From Riptortus pedestris (taxonomy: Eukaryota > Arthropoda > Insecta > Hemiptera > Alydidae), in the NCBI GenBank assembly GCA_019009955.1, contig CM032233.1, forward strand, positions 19,687,001 through 19,751,000: DNA of 64,000 nt, written 5' to 3'. A program made the translations under genes and the position numbers. Under the pieces are notes generated by a model, which made no database searches, was not told where the DNA came from, and saw nothing but the letters and a program-made list of their open reading frames with translations. This document shows positions 1 to 64,000 of the stretch, one piece after another; position 1 is the first letter of the stretch; each line of letters starts with the position of its first letter.

Positions 1-402
1 CTAATACACATACCGAGTTTTATTTAGTTCGGTTGAGTCTTTTTTGGCAAATAATATTGTTGACTCCCGCTATAATTTTTAGCGTATAACGCATTTAAAC
101 TTCGGTATACGACAAAAGTGTATATAACAAAAGTTACTCTAAATAACAAAATAAACAACTTTTGTCATGTGCATATTTGCCGAAAAACCAATAGAAAACG
201 AAATATCGCTATTTTTAATTTCAGGCTTCCCTTATAACCCCCACTCCAGTTCGTCTCAGAGAATATTAATATAGCCTAAAGTCTAAGTTGGGTTAGTAGT
301 AATATACATACCAAGTTTCATAAAATTCGGTTCAGCCGTTTATGCGTGAAAAGGTAACAAACAAACAAACAAATAAACAAACAAACAAACAAACAAACAA
401 AC
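1..402 (+). mobile_element. 3' part of an RTE-like non-LTR element
   Basis: The segment ends with a conserved phrase (AAATTCGGTTCAGCCGTTT at about 322-340) followed by a (CAAA)n-type tail at 356-402. Terminal phrases of this kind are common at the 3' ends of arthropod RTE-type LINEs and their derivatives. About 300 bp of it is repeated at 9,870-10,195, including the words CAACTTTTGT and TTCGTCTCAGAGAATATTAA. No coding sequence remains. The window edge cuts the left side. Class is inferred from the ending only. Confidence 0.55.
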
Positions 403-508
403 AGACACCAAAGAAACAAAATGCAGTTATGGTGTCTATGACATGTGAAACGAAAAGTTATCGTGAAATTTCGCGAAAAAAATCAATGTACAGACAGAGG
501 TTACAAAT

Positions 509-515
<7 letters not shown>

Positions 516-571
<56 letters not shown>
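516..571. repeat. (TA)n microsatellite
   Basis: Uninterrupted TA dinucleotide run that directly abuts the foldback element at 572. A second TA run lies on the other side of that element. Confidence 0.95.
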
Positions 572-574
<3 letters not shown>

Positions 575-741
575 TTGTTTTTTTGGAGTTTTGGTCAGTG
601 TCGGTGAAATATTCTAGAAAAAATGGAATGAACTAAGATTTTTTCACCAACACTGACTAGTTGGTGAAAAAATTTTAGTTCATTCCATTTGTTGTAGAAT
701 ATTTCACCGACACTGACCAAACCGCCAAAAAACAACAACAC
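572..741. mobile_element. Foldback (hairpin) element, about 75-bp arms
   Basis: The left arm (572 to about 646) and right arm (about 661-741) are near-perfect reverse complements. Both contain GACACTGACC / GGTCAGTGTC and the word GTTCATTCCAT / ATGGAATGAAC. The centre is a palindrome around TTTTTTCACCAA / TTGGTGAAAAAA. It is non-coding and lies between TA tracts. It is probably a MITE-like foldback, though a strand-switch palindrome is also possible. Confidence 0.7.
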
Positions 742-774
742 CATAGATATAACCTGGTCGAAAATAATAACACA

Positions 775-779
<5 letters not shown>

Positions 780-826
<47 letters not shown>
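780..826. repeat. (TA)n microsatellite
   Basis: Second TA run flanking the 572-741 foldback, separated from it by about 38 bp. Confidence 0.95.
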
Positions 827-830
<4 letters not shown>

Positions 831-928
831 AAATACAAATATGACTAAATACTTACAACGCTATAAAAAATATTGCATCATTAATATTACTTCGGTAGCT
901 GAAATCATTCAGGAAATCAGTAAATAAT

Positions 929-1640
929 ATGAATATTTATTTATTCATGGACACCACATCGAAGGTGGTTTGCCCTTTCAAAATTAACAGCAGGTGACAA
1001 TAACAAAAAATACCATAACAACATGTAACACAATAGTAAATACCTTAACAAGTAATAATGACAAATATCTTAACAACAAGTAATAATAATAACTATCTGA
1101 ACAACAAGTAATAATAACAAATAACTTAGCAATAATACAGAAAAAAAAAGTGTATGGCTGGTGTGGAGTATAATTTTAAATTTTTTTGTACACCACAGAC
1201 TTAATTTGTATGTTAAATGTTGTAATATATTTCAATTTTGTGTAGGTATGAGAATATATTGTTAATGTGTGGGCTGCCTTCCGTCAATAGTTCTTGTAAG
1301 TCGTAGGGGAAGTCCTGGTGTTGTCGTTTTCGGCATTCTGTCAGTATATGTCTTATCGACAAGGGAATGTTGCATGTTGAGCAAGTAGGTCTGTCAGTCT
1401 TTGTCATTAAGTATGAGTGTGTTAGTTTAGTGTGTCCGATTCTAAGTCTCGAGAGAACAACTTCTTCTCTCCTAGAGTTTCTGAAACTTGATGGCCATAT
1501 GCAAATAGTGTTCTTGATAGTGCGTAGTTTGTTGTCAGTACTTGTGTTAGTCCAGTCGGTTTGCCATGTATCTATGAGGTGTTTTGTTTTGTCTTGAAAT
1601 GTCTTCATGTAGTACATCTATTTAAAAAATCTGATACACT
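929..1640 (-). mobile_element. 5'-truncated non-LTR retrotransposon (3' end)
   Basis: Reads right to left: the C-terminal coding remnant (1213-1617), then a non-coding 3' tail ending near 930 in GTCCATGAATAAATAAATA. The AATAAATA-type end resembles the LINE tails at 29.48 and 44.2 kb. Everything upstream of the final domain is missing, as expected for 5'-truncated LINE insertions. Confidence 0.65.
1213..1617 (-). pseudogene. C-terminal end of a Jockey/I/R1-type LINE ORF2
   Basis: Open for 134 codons. Contains EEVVLSRLRIGHTKLTHSYL followed by a Cys cluster, PTCSTCN, and a downstream RHILTEC. This is the RLRIGHT...C..C...H..C signature found after the RNase H domain in many insect non-LTR retrotransposon polyproteins. 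The zinc-knuckle spacing looks intact. The reverse-transcriptase and RNase H domains are absent, so it is a fragment rather than a functional gene. The same signature, more decayed, occurs at 34,705-34,974. Confidence 0.8.
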
Positions 1641-2161
1641 ATCAAAATTCCAGTACTAATATGAATAAGTATAGGGTATGGGGTGTTGGATTTAATGTTT
1701 GTTCAAATGGATTTAAATTACTTCTTATTTTTTCACCCAGAAATGGCCATTTGAAAAATGTTCTAAAGTAAATATTAAAAATAGAATTTTATATTATAAA
1801 GAACTTTATTAAGAAGAATTTTATTTTATAAGAAACATTATTGAGTAGGGGAAGAATATTCATGTAAAGAATGCTCTGTTAATTTAGGCACAATAATGTT
1901 ATTGGGACAAATGCAACTTAGCCATTCAAGATTTTGACAACCTTAGAACATTCAGGGATTTTAACCTCTCTTCTCATTTTCCTGTAGGGGTGTTTGTCCC
2001 AAGAGGGTGGCAATATTGCCCGTATATTAAAATCCATTATAGGTGACGTTAAACGCACGCATTTGTTTCCAAAAAGTTTAAAAAGCATAATAAAATGCAT
2101 TATTTTATACCGTAATTTTACAAATGTAACTAGAATAAATCACGATCAGTAAAAATTATGT
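1641..2161. other. AT-rich intergenic, nothing recognised
   Basis: No convincing coding, RNA or repeat signature seen. It is bounded on the right by the target-site duplication of the LTR retrotransposon. Confidence 0.5.
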
Positions 2162-2165
2162 ATAC

Positions 2166-2528
2166 TGTAGCAGCTTGGCCGCTCTATAACCTAACCCTTA
2201 CTAGCTGCCACGTGGTCCCAATGACAGTGTTACCAGGAACTAATTAACCTAATTTTAAGGTGGCTACACTGCGAGCAATCTTATAATATCCGGCAGTTAG
2301 TAGGTAAAATTGACCGCTCACTCTCGCAGTTGTGTGTGTTGTGCTTTTGTGAACTCTGCTCCGAACCATTTTTGTTGTTATCTATTCAAAGACCGATTGT
2401 AATTATTTATTGCATTTTGTGTTCTTCAATCTTTTAATTTTCGACCAGTTGTTTGTTTTTTTATAAATTATAGTGCCTTATTACTTTCAAGTTTTGTTAT
2501 TGTACGTTATAAAAACCCGTACATTAAA
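2166..2528 (+). repeat. Left LTR
   Basis: 363 bp, starting TGTAGCAGCTTGGCC and ending CCCGTACATTAAA. Equal in length to the right LTR with two mismatches. Contains AT-rich TATA-like stretches (TTATAATATCC, TTATAAATTATAG), but no promoter element can be assigned with certainty. Confidence 0.95.
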
Positions 2529-3389
2529 GTGGTGACCCCGACGCCGGACATTAATGATGGAAAACATCAGCAAAGACGTAAATCCTTACGGAAACTGGAG
2601 GAAGTCGGCGCTTACGGATTTGGACCTAACTTCCGGATCCCAAGCTTTTGGAGGGCAGATCCAGAGCTTTGGTTTTGCCAGGCTGAAGCAGTCTTCGCAA
2701 CCTCCAAGGTAACTAGCTCTAGGATTAAATTCCAGTTAGTTACTGCCAACCTAGACTTCGAAATTCTAAAAGAGGTGGCTGATATAGTTAAAAATCCCCC
2801 GGCTGACCCATATGAAGCCCTTAAAAACCGGCTTCTCCACACATTCACGGAATCCGAAAACTTACGGATCCGGCGACTTTTCGAAGAGAAACGTCTATCC
2901 GAAGGAGAACGACCTTCCCAGCTCCTCAACGAATTGAAACGACTAGCTGGCGCCACTATACCCCCTAACCTCTTACGTCATGTATGGCTGAGGGCACTTC
3001 CCGACCGTATACAGGCCATGCTAGCCGTTACCAACGAGGCCTCAGTTGATAAACTGGTTGGGATTGCAGATCGTATTGCTGAAGTATACGAACCCAGCAT
3101 CCTTGAAGTACGCGCACAGAGCACACAACCCTCACAGACACAACCTACCCAGCTATCGCAGCTGGAAGAGATGGTCAGGAAACTCACCCTGGAAGTCACA
3201 GATCTGAAGAGCGAGATAGCACGCATAGGGCGAAAGGACCCTTCACATTCACACTCACGTCGACGTAGCCGTTCAAGCAGCAGGAGTAAACAATTTTGTT
3301 ATTACCACGAGACCTTCCGAAAAAAAGCACAGAAATGCAAACAGCCCTGTGAATGGAAGAACAACATTCCGGCTCAGGAAAACTGTTAG
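2529..3389 (+). pseudogene. gag: gag-like polyprotein of the LTR retrotransposon
   Basis: Open for 286 codons to the TAG at 3387-3389. No in-frame ATG exists near the start; the open frame begins over the primer-binding site with GTG, so the true start is unknown or lost. The N-terminal half has the capsid-like stretch FRIPSFWRADPELWFCQAEA, typical of arthropod mag-like gypsy gag proteins. The region near residue 240 is rich in Ser and Arg (nucleic-acid binding). It ends with a Cys/His cluster, CYYHETFRKKAQKCKQPC, a C-x2-H-x9-C-x3-C arrangement. It overlaps pol by 37 bp in the -1 frame, as expected for frameshift expression, but no canonical slippery heptamer lies inside the overlap. Confidence 0.82.
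2530..2547 (+). promoter_or_regulatory. tRNA primer-binding site
   Basis: TGGTGACCCCGACGCCGG begins one base after the left LTR. The leading TGG pairs with the CCA end of a tRNA. The tRNA species was not determined. Confidence 0.8.
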
Positions 3390-4444
3390 CAGCGGCCGAG
3401 ATGGCGGACTCCGTCGCTGGCACTCACCAACGCCGATTATTTGTGAAGGAGAAAGAATCGGGAGAGAGATATTTAGTGGACACAGGTGCATGTATATCTG
3501 TTTTCCCAGCCAGGTCGCGGGATCAGAGACATCCAACCAACTTCCCTTTGTACGCTGCCAATGGTACAACGATCAAGACGTATGGGGAAGTCAGGAAGAC
3601 ACTTAATATCGGACTCCAACGACCACTCCCCTGGACCTTCATCTTGGCAGACATCAGTAGCCCCATCATCGGCGCCGACCTTCTCTTCCACCACCACATA
3701 ATCGTCGATCTCAGAGGTCGTCAGCTCCTAGACGCAAAAACGGGGATCACAGCAAAGGTTAACCAGATCATGGAGTTTCCTCGACCCAGCAATAAGGGAC
3801 AACTTCGGCGTTTCTTAGGAATGCTGAATTTTTATAGGCGATTCATACCAAACGCAGCCGAACACCAGCATACCCTACACTCATTAGTAGGCAACTGCAA
3901 GAAGAGCGATGCAACAGCTCTGGAATGGTCCAAGGAAGCAGACGCTGCATTTCGCCTATGTCAGCAAGACATCAAGTCTGCCCTCACATTGTCACATCCA
4001 TCCGACGATGCCGAACTTTCATTGGCATGTGACGCGTCAAACACAGCCATCGGGGCGGTTCTTCAGCAACGTGAAGGATCAGGTTGGAAACCTCTTGGAT
4101 TTTTCTCCAAGACTCTGACGAAAGCAGAACAAGGTTACTCCACTTACGACAGAGAGCTGGTCGCCGTACACCGAGCAATACGTCACTTCAGGCCCTCGAT
4201 CGAAGGACGTAACTTCACCATACTCACCGACCACAAGCCGCTGATCCACATGTTCCGACAACGCGCTGACACAGCCACGCCTATGAGGATCCGATTGGTA
4301 AACTTCATCAGTCAGTTTACAACCGATATTCGACATGTAGCTGGAAATGACAATGTGGTCGCAGACACACTCTCGAGGTTGGAGGAGATAACGCTTCCCG
4401 ATGACAACGAAAAAATTGCAGAGCTACAAGAGAACGGCCTCTGA
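3353..4444 (+). pseudogene. pol: pol part 1: protease, RT remnant, RNase H
   Basis: 363 open codons. The protease carries the active-site motif LVDTGA (about residues 40-45) and ends near VDLRGRQLLDAKT (about 120-132). The next residues, about 140-160, are already the end of RT (KVNQIMEFPRP, LRRFLGMLNFYRRFIP). The fingers and palm, including the YxDD/FxDD catalytic box, are therefore deleted in frame. RNase H is complete to the eye: LACDASNTAIGAVLQQ, the YSTYDRELVAV segment with the catalytic Glu, LTDHKPLIHM, and DNVVADTLSR with the last Asp. A Ty3/gypsy pol usually exceeds 1,000 residues. The deletion makes this copy unable to reverse-transcribe itself. Confidence 0.88.
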
Positions 4445-5738
4445 CATAAACGAGCTCCTTAAGAACCCTGCCCTCTCGCTTAAGTGGATGAAAGTTCCAC
4501 ATGCTACGAGGCCCCTTCTCTGCGAAACAAGCACCTCACGGATGCGTCCGTACCTGCCTGCATCATTGAGACAATCGATTTTTACTCATATCCACAACCT
4601 CAGCCACCCGGGTTATACGCGGGTCAAGGAGACTCATTGCCCAACGATTCTTCTGGCCAAACATGAATGTAGACATTGCCACCTGGGCACGTGCTTGTGT
4701 CGCTTGTCAGCGGAGTAAGGTACATCGCCACACTGTCACGCGCCCCGGGAACCTTTGCCACAAGTGCTCGCTTCGAGCACGTCCACATAGATATTATTGG
4801 ACCACTCCAACGTCGGACGGCAAAACGTTATTTGCCTTACTATGGCAGATAGGTTTACCCGGTGGTCTGAAGCTGAGCCAATCGAAGACATCAATGCAGA
4901 CACGATATCCAGAGCCCTACACAGGACTTGGATCTGTCGCTATGGCGTCCCTACTAGAAATTACGACGGACCAAGGGCGGCAGTTCGAGAGTCAAATATT
5001 CTGCAAGCTCACACACATTCTCGGGATCAAAACGTACTAGACAACTCCTTACCATCCACAAAGTAATGGCTGTATTGAACGGTGGCACAGGACACTCAAA
5101 GCAGCTCTCACAGCTCACCTCATCGGCTCATCGAGATGGACTGACCTGCTGCCCACAGTACTTCTTGGTCTAAGAGCAGCAGTGCGCGATGATAACACCA
5201 GTAGTGCAGCAGAACTGGTATTCGGGCAGCCCCTACGGTTGCCTGGTGAATTGCTCGCAAGCCACCAACGACCTGAGGATACCGAGGAGCTCCTGCGAAG
5301 GTTGAGGGACCACATGAAGGACCTTCGACCAGCACCTCACCGTCCCAGCAGCAGCCAAACCTTTGTTCCTAAGGACCTCAGGGACTGCACTCATGTGTTC
5401 CTACGAGATGATTACAGTTCGCCAACCCCTAACACCACCATACTCAGGACCTCATCTGGTAACTGGAACGACAGCCGAAGACATTCAAGATCCAACTTCC
5501 TACGGGACCAAGAACCGTCTCACTCGACCGTCTGAAGCCAGCCTACATCATTCAGGACTCATCGCAACAAACCTTATCCAACTCCTCAGCACAGCAGACC
5601 TCTGCGAATCCCCAGACAACACTGCACCCTTCCAACCAGTCTTCAGCCCAAGACACAGCCACACAAGCGGAACAACCTCACCAGACTCGTCGAGGAAGAC
5701 CCATTAGACTTCCTGCCCGCTTCCATGACTCTGTCATT
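4445..5738 (+). pseudogene. pol: pol part 2: frameshifted integrase
   Basis: Integrase pieces occur in order but in different frames, split by stops and indels. The His pair of the HHCC zinc finger is at about 4600 (IHNLSHPGYTRVKE). The Cys pair is at about 4695 (ARACVACQRSK). A DDE core remnant with [10 protein letters not shown] is near 4975. The region of the catalytic Glu with [13 protein letters not shown] is near 5060. The C-terminal stretch SSAAELVFGQPLRLPGELLA is near 5205-5265. It is clearly Ty3/gypsy integrase by order and motif but cannot be translated as one protein. No env-like ORF follows. Confidence 0.8.
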
Positions 5739-5750
5739 GGGGGGAGGTGA
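5739..5750 (+). promoter_or_regulatory. Polypurine tract
   Basis: GGGGGGAGGTGA lies directly before the right LTR, the expected plus-strand primer position. Confidence 0.85.
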
Positions 5751-6113
5751 TGTAGCAGCTTGGCCGCTCTATAACCTAACCCTTACTAGCTGCCACGTGG
5801 TCCCAATGACAGTGTTGCCAGGAACTAATTAACCTAATTTTAAGGTGGCTACACTGCGAGCAATCTTATAATATCCGGCAGTTAGTAGGTAAAATTGACC
5901 GCTCACTCTCGCAGTTGTGTGTGTTGTGCTTTTGTGAACTCTGCTCCGAACCATTTTTGTTGTTATCTATTCAAAGACCGATTGTTATTATTTATTGCAT
6001 TTTGTGTTCTTCAATCTTTTAATTTTCGACCAGTTGTTTGTTTTTTTATAAATTATAGTGCCTTATTACTTTCAAGTTTTGTTATTGTACGTTATAAAAA
6101 CCCGTACATTAAA
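5751..6113 (+). repeat. Right LTR
   Basis: 363 bp. Two mismatches to the left LTR (TGTTGCC for TGTTACC near 5820, and GATTGTTATT for GATTGTAATT near 5985). Followed by the second ATAC target duplication. Confidence 0.95.
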
Positions 6114-6117
6114 ATAC

Positions 6118-7850
6118 TAAGTTGGGTACCTTGTACTTCAATAACAATGTCATCGAATTAAGTACGGTCATAGAATTCAATTCCTAAACTAAATTATGTA
6201 ATAATATATTGCCAGTATTTCAAGTATTGTTTTAATTTCTCAAAACATCCCCAAACAGCAAATTTTCAAATATATTTTCATCAAATCGATATGCTTATTC
6301 ATTGATTGCTTATTAAACTCAGTATGCCTGGCATGCATGGCGTTGTAAATAATTAGAACATACTTCCACTAATTAGACACATTACACCGAGTCAGAAATT
6401 ATTAGTGAACTAATTATTGTGACTATTTCATTTGTGATTAATTTCATATATAATAATAATAGCACTATACAATGTTCAAATGAGCCATTAAGACAAGAAC
6501 TTATCCAAATTAGTATATTCCAATGTTGGTTTAATATGTGTTCATTATATTTCAAGCGAATGAGTCCGAAATTATTTATGTATATAGGATTTTTTGTTTC
6601 CAAGTTGTATTAAATCAGTAAAATGTGAGAGTTCTTCTTATATATTATTAATTCCAATTTAGTAACGTTACTGTTATTTTATAATATATTAAAACTTTAA
6701 AAGCTATATTAACAGACGATCTTAATATCTCATTTGTAAAGGACCTAATTCCCTTAAGAATTAGAAAATGCCACAGCAGGCTAACCAATCATCCTAATCC
6801 AGAAGTCCTAGCCCTTTCCAGTACCACTCATCCATATTCCCTCCACGGCGCCTCAAGAGACAATGGCCCAGAGATCTCCTATAGAAGTGTAAAGTGAAGT
6901 GATAGCAGTGGCTACTTTCTTATCAAGTGCCATTCCTCCTTAGCTCTTGACTTCCTTGCCAGGCAGGGAGAGGCTGCTCCTCTCATTGTCGTGAAGGGGT
7001 GTAGCTGCTGTCGAGAGTCATGGAGGACGATTGTATTGTACAAATCACACATTACCAAAAGCAATTAAATACAGACTGTAATATTCTTAATAAAATAATA
7101 TTATTTGACAAAATATTTACAAATATCATATATAATGATTATTATTCCCGTAATTTTTATTAATTAATCCCGTATGACATTTTTTATATTTGTCTCTGTC
7201 CTTGTGTTACTGACCTAAAATATTTTTTGACTTAATCAGCATATGAATTATATTGTAATAGTAGCCATACATTAGCATCTTATCAATTTACAGTAAGGAT
7301 TTTGCCTTAAAGCTGGAATTATTTTCTAAATAAAAAATATGTATATCCAGAGGTCTTTAAAATATATGTTTGGGACACAGAAAGTAAAATAAAGTGATAG
7401 CCAACTTTAGTGTAGCATAATACAAAATTAGACGCACTCCTCAAAGCCAACAATAAGAAAATTAGGTAAATACATGGAAGGGCTAGCTGGTAAAGGAGTG
7501 CTTAATCCGCCTTGTGATATAGTATCCCTTGGCCTAGAACGATATGGTTGTCAGTAATTGTTGTTCTTCGCCTGTTGTTCGTTAGCTACCACGGAGAGAT
7601 TTCACAGCGGTTCGTTAAGTACGGAATGAAGTTAATAACTAATTCCCTTTGGAGAAATCTTAGTTACATATTAGGAGAGCACTGCCTTTTATACATTTTT
7701 TTAGGTACGTTCATTTATTTTTCCATTGTAATTTAGTTGCAGCCATATTTTAAGTTTATCCATATACATTATTATTCTCAACAATTGGAGTGAGCGTGAG
7801 GTTTGGCCAATGGCTTACCTAGTTATTTTCGTTCATTTTCTCGGCCCCGA
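6118..7850. other. AT-rich intergenic, nothing recognised
   Basis: No coding or repeat signature I can name. A less AT-rich patch at about 6,770-7,030 has no recognisable product in any frame I read. Confidence 0.5.
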
Positions 7851-7965
7851 GGGAAAATCAGCTATTGAGGTCGTGCTCATGACGTGGTTTTTGAAAAATC
7901 TCCTCAAATGTCGAACGATCCTACAGAAAATGAGCCCGGTTAACAATTTTATATATATAACTTAA
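7851..7965 (+). mobile_element. R1 repeat, head fragment
   Basis: Decayed first 115 bp of the R1 family, including ATCAGCTATTGAGGTCGTGC, CTCATGACG and a cut-off AAAATGAG...ATATATATA end. Strand follows the head-first reading described at 46,298-46,917. Confidence 0.7.
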
Positions 7966-8220
7966 TACGAAATAATGCAAAAGTATTTTCGATAATTCTT
8001 CCCTGGAACATACCGCACTGTTTTTTTTTTTTTTTTTTAAATGGAGCTATGCAGGTGGAAGAATGTATTCCTTTTACAAATAATTACTCTGTAATTAGTT
8101 AAAAATAAATTAATTCTAAGAACGTTTTTGTTATGTTGATGTTTTTTGAAGTAAACATTTTTTTTTATTCATTCAAGAATACGTTTGCGTTATTTCGTTT
8201 TAAATACTTTTTTTTTATTT

Positions 8221-8326
8221 ATCCCTTAGGGGAAATCAGATACTGAGGTCGTACTCATTACGCGATTTTTGAAAAATTTCTACAAATGTCCATCGATCCT
8301 ACCTAAGAGATGACGAAAATGGGGTC

Positions 8327-8386
<60 letters not shown>

Positions 8387-9190
8387 TTCTTACCGCTCTA
8401 GCGGTAGCAATTTTCGCTTGATGGTTACTCGATATTTAAACGTTTTATGTATAACTGAAGATCAAGTTCGTTAACGGCTGAAATCGGACCAGTCGGAAAG
8501 GGGGTTTAGAGGGGGGAAATTTAAATTTCAAAATAGCTCCGTTATTATAAGTTGGATACGAAAATTGTAACCAATGTTATTTTAAATTTAAATGTTGATA
8601 TATACATGTTTTCTTTATCTTCAATATTAACCGAGATATTGTTTAGCTTTCAACCTGCAGTAAACCCCCACTTTCAGTCATCGCACGTTATAAAGAAGCT
8701 AATACTCCATGAACTGTCTTATTTAATGCCAAAATACCAAATATTGTGTTCATCAAATATTTTCTAAATGCAAATACGTTCTGATGTAAACCCCCCCCCC
8801 CCTCTTTTGTTCTTAGATTAATAAAATTAGAGTTATTGAGATTATTCTGATTCATTATTAATTACAGTACTAGATATAAAAAATAGTTTTCAATAAAATT
8901 TAATATATTATATTGAGATATATTTCAGCAATTGTTTTTCTTTCCGATCGAGAATATTTCTATCTATCTATTCAGCTCTGAGAGGTTGGTTGACCTGTTC
9001 GTTTACAATACAGACGCCACCTGTTGTGGAGGTCACCAAATGTAAATTGACTGAATAATTTCTCATTATCATTTGTATTTATTAATTTAATATTCATATT
9101 GGTGTTAAGTGTAACCAGTATGTAGATTAATCTATTTTAAAACTTCACGTGGCAAGTCAGCTTAGTTTACACAGCCCCTGAGTGACGGCC
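8221..9190 (+). mobile_element. R1 repeat, long form
   Basis: Near-full-length long copy of about 970 bp. The head palindrome is decayed (TCCCTTAGGGGAAATC), the TA tract is at 8,334-8,380, and the tail is CAGCTTAGTTTACACAGCCC then GTGACGGCC. Carries the long-form middle block, including the poly-C stretch near 8,790 and the block around ATTGTTTTTCTTTCCGATCG. Confidence 0.82.
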
Positions 9191-9301
9191 TTTTTTTATT
9201 TTTTGACCATCTTGAAGTAGATTTTTATTCTTATTTTTGTCACTCTCTTTATGTCGTCGGGGATTTAATATTTTGTACAATCAGAATTATAAATATAGTT
9301 T

Positions 9302-10245
9302 ACTAGCTAAGGTGCCCGGGCTCACCCGGGAAATCATTTGAGGCTGAATGGTAATGGTATTTTTTTGTGCTTTACATTGTACAATATTTTTACATTTTCC
9401 CGTCTCAATGCTTAGGATTTAACCGAGTCCGGCGTGCTGGGGTTATGTTAATAATAAAAGTATTTATGTACTTAATTCTACAAAATACACAATATTTTTA
9501 TATTACCCGTTTCCTGTACATGCATAGTTTCTCATACATAACATAATCATAGATTATCATACACAAAAATACGTAGTTCCGTTGATTTCGATTTAGTCCT
9601 TCGTGTTCTATAACATTGTTGACCTTTTATAGTTTTTCGTGTATACCTCATTTATACTTCGTTATACAGCAAAAGTGCATATAACAAAAGTTACTTTAAA
9701 TAAGAAAACAAACAACTTTTGTTATATGCATGTTTGCCGAAAAATGAATAGGTTTCGAAATATCGCGATTTTATATTTCAGACCTCCCTTATAACTCCCA
9801 CTCCTGTTCATACCTCGAAATTTTAATATAGCTTATAATCAGAGAGGTGTTAATAACAAATCACATACGGAGTTTCGTTTAGCTGTGGTGAGTCTTTTGT
9901 GTCATATAAAATTGTAGACTCCCACTATTCTTTTTAGCGTATAACTCACTTATATTTCGGTATACAACAAAAGAGTATATTACAAAAGTTACTCTTAATA
10001 ACAAAATAAACAACTTTTGTTTTATGCATATTTGTCGAAAAACCAATAGGAGACGAAATATTGCTATTTTTAATTTCAGGACTCCCTTATAGCCCCCACT
10101 CTTGTTCGTCTCAGAGAATATTAATATAGCCAGAGACCTAACCAGTTTTAGTAGTTATATACATACCAATTTTTATAAAATTCGGTTCAGCCGTTTCTAT
10201 AAAGGACATACAAACAAACATTCATTTATATATATATATATATAG
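9302..10245 (+). mobile_element. RTE-like element with two tandem modules
   Basis: The head is ACTAGCTAAGGTGCCCGGGC followed by CACCCGGG. It ends in AAATTCGGTTCAGCCGTTT and ACAAACAAACATTC, then a TA run. Between them are two direct copies of a roughly 300-bp module (about 9,560-9,870 and 9,871-10,170), each with CAACTTTTGT, CGAAATAT and a CTCCCTTATA...CCCACTC block. No coding region remains. The 1-402 segment carries the same module and end; 18,632-18,920 carries the head in reverse. Confidence 0.65.
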
Positions 10246-11535
10246 ATTAATGTCTACTTTCAATCGCTAATAGTACAAGTTATCAGCTGGTCACTAGCAT
10301 TTTCTAGCAAGGGTGGGACTAAGTATTTTATTTAGGGATTTTTTCTACCAGCTTTTTTTGAGTGGCTTTTGATTTTTGAATATGGTTAATATTTTATCTC
10401 CTTGTAAACCGACAATTACTCTTTCGTGGGTACCTCTTTATTACATTTGATTAGGATATTAATTTATAGTTCCTTCTTCCCTTCTCGATAAGTGTTTTTA
10501 TAAGGGCTTGATAAAGGTCAGAAATATATTAGCAATCGTTGGCAGATTGTTTAACTCTTAGAATGTTGGAGTCGATCAATGGCCAAGTAAAACTAATAAA
10601 ATAGTAGTGTATTAGTCGGCCCCGAGAAGAAGATAGTAATTTTTGGGTAGTAGCAAAGAGGCGGTTAGTGGGTGCTAAGCGCTATCTCCATGGGAGGGAA
10701 ACCTCTGACCAGATGCACAGCCCGTTACAGGTCACGGGTCACTTCGCTCAAATCTACCTTCATTCATTAGCTCAAATCCATTGAATCAATGCTATTTCTC
10801 TAGTCATTCCCTCTTATATCTGAGACGTGGTCTAAAATTCAAATACTCGTGGGCATAACAAATTTTCCAACATTAGTTACGGCAGCTGTTGGTATTTGAC
10901 CATCACGAGAGGCCAACAGGTACTGTTCATTTCGCCACTCTGATGGGGTTGCCTCATTTATTTCATTCAATGCTGGACCGGAAATCAATTTTTAATATGA
11001 ATAACACCTAACTGCCTCTGTTGAAAGTGTGAGGCATGAGAGAGATAAATGGAGTTTATTGAATAGCCTTGGACAAGAGGACTTGTCAATATAGTGTGTT
11101 CCTGTACTCAGTGGTCAATGAATATCTACTTGAATCATCAGTCATGCTGAGTTACATCAACTGGAATGCGCCAATAAAGAATTCGGGCAACGATTTTGAA
11201 TAAGAACTCTGAACATTAGTGTAAAAAAAAAATGCAAAGTAATTTAACCAGAGATCAAATTATTCAAAGATATTCTTCAAAATGCTTTACAAGGATGAAT
11301 TAATAGACCGAGCGGATGAAGAGAGTGTCATGCTGAGGTTGAGGGCCTTAGAACATTTTCATTAATCTAAAGGAAAAATATTATTATTTATCTTGCTCCA
11401 GAATCTTTATATATTTTATCATATATATTTGTTTTGTTTTTAATTTGGTTGTGTATACATAATAGTGGTGGGTCATGAATAACTCCCTTATGCGATTATG
11501 TTCAAGAACTACGTTAGCAATACCTCATCAACGAT
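10246..11535. other. Intergenic, nothing recognised
   Basis: Read in both orientations with no confident coding or RNA signature. It ends at the target duplication of the SINE at 11,548. Confidence 0.5.
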
Positions 11536-11547
11536 AAAGTAAAGCAC

Positions 11548-11762
11548 GGGGCTCGGGTTGGCCGTGCGAGTTAGGGCGTTGGTCCTAATCTCCCATGGCA
11601 GACCTAGAGTGGCGGGTTCGAATCCCGCCCTGGGCAGTAGAAATTTATTTAATCATGGCCTCATTAAATAAACTCCTTAGGCCCACCCTGGCTAGAAAAG
11701 GATGGTAACCTGTAGATTGCCCGTCCCGATTAGCCTAGTAGCATAAAGTGGACGTAAAATAA
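11548..11762 (+). mobile_element. tRNA-derived SINE
   Basis: Body of 215 bp flanked by a perfect 12-bp target duplication, AAAGTAAAGCAC (11,536-11,547 and 11,763-11,774). The head folds like a class II tRNA: GCTCGGG pairs with CCTGGGC as an acceptor-like stem. An A-box-like TTGGCCGTGCGAGTTAGGGC and a perfect B box, GGTTCGAATCC, give the internal pol III promoter. The body carries CACCCTGGCTAGAAAAG and CCCGTCCCGATTAGCC; the tail is AAGTGGACGTAAAATAAAA. Five other full-length or near-full copies lie in the window, all inside the DM4/DM12 gene. Confidence 0.9.
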
Positions 11763-12040
11763 AAAGTAAAGCACATACATATCATAAACTTAAAACAACA
11801 TATTCAAAGCTATCTTGAAAACACATCTTAAAAACTATATTTAAAAATAAAACAAGATAACTTAAAACTCCGTTTATAACAAAAACTTAAAATTTATATT
11901 TACAAATTAAAACTATGACTAGGAAATAAAATAAAAGTAATAATATGTAACTAAAAATAATAAAATAACAACTGAACACACAAGGAACAAAATTTTATAA
12001 ATTCTGTAAGTAATAAAGTAGTAAGTAAGTAGTAAAGTGC

Positions 12041-12654
12041 CCGTCACGCAGGGGCTGCGTTAATTAATCAGATTTCCCACGTACGTCACATTTTTTCATT
12101 TATGTCAAAAGTAAAAAGTTCAATGAGAACAATATTTGGTATTTAAACTTCAAATTCAAAGTGCTTCATAACATAATAGAATATTGCCAGTATGACATGA
12201 GCAGGAGTGGCGGTTTACTGACGACCGAAAACTAAAAAATGGAAATATCTCAGTTAATAATCAAGATAGTGAAAAAATGTACATAACAACCTTTGTAGAA
12301 TGTTAAATTTGCAATAAGAATGTTTCGATACGACGCATATTAACGGAGATATTAAGAATTTTCGAAATTCTCCCCTCTAAACCACCCCCCCCCTCCCTCT
12401 TGTCCGATTTCAGCCGTTAACGAACTTGATCTTTCTTTTTGTATTAAACTATTATATATCAAGTTTGGTAACGATAAGATAAAAATTGTGACCGCTAGAG
12501 TGGTAACAGACAAATATATATATACAGTTTCGAACAGACCTCCTTTTCGTCATCTCCTGGGTAGGATTGATGGACATTTGAAGAAAAATTTTGAAAATCG
12601 CGTCATGAGTACGACCTCAATAGCTGATTTCCCTTAAGGGAAATCTGCTAAAAA
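12041..12654 (-). mobile_element. R1 repeat, short form
   Basis: 614-bp copy with both ends. The tail hairpin end CCGTCACGCAGGGGCTGCGT is at the left. The perfect head palindrome GATTTCCCTTAAGGGAAATC is near 12,627, ending GCTAAAA at the right. The TA tract is reduced to a few units. Lacks the long-form middle block. Confidence 0.88.
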
Positions 12655-13565
12655 TAAATATCGCATAATGGAAACCTGTTATAAATATTTTAAATCGAAG
12701 CGAAAAAAAATTCTTCGTTGACAAGCATAAGGTTATCGAAAAACGTACTTGTGTTTAAGAATTAAGACTTAGAAAGAAGCTCAGTTTTTGATTTTGTAGA
12801 GCTTTTGACTTCTAACAATTTGAATTGTAAACCGTTTTCTATAATGAAAATTGATAATTACTGATAATGAGAATTCTATAATAAGAAATGATTTATATAA
12901 AATAGCTGTCGCAATAGAAAAGAGTATTTTCGCAATATCTAAAAAAATGGGGCGTTACATTTGCTGGGAGTTTAACCATGGTCAGAATTACAAGGAGTGA
13001 TTTTAATGTAGTATTGTGTCTTGTATTTGGAAATTTGATGTCACATGATAAGCCAAGATACATAGCTTTCCTTCGAGCTTTAGAAAATAGGGTAGGGGGG
13101 GGGGGAGGTGTGACATTTATATCTTATGAGCAGCTTAGTTTCGTTATGAGCTCCTAATCCTCGCCATTAAATTCTAACTTGCCATAAATTTTGGTACATC
13201 ACTATACAGTTAGCAGTTATAAAACTCAATTTAATATTAGCTCCGAGTAGAACGTAAGGTAGAGGAAATCCCCGGCTGAGCTGCTGTTATTGCTGCTCAC
13301 ATGCATGACCTACTCCTCCTATCGTGATTACTGTTCCATAGTACAAATTCCAGCCATGCAGACTATATTTACAATATTGAGAGATCTCAACTAGATTATT
13401 ATATAGATAAATATATGTGAGTGCATTTAATACTATTCATTTGTCATATATGGTAAACAACCTCCTCGAAAAAAAAATACATGTATGAGAAATTCCGGGT
13501 TAAAAAGGGAGAAAGTCTAAATTAAAATAATGTAAATTGAACTGAGAGAGTAAGCTAAGAAGAAA
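12655..13565. other. AT-rich intergenic, nothing recognised
   Basis: No gene or named repeat seen. A poly-G run near 13,096-13,107 resembles the G-rich stretch of R1, but the flanks do not align well. Confidence 0.45.
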
Positions 13566-14062
13566 GTCACGCAGGAGCTGTGTAAACTAAGCAAATTTGT
13601 CACGAGCCCTGATGATCTCAACTCACGATATATTCTCTATTTGCCCGGTATTAATTAAGAAGCCTATGTAAACAGAAATCGAAGTACCAGCTGGATAGGA
13701 ACTTTTAGCAAGTCTTTACTCGAAGTGAATATCACATGAGTAGGAGTGGGGGTCTGCCGTGACTGATTACTAAAAGATGCAAACACTTTGGTTAAAGTTG
13801 GAGATCAATGACAAATGCAAAGAATAATATTTGTGTAAAATTACATTTGCAATAATAGCATTGCCTATATGCAGTTTTCCGATCCAATTCATTATAAGTG
13901 GTATATTTGGAATTTTCAAATTCCCTCCAATTGGTTCGATTTCAGCTATTATCGAATTTGATCTCGGGTTTTACAATAAAAAAATGCACCTTAAGTGAAA
14001 TATGTTAAAATCCCGTTACCCAGGAACTGCTTGGCCTAAACCACATTACTTAAGAACTATCA

Positions 14063-14475
<413 letters not shown>

Positions 14476-14839
14476 CTTCTTTACCCCCGCTTTACCTTAA
14501 GGCAGCCCTTCACAAGCGGTTCTTTCCAATTTCTTTTTTAAAATTTTACAACCCGAATTTTTATAGATCACAGCAGCTCGCCCTTACTACTCAGAAAATG
14601 AGCAGTTAAGCCTATGTTCAATAAAATTTGGAGTGGTCAGCAAATATTTAAAATCGGCAAAAGTCATAGGGCTCACGCAATTGGAAAGCCGCTTCTGCAC
14701 AGCGGGACTCCAATAAAATCTTAAGCTATACTTCATTTCCTATTTACATTAAAGTGCCATACTTCATCTAATTTCTAACTTAAATTTATATCGTATTTTA
14801 CCTATTGTTTTTTATTTTAAACACTTCTGCAGCATATGG

Positions 14840-15068
<229 letters not shown>

Positions 15069-15426
15069 CCCTTAAAGAGAAATCTGCTAAAAAGCAAAAA
15101 TCAAGGGACTTTAGTTAATAAGAGTAACCGAACCAATCATTCGAAGGAGCTCGATCTGGCGATATCGATCAATCAGAGAGGTTGTGGTGAGCTGATCACA
15201 CAACCAGAACAGACAACTCTATAACCCAGTAGATTATTTACACCCCAGAGGGGGACTTTACAGACCTGTAAAGACACATGGGAATAGTCAACGATATTTG
15301 TAGTATGTTACATGGTATATGCACAATATATATTTAAACGATTCAAGGAAAAATATAAATTAAGTTCATTTATGCTAAGACTAGACTAGGACGAGAGTGG
15401 TTTAGAGAAACAGAGAAGAATAAAAG

Positions 15427-16337
15427 TCCGTCAAACAAGGGCTGCTTAAGCTAAGCAGATTTCCCACGGGAAGGTTACTAAAAAATAAATCTACATACTG
15501 GTAACACCGCCGTGAATGTTAAGGAAATAAATACAAACGGCAATAAGAAATCATTCAGCCAATTTAAGAATTAATAATATCTACAGCGGAAAGCATCTGA
15601 ATTGTAAACAAACAAGGCAGCCAACTTCGCAGCGCTGAATAGATAGTTATTCAAGACCAAAAACATGAACAATTAATAAAATATATCTGAATATAACATA
15701 TTAATTTTATTGAAAACTATTTACTACAGCTAGTGGAGTAATTTAAAATGATTCAGAATAATTTCTACCTCAATCACTCAGATTTTTATAATCCAAGAAC
15801 AAAAGGAGAGGGGGGGGGCGAGGTCAACAGAACGTATTTGTTTTATCAAGCCTTGTTGAAAACAATATTTGGTATTTATCCTTGTAATGAAGTGGTTCAT
15901 GATATAACAGCTCATTATTAATATGATTCTAGGAAGGATGGGGGTTTATAGAAAGCGAAAAACTAAAAAATCCAAATATCTCGTTTAATAATCATTATAC
16001 GGAAAATATGTATAGAACAATATTTATAGTAAATTTAATTTGCAATAAGATCGTGTCTACAGAATTCTTCGATATGAAGTATAGTAACAGAGATATTTCG
16101 AATTTTCAAAATTCCTCCCCTCTAACCCCCCCCCTCCCCCTGGTTCGAGTTCAGCTGTTAACAAACTTTATCTTTCCTTATAACGTTATAAAACGACTAA
16201 ATATCCAGTTTGGTAAGGATTAACTATTAATTGCGATCTCCTAGGTAGGATCGATGGACCTTTGAAGAAAAATTTCGAAAAGCGCGTCATGAGTACGACC
16301 TCAGTAGCTGATTTCCCTGATGGGAAATCGGCTAAAA
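15427..16337 (-). mobile_element. R1 repeat, long form
   Basis: About 911 bp with both ends: TCCGTCAAACAAGGGCTGC at the left and CCCTGATGGGAAATCGGCTA at the right. The middle block includes GAATATAACATATTAATTTT and the poly-G stretch near 15,811. It lacks the TA tract usually present before the GGACCTCATTTTCGTC block. Confidence 0.85.
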
Positions 16338-17213
16338 AGGGTAAATATCTTTATTATTATGTATTTGATTAAAAAATGTTATATATTGATACATTACGAC
16401 AAAATTAATAACTTATTTTAATATACATAAGTTGTTGTTATAAAAATTTTCAGCCATTTAATGTTAACTGATTCATGTGTATTTTTGAGTGTTCTGCCAT
16501 TAGTAAACCACTACTTCTACCTAGTGGGATCTAAATGTAATGATTATATACGGCATAACATTTCAAGTTCGATTTCATTCCATCGTCACGAGTGCCCTTA
16601 TTAAGGGAGAAATGGAGAATATAATGCTAATCGTCAAATTATTGAGAAATTCCAGCGCTAGGGACATCAACACATCCAGAGCAGTCAACACATTATCTTC
16701 CAGTTTTTCCTTTGGTTTCTGCAATTACTACGTACACGATATATTTGCAGGCCTGCAGTTGTTAATTTTTTGACCATTAGTAACGATCTTACATCTGAGC
16801 TAATCTTGATCGGCTCTATAAATATTTGTTTAGGCTCTTTACGATCAGTCCCCCTGTATCACCCTCGATATAGGTAAACAAATCAAATAATAAAAAAAAA
16901 ACAAAGGCTCGTCAATGTTTTATAACTTAGGAGTTTTGCTTTAGGACAGGTATACGCCAAAGAAAAAATATGGAAATAAAGGCCTGTTGAATTCGGTAAA
17001 GAATTGAGTTAGGACTCCGATGCCTCAGGCTAAACACCCATCCATTCTATTCATATCAGAAGGATAACTCCTCAAAAAAATCTCCGCCATAAATCTTCTG
17101 TCTTTTCTCTCCACATTCCTTTAGTGCCATTCATCAAACCATATTCCATGATTTAAAAAATCATATGAAGTTATTTGAAGATCTTGAAATCGTCACTTAA
17201 GTTTTACATTTAG
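16338..17213. other. AT-rich intergenic, nothing recognised
   Basis: No supported gene. A 77-codon open frame at 16,540-16,773 has no recognisable motif and I treat it as chance. Confidence 0.45.
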
Positions 17214-17292
17214 GGAAATCATCTACTGAGCTTAATATAATGACTTCATGTTCCCTAAATTCTTTCTTATATCTATCCTAGAAGATGACTTA
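17214..17292 (+). mobile_element. R1 repeat, decayed head fragment
   Basis: GGGAAATCATCTACTGAGCT...ATGACTT...ATCTATCCTAGAAGATGAC aligns by order with the R1 head but is heavily mutated. It lies 50 bp from the tail end of another copy. Confidence 0.5.
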
Positions 17293-17341
17293 AAAAGTGC
17301 AGTCGAAATTTCCATCAGTGATAATATACCATTATATAAAG

Positions 17342-17941
17342 TCCGTCACGCAGGGGTTGCTTAAACTAAGCAGATTATCCTCCTCAATTTTAACAATAGA
17401 TAAATCTAAATACTGGTAACAAAACACCACCGTGAAGATTAAGTGTATAAATACAAACGGTAATAAGAAATCTTTCAGATATTTCAATAATTTCCGGACG
17501 GGAAACGTTTTAAATGTAAACAAACAGGTCTGCCACCTCTCACAGGAAAGAAAAACAATTACTGAAATATATCAGAATATAACATATTGTTTTTGCTGAA
17601 AACTATTTATTATATCTAGTACTATAATTTATAATGAATCAAAATAATTTCAGAGTTTACTGAAGGCTGGAAAATGCAAATATCTCGGTTATTATTCAAG
17701 ATAAAGAACAAATTTATATAAAAATATTTATAGTATATTTAATTTGCAATAAGATTCATTCTATACACTTTTTCGATCCGACTTATAGTAACGGAGATAT
17801 TTCGAAATTCGAAATTCTTCCCCCCCCCTCCCCCTGGTCCGATTTCAGCCATTAACGAACTTGATCATTCTTTTTACATAAAACGACTAAATATCGAGTT
17901 TGGTAATGATCAAACAAATGCGACTGCTAAAGCGGTAACCG

Positions 17942-17977
<36 letters not shown>

Positions 17978-17985
17978 ACACACAC

Positions 17986-18029
<44 letters not shown>

Positions 18030-18065
18030 TGTTTTGAACGGACCTCATTTTCCTCATCTCCTACT
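17342..18065 (-). mobile_element. R1 repeat, head-truncated
   Basis: Starts at the conserved tail end TCCGTCACGCAGGGGTTGC and runs through the long-form middle, a poly-C block near 17,821, and a compound CA/TA tract. It stops at GGACCTCATTTTCCTCATCT, missing the last 90 bp of the head. Confidence 0.82.
17943..18028. repeat. Compound (CA)n(TA)n microsatellite
   Basis: CA repeats run directly into TA repeats at the fixed microsatellite position of the R1 copy. Confidence 0.92.
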
Positions 18066-18234
18066 TAATATTTAAACTTCACACATGAGACAAAAGGTCA
18101 AGTGCATTAGTGTTGTAAGTTGAATAGATGGATTAGAGGACCATGGGACAGGAAAAAGTAAAATTGTAACTAGCTATTATGCATCGTATTAGAAAATCTT
18201 ATATAAAACTAATTTTAGGTCATTAATCCCTACA

Positions 18235-18420
18235 ATTCATCTAAAGGAACTTTCGCAACGAACGTAATGGGCAACGAGCACTTCAGAAATGGATGGCCCC
18301 TGAAGAGGTGGTAGTTAAGCCGCGAAATATTTATGGCAATATGAATAAAGTTTTCGCGGAAAAGTAGTTCATTATTAGTGAACCTTGCGATTAAACTATA
18401 AAGAACTATGAACATTTATT
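18235..18420 (+). mobile_element. Penelope-like terminal-repeat remnant
   Basis: Matches the 31-kb PLE terminal repeat on the opposite strand in order: a GGCCCCTGAAGA core, a helix, GCGAAAT, then ATGGCAATATGAATAAAGTT, corresponding to GGGCAGTTTCAATAAAGTTT there. No coding remnant. Boundaries are approximate. Confidence 0.5.
18295..18337 (+). ncRNA. Degenerate hammerhead ribozyme motif
   Basis: Core CUGAAGA, an extra G, helix II GUGGU/GCCGC closing AGUUAA with two G-U wobbles, then GAAA. Helix I (GGCCC against UGGC) has a mismatch at its first pair. Helix III is weak. Probably inactive. Confidence 0.4.
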
Positions 18421-18627
18421 AAGTAAATATTATGAAATAAAAAAAAAAAAAAAAGCTTTGCCCTTCAGCAGTAATAGTTCTGAACTTATGATTATTTCTG
18501 TCAATTCTTTATACCCTGTGTCAAAAATTGATTAAATTCTTATGCTTTTGATGAGCATTCATCAACATTCGTTAACCTCAATTAAACTTATACATTTCTC
18601 TTGATATGTGAATACGCCCAAAGACAA

Positions 18628-18631
<4 letters not shown>

Positions 18632-18659
<28 letters not shown>

Positions 18660-18920
18660 TGCTCTTTCATGATCATGAGCTATATTCCAATTTTTAGGTT
18701 CGAACGAGAGTGGGGGTTATAGGGGAAGCCTGAAATAAGAATTTGCGATATTTTATTTTCTATTTGTCCACAGCAATGACGGGTATAAACCCTAAAAACT
18801 GGAACGGAGAAAAGTCAAAATATTGTGCAAAGTAAAAGCTTGCCAATAAAATACCATCATTATTCAGCCTCAAATGAATTCCCGGGCGAAGCAGGGTAAC
18901 TTAGCTAGTGTGTGTGTGTG
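18632..18920 (-). mobile_element. RTE-like element head, reversed
   Basis: Read on the minus strand it begins ACTAGCTAAGTTACCCTGCT, then TTCGCCCGGGAATTC and ATTTGAGGCTGAATA, matching 9,302 onwards. It continues to the CCCCTATAACCCCCACTC block. Flanked on both sides by GT repeats. Confidence 0.6.
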
Positions 18921-21900
18921 TGTGTGTATTCACATTAATAGTTAGTCTAGAAACTAGAAAGATTTGTTTAACGCGATATTTCTGTTTTAGGAAGGAGGTA
19001 TTATAAGATTTCATAGCTTTAAAAAGCATACTGTAACTTGTGCTTAATAATGCACAATTACCACAAAGTGGACGTTAATAAATAAATAATTAATGCAAGG
19101 TGTCGATTAAGTTGTGAACGAATGTTATAAATTTACAGACATAATAGTCAATAACGGAAATAGTGAAAAATAATTAATGTGCAGGCAATAAGATTTTTAA
19201 GATATCTTATTCTTTTGCAATACTTTGCTGCTAATAAATGGAGTGAGGCATGTAAGAATATACTGTATAAATTAATTTTAATATACTCAATATTTGCTAC
19301 AAGCTTAGTTCAAACAGACAAAACAGTCAATGGACAGAAATGTATTTCATTTCAGCTTTTAGGAATTACAATTTTTTTTTTTTGTTTCCTATATATATTT
19401 CTTAGCAATGCCTATTTCTCAATAAGGAACTTAATGGTTGGCTGGCTGGACGTTGTAACTATGCACTTGAGAAAGCACTATATGGGAGATTACAGAACAT
19501 TTGTATAGAAGCCTTTCCATCTCAAGAGGTGCTGAAGTCCTCGATGATGAAACGAAGGACTGGCATAAAGTGTATTAAAAATCTAGGAAGAGTTATTTAA
19601 CCAAGGATTTCCAGGAAGAGGGAAACTGTTGGAGTAGCTTCGAACTGTCTTCAAAATGACTTTCAAACCATTTTCCCTCGGCCCATTGTTCTCTTCTTTC
19701 TATATAATCCACAGAGAGAGTTAGCACATTTCCGTCCTTCTTTAGGTATTAATGTATTAAATAAATCCCAAAAAAAAATATAGTGTTTTATTATATCCCA
19801 ACGCCATGTGTAAAACAAATACAAACCTTCATTTAAATGGGATATTTTTTGAGGAAATTGATATGAATGTAAACGATCACTAGGGGTATCGATATATTTC
19901 TGATAAAGACGACCAGGGGTCTCGAAAAGATAAAAAAGGAATTACATCATTTTCTTAACAACATTCTGCCGTCACATGGACCACATAGAAGACTCAGTTC
20001 TTCGATGCTGGAATGTCACTTTTGTTCTACTTTTCATTATTGCCTACAGTACCTCTTTCTTCCATATACATGCAGGACGTTTCTAACTAGCTGCTCACCC
20101 ACCTTTGAACAATTTTGAGAATTTGGAAACGAAACTCGGTAGGTCTAAGTTCAGGAGAATTTACCTAGCCTCTTCCAGTTCTTTTCCAGCGCACATAACT
20201 CTGGAATTTCCAACGGAATGGCAACTTTCGAAGAAGAACTAAGAAAACTGTTTTATACGCGTGATTGTTTCCCATCTGATGCGTTCTGAGTCGCACATTG
20301 ACCAAAACCGCAATAAAAGTTTTTAATATTCAAAATGAAGCAAGGTATTAAAAAACACCTTGATACATAATGATTGCCAAAATTATCTTACAAATGATGG
20401 CCTGTTAAAAATGTTATGTATTAACGCAGATGATAAGATTTGTGCTTCTAACCTGTAATTTCGTCTGGATCATTAAAAGCCTTTGAGTCTCCTTGCCTGA
20501 CCGAAAGAACTGAAATTATTATGACAGATTTATAGGGGAAAGCCAATTTTTAAACGATTCGGTTCTTTATGCTTGATTTCTGTTGTCCTGGCCGTTTTTT
20601 AGCAATAGTCGCCAGAAAATATAAAAAGAAAAACACATTTTTTTCAAAGAGACTTTCATTAATATTTCCAGGGAGAAGAGTTCAACCAACCTTAATCATT
20701 ACTAATATTTTACTGATAATGAGTCGGTACCCTACCTAATGCTAAGTAGACGGGGTTTGCTTAGAATGTGCTAAGAAACGTAGGGTGTGCTACATCATTG
20801 ACTAGAATGAAAAGAATATTTCATTCATTACATGATGTGCGTTTAATAGCCAATACCTTAAAATCTTGGTCGGTATATGGCTACCATTTGTCATACTTGA
20901 CACAAAAATGAAAAACTTGAAATGAGTTCTTTGTCCAAAAACTATTCACCATGCGACCAGGTCTAGGACGGATGAGATAAAAAAAAATCGGAGACGTAGA
21001 GTAGCTTTAAAATTTGATTTTCTCTAAAACTCCTTCATTAAAATAATGCCCTTCAATTGGAAATTTCACAGTTAGGCTGAGCAGGAATTATAATTCTTAA
21101 GGGAAATGTGATCATGGAGAGTGATATTACCTACCGTGTAATGTGGCTGTTAGTTGTCAAAGGGCTTCAAGGGTTTAAATTAAATGCCCAGTGTCGAAAA
21201 TTATCGTTTTATACATTAAATTCTACAAGAAACAAAATGTATGATTCATATATTTCTGGTGTATAAAAAAGTCTCAACCTTCCAGATATGTGTAGTTTTG
21301 GAGAATAATTTCGAGATAACCTCTTAATCTTCAGTGCTGTCATTAAATATGATACTCATGACCAGCGTTCATTTATGCCAGTCTTTCTTCATCTAGGTTA
21401 ATAATTACATTTATTACAATATACATTTATTAATAACTTTTGTGATAAACAACCACTTACAGAAGAAAGTAAGTGGTAATTATTTTTAGGTTGCATAGAA
21501 AATTTAGATTCCTACTATATTTTTAAGCATGCTTTAAGTACAAGGAAACTATATAAAATTTTTCCATTCCGAAATCTATAATAGCCGTTATTCATGAATG
21601 AATTTTCAACTCCACTAATAATAAAAACCGGAGTTCTTCACAACTCTTTAAGATGTTAGTGCTAATATTGAAGTTGTTTGCTAAAACTCGGAGTAGTTGC
21701 ATGCAAGAGGTAATGAGAACAGCTTAGTCCGTGAGTCCAAGAACTGGGTTAGGAATGCTGACCGAAATTTGAGAGGTTTTACCTGGGAAGGACCTAACGG
21801 TGTGCTAACCATCCCCTTAATAATACTATATAGCATAACTATAGCAACAGGTAGCAGACCACACCACCTGTCGGCTAATTCCTTTCATCTTCACTTACAT

Positions 21901-23130
21901 TCTGAGTTCCGCTTATCTTAATAAACTGTACTTTTATTTATGTTAAATATATTATAGGTGTTAAACAAAAATAATGACTTACTAAAATAGTGTCCGAGTA
22001 ATTTTGTTCATATTAACTAGTCGGCTTTTGTCAAGAGTTTTCTAATGTCTCTGGTGATTTAAAATATATAATCTGACGAAAAATACGTTTTTGCATTCTA
22101 GTGAATTTATGAGTTAATTTAGCACGTTAACAAAAAAAATGAAAATTATATCCAGAAATTCGAAAAAAAGAATTAAAATAATTGAGCTAATCGTTTCATA
22201 GGTACACCATTGTTGGTGTTCACTACTAGACTACTGATAGAGTATTCATAAATTAATTATGACGTTGAAGTATTTAGTAGGTGATAACTGAGAATTCTCA
22301 CTGTTAAAATAAAACTAGAATCCATGCCACATGACAAATCATTAACTTTTGAAGAGCAACAACTTTCGGCAGCTATAATGATTTTGCTAATTAATCATCC
22401 AATTATTATCTAGATACACTGAAAGGTATATTACTTCAGGACAGTTTCTAAGATCAGGCTAGATAAATTTCCAGTAACTAATCTCCATATTTATAAATCT
22501 TCTTAATAATTATAATTTGACTTTGCTCTCAACCAGTTGGTTTAATTTAGTTCGTCCTTTAATTTTGATTTTTAATTTCTTGCACAAAATAAATGAAGTA
22601 TTGTAATCTTAAAAGTTTTCTGTTTTCACATATAAACGAAATATTCATTTGCCCATTTTGGATAGATTGGGCGTGACGTCTATACGGATGTTGGCTAGTA
22701 TTAGTAGGTTGATGTTTCATATTTGCCATTGTAATGTCTGGATGTGAGCCTTCCCTTTTTATTGAAATTGGCTAAGATGGAAGAAGGGTCGGGTCGTTAG
22801 AGGTGGGTGAAAATAAAAAAATATGTTTGTTCGTGCATAAACACAATACATTTTTACCATGAAAAGATAAATTATGTTGCATGGCATTTTTCGATCTGAT
22901 GCATTGGAAAGGAAATATCGTATATCCCTTTCAAATGAAATAATTTTAAATCAAGTGAACCATAATTTGTTTATTTAATATAATAGGAGTACAAGGAATT
23001 ATGATGGAAATTATGAAAATCTGGCTGATTTTTATAATCACACTTATATTATCTTTTATATATGAGCATTTAGAGAAATGTAATCTACTCTCCTATCACT
23101 GTGTCTGAGGTTAGTGCATACCTATATACT
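18921..23130. other. 4.2 kb AT-rich intergenic
   Basis: Nothing coding recognised. A SINE 3' tail fragment (AAAGTGGACGTTAATAAATAAATAAT) is at about 19,065-19,090. Open frames at 19,179-19,508 (109 codons) and 21,697-21,921 have no known motif and AT-driven composition; I do not call them genes. Confidence 0.45.
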
Positions 23131-23204
23131 AGAATGCCTTCAAATTTGATGGCTAGGGTCTCCAACAAAAAAAAGTTTATTACGGTGCAAACTTTATTGC
23201 AACT

Positions 23205-23246
23205 GCCCTTCATGTTTCGTTGCTTATTTGCCACCACTTCAGGGTG
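23205..23246 (-). ncRNA. Degenerate hammerhead ribozyme motif
   Basis: Corresponds position for position to the better copy at 31,119-31,160, but the core reads CUGAAGU, helix II has a mismatch, and helix I keeps only two pairs. Confidence 0.35.
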
Positions 23247-23512
23247 GTACATCCCTTAATAATTCTTTTGCTCTATATTGTATTAGTAAGTGCCTACATC
23301 TATGATATATTTATTAAATCTAATTATAAATTGCTACTTACATTTCTGAAGTGCTCGTTTACGTTTAACATTACGTTGCAACTGTCGTCAGAGAGGAGGT
23401 AGGTGATTCAAAGAGGTTCCCGTGGTAGGTTAAGTCAGCTGATTACTAATCGATTATTTACAAGTCAATCTTGAATTCGATTATTTCGCGTCATAATTTA
23501 AATTCGATTAAT

Positions 23513-23719
23513 TTAAGATAAAATGTTAGAGAATATATGATTGACGTATTTGATTTCTGTTTTTTCGTTTACTGCCCTTTTTCTATTTTTTATTATGTGA
23601 ATGTTCTCTTTTATTTTCCGTTTAGTATTATTTATTTCTTTATCAATTATTTGAACTTTTTTCAAAATTGAAGGTGTGTTTCCTGGAGACAGAATGATAC
23701 AAAGCAGTTTTATTTTCAT
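23513..23719 (-). pseudogene. PLE GIY-YIG endonuclease C-terminal remnant
   Basis: 68 open codons with VQIIDKEINNTKRKIKENIH then IIKNRKRAVNEKTEIKY. The sibling copy at 31.6 kb continues upstream into HSTSRKHTFNFEEVQVIDKE. Together these resemble the H.F.F....VLDKE....R...E...I...K..VN region that follows the GIY-YIG domain in Penelope-like polyproteins. Here a frameshift lies just upstream. No catalytic residues are present in this piece. Confidence 0.5.
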
Positions 23720-23730
23720 TATTGTCTATG

Positions 23731-24583
23731 GGTTTTACGTGTTGCTTTAAGCTTTTATTCAGGAGCTGCGAGGATTCACCAATACAAGTTCAATACAATA
23801 TATTATATTTAGATTTTGATTCAGCTACTTTATCCTTAATTTTACTAAAAGAATGCCCTTGGCAAACAGTGGTGTTTCCAGACTGTGTCTAATCCACTGA
23901 GGCTGAAGTGAAACGGAATCTCACTAATGATTCTAGAATTTTAACAACTAAGCAAAGGAGAGTATTTCGAAATCATGGGGCTTATCTAGTCACATAGTTT
24001 CCGGGACGTGGAGTTGGTATAGTGAACATATTTATAATCTAGGCTAAGCAAAGCGGTTTTTAGTTGGAACCGGTTTTCAAGCACCTTTATAGACGGATCG
24101 GCGATTCTAGACTAGGAAGAGAATGATATGCCTAGCCTAGAGAGTTACGAATGTCCTAGTTCAAGTTTCATCGAGGCATTATATATTTTGGGACCATTGG
24201 GCCAACCGTACGATGAACCGGCTCCATCTAGATTGACTATTCCGTTTCAATTAATGGATTATAGCTGTTTTGATTTCCAGATGGTGAAGTTAGGAATAGT
24301 TAAATAGGTAAACAAGCCATTTTTTATATTGTTTACAGTCTTAATGGTTCAGAATGGAGCTGACATCTAAATTAGAAACAGAAAAAACATCCAGCCTGTT
24401 ACCAACATACTGAGCTGAAATTTGTAGTCTTAGCAAGCTCACACTTGTCTGTTCTTTTTAATAGAGAAACTCTCAGAATTAATTGTTTTAGCTCCCATAT
24501 AAGTTAAATATAATTAAAATATAATCCACCTAATTAAATTTTATCATCTGAATTGTAAATGCATTTCCCAAAGTTTGAGATAG
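23731..24583. other. Intergenic, nothing recognised
   Basis: No coding, RNA or repeat signature supported. Confidence 0.45.
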
Positions 24584-24684
24584 TTCCTGGGTAGAATCAA
24601 TGGATATTTGAAGAAATTTGTCAAAAATCCCATTGTGAGTACAACCTCAATAGCTGATTTCCCTTAAGGGCAATCTGCTAAAAA
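24584..24684 (-). mobile_element. R1 repeat, head fragment
   Basis: Last 100 bp of the head: CCTGGGTAGAATCAATGGAT...GAGTACAACCTCAATAGCTG, the palindrome with one change (CCCTTAAGGGCAATC), and TGCTAAAA. Confidence 0.8.
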
Positions 24685-25371
24685 GAGCATAGGATGGTTT
24701 TGAACTCCTAAGGTTAATCCGAAATCGTAGCTGTTCTGAATGTTAATCCACTCTACACTGATAAGTAGAGAATAATATCTATTAGCGATTTCCAAGTTAT
24801 ATCCGGGAAGGCTGGTTCTTCAATTCTTTTTAGTTGCCAAGTTATGTGTTTCTTGAAACTGTTCACGTGGGTTCCTGTCAGTGGAGGAGCAGTGAGAGAG
24901 AATGAATGTGAAATCCTGTTTTCTTCAAGCGGCCTAGAGACAGTGTGCGGGAGGGTCTCCGAAGTGGAGCGAGTGGTGCAGCCATTGTTGGAAGTTAAGA
25001 AAAAAACTCTGCTCCAATATTTTGTTGTGATAATGCGAAGCCGAAGGGAGATGTCGCTGTCTCCCTCCTACCCTAGAATTGGCCTTTTACTTTCTTCAAC
25101 CTATTCCTGCAACCCTATTATTTAAAAAAAAAATATTCATCTCATGCACATAAATCGATAAACTTTATTCGAAACACTTTTCCAAAGTTAACTATCCATG
25201 AATTTCGAGCTTTTGTATGAAACATTTTTTTGTTAGAGCTAGAAACAAAATGTATGGAACAACGTAGAAAATAAAATTACGGATAAGATTGAATATACAA
25301 AGCATTCGTTATATTTCGATCAAATTCTCGAGTTATATTGAATATTTGTTCTCTTTCTCTGAAACCCTCTT
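24685..25371. other. Intergenic, nothing recognised
   Basis: A 93-codon open frame (24,844-25,125) with better base balance than its neighbours has no recognisable motif and no flanking splice context I trust. Left uncalled. Confidence 0.4.
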
Positions 25372-25451
25372 ATCGATGTATATTTGAAGCACCCTTTGGC
25401 TACTCATAACACAACCTTAATAGCTTTCCTTTAAAGGAAATCTCTTAAACT
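25372..25451 (-). mobile_element. R1 repeat, decayed head fragment
   Basis: TATTTGAAGCACCC...CAACCTTAATAGCTTTCCTT with a palindrome remnant, CCTTTAAAGGAAATC. Strongly mutated. Confidence 0.5.
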
Positions 25452-25619
25452 GGAAGAAGACCAGCCGTGATGAATGGCAGTGAGACGTGGCCAGAGTTGC
25501 ACTCATACAAGAATTACAGAGTAGTCCGGATAGCCCGATATCATTGCCTCTGAGAAGAACATACTTCCGCTGTTGAGTCACATTAAAAGAATATATACTG
25601 AATATGTCCTGAGTAAAAT

Positions 25620-25868
25620 TCCGTCATACAGGGACGGCGTAAAATAAGTAGATTTCCCACGTGAAGTTTTACAATAGAGAAATCTGCATACTAGTAACAC
25701 TTAACACTACCTTGAGTAAATACATACGGTATTGAGAAATATTGCAGTTAATTTTAATAAGCTCCCAACGGAAACGGCTTCTGAATTGTTAACAAATAGG
25801 TCTGCCAACCACTCAGAGCTGAACCGATAGATAGACATATTCTTCAGCGGAAAGAAAAACATTTACTG

Positions 25869-25912
<44 letters not shown>

Positions 25913-26040
25913 TATAACATATTAACTTTATTGCAAACTATTTATTTACTATATGAAGTACTGCAATTTATAATGAATCAGAATAATTTATATTTTAATA
26001 ACTCTAATTTTAGTAGTGCAAGAACTAAAGAAGGGTTTTG
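25620..26040 (-). mobile_element. R1 repeat, tail half of long form
   Basis: Starts TCCGTCATACAGGGACGGCG and runs through the long-form block to about 26,040. A TA tract at 25,871-25,909 sits at a different internal site (after CATTTACTGAT) from the one used by most copies. The other half is absent and an oppositely oriented copy begins 75 bp away. Confidence 0.78.
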
Positions 26041-26114
26041 TTTGTGTTTTAAAGAAGTTTTCTTAAAGAAATAGGTGATAGGCCGATAACTTGAATGACA
26101 TAAAACTATTATTT

Positions 26115-27012
26115 TTTAACAGATTTCCCTTGAGAGAAATCACCCATTGAGGCCGTAATAATGACGCGATTTTCGAAATTTTTCTTCAAATGTCTATCGA
26201 TCCTACCTAGGAGATGACCACAATGAGGTCCGTGATAATCGCGCTCTAGCGGCCGTAATTATTGTTTGATCGTTACAATATTCGATATGCAGTCCCTTTA
26301 TGTAAAAAGAAAGATCAAGTCCGCTAACGGACTCCGTTGAAATCGGACCAGGTGGAGGGTGGTTTAGAGGAGGAGATTCGAAATATCTCTGTCCTTATAC
26401 GTCGGATCGATATTTTGTATAAAACCAATCTTATTGCAAATTAAAGTTACTATAAATATTGTTATATACATTTATTTTCTATCTTGAATATTAACCGAGA
26501 TTCTTGCATTTTTCAGTCTTCAGCAAACCCCCACTTCTACTCATGTTACATAAACAATACTCTCTTATGTAATAAACCGTATTATTCGAAGCTTAAATAA
26601 CATATATTGTTTTCATGATACCTTCATTATACGCTATACATGCAAATATTTTCTGGTGACCCCCCCCCCCCACACACACCTGAAGTTCTTGGACTATTAA
26701 AATTTGATTGATTGAGATAAAAATTATTCTGATTCATTAAAAGTTACATTCCTGATATAGTAAATAGTTTTCAATAAAATTTATATGTTATATTCTGAAA
26801 TATTTCCGTAATTGTTTTTCTTTCCGGTAAAAGGTTGGCAGACCTGTTTGTTTACATTCCAGACGCTTCCCGTCGTCGCATGGTTTCTTATTATTGTTTC
26901 TATTTATTCACTTAATATTGACGGTGCTGTTGTGTTAGCAGTATGTAGATTTATCTATTGTTAAACATCACGGGGGAAATCTGCTTAGTTTACGAAGCCC
27001 ATGCGTGACGGA
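26115..27012 (+). mobile_element. R1 repeat, long form
   Basis: About 898 bp with head (AACAGATTTCCCTTGAGAGA) and tail (ATCTGCTTAGTTTACGAAGC, GTGACGGA). The TA microsatellite is absent from its usual position. A run of C then CA repeats is near 26,660. Confidence 0.85.
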
Positions 27013-27575
27013 TATTTTTTATAATAAGCCCTAAATATGGTGCTCTTCTGTTAAAGATTTTACGGTTTCGTTGGTTCTACCAATTAAACTTTTTAGACCC
27101 CAAAGTTTTGTATAATAGAAAATTTCTCTGGAATAGAATTAGTTATGCGTCATCATGAGTGCAGTTTGACGAAAGAGTTTTCTCCCAGGGACAGAAAATA
27201 GTTAACTTTCGTTAAGAGGAGGAAGAAATAGTCCTGAATAGCGGGTCCTTTAAAGAGTAGGACCAGGCGGGAGATTCACTCGCTCCCAGCGAGGCAGATG
27301 ACAATTAAATACGATCGGCCTGTTTAGTTTGAAGGTCGCTTTTAGAGCAGCTCATTCGTCATGCCCTTTCTCTTCAACCCTACCCTCGGTTTCACTAATC
27401 ACTTTCTATTTTACATAGATAGAATAATTAGCTCTTCCATTGTCGTGTGGGTGCGCAATGGAACCTCACTATTTTGTAGCGGTGTTCGTCTGATGATTTC
27501 GTTTAAATGTACATTGACCACGTCAATCAGCATTTAGTCTAGTTAGTCACTTCATGCCATTTCAACGGCTTTTAT
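27013..27575. other. Intergenic, nothing recognised
   Basis: No supported feature. Confidence 0.45.
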
Positions 27576-27692
27576 TTTATCAGATTTATCAGCTATTGAG
27601 GTCGAAATTCAGCTATGAGATTTTTGAAATTTTTCTTCAAATGTCCATCGATCCTACCTAGGTGATGAAGAAAATGAGGTCCGTTCAAAACT

Positions 27693-27746
<54 letters not shown>

Positions 27747-27928
27747 GTTACCGCTCTAGTGGTCGCAATTTGATCGTTTAATCAATTTGATCGATTGATA
27801 GTTTAATCGTTACCAAACTCGATATTTAGTAGTTTTATGTAAAAAGAAAGATTAAGTTCGTTAACGGCTGAAATCGGACCCGAGGGAGGGGGGGGGTTTA
27901 GAGGCGAAGAAGTTCGAAATTTCCTAAG
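27576..27928 (+). mobile_element. R1 repeat, tail-truncated
   Basis: Head damaged (CAGATTTATCAGCTATTGAG). TA tract at about 27,697-27,744, an internal local duplication of TTTGATCGTTTAATCAATTTGATCG, then the poly-G block. Cut off at about 27,928. Confidence 0.8.
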
Positions 27929-27989
27929 AATTTACTCGTACTTACTAATATAACTCGCGAATTACTAATAGACGGTCAGTTTATAAATC

Positions 27990-27990
<1 letters not shown>

Positions 27991-28048
<58 letters not shown>
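27991..28048. repeat. (TA)n microsatellite
   Basis: TA run between the truncated R1 copy and the PLE-type foldback. Confidence 0.95.
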
Positions 28049-28050
<2 letters not shown>

Positions 28051-28071
28051 AGAGATTTATACCCTTACCAT

Positions 28072-28348
28072 TATTTATGAACGTATTATTTTAGAATTTT
28101 TTTTAGCCATAAGGTCAGAAAAATAATAGTTCCTTATGTAGTCCTTTATTTCATCCCCAACGCGTTTCGTGTGCCACCACTCCTTCTCAAGGGGGTATTT
28201 CTATATAAATTTAGAAAAAAGAGTGTAATTTAAATTCATTTTTTCTAAACACGTTCGAAACGCGCCGGGGATCAATTACAGTACTACATACGTAAGGAAT
28301 TGTTATTTTCCTGACCTTATGCCTCAAAAAAACATTCTTTCATAAATA
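28072..28348. mobile_element. PLE-type inverted terminal-repeat pair
   Basis: Two arms of about 90-100 bp face each other: TATTTATGAACGTATTATTT ... CATAAGGTCAGAAAAATAAT at the left, mirrored at the right end by the complement of CATAAGGTCAGGAAAATAAC. Each arm carries an AACGCGTTTCG / CGAAACGCG block of the kind found in Penelope-like terminal repeats with hammerhead motifs. No coding sequence remains between the arms. Confidence 0.6.
28155..28195 (-). ncRNA. Degenerate hammerhead ribozyme motif
   Basis: Helix I CCCC/GGGG, helix II GUG...CAC, then GAAA and the self-complementary ACG/CGU helix III with U at the cleavage position. The first core box reads CUUGAGA instead of CUGANGA, so activity is doubtful. 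Confidence 0.4.
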
Positions 28349-28381
28349 TATATATAAATATTTTTATCATCAGTTAGGTAA

Positions 28382-28458
28382 CGGATCCAAAACTGAAAAA
28401 GGTACTTGTGCAGCGGGTATTATAGGAGATGATATATATCAAATAAACCTACCTAGCA

Positions 28459-28520
<62 letters not shown>

Positions 28521-28836
28521 CCCGGAATTACATGCCATACTCTTGTGACTGTCACACTTACAGATTACAACACATGACATTACTATATTCTCTGATTCAT
28601 TGAATTGTTTACTTTCCTTGAAAAACATTTATAACACACATCCTTTAATTATTCAGATTCTAGAACAAATTTCAAAATTAAAGAATAAAGTAACAATGAT
28701 GTGGGTTCCAGGATATGAAAGCATCGCACGTACAAACGACCTGGACAAACTCGCCAATCTTGCTACTCTGAGACAATCTTCTGGCTTTGACTTACTAACT
28801 CTAGCAGACTTACATTTACAAATACAACAGACATGA
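28382..28836 (+). pseudogene. LINE ORF2 RNase H domain, split by (TA)n
   Basis: Before the TA tract: NGSKTEKGTCAAGIIGDD and YQINLPSS, the first-Asp region with D changed to N. After it: TPELHAILL with the catalytic Glu. Then ITIFSDS with a catalytic Asp, and VTMMWVPGYESIARTNDLDK with LANLAT, matching the usual WVPGH.GI.GNE.AD.LA pattern. The TA run at 28,460-28,517 encodes only a Tyr-Ile stretch and sits exactly between two RNase H motifs. Confidence 0.85.
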
Positions 28837-29262
28837 ATGGGTGGAAAAAATGTTGGGATAGAACATCAGAAAATCATTTGTGAGGAATAAAGCCTTGTAT
28901 AAGAGAGTGGCCATCCAGCAGACGTGAGAATAGACAAGAAGAAATTGTATTAACGAAACTTAGGATAGGACACTCACATTTAACGCACTCATGACGAGAG
29001 CAGAAAGAGCTCTCTGCAGAGACATGGCATGAACCATTAAACACATACTGACTAACTGCAGGAACATTGAATACAGAGACCCTGCATAACATGTACGAAC
29101 TTCTTACGGACAGCAGCTCACATATTGACAAAACACTAAACCACCTTAAACAATTGAATTTGTTTTATAAAATTTGACTTCTCTTCTGTTTGATTTTGAC
29201 ATCTCTTTTTGTTTGAATTTAATATAATTTTATATAATATAAATGCACTAGTGTGTGTGTGC

Positions 29263-29318
<56 letters not shown>

Positions 29319-29487
29319 CTTTTATAATGAAACCATTTTAAATTGTTACCTTTAATACTAGTTTAATGAAATATTTGTAGTATGGCATAGTATTTGTTGT
29401 TTTTGTTATTTTTCTATTATATTGATTTTATTACATTGTTAAATTTTGAGCCGAGTCGCCTAGTTGCGGGTGCTCCTGTATAAATAA
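28382..29487 (+). mobile_element. 5'-truncated LINE with 13-bp target duplication
   Basis: Flanked by a perfect 13-bp duplication, ATCAGTTAGGTAA (28,369-28,381 and 29,488-29,500). Starts inside the RNase H domain of ORF2, continues through a decayed C-terminal region (to about 29,180) and a 3' UTR ending GTTGCGGGTGCTCCTGTATA then AATAA. Two TA tracts, at 28,460-28,517 and 29,267-29,316, lie inside it. The same 3' UTR recurs at 44,079-44,212. Confidence 0.9.
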
Positions 29488-29500
29488 ATCAGTTAGGTAA

Positions 29501-31007
29501 GCTCGATGGACGATATTTTGAATTTTTTTCGCCAAATCATCTGCTAAAATTCTGTCAGTAGGAATGTATTTTTGTCACTTACATCCACATTTTTAAATAT
29601 TATTACACTCCTTGCAACGGCAACTGCAACTAGTATAACTTAACACATTGTTCCTTGGCTTAAAATCTGTCAAAATTCCATCAGTGCGCAACGTATTAAT
29701 AATCCTAATTCTATTTTAATTATCTCAGATTTGTATTTTTATTTTAAATCATTGATCCGAAACTGACAGCTAGAGAACACCAATGGGTACATTGTTCAAA
29801 CAAATATGACCAACATAATAACGTCATATTGTACTACTAATTTCATCATCTGATAATTTAAAACGCCAACTATGAATATTATTTTCTTTTACTCCATTCA
29901 AAGACTAATATTTTGAGATGAAGATTTTATTTCAAAATATTTATTTTACTAAAAAAACAACAACAAAAAACAGACTGGAATTGGTAGGTTTTTGTTTGTA
30001 ATTGTGTTCCGAAAGTTGTATAGTAGGGTTTCCAATAATAAATAGTTTTTTTTATATAATACAAGGAAAATGGAATTTCGTTAACATTTGCCAAATGAAA
30101 ATGAATAGCTGATGAGAGTCTAACTTCGATCGAGCGTATATTATTTCTACTGTATTGCATCAATTGTGTACATTGTCGTACCGTTTTTTTCATTTTTAAA
30201 TCTTTTTTTTTTTTTTTAAAAAAAAGCTTAAGTTTGCATAATGAAAAAAACCCCACTGATTATCCTCAGACCGATAAGACAAAAACAGCTTAACTAGATT
30301 CAGAAAATAAGCATTATTGAAATATATTAGTATTAAACAATAATATGCGTTTAAAAAGCAGCTAAAAAGAAGAACCCCCTAGAATTAGTTACATATTCGT
30401 ATTCAAAACTTACGGCCAGTGTTATTTCTTTACTTCCCTTTGCATTAAAGCTTTTTTATAATTCCCTGGTTTACGGAATGTCAAACACTACACGAAACAA
30501 CGAATCCGTGTAATGTTCGAAGGTGAAAGGAGAAAAAATGACAGATGTCTCCTATTGATATAGTGGGATACATCTGATTTATTTCCCCCACACCTTTTCT
30601 TATGCCCCTCCTTCTAAATGCTTGTCTTTAAAAAAAAAAAAGAAAAGAAAAAACGTTTTGCTAGGTAAACGGTGGTCAGCCTCTCTTCGTTGTCTCCAGT
30701 AAAAAAATGCCTCACGTTCTGTCAGCAAAAAGATTTTGGTCTAGCCTCGTTCCAGTGTCGGCAATGATTAGGCTCTTTACTAACAGCCGTTTCTTAATAA
30801 CTTACTTCTACATAATTTTCATTTTACAATCATAGAAGTGATATAACTTTTCTGGAATTTCATACAATAAAATTCAAATTTCAGCCTTGTCATCAAAGTT
30901 AAATAGATCTAAGAGTAGAGTACATTCTATAATGAATACATAAATATTGCGCCAGAGTTAGCAGTGTTGCAATTTGTGTAAAATCAGATTTTTAAAATTA
31001 AATAAAA
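29501..31007. other. AT-rich intergenic, nothing recognised
   Basis: No supported gene. An open frame on the minus strand (29,927-30,256) is Lys/Phe-rich low-complexity sequence and not convincing. Confidence 0.45.
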
Positions 31008-31118
31008 ACTAATAACGTTCTTCTTATTCTGGACCCTATATTATTCATATATTCTTCATATGATATGGCAAGGGTCACCAATAAAAAACATTTTTTTGGT
31101 GCAAACTTTATTGAAACT

Positions 31119-31160
31119 GCCCTACATGTTTCGTGGCTTACTTGCCACTTCTTCAGGGGC
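31119..31160 (-). ncRNA. Hammerhead ribozyme motif (PLE type)
   Basis: On the minus strand: helix I GCCC/GGGC (4 bp), core CUGAAGA (fits CUGANGA), one extra A, helix II GUGGC/GCCAC (5 perfect pairs) with loop AAGUAA, GAAA, helix III ACA/UGU with no loop, and cleavage-site A. All conserved core positions are satisfied. The loop-less helix III suggests cleavage as a dimer. Confidence 0.72.
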
Positions 31161-31499
31161 TATCCCTTTTCAAAAAACATATAAAAATCTAATAATATTA
31201 ATTTAACACATCCCTTAATATTTCTTTTGATAGATATTGTCTTAGTATGTGCCTACATCTATGATATATTTATTAAATGTAATTATAAATTGCTACTTAC
31301 ATTTCTGAAGTGCTCGTTTCCCTTCTACATTCGTTGGACTGTCCTCACAGAGGAGTTAGTTGATACTGAGAGGATCCCGAGGTAGGTTAAGTCAGCTGAC
31401 TACAAAACGATTATTTACAAGTCAATCTTGAACTCGATTATTTTAAGTTTAACGTTTAATTTAAGATAAAATGTTATAGAATATATGATTAAGGTATTT

Positions 31500-31735
31500 G
31501 ATTCCTGTTTTTTTATTTACTGTCCTTTTTCTATTTTTTATTATGTAAATATTATCTTTTAGTATTGTTTCTTTCTTTATCAATTACTTGAACTTCTTCA
31601 AAATTGAAGGTGTGTTTCCTGGAGGTAGAATGATCCGTCAAAGCAGTTTTATTTTCATTATTATTCATCAAGAAATAATACGCAGACTCAATAAAGTTTG
31701 CACCGAAAAAATGTTTTTTTATTGGAGAGCCTTGC
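31500..31735 (-). pseudogene. PLE endonuclease C-terminal remnant
   Basis: Minus-strand reading contains NENKTALTDHSTSRKHTF then NFEEVQVIDKERNNTKR before a stop. The pattern H-[ST]-F-x-F near an E/V-LDKE block matches the end of PLE endonuclease regions and the copy at 23,513-23,719. The GIY-YIG core itself is not included. Confidence 0.55.
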
Positions 31736-31765
31736 CATAAAATATGAAGAATGTACTAATAGCGT

Positions 31766-32245
31766 GGTAAATATTAAAAGTAGTCATCTTTACCGACGGG
31801 TTAGTCCTTATATTTCATTCGTGAAAAAAAGACGTCGTGTGAATGACCTTTAATAAGGCATGAGAATTTCAACAACTAATTGTCCTTTCAACCACTTACG
31901 CGTTGGGTTTCGGGAGACTTGTTTACAGAGGGAATAGTTCAAATACGGCGTCAAATGATTCCAAGTTTTCGTTAAGGACGTACAATACACCAGAACCAGA
32001 TTTTAATCTCAGAGGATCCATAAATAATTCAAACATATAACAAATATAGGGAGTAGTAATATTAACAATTATGTGGTGACTCATACTTTCATGATGAATA
32101 GTCATGTTTGAGTGGAGTCTCACAATCATTTCTTCATTTCTCCCATAATAAGAATCTTATGTAAACACCGTCTGAAATTTAAGATGGAAATGAGATTTTT
32201 ACGTCATGCAGTTAACTCACTTCAAAATAAAACAAAAAGGCTTTC
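31766..32245. other. Intergenic, nothing recognised
   Basis: No supported feature. Confidence 0.45.
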
Positions 32246-32535
32246 ATGTACGGGCTGCGTAAACTACGCAGATTTCCCATTCGAAATATCTCAGTTATAA
32301 ATGAGTCGGATGGAAAAATGTTACAGAATCAATATAGTTAAACATTTGATGTTTTACAACTGTTGTATATACATATTTTTTCCCCCCAAATATTAAGCGA
32401 GTTATTTGAACTTCATTGTTTTGGCCTTCAGTAAACCACCACTTCTACTTCTACTCATCGAATTCTTATTAAGAAATTGAGAACAGGTCCTTGGGGTGAG
32501 ATCACGTGTCACGTGGGAAACCTGCTTCCTACTGT
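32246..32535. mobile_element. Rearranged R1 fragments in opposite orientation
   Basis: 32,246-32,282 is the R1 tail end read minus (GGGCTGCGTAAACTACGCAG ATTTCCC). It is joined directly to internal R1 sequence in the plus direction (ATTCGAAATATCTCAG...GTCGGATGGAAAAATGT...CAGTAAACCACCACTTCT) ending at CACGTGGGAAACCTGCTT near 32,528. The result is a foldback-like chimera. Confidence 0.65.
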
Positions 32536-32556
32536 TTTCTTTATTGAGACTCCATG

Positions 32557-32558
<2 letters not shown>

Positions 32559-32596
<38 letters not shown>

Positions 32597-32603
32597 CATT
32601 TGT

Positions 32604-32640
<37 letters not shown>
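32559..32640. repeat. (TA)n and (TG)n microsatellites
   Basis: A TA run at 32,559-32,592 and a TG run at 32,605-32,640, separated by ATACATTTGTGG. Confidence 0.95.
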
Positions 32641-32643
<3 letters not shown>

Positions 32644-32813
32644 GCTGTGGATGACGTTATAAATAATTACTTTTAAGTAGAATAACAAACTAATGGTAAA
32701 TACAAATTATAAGCTTAAGACCGAGATTGAATGACTTGGAGTGGTCAACAATTAAATTGATGTATACATGGTTTAGGGGTCCTCCTTCTAGGTTGGTCAC
32801 CTTGAGACTATTT

Positions 32814-33773
32814 TTTTTTCTCCTCATAGTAACCCTATGAGGAGTAATTTATTTGAATACATGTTCCATTGACACATGGCATATTACATGTATGATTATG
32901 TTTAAATACATTTTTATTTTACAATATACAATCAACCACCTAATCAAATATAATAAATCATAATAGTAAAATAAAATATTAAAATAAGTATAAAATAAAG
33001 TAAGATAATTACAAATAAAATTAACAAATGAATTGAAAAAGAAATTAAATAAAATAAAAAAAAAACATATTAGTTAAAGTAAAAATCAACCGATGTTTAA
33101 TTTGCGAGTCCATGTAAGGTAAATATATTGAATTATAATTCTCATTCCTCACAATCAACTTTACATTCTAATGTATTTTTGCTGCATCCATATCTATACT
33201 TTTGATAAATTTTATTTTAAGTTCTTTGTTACATTTATTAAATATAATATGAGGTGGTTCTGGCCAATTACCTCCTTTTTAAAATTATGTTCATTATTAA
33301 ATTTGATCTATTTTGATTAAAAGTTGAACAGTCATTAAGTATATGTAAAAACGTTTGTGTTGTCTGTGAGTCGCAAGTACATTTGTCATTGTCTTGAATT
33401 TTAAATCTTGTTAAATAATGTCCTGTCTTTCCATGTTCCGTTAGAAATTGTGGGCATTTGTGATGGTGACTCTTAATTGTGTTGTAGTTGCTGTGAGTTG
33501 TATTTGGTATATATTGATTTAAGCTGTAAGCTTTGTTACATGTCGTCCATTCTCTGTTCCACTTATGTATTGAACTGCTTCCTTTGCTAACGTGTCAGCT
33601 TGTTCTTTTCCAATATTTCCTGAACGCGCTTCTATCCAGTCTATGTGCATGTGTAGATTTAAATGTATAATTTCCAGAATATTTTGTCTAATGTTTTCTG
33701 CGAGCGGGTCGTGTATAGTAGGTTTGCGTATTGAGTAAATGAGAGTCGTGTTGTCTGTGTGTATGGTCGTATA
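32814..33773 (-). mobile_element. 5'-truncated LINE with long target duplication
   Basis: Flanked by a 16-bp duplication with one mismatch (CACCTTGAGA[C/G]TATTT, 32,798-32,813 and 33,774-33,789). On the minus strand it holds part of RNase H, the ORF2 C-terminus, an AT-rich 3' UTR, a terminal 10-bp stem-loop (32,820-32,844) and a short A tail. Truncation within RNase H is typical of incomplete target-primed reverse transcription. Confidence 0.82.
32820..32844 (-). other. Stem-loop at LINE 3' end
   Basis: CTCCTCATAG and CTATGAGGAG pair perfectly (10 bp) around a 5-nt loop, immediately before the A tail on the minus strand. 3'-terminal stem-loops are recognised by the reverse transcriptase in some LINE families; that role here is inference. 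Confidence 0.6.
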
Positions 33774-33776
33774 CAC
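33290..33776 (-). pseudogene. LINE ORF2 RNase H and C-terminal region
   Basis: RNase H part: YTTIHTDNTTLIYSI (catalytic Asp) and DWIEARSGNIGKEQADTLAK (final Asp, usual HxGxxGNExAD pattern with His replaced by Ser). After a break the frame continues around 33,300-33,430 with GHYLTRFK...DKCTC and QTTQTFLHILNDC, the C-terminal Cys/His knuckle of Jockey/R1-like LINEs. Confidence 0.82.
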
Positions 33777-33789
33777 CTTGAGAGTATTT

Positions 33790-34699
33790 GAAGAATGAAA
33801 GAGGTCTCTGCGCTTACAATAAATTGTAAGAAAAACCTAAGTTATATTTATTGGTGAAAGTCGCATGACACATGGTAGTGGGAAAAGTGAATAAACACAT
33901 TTAGTGGGATTACTTATTCTTGTCGTTTAGTCTAAACATACGAATAAAACGGTACAATTTTGGTAACTGAAAAGATCTGTTCTTAAAACAATTATAAAAT
34001 ACATAAATGCCTATTTGCTTGAATTCCTCTCATTTTTCTGTTATACTTGGGCTAAGTGATGTGTATGAGTATGAATGGAGTAATTAGGACATGTGTTGGC
34101 AGGGAAGTGTCATTGTCTCGTGGCATTGGTTGAAAAGGCATTATCATCACTCGTACCATTCATTACCCTCACCTCTCTACCAGCCTATTCAACATAAACT
34201 CATCCTGGTTCTCTTCGCTCCTTCTACTACCTGTGCCAAATACTAATTAAATCCTTTGTTATTCCCCACCACACACAACCCAAATCTATTTTTCTCTCTG
34301 TGTGTCTCTTTCTCCTCTCTATTTCATTCTTTAAATGCTATATATATATGCTATACAAATTATCTTGTTACTTTCTCCCTTTTAAACCAACTTTTGAGGT
34401 GAGTTAGGAACAATGGATTTAGGCATCTTGGTTGAACATCAATTGAATGAGATTCAATCAAGGCTTCCATGAATAGATAAATTTGTTGAACTAGTCATCT
34501 CTCATTTCCAGCGTAAATGAAGACTATTTATTTTTATATTACAATATACCGCATCTACTATTGTCATTAGCGGTAGGTGGTTCTATATTTCTTGGAACAA
34601 ACAAGTTACAGCTAAAAACATACAAAGCTTTTTATGTCTTCTTCATCGTCTCTAAGGAGTTCTCTTAAGTTCGGTTTAAAGTTCAAAGCTCTTCTTGGA
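33790..34699. other. Intergenic, nothing recognised
   Basis: No gene supported. The region around 34,140-34,320 is less AT-rich but has no open frame of note. Confidence 0.45.
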
Positions 34700-35325
34700 A
34701 GATTTTACTTTTTACAATTGAGGAGAAGATGAGAGCCAGTAAGATGGCCATAACAACAATCGCAGGTTGGTGGGAATAAGCCCTGCAATAAATAACTACG
34801 TGTTAATTTTGTGTGTCCAATTCGGACACGGGCAAGAACAATCTCCTCTTTTCGGATTTTTCTACTTGCAGTATTCCAAAGCTCAGTCATTTCTTTGATT
34901 TTTCGCAATTTTTTTCGACCAGTTTGACTTCCACCTTTGAAATTTGACCTTTTACTAGGTCTGTGAGGCAACATCGTGACTTCAGGTTGGCAAGACTGAT
35001 TCTTGTTGCATTTGTTCTATATCGTTATAGCTTGGCTTATAGCCATCAACTCAGCGGTAAAAATTTAACCAATTTACTGAACTTATTTTGCACTTCATTG
35101 CCTTGTTCCCAATAATCCTCGAGCATCCACAAGATGACTTCTCAACTTTGGAGACATCTGTGAAGGCCCAGACTTTACTCGTAATTCTTATATTTAATTC
35201 TAAACATTCATACTTTAAAGCTGGTGGTAACAAATGTTTTTTCTTGTCGGAATGTTGGTTACTAATTTTTTTTCTTGTCGAAATAAAGGTTATTTTCCCC
35301 CCAAAAAAGAAATTCTTCATTCATT
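34700..35325 (-). mobile_element. Decayed LINE fragment (RNase H to C-terminus)
   Basis: Minus strand, right to left: first RNase H Asp block KVWAFTDVSKVEKSSCGCS (about 35,150-35,210), FTAELMAISQAIT with the catalytic Glu near 35,050, then the C-terminal knuckle at 34,705-34,974. Order and spacing match insect non-LTR elements. Stops and frameshifts separate the blocks. Confidence 0.75.
34705..34974 (-). pseudogene. LINE ORF2 C-terminal knuckle
   Basis: 89 codons with KEEIVLARVRIGHTKLTRSY and PTCDCCYGHLTGSHLLLNC. A relative of the remnant at 1,213-1,617, sharing the RIGHTKLT[HR]SYL core. Confidence 0.8.
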
Positions 35326-35662
35326 TGTCGGTACTCAACACCTACCATTCACAAGTAGAAACGAAATTCCGTGCATTGGCATGAAGAAAGATATATCCCA
35401 CTTTTAAATATTTGTTTTCTCCATAGTGATGGGCGCAACCAACATTACGTTGTACAAAAGCTGTTTATAAAACATTTTGACATCAGTATATTGTGAAAAT
35501 CAGATGGGTATGAGTGAAGGTTTCCGTAGTGCAAACAGTTACTAAAAAATATAAATATCTCCATTAATTCTAGAAGTAAAAAAAAACATTAATGAGAAAC
35601 TGAAACATTTAAAAACTTCCAATAGATTAAAGCTCTGGGTGGTCTTATACAGTGATGTATTG

Positions 35663-36137
35663 CGCATGTGGGGAACCCCCAGCCCGCGAGACATTTTGAA
35701 AACCCTATCAAACAAATATTACACTACTAACTCCAAATGAGGAAGATGAGGAGAGATTTGTGCGTTTGGCAATACTTATAAATGCGAAAAGTTCATTTCA
35801 TTGATCTAAATGTTAATAAATCAAAACATCGTACAAGGCTTACTGACGATGATTTGGAAAATTCTTTTCGTCTTTGTATCAGTGGAATTAATCCAAACAT
35901 CGATGTATTAGTTTCCCAAATTGAAACTCATTCATTGTACCATGTTTTACCTATTTTTTAAAATTTCATTTTGTTACTTTATTAAATCGTATTATAATTA
36001 CATTGCCGTTATAATTTCATGTCTGATATCTATCGCTATGAACACTACTTTAAAATGTTCTACTTTTAAAAGCGGCCCGCGAACGTATTTGCACACGAAT
36101 GTTTGGCCCACAACATGTGAAAGATTGCCCACACCTG
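35663..36137 (+). mobile_element. hAT deletion derivative with 8-bp duplication
   Basis: 475 bp flanked by the perfect 8-bp duplication ATGTATTG (35,655-35,662 and 36,138-36,145), the hAT signature length. Ends are imperfect inverted repeats: CGCATGTGGGGAACC at the left and the complement of CAGGTGTGGGCAATC at the right. Keeps only the end of the transposase. A second copy of the same family is at 57,789-58,340. Confidence 0.88.
35812..35961 (+). pseudogene. hAT transposase C-terminal fragment
   Basis: Open for 49 codons: VNKSKHRTRLTDDDLENSFR, LCISGINPNIDVLVSQIE, then a stop. The K.KHR.RLTDE.L..CLRL....Y.P....L pattern ends the hAT dimerisation region in transposases related to EPM2AIP1/GTF2IRD2-like proteins. 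The DDE catalytic region is gone. Confidence 0.75.
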
Positions 36138-36145
36138 ATGTATTG

Positions 36146-36694
36146 TCACCGCGAGGGAAAGGCAGCTTTAACTGCACAGAATTAGTGCTCCTCTAAATTG
36201 AAGAGGTGAGTGCTAAACCCATAGTGCATCGTTTCAGTCAGTGCATAAGACACCCTCAGACCTATAGGTTACGGTACCCAATGACTCAATTAGAGTTTGT
36301 AGAACACGTGAACAAGGAAAACTCCATCAATATTACATACAGGAATATTTGTGTCACAAAAAAATAACGCCACTACGTAATGATTTCCAAAACAACAAAA
36401 TCAAATCTATTAGTACTACAAACTATAGGCTCACTGTATGTACTGACGATATGTTGATTAAAAATAAAGAGTATAAGATCATTTGTTGATACAACCGAAG
36501 AGTAAGATCGAGGAGAGCGAGAACTAGGTCTTAAAAAACCAAATATTTGAAAAATCTGTAGAAATGTCAGGGAGACATGTGTAGATATGAGAGTTTAGGG
36601 TTCCCAATAAAGAGAGCAATATCATAGGAACTAATACAAATGATAGAATTACTAAAGCGTCCAAATACTTCTTTGGAGATTGGATTCTCATGGA
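36146..36694. other. Intergenic, nothing recognised
   Basis: No supported feature. Confidence 0.45.
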
Positions 36695-36760
36695 GGAAAG
36701 CAAAATTTGGTTTATCAGAAACACTTTTTTGTAGTTCCTCACTGTTTATTTCTTAAAAAC

Positions 36761-36799
36761 GCTTAGCGCTTTCGGGAATTAAATTCTCATCTTCAGAGC
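36761..36799 (-). ncRNA. Hammerhead ribozyme motif (PLE type)
   Basis: Minus strand: helix I GCU/AGC (3 bp), core CUGAAGA, an extra U, helix II GAGAAU/AUUCCC with loop UUA (one A-C mismatch), GAAA, loop-less helix III AGC/GCU, cleavage-site A. The right-arm copy restores the helix II mismatch (GGGAAU/AUUCCC), showing the helix was once perfect. Confidence 0.72.
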
Positions 36800-36924
36800 T
36801 ACTAACAATAAAAACCATAATTAAGGAGTCTTAAAACTATTTTTTTTAAATATACGTAATTGGTCATCCCAATGAAAAAAAAATAGGTTTTAGACTCCTT
36901 AATTATGGTGTTTTATTGTTTGTA

Positions 36925-36963
36925 GCGCAGAGGATGGGAATTTAATTCCCGATAGCGCTAAGC
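36925..36963 (+). ncRNA. Degenerate hammerhead ribozyme motif
   Basis: Mirror copy in the right arm. Helix II is perfect (GGGAAU/AUUCCC) and helix III intact, but the core reads CAGAGGA and GAUA in place of CUGANGA and GAAA. Confidence 0.5.
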
Positions 36964-37066
36964 GTTTTTAAGAAATAATTAGTGAGGAGCCACAAAAAAG
37001 TGTTTCTGATTAACATTATTCATCACCCTCACCACCAGCTGAAAATAAAAATGGGAAAGCAAAATT

Positions 37067-38870
37067 CCTCTCCTGCTTTGGCACGGAAGAAAGATGTTCG
37101 GATACTCTAAAGAGCAGCAATAAATGAAGTGTCAAAAGAATCGACGAGTTAATGGATTTGCATCGCAAAGCTGGCATCAAATTAGCTATTTAGAAAGTCT
37201 GACTACAGTGGTTGGGTGATAAGATGGATGACATAGTAGCATGACCTCATACGTAAATATTGCTCACTACTACGCACAATGCCAGGTAGTTTGAGGGGAA
37301 ATATGCGAATTTTTCTAGTAGATTTTATTAATGACCGTTGAAGAGATAATGTAGAGCTCAATCTATGAGACTATGAATCATGTAGTTAAACTGTTTTATG
37401 ATTTCAAGATCTTCGCAAGCTATTTTCTATTGTTTTTATTCTCTATCATGAAAATTTTGTTCAAGCCTTGCTTTACATAATGAGAAACTTACTGTCAGTC
37501 CCATCTTAGTCAGTCTGAGTATATTTTTTTTATAATGCTCTTTTTACATTTTATCTAATATTGAGGTTGAGGGAGGTAGATGTGTGCTGTAGAATCTATC
37601 ATGAATCTATTCAGTTCACCGATGATAAATAGGGACAAAACTGGAAGCCATTTTTCGATAGAACTGAAACATTTCGGTGTCATTTGGTGAATTTGGAGTT
37701 CAAGAAGGCAGATAATTTGAAATGGAGGAAAAAAAGGTGTCAAATTCCTGCCTGTCATTTTTAACTGGGTAGCCTGGACTCTAAGCCCTCAATAGGCTAA
37801 GGATAATATGAAGTAAAGGGATTTCTCCTTGATAGTAATTATAAATCTGTTAATTTTTCTCTAAGCAGAATGAGAGTACAAGTAGATGGAAAATATTATC
37901 TTTTGTTTTAAACGTGTAAACCTTCTGAAGAACTGTGTATATTCTGGTCTAACCCCCTACTTTTTTTGCTTGTACTATTTTTCATATTGTCTTTGCCTCC
38001 TAACTCGAACTTTATTCTTATTAAAGTGCTTTCATTTTTATAACGATTTGTGTATCTTGGTCATTTAAATCTACTTTTTACAAATGGATATATTTATACA
38101 GTGACCGCCTCGAAGATTTAAAAAGAGGGCGTTTTCAGGATGTACGTATCCACGTCAGAGAGTTGCTGAAGTCGGTTTAGCCCGAAATGTTTCCTCCTTA
38201 TGCAGTACAATACGTCTGGTCGGGTTGTTAGTTGATGGGGATAAAGAAGTGTACTAAAGAGCCGAGTAAAGATCCTCTGGTTGGCAAGAGAAATAATTAA
38301 TTGTTTTGCATTTAAAACATTTCTCACTTTTTTATTGAAATTCTTCGTTGTTTCCCCACTTACTGGTTGTGGGTCTTTGGAAATGACACTCTGCGCTCAC
38401 CTTTCTTTTATATTCTGACTAATGGTAATTGTTAGAGGTTGTGCTTCACAGTTCCCACCCTTGACCGGTGATGTTAGTGTGCTTTAAGCTTTGAAGGACT
38501 TAATGTTAAAGTCTGCTGGAAAGAAGTTTTTAATCTTGTGTATACATACCTCAAGTTACACTGTGATTTAAGGCGTTGATAAGGAAATAATGTCCGCCGA
38601 GAGAGCAACGAGTTAAAATAGGTGAAGAAGTATTGAAATGTAAAATCTTAATTCGTCATATAATATAAATCGTTTTTAAAGGCATTATATATACGAGTAT
38701 ATAATTCCTTTTATGCCAATAAGATTGGCTTTAATATACACGTATTTATTAACGGTGATATTGTATTTAATAATGGTGATATTTCGATTTTTCGAAATTT
38801 ATATCCCGGTGCAAGGACCTCCTTACCTGTTATTAGCATTGGAATTAACGAATTTATTGAAGAATGCTGT
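37067..38870. other. Intergenic upstream of the host gene
   Basis: No gene recognised; it should contain the promoter and any 5' UTR exon of the gene that follows. A CTGAAGTCGG...GCCCGAAATGT block near 38,163-38,195 is reminiscent of a decayed hammerhead but fails the core. Confidence 0.4.
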
Positions 38871-38882
38871 TGTTTCAGAGAA

Positions 38883-39123
38883 ATGGATGGATGGCTGCTG
38901 ATATGTGTGGGTGTAGTGTCAGGTGTGCTGGGCAGTTCGATGGGAGACGAGAAGCCAGCTGGTCATCACCGGGAGAAGAGGATACTGTGGATTACCAACG
39001 ACGGGAGACTGGCTCTCCCACCTGGCACCCTCCTCACCATAACTCCTACCATATCCATGCCCTTCGTCAGGTACCCTCCCGATGGATTCCTTTCTAACAT
39101 GACTATCAGCTTACCCTTCACAA
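38883..39123 (+). CDS. DM4/DM12 gene, exon 1
   Basis: Encodes the signal peptide, REKR and the RILWITNDGRLALPPGT block, a family feature right after the basic site. Donor is CAA|GTAAGT, phase 1. A TTGTTTCAG at 38,870-38,878 just before the ATG looks like an acceptor, so a non-coding exon may lie upstream. Confidence 0.85.
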
Positions 39124-39905
39124 GTAAGTCACCCATATTCTCTTCTGGATAAATTTAGCCACTAAAGTAATCTAATCTATTTTAATAGAGTCGCCTTTTC
39201 GAGTTCTGTGTACTACGATTAAATACTTATTATAGAAAGTTCGTCACGCAGGGGCTGCGTAAACTAACAGATTTCCCTCGTGAAGTTTAATAATAGATAA
39301 ACCTAAATATTGCAAACATAACACCACCGTGAATAAATACAAACGGTAATAAGAAATAAGAAAAGAAGAAGAAAAAACCTCCTTTTTGAGGTGGAGGGCA
39401 GGTCTCGTTCAAGATTAATACGGTTTCGAGGGAGCCCCTACGACCTCCTATCTGAGTATCTCCCATTTCCCCTCGTTTTTTCCTGTATTCTACACTTATA
39501 TGATTTCTGAATGTTCCAATTGTCAACCAATCAAAGGACAATTCTTTGAGCTATTTAATTGTATGAACTAACAAAATAATTTAAATATGGTAACAATTTA
39601 ATGTGTTCTTCCATCAGGACATCGAGAACAAGACTAGATAATTAAGCTGAGTTCAGGCAAGTAGGAGATAAGGAAGGGGTTTAATCCGATCAGTAAACGA
39701 GCAATTAGTCAGTATTCCAGTATCAGTAAAATGTATAGGTCAGCATTTGTAGAAAACTACTTGGTTGAAAATGTTCATCATATAACATTTTCTAGTTAAA
39801 CGTATATTAACGATCTAATTATCAATTTTCCAATTAACCCACTCCCTGAGATTGTCCTTTTGGTCTAATTTCACCCACTTTTCGATGAGTGTTTTCACTA
39901 TCAAT

Positions 39906-39961
<56 letters not shown>

Positions 39962-40090
39962 CCCCTCCCACTGGTCCGATTTCAGCCATTAACAAACTTG
40001 GTCTTTCTTTTTGCATAAAACGAATAAATATCAAGTTTTGGTAACGACCAAGCAAAAATTACGACCGCTAGAGCGTTAACAAACAAATCA

Positions 40091-40153
<63 letters not shown>

Positions 40154-41849
40154 GTGGTCATCCTTGAGGCATCATTTTATTTATGTTAGATTTGCTAAAA
40201 CAGTTTTTACCGTAATACAAATAAATAGTGTCTTAAAATAATCATTTTTGTAATTTGTTAATAATATGTTAATTTGCATACAACTAGGGGCTGAAAATCT
40301 GAAGACTTAATTAAAGAATAAAATGAATACGAAGGAAATTAATAGAAGAATTTTAGACGGAATACTCATAATGGTCAATAAAAAAGTGGTTTGCATGGTG
40401 GTTACACCTTTGATCTGTGGATTGGAAAAATGCAGTTATTTTTCCATGGCCCTTCAATCTGTAGTTAGTGGTAGGGGTTTAAATAGCAAAGAATGCAGTG
40501 TTCTATGTAATTCCTACAATACAATTATCACACACTTCTACAAACCTATAATATTGTGGCGTACTGAGCCAAATGTAGATTTTTACAGTCGAACTTTTGG
40601 CATTCATTTGCAAGTGGATGATGTTGATTGTATAATTGGTCGAGTCCTCTTGATAACATCTTCCTTCTCTGAGGTGTAAATCCTTCACACTTTGAAAATC
40701 ATAATAGTCACTTAACATAAAAGGGTTCCATCGACCATATCGTTATAGCGGTTTTCCATTTTCGCATCCTCGCAGAGTTTGTGCTTCTAACTGACTCATG
40801 ACTCGATTTTCAACAAAATTTCTTCCAATCCATTTTTTTGTGGTGCTGGATGGTGAAGGAGTTATTATCTCAGGTAAGAAAAAACGCCTCTTTCCTTCAC
40901 TGTTCTTTATTCGTTGCGACAGAGCGCTTTCAGAGCATACGCTCCATCATCAGTGCCCTGCTGGCAAACAAATACCATAAAAACCATAAAAACGTTTTAT
41001 ACGTCATTTAATTAAACAATTTAGAAAATATATGTACATGTCGATGGTCAAGAGTTAAAACAAAGAATATTTACAGATATAAGAAAAACTATTTTTACAG
41101 ATTAAAATTAAAAACTTGTCAGTAGAATATATACACAATTTCAATAAATAGTTAAAATAAACAAATGAATAAAAAATGAATATTTACAGTTAAGTCTAAA
41201 ATAGAATAAATAGTAAAAAGCGAATAGTCCAATTAAAATTAAAAAACAAAAATGAAAAAACAAAATGAAGGAACAACCACCGGAGGAGCTACAGAAAGCA
41301 ATACATACTGAAAACGTAAAAGAGAAATTGAGAAGCGAGACAACGACTAACCTCTTCACAATGATGTGACCGGAACCAAGGATTCCCTGTGACTGAGGCC
41401 TCGGGACCGGAGAGCAATGAGAGAGGCTTCCGAGACATGGTGTACTTCCAGGGTGTGCTTTATTGTCTCATGGCAACTATTCAGGTACGAGTGCAACCCA
41501 TTAAGTTCTAGCATGGTACCTTTAAAAACGATAAGAACATTATCAACATAGCGTCCCCAGAACAAGTTTTTAATTTTAATCTGTAAAAATAGTTTTTCTT
41601 ATTTCTGTAAATATTCACTGTTTTAACTCTTGACCATCGACATGTACATATATTTTCTAAATTGTTTAATTAAATGACATATTGTACAACGTTTTTATGG
41701 TTTTTATGGTATTTGTTTGCCAGCAGGCCACTGATGATGGAGCGTATGCTCTGAAAGCACTCTGTCGCAACGAATAAAGAACAGTGAAGGAAAGAGGCGT
41801 TTTTTCTTACCTGACATTTCTTCCAATGTCCAAAAAATGAGGTACTATC

Positions 41850-41887
<38 letters not shown>

Positions 41888-44238
41888 GTTAGAGAGGATG
41901 AAATTTCTCGAATTCGAAATATCTCCGGTATTATATGTCGGATCGAAAAATTGTATAAAACCAACCTTATTGCAAATGTAATTCCCTGCAATTGTTGTTA
42001 TATATGTATTTAGTTTATCATGATTATTAACCGAGATATTTGTACATTTCAGGACTAAGTAAGCCCCCTCTCCTACTCATGCCATATTAACAATAAGCGA
42101 ACCACTTTATTCGAAGCTTAAATACCAAATATTGTTTCAATTGAACTATTAATTTGTGGCTGTAAATGCAAATACGATGTGTGGTTATCTAATTACGATT
42201 TACAGTCATTATTCATTATTTAACCGTTTAATTCAAAACCAACGTTCATAATCGTTAATGGCTGTAATCGGACCAATGAAAGTGCGGGGGGAGTTTAGAA
42301 GGGGGAATTCGAAAATTCAAAATATCTCTCTTATTATTAGTCTTGTCGAAAACTATATTGCCAATCTTATTAAGCTATTGATGCTCTGAAATTCTTATTC
42401 TATACATTTTTTCGTAGCGTAAATACTGTGCGAGTCATTCGTATTTTCTTGTTTTCAGCCAACATTAAACCCTTACTTCTACTCATCGAATTTTTACTCA
42501 CATGTGGAAAATATAAAGGAAGATGAGATCATTAGTGCGTCATTCCTGCACGTGGGAGATCTGCTTAGTTTACGCAGCCTACGAGTGACGGAATTTCTTT
42601 CTAGGAATAGGAAAGTCTTCAAAGGCTGATAGTTCTGCACAATGATGAATTGCTCTAATTGCAGAGTTTAGATCAGGGCACTTTAATATTATTATTCTTT
42701 TCTATGACAAGCCTAGTTACATTGGTCAAAGAGATGTAACTATCATACGCAGAAATGATGTAATAAAATATAGTACCTTCCCGGAGCATTACTATATGGA
42801 ATTTCAGATTATATATTGAAATTAAAATTTTTTATCTCGGCTCATTTTGTCCAGCCTCAACGAACCTGAATATCCTTAGAGATCGTTTTAAAGAAACATA
42901 CATTCCAGTAAGAATAATAGTTGTACCTTTTAGAAATTAAAAGAAATATTATAACCATATGGTGGCAGAGAAGCTAATTAGATTACCTGTCTCATGAATA
43001 AAAATTACCTGTGTTGATAAAATTGAATGTGGGCCTCTGAATTCATGTTACATTATTTATGTTTCATTGAGTTAAATTTGTCATTTAGACCATTATCTTA
43101 AACAATATAAAAAAGAAAAATGTCCGTCAGGCAGGGGCTGGGCGAACTAAGCAGATTTCTAAAGTGCTTGGGAAGGTATAACACGCTTGTGATCTCATTT
43201 CACCACAAATTCGATATTTGTAAATGCCGAAGAGAAAAAGGGCCGGAGGTTACTGAAGGCAGAAAACAAGAAAGTACGAATATTTCCTAAATCTAGAGTG
43301 GCAAAAAAATGAATGTAGTAACAATTGTAGAACATCAATAGTTTAACAAGATTGGTTCTATAACATTTTACGATTCGAGTCATAACAACGGAGATATTTT
43401 GAATTTTCTAAACCCCCCCTCCTTCCTCTAAACCCCTTCATTCCAAGTCCGATTTCAATAACAAATACGATCTTTGACCATGGCTGAGACGGTTAAATAT
43501 CGATAATGGTTGAAATCAAATAAACATTTTCGAGTAAAGAACAAAAATCTTAATCCATCATCACATAACGCATTTGCATATATCTCACGAATTAAAAGTT
43601 CAATGAAAACCATATTTGGTATTTAACCTTAGAATGAAGTAGATCAGGTCATAACAGCTTATTGTTGATACGACAAGAGTAGGATGAAAATTTAAAAAAA
43701 ATGCAAATATCACGGTTAATAATCAAGATACTGAAAAAAAAAACACAAGTAACAACATTCACAGAACATTAAATCTGCAATAATGGAATTTTCGAAATCC
43801 CCCCTTAAACCCCCCTCACCCTTGTCCGCTTTCTCCCATCAACGAACTTGATCATTCTTTTTACATAAAACTATTAAATATCGTGTTTCGTAACGATTAA
43901 ACAAAAATATGCTATTGCAAGAGCGTTAACAGACCAATATAAATATATAATTGTGAAGGGACCTCATCTTGGTCATCTCGTGGGTAGGGTCGATGGGAAT
44001 TTGAGGAAATTTTTCGTAAATCACACCATGAGTACGACCTCAATAGCTAAAAATTAATTTATTTTATTTTATAAAACCATTTTAAATTGTTGTCTTTAAT
44101 ATTAGTATAATGTTTATTTTTGTAAAGTTGTTAATACAAATCATTGTTAAATTTATTAATCACCTAGTTGCGGGTGTTCCTGTAAATAAATAAATAAAAT
44201 AAAAATAAAATGATTTTTGTAGGAGTCTAGTGTATTTA

Positions 44239-44292
<54 letters not shown>

Positions 44293-46418
44293 AATTTTTA
44301 GCTAATGAATTTCTACAGTATATAGACTCAGGAGAGCCATACCGCTATCCGAAGCTGAGAATGTACCGCTAACTGTCTACACCAAACACTCAGCATTAAT
44401 CAATGCCGACATTACTTAGTACTATCACGGCCTGTTGCCAATTTAAACCAACAATCATTAACTACCTTCATTTTCCATATGCCTATAACATTATTCCGTT
44501 CGTATTTTAATAAATTCTAACGGTAATATTATATAGTCATTTGTGAAAGGTTAGCTAATAGCATAAATTAAAGTGGAAAAAGTTGATAGCACGGTTGATA
44601 TCACCTCTGTCATAATTTTAAGAAATGATTCTCTATGCTTTATGTAATAAATCAATTTTTATTAAGGATAAATAACGGGTATTGTATAGAAGTTTTAAAT
44701 TTCAGTAATTTGTACAAACAAACAGGATCGACACGACTAACTATTTCTTGAGTTTTCCCTTATTTCGTATTGCCACAAAAATTACTTTAAATCTTGTCAA
44801 TTCTCTTTTTCTCGAATAATTGAAATATGTTATTATGTCCTAGTTACTCTATAAAAACTAATCGTTTTACGAACAATGGAATTAATCAGAAGGTGGGGCT
44901 GTTCTTTTCAGTAGTAGATATTTATTTGCGAGGTTCGGCAGTTCAATTAAGCCAGTAAGAAGGCATTTACCCACTAATATTTTCAATCATTAAATTCGAA
45001 TATTACTCGTTTTGGATTATATGTTCACCTGTCTGTTGACATCATCTATACGTTTATCAAAAGTTATTTTACTAAATAATGCTATTATTCTTGTAAGCGT
45101 CCGTAAATGTTTTATAAACTACTGAATACATCGACTAAAAATTGATTCACGGATAGAATAATGGTATTGGGTTGTAAAATAAGTTCGCAGCGTTTTTTAC
45201 TGATGATTTCAATTAACACTTTCGAGTTTTGTAAATATTTTTAATCAATTATGTATGACCAATTTTGATCTATTACATATTGCCATTGTCAGGTAATTTT
45301 TTAAGTCAGTCTTCCCAGAACGTCTCAGATTTTTGCGCAATTAACTCCTCTATGTGCGTTTTGTAGTCCTCCAGTGAATTAAATTGTCCCCCGTTCCGTT
45401 AAGAAAGTTTAGAAGGGCCCGAAAATCTGTTGGACCAAAGTCTGGTGAATAGGGTGGGTGGAGGAACATATTCCACCCAAACCGCCTGTGCAGCGGATTT
45501 TCCTTTTCGGAAATAAAAAATAATATATCATTAAATGACGAAAATTAATCTTTTTCTCTTCCATTTCGGGCAAGCATACCACATACAGATAAAGAATCTC
45601 GGTTGAAACTGATGAGTAAAAGCACCTTAACTAATCCTTTTTTTAGAATATGTAAACATTATAGACCAAGTAAACATGATTTTTAATCACAGAGAGGATT
45701 AAATTGAAATATTGATAACCGCTATGAAGTTATTTTACAACCTATTATTAATCATGCTATGTTACATATACTCCTTATGGTGTGTTACACATTTCTTGTT
45801 TTTATAGATTTCGAAAAAAACAAAATCACTCCTTAGACTGGAAACTAAAATGGGACATATGGATCATTGGACATAGGTCATATGCTCTGTATTGATTACT
45901 TGAAAATTTTAAGAAAAAAATAATACTAATTTAAATTCATTGTATTTAATCACTGGAGTCAATTTTATTTTAATTAATTTTGTCCTTTAGATAAGTTAAA
46001 ACATTTTATTTTTTCTCCTTGAGTTGACACAATATAGGTGATCTTAAATTAAAGCATTTGGTGTTCTGGATTCTTAATGCATTATAAGAAGTCAGAAGTG
46101 AAGGAAGGTCTGTTCTACACGGTTTAATTGATTAGTCACTCCTAACAGTATAAACGCTCCTTTAATATAACACTTTAGCATTTCCTTTCTTTGTCGCTCC
46201 TCGCCAAGTCCAGGTTCTTAACCAGGAGATTTTAAAATTCTTTCAAAATTACTTGAGGCCAATCATTTTTTTAATTTAATATACAATATACTGCAGCTTT
46301 TAGCAGATTTCCCTTAAGGGGAATCAGCTATTGAGGTCGTACGCAAGACGCGATTTTCGAAAAATTTCTTCAAATGTCCATCAATCTACCCAGGAGATGA
46401 TGAAAATGAGGTCCGTTC

Positions 46419-46489
<71 letters not shown>

Positions 46490-49350
46490 TTTTAACGCTC
46501 TAGCTGTCGCAATTTTTGGTTGATCGTTACCAAACTCGATATTTAAACGTTTTATGCAAAAAGACAGATCAAGTTCGTTAATGGCTGAAATCGAACCAGT
46601 TGGAGGGGGGGGGGTATAGAGGGGGAGATTTTTGAAATATCTCCGTTACCGTACGTCGAATCAAAAAATTGTATAAAACCAATGTTATTGCAAATTAAAT
46701 TTACTATAAATATTTTTCTGTACATTTATTCCCTATCTTGAATATTAACCGAGATATTTACATTTCTATTAAATGTAGGCGAATAACGGACGAGTGAGTT
46801 CCCGCCAAAACCTAGTTCGGCCGTTTCCGTAGCTGTTCGGCTCTCTTATGGAGATTTCTCTATTGTATAACTTTACGTGGGAAATCTGCTTAGTTTAGGC
46901 AGCACCTGCGTGACGGACTTTTTTTCATTCAGAAATGGTACTAAGGGTTTCACTTTCTTGAGACTTAGTGATTGCTCTTAGGAAAGACTTCGAAGTCAAA
47001 TAAAACGGAACCGAGTACGGTGAGGGATTTTTTTCTAAAGGCCTAAAAAGTATTAATGTTGGGTGAAGATTTTAGTTTACGTTCAAGTTTAATTTACACA
47101 TCCATATTGCCTTACCTCTCAACTTAACTTTAATTGAATCATTGTGATGAGTTCGGCTATCTGCTCCAGCGGTTTGAATTTATGTTGTTAGGCAAATTTT
47201 CGATGGAAATGCGTCCATCTTCGTAAGGCAATAAATTTAATTTGAATAGTTACTTAATTTAATCATATGTTTTGGATTTTATTTGAATATGGTGTTCCAT
47301 GTTTCAGAGAGTATGAACTGTTCCACGCCGTTTACTGTATTTGTTCTTTTGTTAATTTCGAGAGCTTCTAGGACCAATCTTTTACCGAGGTGATCTTCTA
47401 TGTGTAGAACTTTTGTCTCATCGAATTTACTTTGGTGAGAGGGGCTTAGGTTGGCCGTGAGGGTTAAGGCGTTGGCCTTGATTTCGCATGGTAGACCTAG
47501 AGTGGCGGGTTCGATTCCCGCCCTGGGCAGTAAAAAGTTATTTAGTGATGGACTCATTAAATAAACTCCTTGATAACCCGTCCCGATTAGCCATAGTAGC
47601 ATAAAGTGGACGTAATTAATAATAAACAATAAACTTTGGTGAGAACAAATACTTGCGTGTCTTGCGTGCTATGTTCTCTGGTGTTTCAGATCAGCCATTT
47701 GTTGGTTGACTCTTGTAGCAGTCTTCTTACCTGCCTGTCCCACACAATCTTTACAGAATATCTCCTTTATTCCGAGTCTAATCGGGAAATGTTATAGAGT
47801 CAATCTTGTTAAACTATTAATGCTCTACAATTGTTGTTCTTTACATTTTCTCTTAACTCAAATGTTAAGCAACTTATGCTTAACGACTTTCGTGCTTTCA
47901 GCCTTCAGTAAGGGCAACAGCCCTTTACTAAATAATATTTGACATTGAAATAAAAATATGTGGTGAAATGATATGACAAGTGTATTATACCAGCACGTGG
48001 GACACCAGCTTTCTTTATGCAGCTCCTGCGTGACGGATATTTTGGATTGCCACTTACAGGGCGAAGTTAAACATTGTAGTGTCTCCTTGCCTCAAGCCAC
48101 TGGCTATATCAAAGTCACAAGAGACGCCACCATAGGTCCCTATATGATATTTCGCGTTATTAGCTGACCTGAAGTACACGAGATTCGGAGTTTAGGGGAT
48201 TCTTTCAAAATGCTGGAGTTCACGTTTCTTAGTTGCAGCACGTTGAAATGCCTTTACGGGATTGTTGCAGAAAGTAATAGTGTATAAGCAGGTATAAAAG
48301 TAAAATAGTAATTGGCTCCTGATCCGCTTTAAGAGTTCACGAGGAAGGCGAAAGCTCAAATATATAAAGCGGTCAACCAACAGTTACCTACCCCACCAAG
48401 AAAAACAGGAGAGCGGCTGAAGCCTGTGAGAAAAGAAACCTGAGAAAAATATTTGAAGGAGTGAGAAAGCAGTCCAGATGTAGGATCAAAAGCAGCTAAT
48501 ACTCTGACTTCTTTGGCGAGCCTGATATCATCTAAGATATTAAGGCAGGCAGATTCCGTACTTCGGGAGAATGAATCCCAACAAAAAGATATGCAGGAAA
48601 AATCTGTATGGTAGGTTGAGACGGAGGGATAATGCCTAGGACTTACGAAGGCACGTGGCTAGGACGCACTGAACAGTGTAAGACGGTGGGATAGGGCCAG
48701 GTCCTAAGGGGACTGTAGCGCCCAAACTATATAAACAACACATATATTATACGTCTTTATTTATTTATTTATTAACGTCCACTTTATGTAACTGTGTCTA
48801 ATTGGGACGGGTTATCTAAATAAATTCCTATTGCCCAGGTGGGAATCGAACTCGCCACTCTAGGTTTACCATGTGAGATTAAAGCCAAAGCTTTAACTCA
48901 CATGGCTAACCTGAGCCCATTACGTCTTTTTTTAAATAAAAATTTTTTTTTTGTCCTAATTCATTTAGCTGTTCTTTGGTTTTTTTTAATTTTAAAGCAA
49001 ACATTATTGAAAATGAAATATCAAAAATATTAGTATCCGAATTGCACACTATTTACGAATTTGAAAGAGGGAAATTGTTTTAGAATATTATACCAGTAGG
49101 CAAGGTGTATACAATGAACCTTTTCATATCCCTGGAACAGATACACCAGTGTGCATAAAAGCACGCGTGAACTCGCAAGCACATACAAAAAGGTGCGTTT
49201 GAGCGTTGAATCCCTCACTCACAAACTCACACAAGGGGTCGCACTAACTCACACAAATATACACAAACAAAAAGGTGACACTGAGCGAGCAAGCCTTCAC
49301 TTTTAAAGACAAACATGTGAGTGTACTAACTCAAATGCACATGCACGCAT

Positions 49351-49391
<41 letters not shown>

Positions 49392-51414
49392 AAGTTACTG
49401 CGTGGAAGCACGAATACACACTCAAGTGATCGTACTAGTTGGCAGTCTCATACACTCACATATATCAAAAGCAGGTTTTCGTCTGAACCTAATTCCAGTA
49501 GCTCAACAAAGTAATTTAACCATTAAAAAGTTTGGATAGTCGTGACTGGCTTCTCTTTCTTCTGGATTACCTCGTGAGGTAAGAAATCCGTCTGTTTCTT
49601 CATTCCACAAAAATAAAAAGTTAAAGGTAAAAATATGGATATTTTATATTGTTTTCAAACCAGGAGAGGTTTGTAAAATATTATTATTTTTTTCTTATTG
49701 CATATTTATACTAGTATTGGGACTTAAGTTAGCCATGTGAGTTAAAGCGTTGACCTTAATCTCACATGGTAAAACTAGAGTGGCGAGTTCGATTCCCGCC
49801 TGGGCAATAGGAATTTATTTAGTGACGGAATTCATTAAATTAAATCCCTAGCCTCACCCTGGCTAGAAAAGAGTGGTAACCTGTAGAGTACCCGTCCCAA
49901 TTAGCCTTAGTTGCGAAAAGTGGACGTTAATAAATAATTTAAATTCAAATACTAGTATTGTATGATACGATGTCTTTATGTCGTAAATTATCGTGAAACT
50001 GTAACTACGCTATGACATTTGCATGTACGTACCCGTATATAAATTGTATTCTAATAATAAAATATAAACTAATTTCAACGACCAATATCATGGAAATTTA
50101 TCATTTGACTATTGATTTTGTTTTTCCAAATAAGCCTCCGTTGAATTTTTTTACTCAGAGATATTTGTTCATAAGGAATAGTAGGATGAAGTTGACTTGA
50201 AAATTTTGGCGAGCGTGTGATGACTAAGAGAGTACAGCTAACTAATGAAAAGATAGATTTATATCATATATCGTAGGATATAGGTGTTTAGTTGCAATAT
50301 CATCCCAATATGTTTAAAAAAAATATTTAATACAGTATCAAATGTTCATATCTTTTAATTTGTGACATTTGAATATTCAAGAAAAAATGCTGAGCTGTAG
50401 AAAAGAAGTTACGGTGTTATGAACTCTAGACTTTGTTAGCCGAGTTGTAATTCTACTTACAGTTGGTTCTAAATTGACTTCTCCAAACAGTAAATTACGG
50501 AAAAACACTCTCAATAAAGCTAAAAGGACCACTTGTGGCTTCCAGACCGCAGGCTTACCACTACTGGAATATACCATTTGTCTTTTATACAAGGAGAGCA
50601 TTGAAGCTGGATCTGCGGTTGCGGCGTCCGTTTCATATTGCAGTAATCATGTCTGGGGTTTCTTTCTTTGCTTCACCACTTAATTAGATAAAAAAATGAA
50701 CTGGTAAATTAACTGGTAATTATTTAAATTAAATTAATTGGTAACCCATTACCAGGAAACACAAATTACTAGACTTAAATTCTTATCAATTACGCTTAGA
50801 AACAATTAATTAGCAGCATATTTTATATCCGTGGGGAATGTATGTATTGAAGAATTAAACAAAGTCCGTCACACAGTGGTTTATAAACTAATATTAATTT
50901 GATTGAAAACTATTTACTATATCTGGTTCTGTAATTTATAATGAATCAGAATAATTTTTAGATCAATTAATCAAATTTAAGTAGTCCAAAAACTTAAAAT
51001 GGGGGGGGGGTACCAGAACATATTGGCATGTATCTCGTGTAATAAAGATCTCTGGAAAACAATATTTGGTATTTAAGTTTTGAATAATGTGTTTTATTAT
51101 ATAACAGTGTATTGTTAGTTTAACATTAGTAGAAGTGGGGATTTGCTGAAGGCTTAAAACTATAAAATCCAGATATCTCGGTTAATATTTATGATACAAA
51201 AAATAGAACAATATTTATAGATCATTTAACTTGGTTCTATACAATTTTCGATCCAACTTATAGTAACGGAGATATTTCAAATTTTCCCGTCTAATCCACC
51301 CTTCCCATTCATTTCAGCCATTAACGAACTTGATATTTCTTTTTGCATAAAACGATTAAATATGGAGTTTGGTAACGATCAAACAAAAATTGCGACCGCT
51401 AGAGCGATAACAGA

Positions 51415-51463
<49 letters not shown>

Positions 51464-54212
51464 TTGAACGGACCCCATTTTTGACATCCCTGGGTAGGAT
51501 CGATGGACATTTGAAATTTTTTTTTTCCAAACTCGCGTCATAAGTACGACCTCACTAGCTGATTTCCCTTAAGGATAATCTGTTAAAAGGGTACATAGAC
51601 AAAAGTAAATATTTTGTAGTAATTTATTTAGGTCCACTTTATGCTACTCTGGCTAATTGGGACGGGTTATCTACATGTTACTACCCTTTTCTAGCCAGAG
51701 TGGGACTAAGAATTTTATTTAATGAGCCCGTCACTAAAGAAATTCCTATTCTCCAGGCGAGAATCGAACTCCCCAATCTAGGTTTACCATGGGAGATTAA
51801 AACCAACGCCTTAACTCACTCGACTAACCTGAGCCCCCAAAAAGAAATATAACACTTAGTAATACTGTTAAGGTCTTCGGGTATTGACCGTGTCTGAATT
51901 TTCTTGGTATCGGTCCACCTAGGCCAGCACCTTAACTTCATCGAATTTGATGCTGTGATTAGTTTCCCAGAAGTGTTCTGCTATTGCTGATTCTTCTGTC
52001 CGAAACTTTTTCAAACTCTTGATATGCTCGGCGACCCTGGAGTTTATCAATCTGCCGGTTTGTCCAATATATTCTAAGCCGCAAGAACAGGGTATGCTGT
52101 ATATTCCTGGGATTTTTGTCTGGAGTTGATCTTTGCAGAGATAGCCCTGAGGAAGCTAGAAGCATGTCTAACGAAACGTTGGCAACTAAAATGCAGACAC
52201 GGTCAATACCCGAAGACCTTAACAGTATTAATGACCAGGACCGTGGAAGTCTACGAGTTTATTTAAATATAACGCTTATGTAAAATTTACAAGTATCTAA
52301 TCTTTCTTGTAATCTAATGTGCTACGTTGCCAGGAAGTTTTTCTATCTCGAAAATTATGGAAGTTATTTATATTTTGGCGATTTCAGTCTGTAGATAAGA
52401 CCGATTCCTAGTCATGCGATTTATATTTGATGATGGTATATCAATAAATATCTCATGCATATCATACATTTCAATTGTTGCGGGCGGAGGGGTGTACTAA
52501 GGAGAAATAGGAATTGAAGATATCGCCTGGGGATCATTCATGAAAATAGAAAATCCACATAATACGAGAGCCGTTTTTAATTCACTCTGTCCTATAGATT
52601 AGAAAAGCGTCCATAAATAATGTGTTTGATGAGTAAACATTAAAAAATAAATCAATAAACACATTTGTTTCCATCGATACTCGAAAAAAGCTCAAATCTG
52701 CAATAAATATTTTAACGGGCACTTTCTCATATTTTTAAGATTTCGTAGCAATGAATATTATGTATTCCTAACAAGAACTACTCCAGTTTGCAAACAGTCT
52801 GGAGTGTCAAGCTCTTTGGAGTTTGTCCTCCTTACTATAATAGTACTTGACCCTTATTGTTTTAGTTTGAAGAGTGGCGTTCTTTTCACTATTCAGGAAC
52901 TAGCTTTTAAAGAACAAACATTTCTCAACAAAAAAGAAAAAGAAACTATTTTATAAATTGATATTATTCATAATGGTTGGAATAATTATGTGGTGGATCC
53001 AAATTGTGTTCAGTAGATAGCTAATAATATATAATTTCTGTTTGTACTTTTTGTGCAATAATATGGATAAACAAAAGTCCTTCACGCAGGGGCTGCGTAA
53101 ACTAAGCAGATTTCCCACGTGAAGTTATACAATAGAGAAATCTCCATACGAGAGCCGAGCAGTTACGGAAACGGCTGAACTAGCTTTTGGCGGGAAACTC
53201 ACTCGTCCGTTATCCGCCCACATTTAATAAAAATGCAAATATCTCGGTTAATATTCAAGATAGAGAATAAATGTATGGAGCAATATTTATAGTATCCTTA
53301 ATTTGCAATAAGATTTCTTCTATACAATTTTTTGATCCGACGTATGGTACAGGAGATATTTCCAATTTTCGAATATCCCCCCTCTAAACCCTCCCTCCCA
53401 CTGGTCCGATTTCAGCTATTAACGAACTTAATCTGTCTTTTTGCATAAAACGTTTAAATATCGAGTTTGGTATCGATCAAAAAAAAATTGCGACCACTAG
53501 AGCGTTAACAGGCAAATATATACATATATATATACATATAATTTTGAACGGACTTCATTTTCGTCATCTCCTGGGTAGGATCGATGGACATTTGAAGAAA
53601 TGTTTCGAAAATCGCGTCATGAGTACGACCTCATAGCTGATTTCCCTTAAATTAAATCTGCTAAAAATAGTATTTGGTTGCAAAATACATGGATTTTCAC
53701 AAGCCACAATAGTGAACCACCAAGACTTGCTAGATTTGATGAAATTTGTTTTAAAAAAATGTTTTGTGACATACTTACAGAATCAGTGTATTGTTAAGGT
53801 TCATTCAAATTGCATATATATTTTTTTCTAGCAGAACCCAGTAAAAGTCGTTTTAATTATATCATGGGTTTTATCGCACATGTGTTTACTCACATTAGGC
53901 AATAGTGCTAAGGTTTTAAACTAATATTATTACTTGTTTTTAGTTAATTTCGATATGCTGGGGCTCACGGACAACCAGAATCCATACGGAGCTCTGCCTC
54001 CGATAATAGCCCGAGGAATAGGGCGAAGTGCTGGTGCCTTGGTTGCTGACTATGTTGCAAGTCTCTTCAACAACAGGAGGTCATCCCGAGCAAGTCCCGA
54101 TGCCACCCCACCCAACACTAAAGGATTATTTCATGGAGGAGAGAGGTAAGAACCGCAACAAGAAACTATTGGAACCAGTTGCATTTACAGTTCAGACTAG
54201 TCGTATTTACAC

Positions 54213-54269
<57 letters not shown>

Positions 54270-56662
54270 TGTATGTCTGTGATATTGTGTGGGCGCATTG
54301 TGTTTGTTTGCGTAATTCGTGAAGCTTATCCTTTTTCACTAAATTCGTCAAAGATAAGCTATGTTTATATGTAGTAAAGTAAATTTATTTTCCAGTAAAT
54401 TACATTACAATTATTTCAGAAATACATAATAATTTACGGTTTCGTATATACAGTTAGCACAAACGACGTATTATACAGTTTATAATAAATCCATAACACA
54501 TGCTTCTATATAAATATTTAAAGATTATAATAAAAATGTATAATGATGATACATAATATTGATGAAAAGAAAGAACATAAATAACTACAGTAGAAGTGTT
54601 TCCTTATTATTATTATTATAAGGTCATAAAAAAAAAAAACAATTGAATCTACAAATTAAATTCAAAACAAAGGAGTCTGCGATGTCTTCCAGCACTCTTC
54701 AGATATTAATACAAGTTAATGTAATCTCCTCCGTTGAGGATGGACATTACTTGATCCTTTCTGAGAGTAATTCGACCAAATAATAGGTGTCTTCAGGTTC
54801 CTGGAGGTTACACAATGAACAGTCAGCGGTGCCATCCCTAATTCAAAGCTTTTTGTTCTCTATGTTTATATGCACTTGAAAATAGAAGCTTCTTATTATA
54901 TTTCTTCCTATTTCCTAATCTTGAGTCAAAATTCAGGTTTGAGGGTCAGTTGTTTTTATAACTACAAAAGTAAAGGAAACTGAGATACTACATTTAAAAT
55001 AATTTTCTTTGATATACGTTATCTCCAATTATATCCAGTGCATCGGATCAGAAAATGTTGTAGAGCATAATTTATGAATGTTTTTAAGAAAAATCAGAAA
55101 GAACCTTTACAACTCTTTTGTATCTCTAATAGATATGGGTAAATGTGCAATTGTTTTCTTTCCACCGTCATCTTAACCCCCTCCAACCCAAAACTTTTTG
55201 TTCAATATTATGCTAGCCATAATATATTTTTCAATTATGTCTGGTTTATGTTTCAGAGCTCTCCTTTATGTGGTAGTTGAAGATTTCTTATCAAACTTTG
55301 GCCTTGACGGGAAGGCGTGTTTGTTGAGAGCTATTTGCGAAGTACATGGATATTCTCTGAAAAACCTTGGATTCTTAGGAGAGATATTAAAACTATTTTT
55401 CACGTAAGTACAATGATGATGTTTCATGCGTAAAATTTCCTAGTCCTTCGGAGGGCACAGTGAAGTAAATACTTTTTGTAAATTTAAAGTTGAGAGTACC
55501 GAATACTTTGCAATCAGGTAATGAACAAGAAATACAAAGATTAAATATGATTCACGAAAACTCACGACAGTAGCAACTTCGTGCCCCGTACCGATAGCAT
55601 TTTCCAATTTACAGTCATAGTTCTGTCCGTTATGAACCCATTGTAAGTGAAAAGTTTTGGTTGAGAATTAATTTCTATATGCAACTCCCTCGTAGGGTCT
55701 TCTCAATTTTTAGACGAAGTCTTACATTTTTTGCTCCAATGATCAGTGATTTAATACTCTTCTAGTTCGTCAGTTTCTTCTCGGCTTGATGAACCTTCGA
55801 AAAATCGTAATTTTTGAAAGTCCCTCGACCTTAATTACCCGGAACTCCGAAGGGGTTCAGCTCATACGTCCGTGGATCTGGGAATGATTGCAGTTCCCGC
55901 TTCCCGAGTTAGCTTCGAACTCTTACCGTGTATGCCTATAATAACAATGTCTTCGAGTTTTTACATATTTGTGACATATTAAATCACTGACAACTGGAGT
56001 AGAAAACCCAGCAGTCATTTAAAAATATAAAGTAAAGAAAATGGTGAGATTAGTTCTGGTCTGTTAATGATATTTTTTTTCATCGCAATTTATTTTAATT
56101 TCTCATAAAAAAACAAAAACTACTATCTATGAAATTTGGGATAATTTTGATTGTTTTAAGCAATAGTTACAAAAATTACGTCACCTAGGGGCTGAGTAAA
56201 CTAATCAGATTTCCCACGTGTGCTACGTATTTTTATTTATCTCAAAAAGTAAAAGTCCAATAAGAACAATATTTAGTATTTAGGCTTCAAATAAAATGCT
56301 TCAGGAATATAACAGCTTTTTGTTAATATGACATGAGTAGGAATGGGGTTTACTGAAAACCGAAAACTAAAAAATGCAAATATCTCGGTTAATAATCACG
56401 ATTGAGAAAAAAAGTACATAACAACATCTATAGACAATTAAATTTCCATTGGTTCTATTTAATTTTTCTATCCGACGCATAATAACGGATATATTAAGAG
56501 TTTTCGAAATTCCTCCCCTCTTAACACCCTCCCCCCCCCCCCCCGCCTACTGGTCGGATTTTAGCCATTAACGAACTCGATCTTTCTTTTTACATAAAAC
56601 GTGAAACGATATCGAGTTTGGTAACGATTAAATTAATATTGCGACCGCTAGTGTGGTAACTG

Positions 56663-56709
<47 letters not shown>

Positions 56710-57445
56710 CAATTTTGAAGGGACCTCATTTTCGTCATCTACAAGGTAGGATTAATGGACATTTGAAGACATTTTTCGAAAATCGCGTCATGAGTAAGAA
56801 CTCAGTTGCTGATTTTCCTTAAAGGAAATCTTCAAAGTTGTTTATCTTCTAGAATGAATTGACGAAAAAAAAACTCAAGAAATATTGCTTCAGAATGGTT
56901 TTTTAAATAAATTTTATTCTGACTCAGATATTTATTAAGGACATTTGAATCTTACAATTGTCTCGATATAAATAGTAGGCAATGGGCCCTATGCATTTTT
57001 ACAACTCTCTGTAATAATGATCAATACCTTTCACGTACCATATTAAACGATTCTCTAGAAGCAGATATTCTTATTACTAGAAATAAAACCCATGTCATAC
57101 TTTCATAGATCCTTCTTACCGGATCTAACGTACCTGTAGTTACGTTAGTATCCTGCTTAGTTGATGAAGCTCCAGTGTGACGGAATTTGTAACCTATGGG
57201 CTATAATATGAATATCAAATGAAAACCATAAGTTAAAGTTTGTGTTGTATATCTAAATGTTTGCTTCTAATTACAGAGCCAGCAAGTCGCCTTTTGCTGA
57301 AATTCTAACGGATTATGTGAAAGCGGAGAGACAAGGAATGGAGCATGGAGAATGTTTTCCATATTTCAAGAAATGTCCGAAGTCATTGTTTATGGCACCC
57401 AACAACAATGCATACGTGTGAGTTCTCGAATAAAATTCTTTTGTT

Positions 57446-57514
<69 letters not shown>

Positions 57515-60099
57515 ATAATAATACACATAATTACTAAATTGATATATAATTACGATGAATAATTAGGTGACAGGTAAATGAGGGAGATAAATTTTCAAAA
57601 TAATGATTTATGATCATCTCACATTTTTTCTGATTCTTGGACCACTTTTGGGCCTCCCTCATGGTCCAGGATCTAATATATCAAATAAATCTAATTTTTT
57701 GTTTTAAAGGTTTAAAGATTATTTTCAAAACCTCCTTTTGAAAAAAATGGAAATGAATGTCTTTCTCGAATCTGAAGGTCGTCTAAAATATATGTGGGAA
57801 ACCCCTGGCCCGCGGTAAGGTTTGATCCCGCCCGCGAGACTATTTGAAAAACTCAATCAAACAATCATATTACACTGCTAACTCCAAATGAGGAATATGA
57901 GGAGGGATTTGTGCGTTTTGCAGTATTTATAAATGTGAACAGTTATTTTCAGTGATGAAAGTTAATAAATTGAAACATCGTAAAAGGCTGATTTACGATA
58001 ATTTGGAAAATTCTTTTCGTCTTTGTATCAGTGGAATTGATCCAAACATTAATTTCCCAAATTCAAGCTCAAGTGTCTCAGTGATTTCGGTGTCGCTATT
58101 TAAATTTCATCGTTTGTAATAATTCTAAATTTTACGAGTTAATTATAATGTTGTACCTATTTTTTTCATGTCATTTTAATAAACTGTGTTAAAATTACAT
58201 TGTCGTATAATTTCATGTCTGATATCCATCGTTAAAAATTATGAACACTACTTTAAAATGCACTACTCTTAAAAGCGGCCCGAGAACGTATTTGCACACT
58301 AAAGTTTGGCCCGCAACATATCAAAGGTTGCCCATAGCTGGTCTAAAACATTTCAACTCACTTGGCTCATCATCAATATATAAATGCTACACATTGTAGT
58401 GTTCTTTCTGAATCTCCTCTTCCCATATTACTGAACCCGCAGAAATCCATAACCTGTTTCATGTCTTCAAAACAGGATTTTCCATGCCTCCCTCGTCGCT
58501 AAGCCCAAGGACCTTACCTTCAAATATTTATATGATGAAACCGTTGTGCCTTATGAGATGCCCAAGAATTTTCGTCCTCCTTTTTTCCATGGCCTTGGTA
58601 AGACTTTTGGTTCCACTTACCACATTTAGAACTTCACCATTGGACTTTTTTTTTACCTTGTTCTGATGATTCTGCGACAGATCCACATTTTAATTACTTC
58701 CAATCCAGTATATTCCCTTTTGTGGATAGCCCAACGTTTTGTTTGTTTATTATTATTTACGTCCACTTTATGCTACTAGGCTAATCGGGACGGGTTATCA
58801 ACAGGTTACCACACTTTTCTATCCAGGGTGGGCTCAAAGAGTTTATTTAATGAGTACATCACTAAATAAATTTCTACTGCCCAGGGCGGGAATCGAACCC
58901 GCCACTCTAGGTCTACTATGTGATATTAGGACCAACGCCCTAATTTGCACGTCCAACCTGAGCCCAAATAGCCCTACTTTTGCTCCTATAAAGCTGTTCA
59001 TTCCATAAGAAAGACTTAGCAAACTTTTTTTGGTATCCATAGTAAGCGTGGATGTTTATTATTCAAAATACTCTTTTTTCTTTGGAAGCTTGTTTAGCAA
59101 GTGCTATACTTCTATCGACCTCATGAGGACAATAACATTAATTCATGGTTGAATCCCTCGACATCCTTTGAATATAACTGTTTTTTTTTTTTAATTTTAA
59201 AAACACGTATTTTTTTAATTGCAAATGTTTTTGTGAACCGAAATAGGTTGAAAATGAATGACGCGAAAATAGTTTCGTTTTACGTAACTCCTTTTTAGAC
59301 TTGATCGTCTTTGTGTTTACTTCATAAAAAGTTGAAGATCCTATGCTTTAAATAAAACTTAAATCAGTTCCACTAACTTCATCATTGATAGTAATTGAAT
59401 TAGCAGATCTGTGATTAAAACAGATTCAACTTATCTATTAAATAAATGAATTCAAAATGTTGAGATGTTGAGACTATATTATGTCATTTGAACTGTTATT
59501 CCACTGCCCAGTTTCCAAAGAAATGTTTGCAATCACCAGTTTCGTATAGGGTTTATGTTTTAAACACGCCAATGACTTCAGCATAGAATATCCGTGTTTA
59601 ATGAATGACGAAAATAGACCTTAAAGATATGACAAAATTGGTTATTCATAACATTCCAACTCTTCGAAACTTTTAAATGCTATGTTCCAGGTTCCTCCAG
59701 AATCTGTGGAAGGATTTTTCCTCCCAAAATCTTTCTTTTAATTTTTTTTTTCAAGTCAATTAATGAAATTTCTGCAGATGGTTTTTGGTATTTCTTGAAA
59801 ATTTGATTCTAAATGTTTATGGTCAGTTTTATGATTTGTAAAACAAAATGATGATCTATTTACTATGCAAAGGTGTTTGAGAAAATAATTATTTCAAATA
59901 CTCGTAAAGTAAAATTTATCAAAGTCAAAAGTTAAAGAGGAGACCCTATTATCTTAAAAATAATTAATGAATTTTATTTTTCAGGAGGGATGAATCGGAA
60001 CATGATTCAGAAGAAATCATCTTAGAAAATGAAGAAGAAAAAGGTTCCTTTTCTAAAGTGTCAGTTTCTAAAGAAATGTTTGAAAACAATGTTATGTAA
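38883..60099 (+). CDS. DM4/DM12-family secreted protein, five exons
   Basis: Join of 38,883-39,123, 53,944-54,145, 55,257-55,403, 57,277-57,417 and 59,985-60,099: 846 nt, 281 residues plus TAA. Every intron starts GT and ends AG, and the phases fit across all four junctions. The start ATG is followed by a hydrophobic signal peptide (MDGWLLICVGVVSGVLGSS). A dibasic HREKR site at about residues 28-32 suggests processing. The C-terminal half carries the diagnostic DM4/DM12 blocks: ALLYVVVEDFL, KACLLRAICEV, LGFLGEILKLFF, DYVKAERQG, and GECFPYFKKCPKSLF, with four conserved Cys likely forming disulfides. One N-glycosylation sequon, NMT, is in exon 1. The tail is acidic and hydrophilic. The family is arthropod-specific; most members are of unknown function. 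Confidence 0.92.
39240..39358 (-). mobile_element. R1 repeat, tail fragment in intron 1
   Basis: Begins TTCGTCACGCAGGGGCTGCG and continues through ACACCACCGTGAATAAATAC. Broken off at about 39,358. Confidence 0.8.
39359..39907. other. Intron 1 sequence, nothing recognised
   Basis: No named repeat or coding signature. An 84-codon minus-strand open frame at 39,287-39,541 overlaps the R1 fragment and is not a gene. Confidence 0.4.
39908..40151 (-). mobile_element. R1 repeat, middle fragment between TA tracts
   Basis: TA run at 39,908-39,953, then the poly-C block, TGGTCCGATTTCAGCCATTA, GGTAACGACC and GACCGCTAGAGCG, then a second TA run at 40,097-40,151. Ends on both sides lie in TA repeats, suggesting breakage or recombination there. 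Confidence 0.75.
40152..40784. other. Intron 1 sequence with unexplained open frame
   Basis: An open frame of 118 codons (40,323-40,679, plus) includes MVVTPLICGLEKCSYFSMAL. I find no family for it. It lies in a TE-rich intron, without splice or conservation evidence, so it is noted but not called. Confidence 0.3.
40918..40957 (-). ncRNA. Hammerhead ribozyme motif (PLE type)
   Basis: Minus strand: helix I GGCA/UGUC (4 bp, one G-U), core CUGAUGA, an extra U, helix II GGAGC/GCUCU with loop GUAU (terminal G-U), GAAA, loop-less helix III AGC/GCU, cleavage-site C. Fully canonical core. It is on the same strand as the RT fragment and downstream of it. Confidence 0.78.
41356..41565 (-). pseudogene. 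Penelope-like reverse transcriptase fragment
   Basis: 69 codons with FWGRYVDNVLIVFKGTMLEL, then LHSYLNSCHETIKHTLE. This matches the PLE palm motif, usually [RY]YVDD..V...G, with the second catalytic Asp replaced by Asn (YVDN), followed by the conserved N..H..I.FTLE region. Only about one motif of RT remains, fused at its start to the terminal repeat. Not catalytic. Confidence 0.78.
41726..41766 (+). ncRNA. Hammerhead motif, second arm, partly decayed
   Basis: Core CUGAUGA, helix II and GAAA are intact. Helix I (GGCCA/UGUC) and helix III (AGC/ACU) each have one mismatch relative to the first arm. Opposite in orientation to the RT fragment. Confidence 0.6.
42592..43122. other. Intron 1 sequence, nothing recognised
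   Basis: No supported feature. Confidence 0.4.
43123..44046 (-). mobile_element. R1 repeat, head end replaced by a LINE tail
   Basis: About 924 bp from TCCGTCAGGCAGGGGCTGG to ACGACCTCAATAGCT. The final palindrome is missing; a LINE 3' UTR fragment follows about 30 bp later. Confidence 0.82.
44079..44212 (+). mobile_element. LINE 3' UTR, severely truncated copy
   Basis: Matches the 3' end of the 28.4-29.5 kb LINE: AAACCATTTTAAATTGTT, then CACCTAGTTGCGGGTG, TTCCTGTAAATAAATAAATA. Only about 130 bp was copied. No clear target duplication because both flanks are A/T-rich. Confidence 0.8.
44240..44287. repeat. (TA)n microsatellite
   Basis: TA run about 28 bp after the LINE tail. Confidence 0.95.
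44288..45164. other. Intron 1 sequence, nothing recognised
   Basis: No supported feature. Confidence 0.4.
45167..45745 (-). mobile_element. Mini-mariner (internally deleted mariner)
   Basis: 579 bp flanked by TA at 45,165-45,166 and 45,746-45,747. Terminal inverted repeats TTGGGTTGTAAAATAAGTTC and the complement of GAAGTTATTTTACAACCTAT. Retains both ends of a mariner transposase on the minus strand with the whole centre deleted. Confidence 0.87.
45280..45564 (-). pseudogene. Fused N- and C-terminal mariner transposase
   Basis: Starts MEEKKINFRHLMIYYF, then after a short insertion FRKGKSAAQAV, the mariner N-terminal helix-turn-helix start. It then jumps to HPPYSPDFGPTDFRALLNFL with the last catalytic Asp of the D,D34D triad, and finally HIEELIAQKSETFWED in another frame. 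The first two catalytic Asp and the DNA-binding remainder are lost, so it cannot encode an active transposase. Confidence 0.85.
45748..46297. other. Intron 1 sequence, nothing recognised
   Basis: No supported feature. Confidence 0.4.
46298..46917 (+). mobile_element. R1 repeat, reference short copy
   Basis: Head: TTTTAGCAGATTTCCC, a palindrome (GATTTCCCTTAAGGGAAATC in the best copies), then ATTGAGGTCGT and GATGAAAATGAGGTCCGTTC. The fixed microsatellite site has (TA)n at 46,425-46,486. Middle: CGCTCTAGC, GATCGTTACCAAACTCGATA, CGTTAATGGCTGAAATCG and a G-rich run. Tail: GGGAAATCTGC, the inverse of the head end but subterminal, then TTAGTTTAGGCAGCACCTGC (hairpin ACGCAGCCCCTGCGT in other copies), then GTGACGGA. 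No coding capacity. Asymmetric inverted repeats, a hairpin beyond the tail repeat and an internal microsatellite resemble Helentron-associated elements; a MITE or foldback element is the alternative. Strand is the head-first reading. Confidence 0.85.
46425..46486. repeat. (TA)n microsatellite inside R1
   Basis: Located at the same internal position as the TA tracts of the copies at 8.3, 27.7, 41.9, 51.4 and 56.7 kb. Confidence 0.95.
46918..47428. other. Intron 1 sequence, nothing recognised
   Basis: No supported feature before the SINE target duplication. Confidence 0.4.
47441..47632 (+). mobile_element. tRNA-derived SINE
   Basis: Flanked by a perfect 12-bp duplication, ACTTTGGTGAGA (47,429-47,440 and 47,633-47,644). 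B box GGTTCGATTCC. Contains a small deletion of the CACCCTGGCTAGAAAAG part of the body. Confidence 0.9.
47765..48037 (+). mobile_element. R1 repeat, tail half
   Basis: Decayed internal words (GGGAAATGTTATAGAGTCAA, TTCAGCCTTCAGTAAGG), then the tail CACGTGGGACACCAGCTTTC, GCAGCTCCTGCGTGACGGA. Confidence 0.72.
48038..48749. other. Intron 1 sequence, nothing certain
   Basis: A less AT-rich stretch at 48,380-48,720 gives no long frame. A GGCGAAAGCTCAAATAT block near 48,350 recalls some PLE terminal repeats but lacks a usable core. Confidence 0.35.
48759..48920 (-). mobile_element. tRNA-derived SINE
   Basis: Reverse orientation: tail (TTATTTATTAACGTCCACTT) at the left, B-box complement GGAATCGAAC, and head end GCTAACCTGAGCCC at the right. 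9-bp duplication TACGTCTTT (48,750-48,758 and 48,921-48,929). Middle of the body deleted. Confidence 0.85.
49353..49389. repeat. (CA)n microsatellite
   Basis: CA run within a longer CA-rich, cryptically simple region (about 49,190-49,470). Confidence 0.9.
49720..49948 (+). mobile_element. tRNA-derived SINE
   Basis: Perfect 12-bp duplication ATACTAGTATTG (49,708-49,719 and 49,949-49,960). B box GAGTTCGATTCCC, body and TAATAAATAATTT tail all present. The end AGCCTTAGTTGCGAAAAGTG is close to the 3' end of the LINE at 29.46 kb (GCCTAGTTGCGGGTG). Confidence 0.9.
49961..50864. other. Intron 1 sequence, nothing recognised
   Basis: Two overlapping open frames near 50,377-50,683 on opposite strands show no family motif. 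Confidence 0.4.
50865..51588 (-). mobile_element. R1 repeat with internal deletion near tail
   Basis: Left end TCCGTCACACAGTGG; the normal hairpin and subterminal repeat are deleted, jumping to ATTTGATTGAAAACTATTTA. TA tract at 51,417-51,457. Right end CTGATTTCCCTTAAGGATAA then TCTGTTAAAA. Confidence 0.83.
51620..51835 (-). mobile_element. tRNA-derived SINE
   Basis: Full-length, reversed: TTTAGGTCCACTTTATGCTA at the left, B-box complement GAATCGAACTCCC, head CGACTAACCTGAGCCCCC at the right. Target duplication unclear in A-rich flanks. Confidence 0.87.
51912..52140 (-). pseudogene. Penelope-like GIY-YIG endonuclease domain
   Basis: Minus-strand frame without an ATG, open from about 52,140 to a TAG near 51,918. 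Reads QTKIPGIYSIPCSCGLEYIG then QTGRLINSRVAEHI, KSLKKFRTEESAIAEHFWET and NHSIKFDEVKVLA. GIY and YIG are separated by ten residues, followed by the catalytic-type Arg and Glu-His. Cys residues between the motifs are typical of PLE endonucleases. It is easily overlooked because it has no start codon and is short. Confidence 0.88.
52144..52183 (+). ncRNA. Hammerhead ribozyme motif (PLE type)
   Basis: Helix I GCC/GGC, core CUGAGGA, an extra A, helix II GCUAGA/UCUAAC with loop AGCAUG (one C-A mismatch), GAAA, loop-less helix III AC/GU and cleavage-site U. Lies 4 bp from the endonuclease frame on the other strand. Confidence 0.7.
52279..53077. other. Intron 1 sequence, nothing recognised
   Basis: No supported feature. 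Confidence 0.4.
53078..53666 (-). mobile_element. R1 repeat, subfamily variant
   Basis: Both ends present (TCCTTCACGCAGGGGCTGCG; TTTCCCTTAAATTAAATCTG, CTAAAA). After the tail hairpin it has a block of about 110 bp (GAGAGCCGAGCAGTTACGGA...GGCGGGAAACTCACTCGTCC) shared only with the 46.3-kb copy. Confidence 0.87.
53944..54145 (+). CDS. DM4/DM12 gene, exon 2
   Basis: Acceptor TTGTTTTTAG. Encodes NFDMLGLTDNQNPYGALPP and a small-residue helix, IARGIGRSAGALVADYVASL, then a Ser/Arg/Pro-rich linker. Donor AG|GTAAGA. This is the least conserved part of the family, so exon limits rest on splice sites and phase. Confidence 0.85.
54212..54266. repeat. (TA)n microsatellite in intron 2
   Basis: TA run about 70 bp after the exon 2 donor. 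Confidence 0.95.
54640..54900 (-). pseudogene. Probable decayed LINE C-terminal region in intron 2
   Basis: Minus-strand reading gives TADCSLCNLQEPEDTYYLVE, resembling the C..C...ED..HL..EC knuckle of LINE ORF2 C-termini, preceded by a Lys-rich stretch. Several stops. Weak evidence. Confidence 0.4.
55257..55403 (+). CDS. DM4/DM12 gene, exon 3
   Basis: Acceptor TATGTTTCAG. Encodes the hallmark block with the first two conserved cysteines (ACLLRAICEV) and the LGFLGEILKLFF segment. Donor AC|GTAAGT. Confidence 0.93.
55404..56176. other. Intron 3 sequence, nothing recognised
   Basis: No supported feature before the R1 copy. Confidence 0.4.
56177..56836 (-). mobile_element. R1 repeat, short form in intron 3
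   Basis: TTACGTCACCTAGGGGCTGA at the left; GATTTTCCTTAAAGGAAATC at the right. TA tract at about 56,668-56,703 and a 16-base poly-C run near 56,531. Confidence 0.84.
57277..57417 (+). CDS. DM4/DM12 gene, exon 4
   Basis: Acceptor TCTAATTACAG. Encodes FAEILTDYVKAERQGMEHGE and CFPYFKKCPKSLF with the last two conserved cysteines. Donor GT|GTGAGT. A TA/TG microsatellite starts only about 35 bp into the following intron. Confidence 0.92.
57452..57512. repeat. (TA)n(TG)n microsatellite in intron 4
   Basis: Compound run about 35 bp after the exon 4 donor; close enough that length change could affect splicing (inference). Confidence 0.95.
57789..58340 (+). mobile_element. hAT deletion derivative, second copy
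   Basis: Perfect 8-bp duplication GTCTAAAA (57,781-57,788 and 58,341-58,348). Ends TATATGTGGGAAACCCC and the complement of CAGCTATGGGCAACC. Same internal structure as 35,663-36,137 plus about 80 bp, including CCCGCGAGAC and the transposase fragment. Confidence 0.88.
57955..58056 (+). pseudogene. hAT transposase C-terminal fragment
   Basis: MKVNKLKHRKRLIYDNLENS then FRLCISGIDPNI. A seven-residue loss relative to the other copy removes the DVLVSQ part and shifts what follows. Confidence 0.72.
58745..58965 (-). mobile_element. tRNA-derived SINE in intron 4
   Basis: Reversed, full length: ATTTACGTCCACTTTATGCT at the left, B-box complement GGAATCGAACCCGCC, head AACCTGAGCCC at the right. Short duplication ATAGCCC (58,726-58,732; 58,968-58,974) is only tentative. 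Confidence 0.87.
58975..59984. other. Intron 4 sequence, nothing recognised
   Basis: No supported feature up to the exon 5 acceptor. Confidence 0.4.
59985..60099 (+). CDS. DM4/DM12 gene, exon 5 (C-terminus)
   Basis: Acceptor TATTTTTCAG. Encodes RDESEHDSEEIILENEEEKG, a highly acidic tail, and ends NNVM then TAA. Acidic tails after the cysteine block vary within the family. Possible polyadenylation hexamers downstream: ATTAAA at 60,194 and AATAAA at 60,606. Confidence 0.85.
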
Positions 60100-63000
60100 A
60101 ATATCCTTGATGGCATTATAACTATATATGGGTAGCCATTTCGAAACGATTGTAGAACGTTTATAAACGAATGTAGTATATTGATTTATAGAAATTAAAT
60201 GTTATTTTTTTAATTAATTGAGTGAAAAACGTACACTCCAAATATTTTGGTGTTTTGATCGATACGGGAGGTGACAGTTGGATGCTACTGTTAAGGTTTT
60301 CGGTGTTATTAAGAAACACAAATTATAAAAGTTACACTAATGTTACAGTTATTAACAGCGGAGACCACCAAACGTCCTCTATTAGTAGCGAATGTGAATT
60401 CTTATTCACAGTTCATAGTAAATTTTAAGTTAAAAGTGAAGCAAAACATAAGTAATAGTTCTAATTTTGGCCTTTATCATTGATCAAATCACTAACAGGC
60501 CTTTCTCATCCTACAGAATTCTTTTAAATAATTATTATATTTTTATGTAACGTGCAAAATCACTACCAGTGTAATTCGGAAGTAGGATAATGGTAAAGTA
60601 TTGTTAATAAAACGGGCCCAACACTAGCCTAAAATGGCAAAATATTTCTAGCAAGTATCCAGTAAAGCGTACGTTTAATAATAATTTCAATTGCTTCAGT
60701 CGCAGTGGCACAGGAAAGATTGCTCTTTTTGCGTAACTTGTAGATTTTAGTTCTATGCCTGTCTATTCCACTTAGTATTTACTCTTCTAGTAGCTGAATC
60801 CCCATCATTTCCAGGTACATATTTCATATGCAGTAATACAAACAGAACATTAAATGTACAAATTGAATAGGTGCCGAATTTATTTAAAGATTATGGAGCA
60901 TGTCAATGATGGTTATACAAAAAAATGGACATGTTTCTTTATTATTTAAAAAGGCGAATTATGAAAAATATGAAATTTTCATCAGTAACAATAATCGAAT
61001 TTTATTTTTAAAAATAAATAAATGTGTTCGATATATGCCACGCAGCCCTATCTCCAACATTCTGTTCAGCATTATATGTATTAGATGATTTCTCTAGGAA
61101 ATATATTTATAGAAAATATGCTCGTATTTTGATGAAGATATTTTCCAAACCAGTTAAATATAGAAACCTGAACAATAAAAAAAAATCATTTTATTATCCA
61201 ATTTAAAATAGTCCATTGGTTTCTTTTACTAGGAAATCTCAACATCGTGTAACATTTTACATTTACGCTAGTACATTTTTATTTATTGTAACCAATGAAA
61301 AATATCAGCTACGTTGGAGTTTTCCTAAGTTATGGATTCACATACACATGATCAGCGTATTTTATCATAAAACACCCTAATTATACGCCTTTTTAAATGA
61401 GATTGTTTTGTTAAATACTAGTCGAAAAAGAAACAGTTATCCGTCTTCATAGTAGCCCCATGTTATAATTTTCATCACAAATTACATTAGATTTGTTATT
61501 TCGGTTTAAAAAATGGAATATTTTTATTAGTATTTAATGGACTGTTTTTAAATGACAACTGCATTATAAGACGACTACATCAGTTGACGTTTTGCATTCA
61601 ATTTGTAAGGGGCGACTTCATGAGAGAACATTTTTATTCTTGGTGGTGTACGAGCGGGTGATGCATTTGGTAGCATATTAATCCGAAATGTGGGAAGACG
61701 AGAGATTGAATTCCAGCTAAGGCAGACATATTTTTTCCTAATCTAAAAATAAAAAAAACGTTACATTTAGTAACATATCCCATCTCATCAATAGAACAGA
61801 CTGTTGAGACGTTTCCAGTGAATTCAAGCTATCGTTACGAGCAAAAATAATATGGGGTCTCCAAGTCAAAGCGATTCCTTGTGCCACTGTGGAAAGTTAC
61901 ATTCATAATGTGGGGTACTTCTTACCTCATGGAAATTTTGGAACACAAAGCAAACTATAGTGTGCCAATAACAGAATTTCAGAAACACTTAATACAAAAG
62001 ATATAATTAATGACGGAACCGTAATAAAAATTAATTACAGCTATAGCTGAAGTTTTATTCTAGAACGACGAGGGCAATTTATTTTTGTACTTCATTTTAT
62101 GTTTTTTTGATATCGATTTTTTTTCAGCGATGTTGTACCCGTTTACAGTTTGCTAAAACAAATAATTTACCAGATTGTAGATAATAAAGTATCTCTTTAG
62201 ATAATACAAACCCTGCTATTACACATTTTATTATTCATTGAAATGAATGGAAGTTACTTATTATCATGGAGTGAATTAACCCCTCCCCCCCTTGTTAAAT
62301 AGTAGAAACGTTTAAAGTGGAGGCCTTAAGTTAAATTTATTAAATTAAGTAGTCTATATTAATTATAATTTATCAATACACTATATAATATTAATTGTTG
62401 CTTCTATAGCGGCTTATCCTTTGTAGATTCTGAAGTATTAGGCATTTTGTAAGTGCTCCTGTTTTCGCTATCAAGGATTTCTTATTCTTATAACACTTCT
62501 TTGAACTCAATCATTTAGTTTAATGCCCATGATCATTATGAGTTTAGTATCTGCCCTACGCGTGATGAATGAATGCTATATAAACATATTACTATACAAA
62601 ACAATGAACTAAGTTTTGCAGTGAAGAGAATCCTATGTTTGTGAGATCATTATGAAAAAAAAAAATCATTCAAATTTCGGTATTTGTATTCTGTTTATGT
62701 GTCATGTGTTCTAATAAAACTGGAAGTATTTGGTATTTAAAAAAAAAAACAAGAAGTTGAACAAGAAATAAACCGCCGTTTGATGTCATATTGTAAAAAC
62801 CTTTTATATAATTGTACATTTTTTAGAACGTGGAATTGAAAATTTCGATTAATGAATAAAAGTAAAGGTCTAAGCGCTATCAAAGTGGGTAATAAGTTTT
62901 TTTTTTTTGAAATATTTTAGTGGACAAATTGTTTTCTCATATTCATGGTAGTGGTTTTCGCTGGCATAGTGTCACTCGATAAATATAGTTTTTCAAAACT

Positions 63001-64000
63001 CTTAGATTATGCTACTTCCTGTTAACCTAATCAAGGAAGAAACTGCCTATTATTTTGGAGAACCAAATGAAAAATTTCGAGAGTCCAATCGTTACTCTCT
63101 TTGTAATATTCAGTTTCTTCACTAGTTCAGTCACATAAAAACTACTGTTTTAATCGAGATGATGAAACGCAGTATTTTATTTTTGTGTGGCTGTAGTGTA
63201 AAATTTGTGTAGAATTGTATAATTAGTCTAGTTTCAATTTTAAATAATTATTAAGAAGTGTGATTTTTGTGATTTTAGTAAGGGAGATTACTAAAATCAT
63301 AACTATTACACAACCGTTTGTATATTGATCTATTTATTTATGTATTCAATTTTACTTTCAAGTCTTATTATTATAAAAGATATTATTTATTAAAACTATT
63401 TACTTTAATTTAAATTGTATATATTTATCTAATGCCATTTTAATTTAAGGTTAGCTACAACCAATGAAAGAGCTAATGCCAATCAATAAAGTATATCTTA
63501 TTAATGTCAATCTTTTTCAGTGACTTGAACATTAATTTTCATGTTTGATTATAGTCACTAAAAATAATCAGTAAACATTGACTTTTCATGTGCATTGTAC
63601 TATGAACATATAAAAAGAAAAAATTTGAACAAAAAAACAAAAATCATTCAAAACGAAAATAAATTTCTTATTTCAGGAAATACTAACTTATTTTATATTG
63701 TGCCAAATAATATTTTTAAGGAGTAATTGCTACTCACCTAATTCGATATGCCTCATTTTTTTAATTATGATAATGCCACCGTACTTTTTATCACAATTTT
63801 TATGAACTACAATACTAACACAAAAACACAATAATTAGAATTTTAAGGAAAATATTACTTAATAATTTAATTATTACTTTTCAGGCTCTAATCAAAACTG
63901 TACTATTTGAAAATGTTTTCTTGAATGTATATATTTATTTAATTTCTTGTCTTCTATATATGAGCCCTAGTCTGTATATTTTTATGTTACCGAAAATAAT
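60100..64000. other. 3' flank, AT-rich, nothing recognised
   Basis: 3.9 kb downstream of the DM4/DM12 stop codon. Several short open frames (60,222-60,428; 60,900-61,206) are AT-driven and carry no motif. It must include the gene's 3' UTR; candidate hexamers are noted at exon 5. Confidence 0.45.

Follow-up and report, generated by a model that had tools for sequence, protein, structure and literature searches.

Probable Penelope-like retroelement remnants with hammerhead motifs in a 64-kb window of Riptortus pedestris

The stretch of Riptortus pedestris DNA analyzed here (the window; 64,000 nt) contains nine motif-bearing ends at seven loci, which we group into five families and which include four good hammerhead motifs (Table 1). 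Alignment of the 23- and 31-kb copies gave 78% identity over 634 columns, and that of the 18- and 31-kb copies 75% over 127. Judged by this similarity, the loci at 18.3, 23.2 and 31.1 kb are a single family (A), so that there are fewer independent families than the initial annotation suggests. Frames at 31 kb (31555-31698(-)) and 23 kb (23516-23725(-)) resemble the C-terminus of a protein of Penelope-like retroelements (PLEs). PLE sequence makes up about 5% of the window, a share at the upper end of what has been published for decapods; the density is not as remarkable as the initial annotation suggested.

Table 1. Positions of the putative PLE remnants, their motifs and associated features in the window.
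Feature	Position	Strand	Remarks
Family A fragment	18286..18412	+	hammerhead 18295-18338, core intact, one helix I pair lost, helix III imperfect
Family A PLE remnant	23138..23723	-	78% alike to 31054-31662; degenerate hammerhead 23204-23247
Family E	28097..28332		inverted arms 28097-28169 / 28256-28332 (80.5%)
Family E hammerhead-like sequence	about 28154-28196	-	off-consensus
Family A PLE remnant	31042..31761	-	inverted terminal arms 31042-31120 / 31682-31761 (86%), hammerhead, AATAAAG, tail
Family A motif	31118..31161	-	the best preserved of the motifs; cleavage predicted between 31123 and 31122; descriptor scan and folding
Family B near-complete palindrome	36710..37014		two head-to-head terminal arms
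Family B motif	36759..36801	-	core intact, one helix II mismatch
Family B second-arm motif copy	36923..36965	+	core and GAAA mutated
Family C remnant	40867..41817		inverted arms 40867-41119 / 41562-41817 (96%); RT-like RYVDN frame 41530-41553(-) between
Family C motif	40917..40958	-	core intact
Family C second-arm motif copy	41726..41767	+	core retained; one helix I pair and the helix III palindrome are gone
Family D remnant	51860..52230		43-nt inverted arms 51860-51902 / 52188-52230 (98%); GIY-YIG endonuclease-like frame between
GIY-YIG endonuclease remnant by motif	51922..52140	-	73-codon open frame; GIY(x9)YIG, T.R, R..EH
Family D motif	52142..52185	+	core intact; helix II with one mismatch, helix III of 4 nt

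Using a descriptor scan, we found the parts of the motif in the order initially described at 31,161-31,118(-), 36,801-36,759(-), 40,958-40,917(-) and 52,142-52,185(+). In all four, an intact CUGANGA core is followed by one extra base, helix II and GAAA; helix III is reduced to a loop-less, self-complementary stretch of 4 or 6 nt, and helix I closes the motif. The cleavage base is A at 31.1 and 36.8 kb, C at 41.0 kb and U at 52.1 kb. The consensus core (CUGANGA ... GAAA, A15.1-U16.1 and H17) is present in these four motifs and at 18.3 and 41.7 kb, and is not present at 28.1 kb, 36.9 kb or 23.2 kb, where A9, U16.1 and pairs of the helices are gone in the last case. A uniform extra base and loop-less helix III, as first reported, describe the four main motifs correctly, but at 18.3 kb the self-complementarity of helix III is gone together with one helix I pair, the core being kept. 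Among the four helix II pairings first quoted, GAGAAU/AUUCCC and GCUAGA/UCUAAC each contain a mismatch. This form would be the minimal type I hammerhead of PLEs, in which A9 is followed by one extra base and a self-complementary stretch of 4-6 nt replaces the looped helix III.

The motifs at 31.1, 36.8, 41.0 and 52.1 kb scored 42, 38, 40 and 36, above every one of 100 dinucleotide shuffles (best score 35; scores of at least 34 arose 0.06 times per shuffle), with a descriptor drawn up after the claim was known; an earlier, stricter scan recovered those at 31.1 and 41.0 kb only. In five sequences of four families, aligned by hand to the structure and taken from loci chosen because they pair, helices I and II covary, and 8 of the 12 pairs counted over all three helices show two-sided changes, compared with 0-3 when partners were slid. 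Eight two-sided pairs likewise arose in 8 of 500 column shuffles. Both motif and covariation are above chance, which bears out the covariation claimed by the initial annotation. Furthermore, a model built from the 31.1-, 36.8- and 41.0-kb motifs recovered the left-out family at 52.1 kb with a (rough) E-value of 0.034, and the 18.3-kb motif, a member of a trained family, with an E-value of 4e-5.

These results leave very little room for the view that hammerhead-like strings were simply picked by eye from 64 kb of AT-rich DNA. That view draws on the lack of an Rfam match and on the two poorest loci: 23.2 and 28.1 kb reached 14.8 and 15.5 bits, close to the maximum of 14.4 in 98.7 kb of control DNA, and model R1 places 28.1 kb under an unrelated match at 60,024. 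The initial count of seven is generous: the motif at 23.2 kb is degenerate and that at 28.1 kb off-consensus, both close to background, and 18.3 kb is worn. Four of the seven loci stand above all shuffles. For those four, chance is contradicted by the scan, by recovery of a fourth family with a three-family model, and more generally by the location of five loci on local inverted repeats, with PLE-type protein motifs inside two loci. A further candidate at 47,190-47,231(-) was rejected as a chance match: its descriptor score of 35 equals that of the best shuffle, its 13.4 bits with model R2 are no better than control DNA, and neither AATAAA close after the motif nor a local inverted repeat around it was found. 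Pattern searches of viral contigs gave 75 matches (20 and 55 with two patterns, all helix-scored), eight of which provided the negative control for the model; a coherent PLE hammerhead was absent from the best 15 of the 75.

Rfam (release 15) reported no hammerhead anywhere in the window when its gathering scores were applied, nor at E-values up to 10 over 15-55 kb and over two short stretches, 40,860-41,820 and 31,040-31,240. The check suggested with the initial annotation thus came out negative. This negative may simply reflect that the Rfam models describe looped hammerheads and pass over the minimal form. Because Rfam release 15 as searched reports none of these motifs, annotation by Rfam alone would overlook the hammerheads of such PLE remnants. 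Permissive matches over 15-55 kb were mostly to miRNA models on AT repeats, which we took to be artefacts.

The initial annotation had overlooked both the inverted-repeat layout of the loci and two second copies of the motif, at 36,923-36,965(+) and 41,726-41,767(+). Local inverted arms, representing a whole or partial second end, are present at five of the seven loci, with hammerhead and tail facing outward, as in the often inverted, tail-ending terminal repeats of PLEs; no such arm was found at 18.3 or 23.2 kb. AATAAA lies 8-13 nt past the cut position in 7 of the 10 ends read (A31, A23, A18, B1, C1, C2 and E1) and was not found after the motif in B2, D and E2. The element end would then be a terminal repeat made up of the hammerhead, AATAAA in most ends, and a tail. 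Target-site duplications were looked for at six loci (all but 18.3 kb), and none was convincing. Foldback or MITE-like DNA transposons, with a hammerhead-like string in their inverted ends by coincidence, could produce the near-complete palindrome at 36.7-37.0 kb and the long arms at 40.9-41.8 kb (253-256 nt, 96% alike). This origin is highly improbable: five families with differing arms have the same outward motif or its worn form, mostly followed by AATAAA, two loci enclose GIY-YIG and RT-like motifs, and inverted pLTRs, tails and head-to-head junctions are on record for Penelope in the available text of PMC3846280.

Protein-like motifs inside two of the loci point in the same direction. The GIY-YIG motif of the 52-kb locus (52024-52107(-)) is the only one in the six-frame window, and its extended form occurred in none of 200 shuffles. 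RYVDN at 41 kb is also the only one in the window, where 0.18 are expected by chance. No Pfam match above cut-off was obtained for four protein fragments, no protein-database match for three and nothing relevant in the PDB for two; these searches include the 52-kb GIY-YIG frame (no Pfam, relevant PDB or protein-database match) and the 41-kb RT-like fragment (no match in any of the three). The only, weak Pfam matches were to two unrelated families, HEF_HK (E 0.33) and RPGR1_C (E 0.019). AlphaFold, given only the single sequence of the GIY-YIG piece, produced a model (one helix, mean pLDDT 49.7) too poor for a fold search. The protein evidence for PLEs therefore consists of motifs. It nevertheless weighs against non-autonomous hammerhead retrozymes, short tandem repeats that form RNA circles. 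We consider that alternative scarcely credible, given the endonuclease-like and RT-like motifs at 52 and 41 kb, the frames at 31 and 23 kb that resemble a PLE C-terminus, and self-comparison of the loci, in which the copies are inverted and the head-to-tail repeat of animal retrozymes was not found. Animal retrozymes do have type I hammerheads, in RNAs of 170-400 nt (available text of PMC7229834).

Taken together, the scan, covariation, outward inverted repeats and GIY-YIG and RT-like motifs make Penelope-like remnants with hammerhead motifs, as initially proposed, the best reading. We infer, with a probability of roughly 0.9, that the loci stem from PLEs of at least four, probably five, families, whose decayed and truncated copies end in a hammerhead-bearing terminal repeat.

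Given that helix III is a short self-complementary stretch without a loop, such hammerheads would act, if at all, as pairs of molecules or as tandem copies with their helix III stretches annealed. The second copies are inverted; a head-to-tail double hammerhead would therefore be impossible within one transcript, and pairing between molecules would be needed. At 31.1 kb, the hammerhead is the predicted minimum-energy fold both alone and as a double hammerhead, whose energy of -35.4 kcal/mol is the cofold minimum and lies below 2 x -15.3. Pairwise folding of eight motifs gave a cofold minimum other than the hammerhead dimer in seven cases; among the six motifs folded alone, four (41.0, 36.8, 52.1 and 18.3 kb) preferred a different fold. 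Of the eight co-folded motifs, only that at 31.1 kb is thus predicted to form a double hammerhead unaided, and most copies look too worn to cut alone. Ancestral copies presumably cleaved as dimers, and the element's protein possibly assists paired hammerheads. In the available literature, minimal type I hammerheads of PLE pseudo-LTRs may self-cleave as dimers (PMC7761336), and the PAc hammerhead of Anolis carolinensis cut only with protein added (PMC11167929).

The in vivo role of the PLE hammerhead is described as still a mystery in the available text of PMC7761336. If the short inverted arms began at the ribozyme's own cut, and did so generally, the second end of a new copy would be templated by the 3' RNA piece left after cleavage, which would give the PLE ribozyme a role in vivo. 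We regard this as unlikely. Arm similarity sets in 2 nt past the predicted cut at 31.1 kb, 7 nt past it at 52 kb and 11 nt before it at 28.1 kb, so that an exact start at the cut was found at none of these three loci, and the arms of families B and C extend far upstream of the cut. The idea is weakened further by the number of loci with arms, only five, and by ribozyme mutants of the Anolis PLE, which had no effect on insertion in vitro in the available text of PMC11167929.

Several known systems share parts of this organization, as far as the available texts describe them. Adineta vaga Penelope families (PMC3846280) have inverted head-to-head pLTRs, a short tail, truncation and palindromic junctions in common with the loci here, which unlike them are remnants without a complete ORF or convincing target-site duplication; that text mentions hammerheads nowhere. 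In newts and viroids, hammerheads that act as dimers (PMC6155905) also have a weak helix III expected to pair between two copies, but they belong to satellite-DNA transcripts or viroid RNAs, whereas the loci here would be PLE repeats. PAc, a Poseidon-type PLE of Anolis carolinensis (PMC11167929), shares the hammerhead in the pLTR-ORF region, the tail and the GIY-YIG endonuclease, present here as a motif only. PLE minimal type I hammerheads (Cervera & de la Pena 2014; Lunse, Weinberg & Breaker 2017; via PMC7761336 and PMC6155905) have the same core, helix II and GAAA, an absent or minimal helix III, a place in the terminal repeat and predicted action as dimers. The ordinary case applies: none of the features was found to differ from the known type, and one animal window adds further members to the known pairing of a ribozyme with PLE retroelements.

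Both strands of the window were scanned for hammerhead ribozymes, and loci were inspected by direct reading of the sequence. A strict first scan returned whole motifs at just two sites, 31.1 and 41.0 kb. A graded descriptor, drawn up after the initial annotation had been read, specified a CUGANGA core, zero or one extra base, helix II, GAAA, a self-complementary helix III of 4-8 nt, H17 and helix I. Its top scores fell at 31.1 kb (42), 41.0 kb (40), 36.8 kb (38) and 52.1 kb (36); the top score in 100 dinucleotide-preserving shuffles was 35, with a mean of 0.06 hits per shuffle at scores of at least 34. Lower scores were found at 28.1 kb (32) and 18.3 kb (30), and 23.2 kb was absent among the scores listed. 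A motif at 47.2 kb, whose score of 35 equals that of the best shuffle, was judged a chance occurrence. In all four best motifs one extra nucleotide follows A9, in agreement with the uniform extra base proposed initially; a viroid hammerhead with an additional nucleotide in its core is reportedly the subject of an earlier paper cited in PMC6155905, to go by its title.

Searches with the Rfam hammerhead families reported nothing in the whole window at gathering scores, nor at E up to 10 in 15-55 kb, 40,860-41,820 or 31,040-31,240. The covariance check suggested by the initial annotation therefore found no match at any threshold tried, one half of the outcome it had named as counting against the motifs. 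A minimal hammerhead lacking a helix III loop may, we think, lie outside the Rfam models.

A hand alignment of five motifs, representing four families (31.1, 36.8, 41.0, 52.1 and 18.3 kb), held standard pairs in 53 of 59 cells (89.8%), with both-sided changes in 8 of 12 pairs. When partners were slid by 1-3 columns, standard pairs dropped to 24.5-41.0% and both-sided pairs to 0-3; among 500 column shuffles, eight both-sided pairs were reached in 8 and the observed pairing percentage in none. That pairings are kept while sequences differ was thus borne out, on an alignment fitted to the structure and loci selected for pairing. A fairer test was a model trained on 31.1, 36.8 and 41.0 kb alone (R1) and run over the window with filters off. 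Beyond its own three motifs it matched, at rough E-values, 41.7 kb (4e-6), 18.3 kb (4e-5), 36.9 kb (1e-4) and 52.1 kb (0.034) and, more weakly and as roughly, 23.2 kb (0.4) and 28.1 kb (2.5), with an unrelated site, 60.0 kb (1.2), ranking between these two. Because only 52.1 and 28.1 kb among the studied loci come from untrained families, R1 recovered one of two such families, 52.1 as against 28.1 kb. With a five-sequence model (R2), 28.1 kb scored 15.5 bits and 23.2 kb 14.8, and 98.7 kb of unrelated viral-contig DNA reached 14.4. Hence, of the at least seven Penelope-like element (PLE) remnants with hammerheads claimed between 18 and 52 kb, those at 31.1, 41.0, 36.8 and 52.1 kb exceed all shuffles, whereas those at 28.1 and 23.2 kb lie near control DNA.

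Features of the window (families A-E are the probable PLE families)
Feature	Coordinates	Observation
Family A pair	23,138-23,723 vs 31,054-31,662	78% alike
Family A fragment	18,287-18,412 vs 31,169-31,044	75% alike
Family A arms at 31 kb	31,042-31,120 / 31,682-31,761	inverted, 86%
Family B	36,710-37,014	near-complete palindrome
Family C arms	40,867-41,119 / 41,562-41,817	96% alike
Family D arms	51,860-51,902 / 52,188-52,230	98% alike
Family E arms	28,097-28,169 / 28,256-28,332	80.5% alike
Extended GIY-YIG pattern	52,024-52,107 (-)	
RYVDN motif	41,530-41,553 (-)	
Frames	23,516-23,725; 31,555-31,698	look like C-terminus of PLE proteins
Frame from helix II loop	52164-52280 (+)	
Direct repeats	2166-2465 / 5751-6050	300 nt each, 99% alike, flanking frames (2166-6050)
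Dispersed copies, both strands	11548-11763, 47441-47619, 48767-48918, 49719-49935, 51622-51837, 58753-58965	79-92% alike in listed pairs
tRNA match	47444-47529	within copy 47441-47619
Unclassified dispersed repeat, both strands	12.0-12.7, 15.9-16.4, 17.3-18.1, 43.1-44.1, 46.3-46.9, 51.0-51.6, 53.1-53.7, 56.2-56.9 kb	many copies, often adjoining AT array
Open frame	38664-39149 (+)	resembles a host exon; nothing in Pfam at E up to 1
CT/AG microsatellite runs	13999-15115	long
RNase H and zf-RVT fragments	28549-28833 (+), 33271-33836 (-)	under Pfam cut-offs; probably from LINE-type elements

Families were grouped by local self-alignment of the window. Inverted repeats less than 2,500 nt apart occupied 22 rows, five being the inverted-arm loci of families A-E; the other 17 are probably AT arrays, copies of SINEs and dispersed repeats of other kinds. 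Motif and tail face outward in all five inverted-arm loci. The second arm keeps the tail in families A, D and E, lacking the motif in A and D and the core in E; no local inverted arm was seen for the 18.3 and 23.2 kb copies. Passages of PMC3846280 describe for Penelope an inverted terminal repeat (pLTR) beside a direct one, a 31-bp tail and 5' truncation, with head-to-head junctions the commonest arrangement. AATAAA lies 8-13 nt past the predicted cleavage position, or its equivalent, in seven of the ten ends examined (31.1, 23.2, 18.3, 36.8, 41.0, 41.7 and 28.1 kb); the other three, 52 kb and the second arms at 36.9 and 28.3 kb, lack it. Outside those ten, it also occurs in the 31.7 kb second arm. 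Inner ends of the short inverted arms fall 2 nt past the predicted cut at 31.1 kb, 7 nt past it at 52 kb and 11 nt before it at 28.1 kb, and far from it in families B and C; with five loci this nearness is a lead rather than a result.

Six-frame translation holds a single G[IV]Y-x(7-12)-Y[IV]G pattern, in the 52 kb locus, which T.R and R..EH extend; 200 shuffles gave 0.015 short patterns per shuffle and no extended one. The RT-like RYVDN motif also occurs once, with 0.18 expected by chance. Pfam gave nothing above cut-off for four protein fragments, a protein database no supporting match for three and PDB none for two, and a single-sequence structure model of the 52 kb piece was unusable. Because no search supports the coding remnants, PLE identity rests on motif, layout and hammerhead combined. 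An ATG within the helix II loop of the 52 kb hammerhead starts a frame running through the tail; an Anolis PLE ORF starts at stem II (passage in PMC11167929).

Elsewhere, one frame between the direct repeats has RNase H-like matches of reverse transcriptase, and the unit is probably a young Gypsy-type LTR element. The six dispersed copies are probably tRNA-derived SINEs; the tRNA match is the window's sole Rfam gathering match. Families of the unclassified repeat include D6, D8-D12, D15 and D18-D20, and its inverted pairs include I2-I4 and I6-I9. AT arrays occur throughout.

Folded alone, 31.1 kb (-15.3, z -3.3) had the hammerhead helices as its minimum, as did 28.1 kb (-11.1, z 0.0), a motif with an off-consensus core; 41.0, 36.8, 52.1 and 18.3 kb did not. 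Going by its title, Lunse et al. 2017 reports that PLE hammerhead variants cleave as dimers. Double-hammerhead energies were computed for eight motifs, joined after newt and viroid dimers, which join via an elongated helix III (passage in PMC6155905). At 31.1 kb the double hammerhead was the cofold minimum (-35.4 kcal/mol versus -30.6 for two monomers); another fold beat it in the other seven (41.0, 36.8, 52.1, 18.3, 41.7, 36.9 and 23.2 kb). On these predictions one consensus motif, that at 31.1 kb, could thus act unaided. With the second copies in inverted orientation, no head-to-tail pair is available within one transcript.

The seven loci total ~3.3 kb by summed coordinates, ~5% of the window. 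Beside Penelope shares of 3.40% in Penaeus monodon fosmid ends (passage in PMC3124438) and 5.18% in Macrobrachium nipponense, top among decapods surveyed (passage in PMC10454600), this density is not outlandish, taken only as a yardstick from one window and not a genome, and the remarkable density first proposed was not upheld. Passages of PMC7761336 describe thousands of minimal type I hammerheads in many metazoan genomes, usually missing helix III's non-conserved portion; they are mostly dispersed, some of them lying within PLE pseudo-LTRs, those of PLEs are kept in tandem and may self-cleave via dimers, and the in vivo activity and role of minimal hammerheads are "still a mystery". According to passages of PMC11167929, an Anolis PLE hammerhead needed its protein for cleavage, and mutants of it left insertion in vitro unaffected; given that need for protein, weak folding here is no proof of past inactivity.
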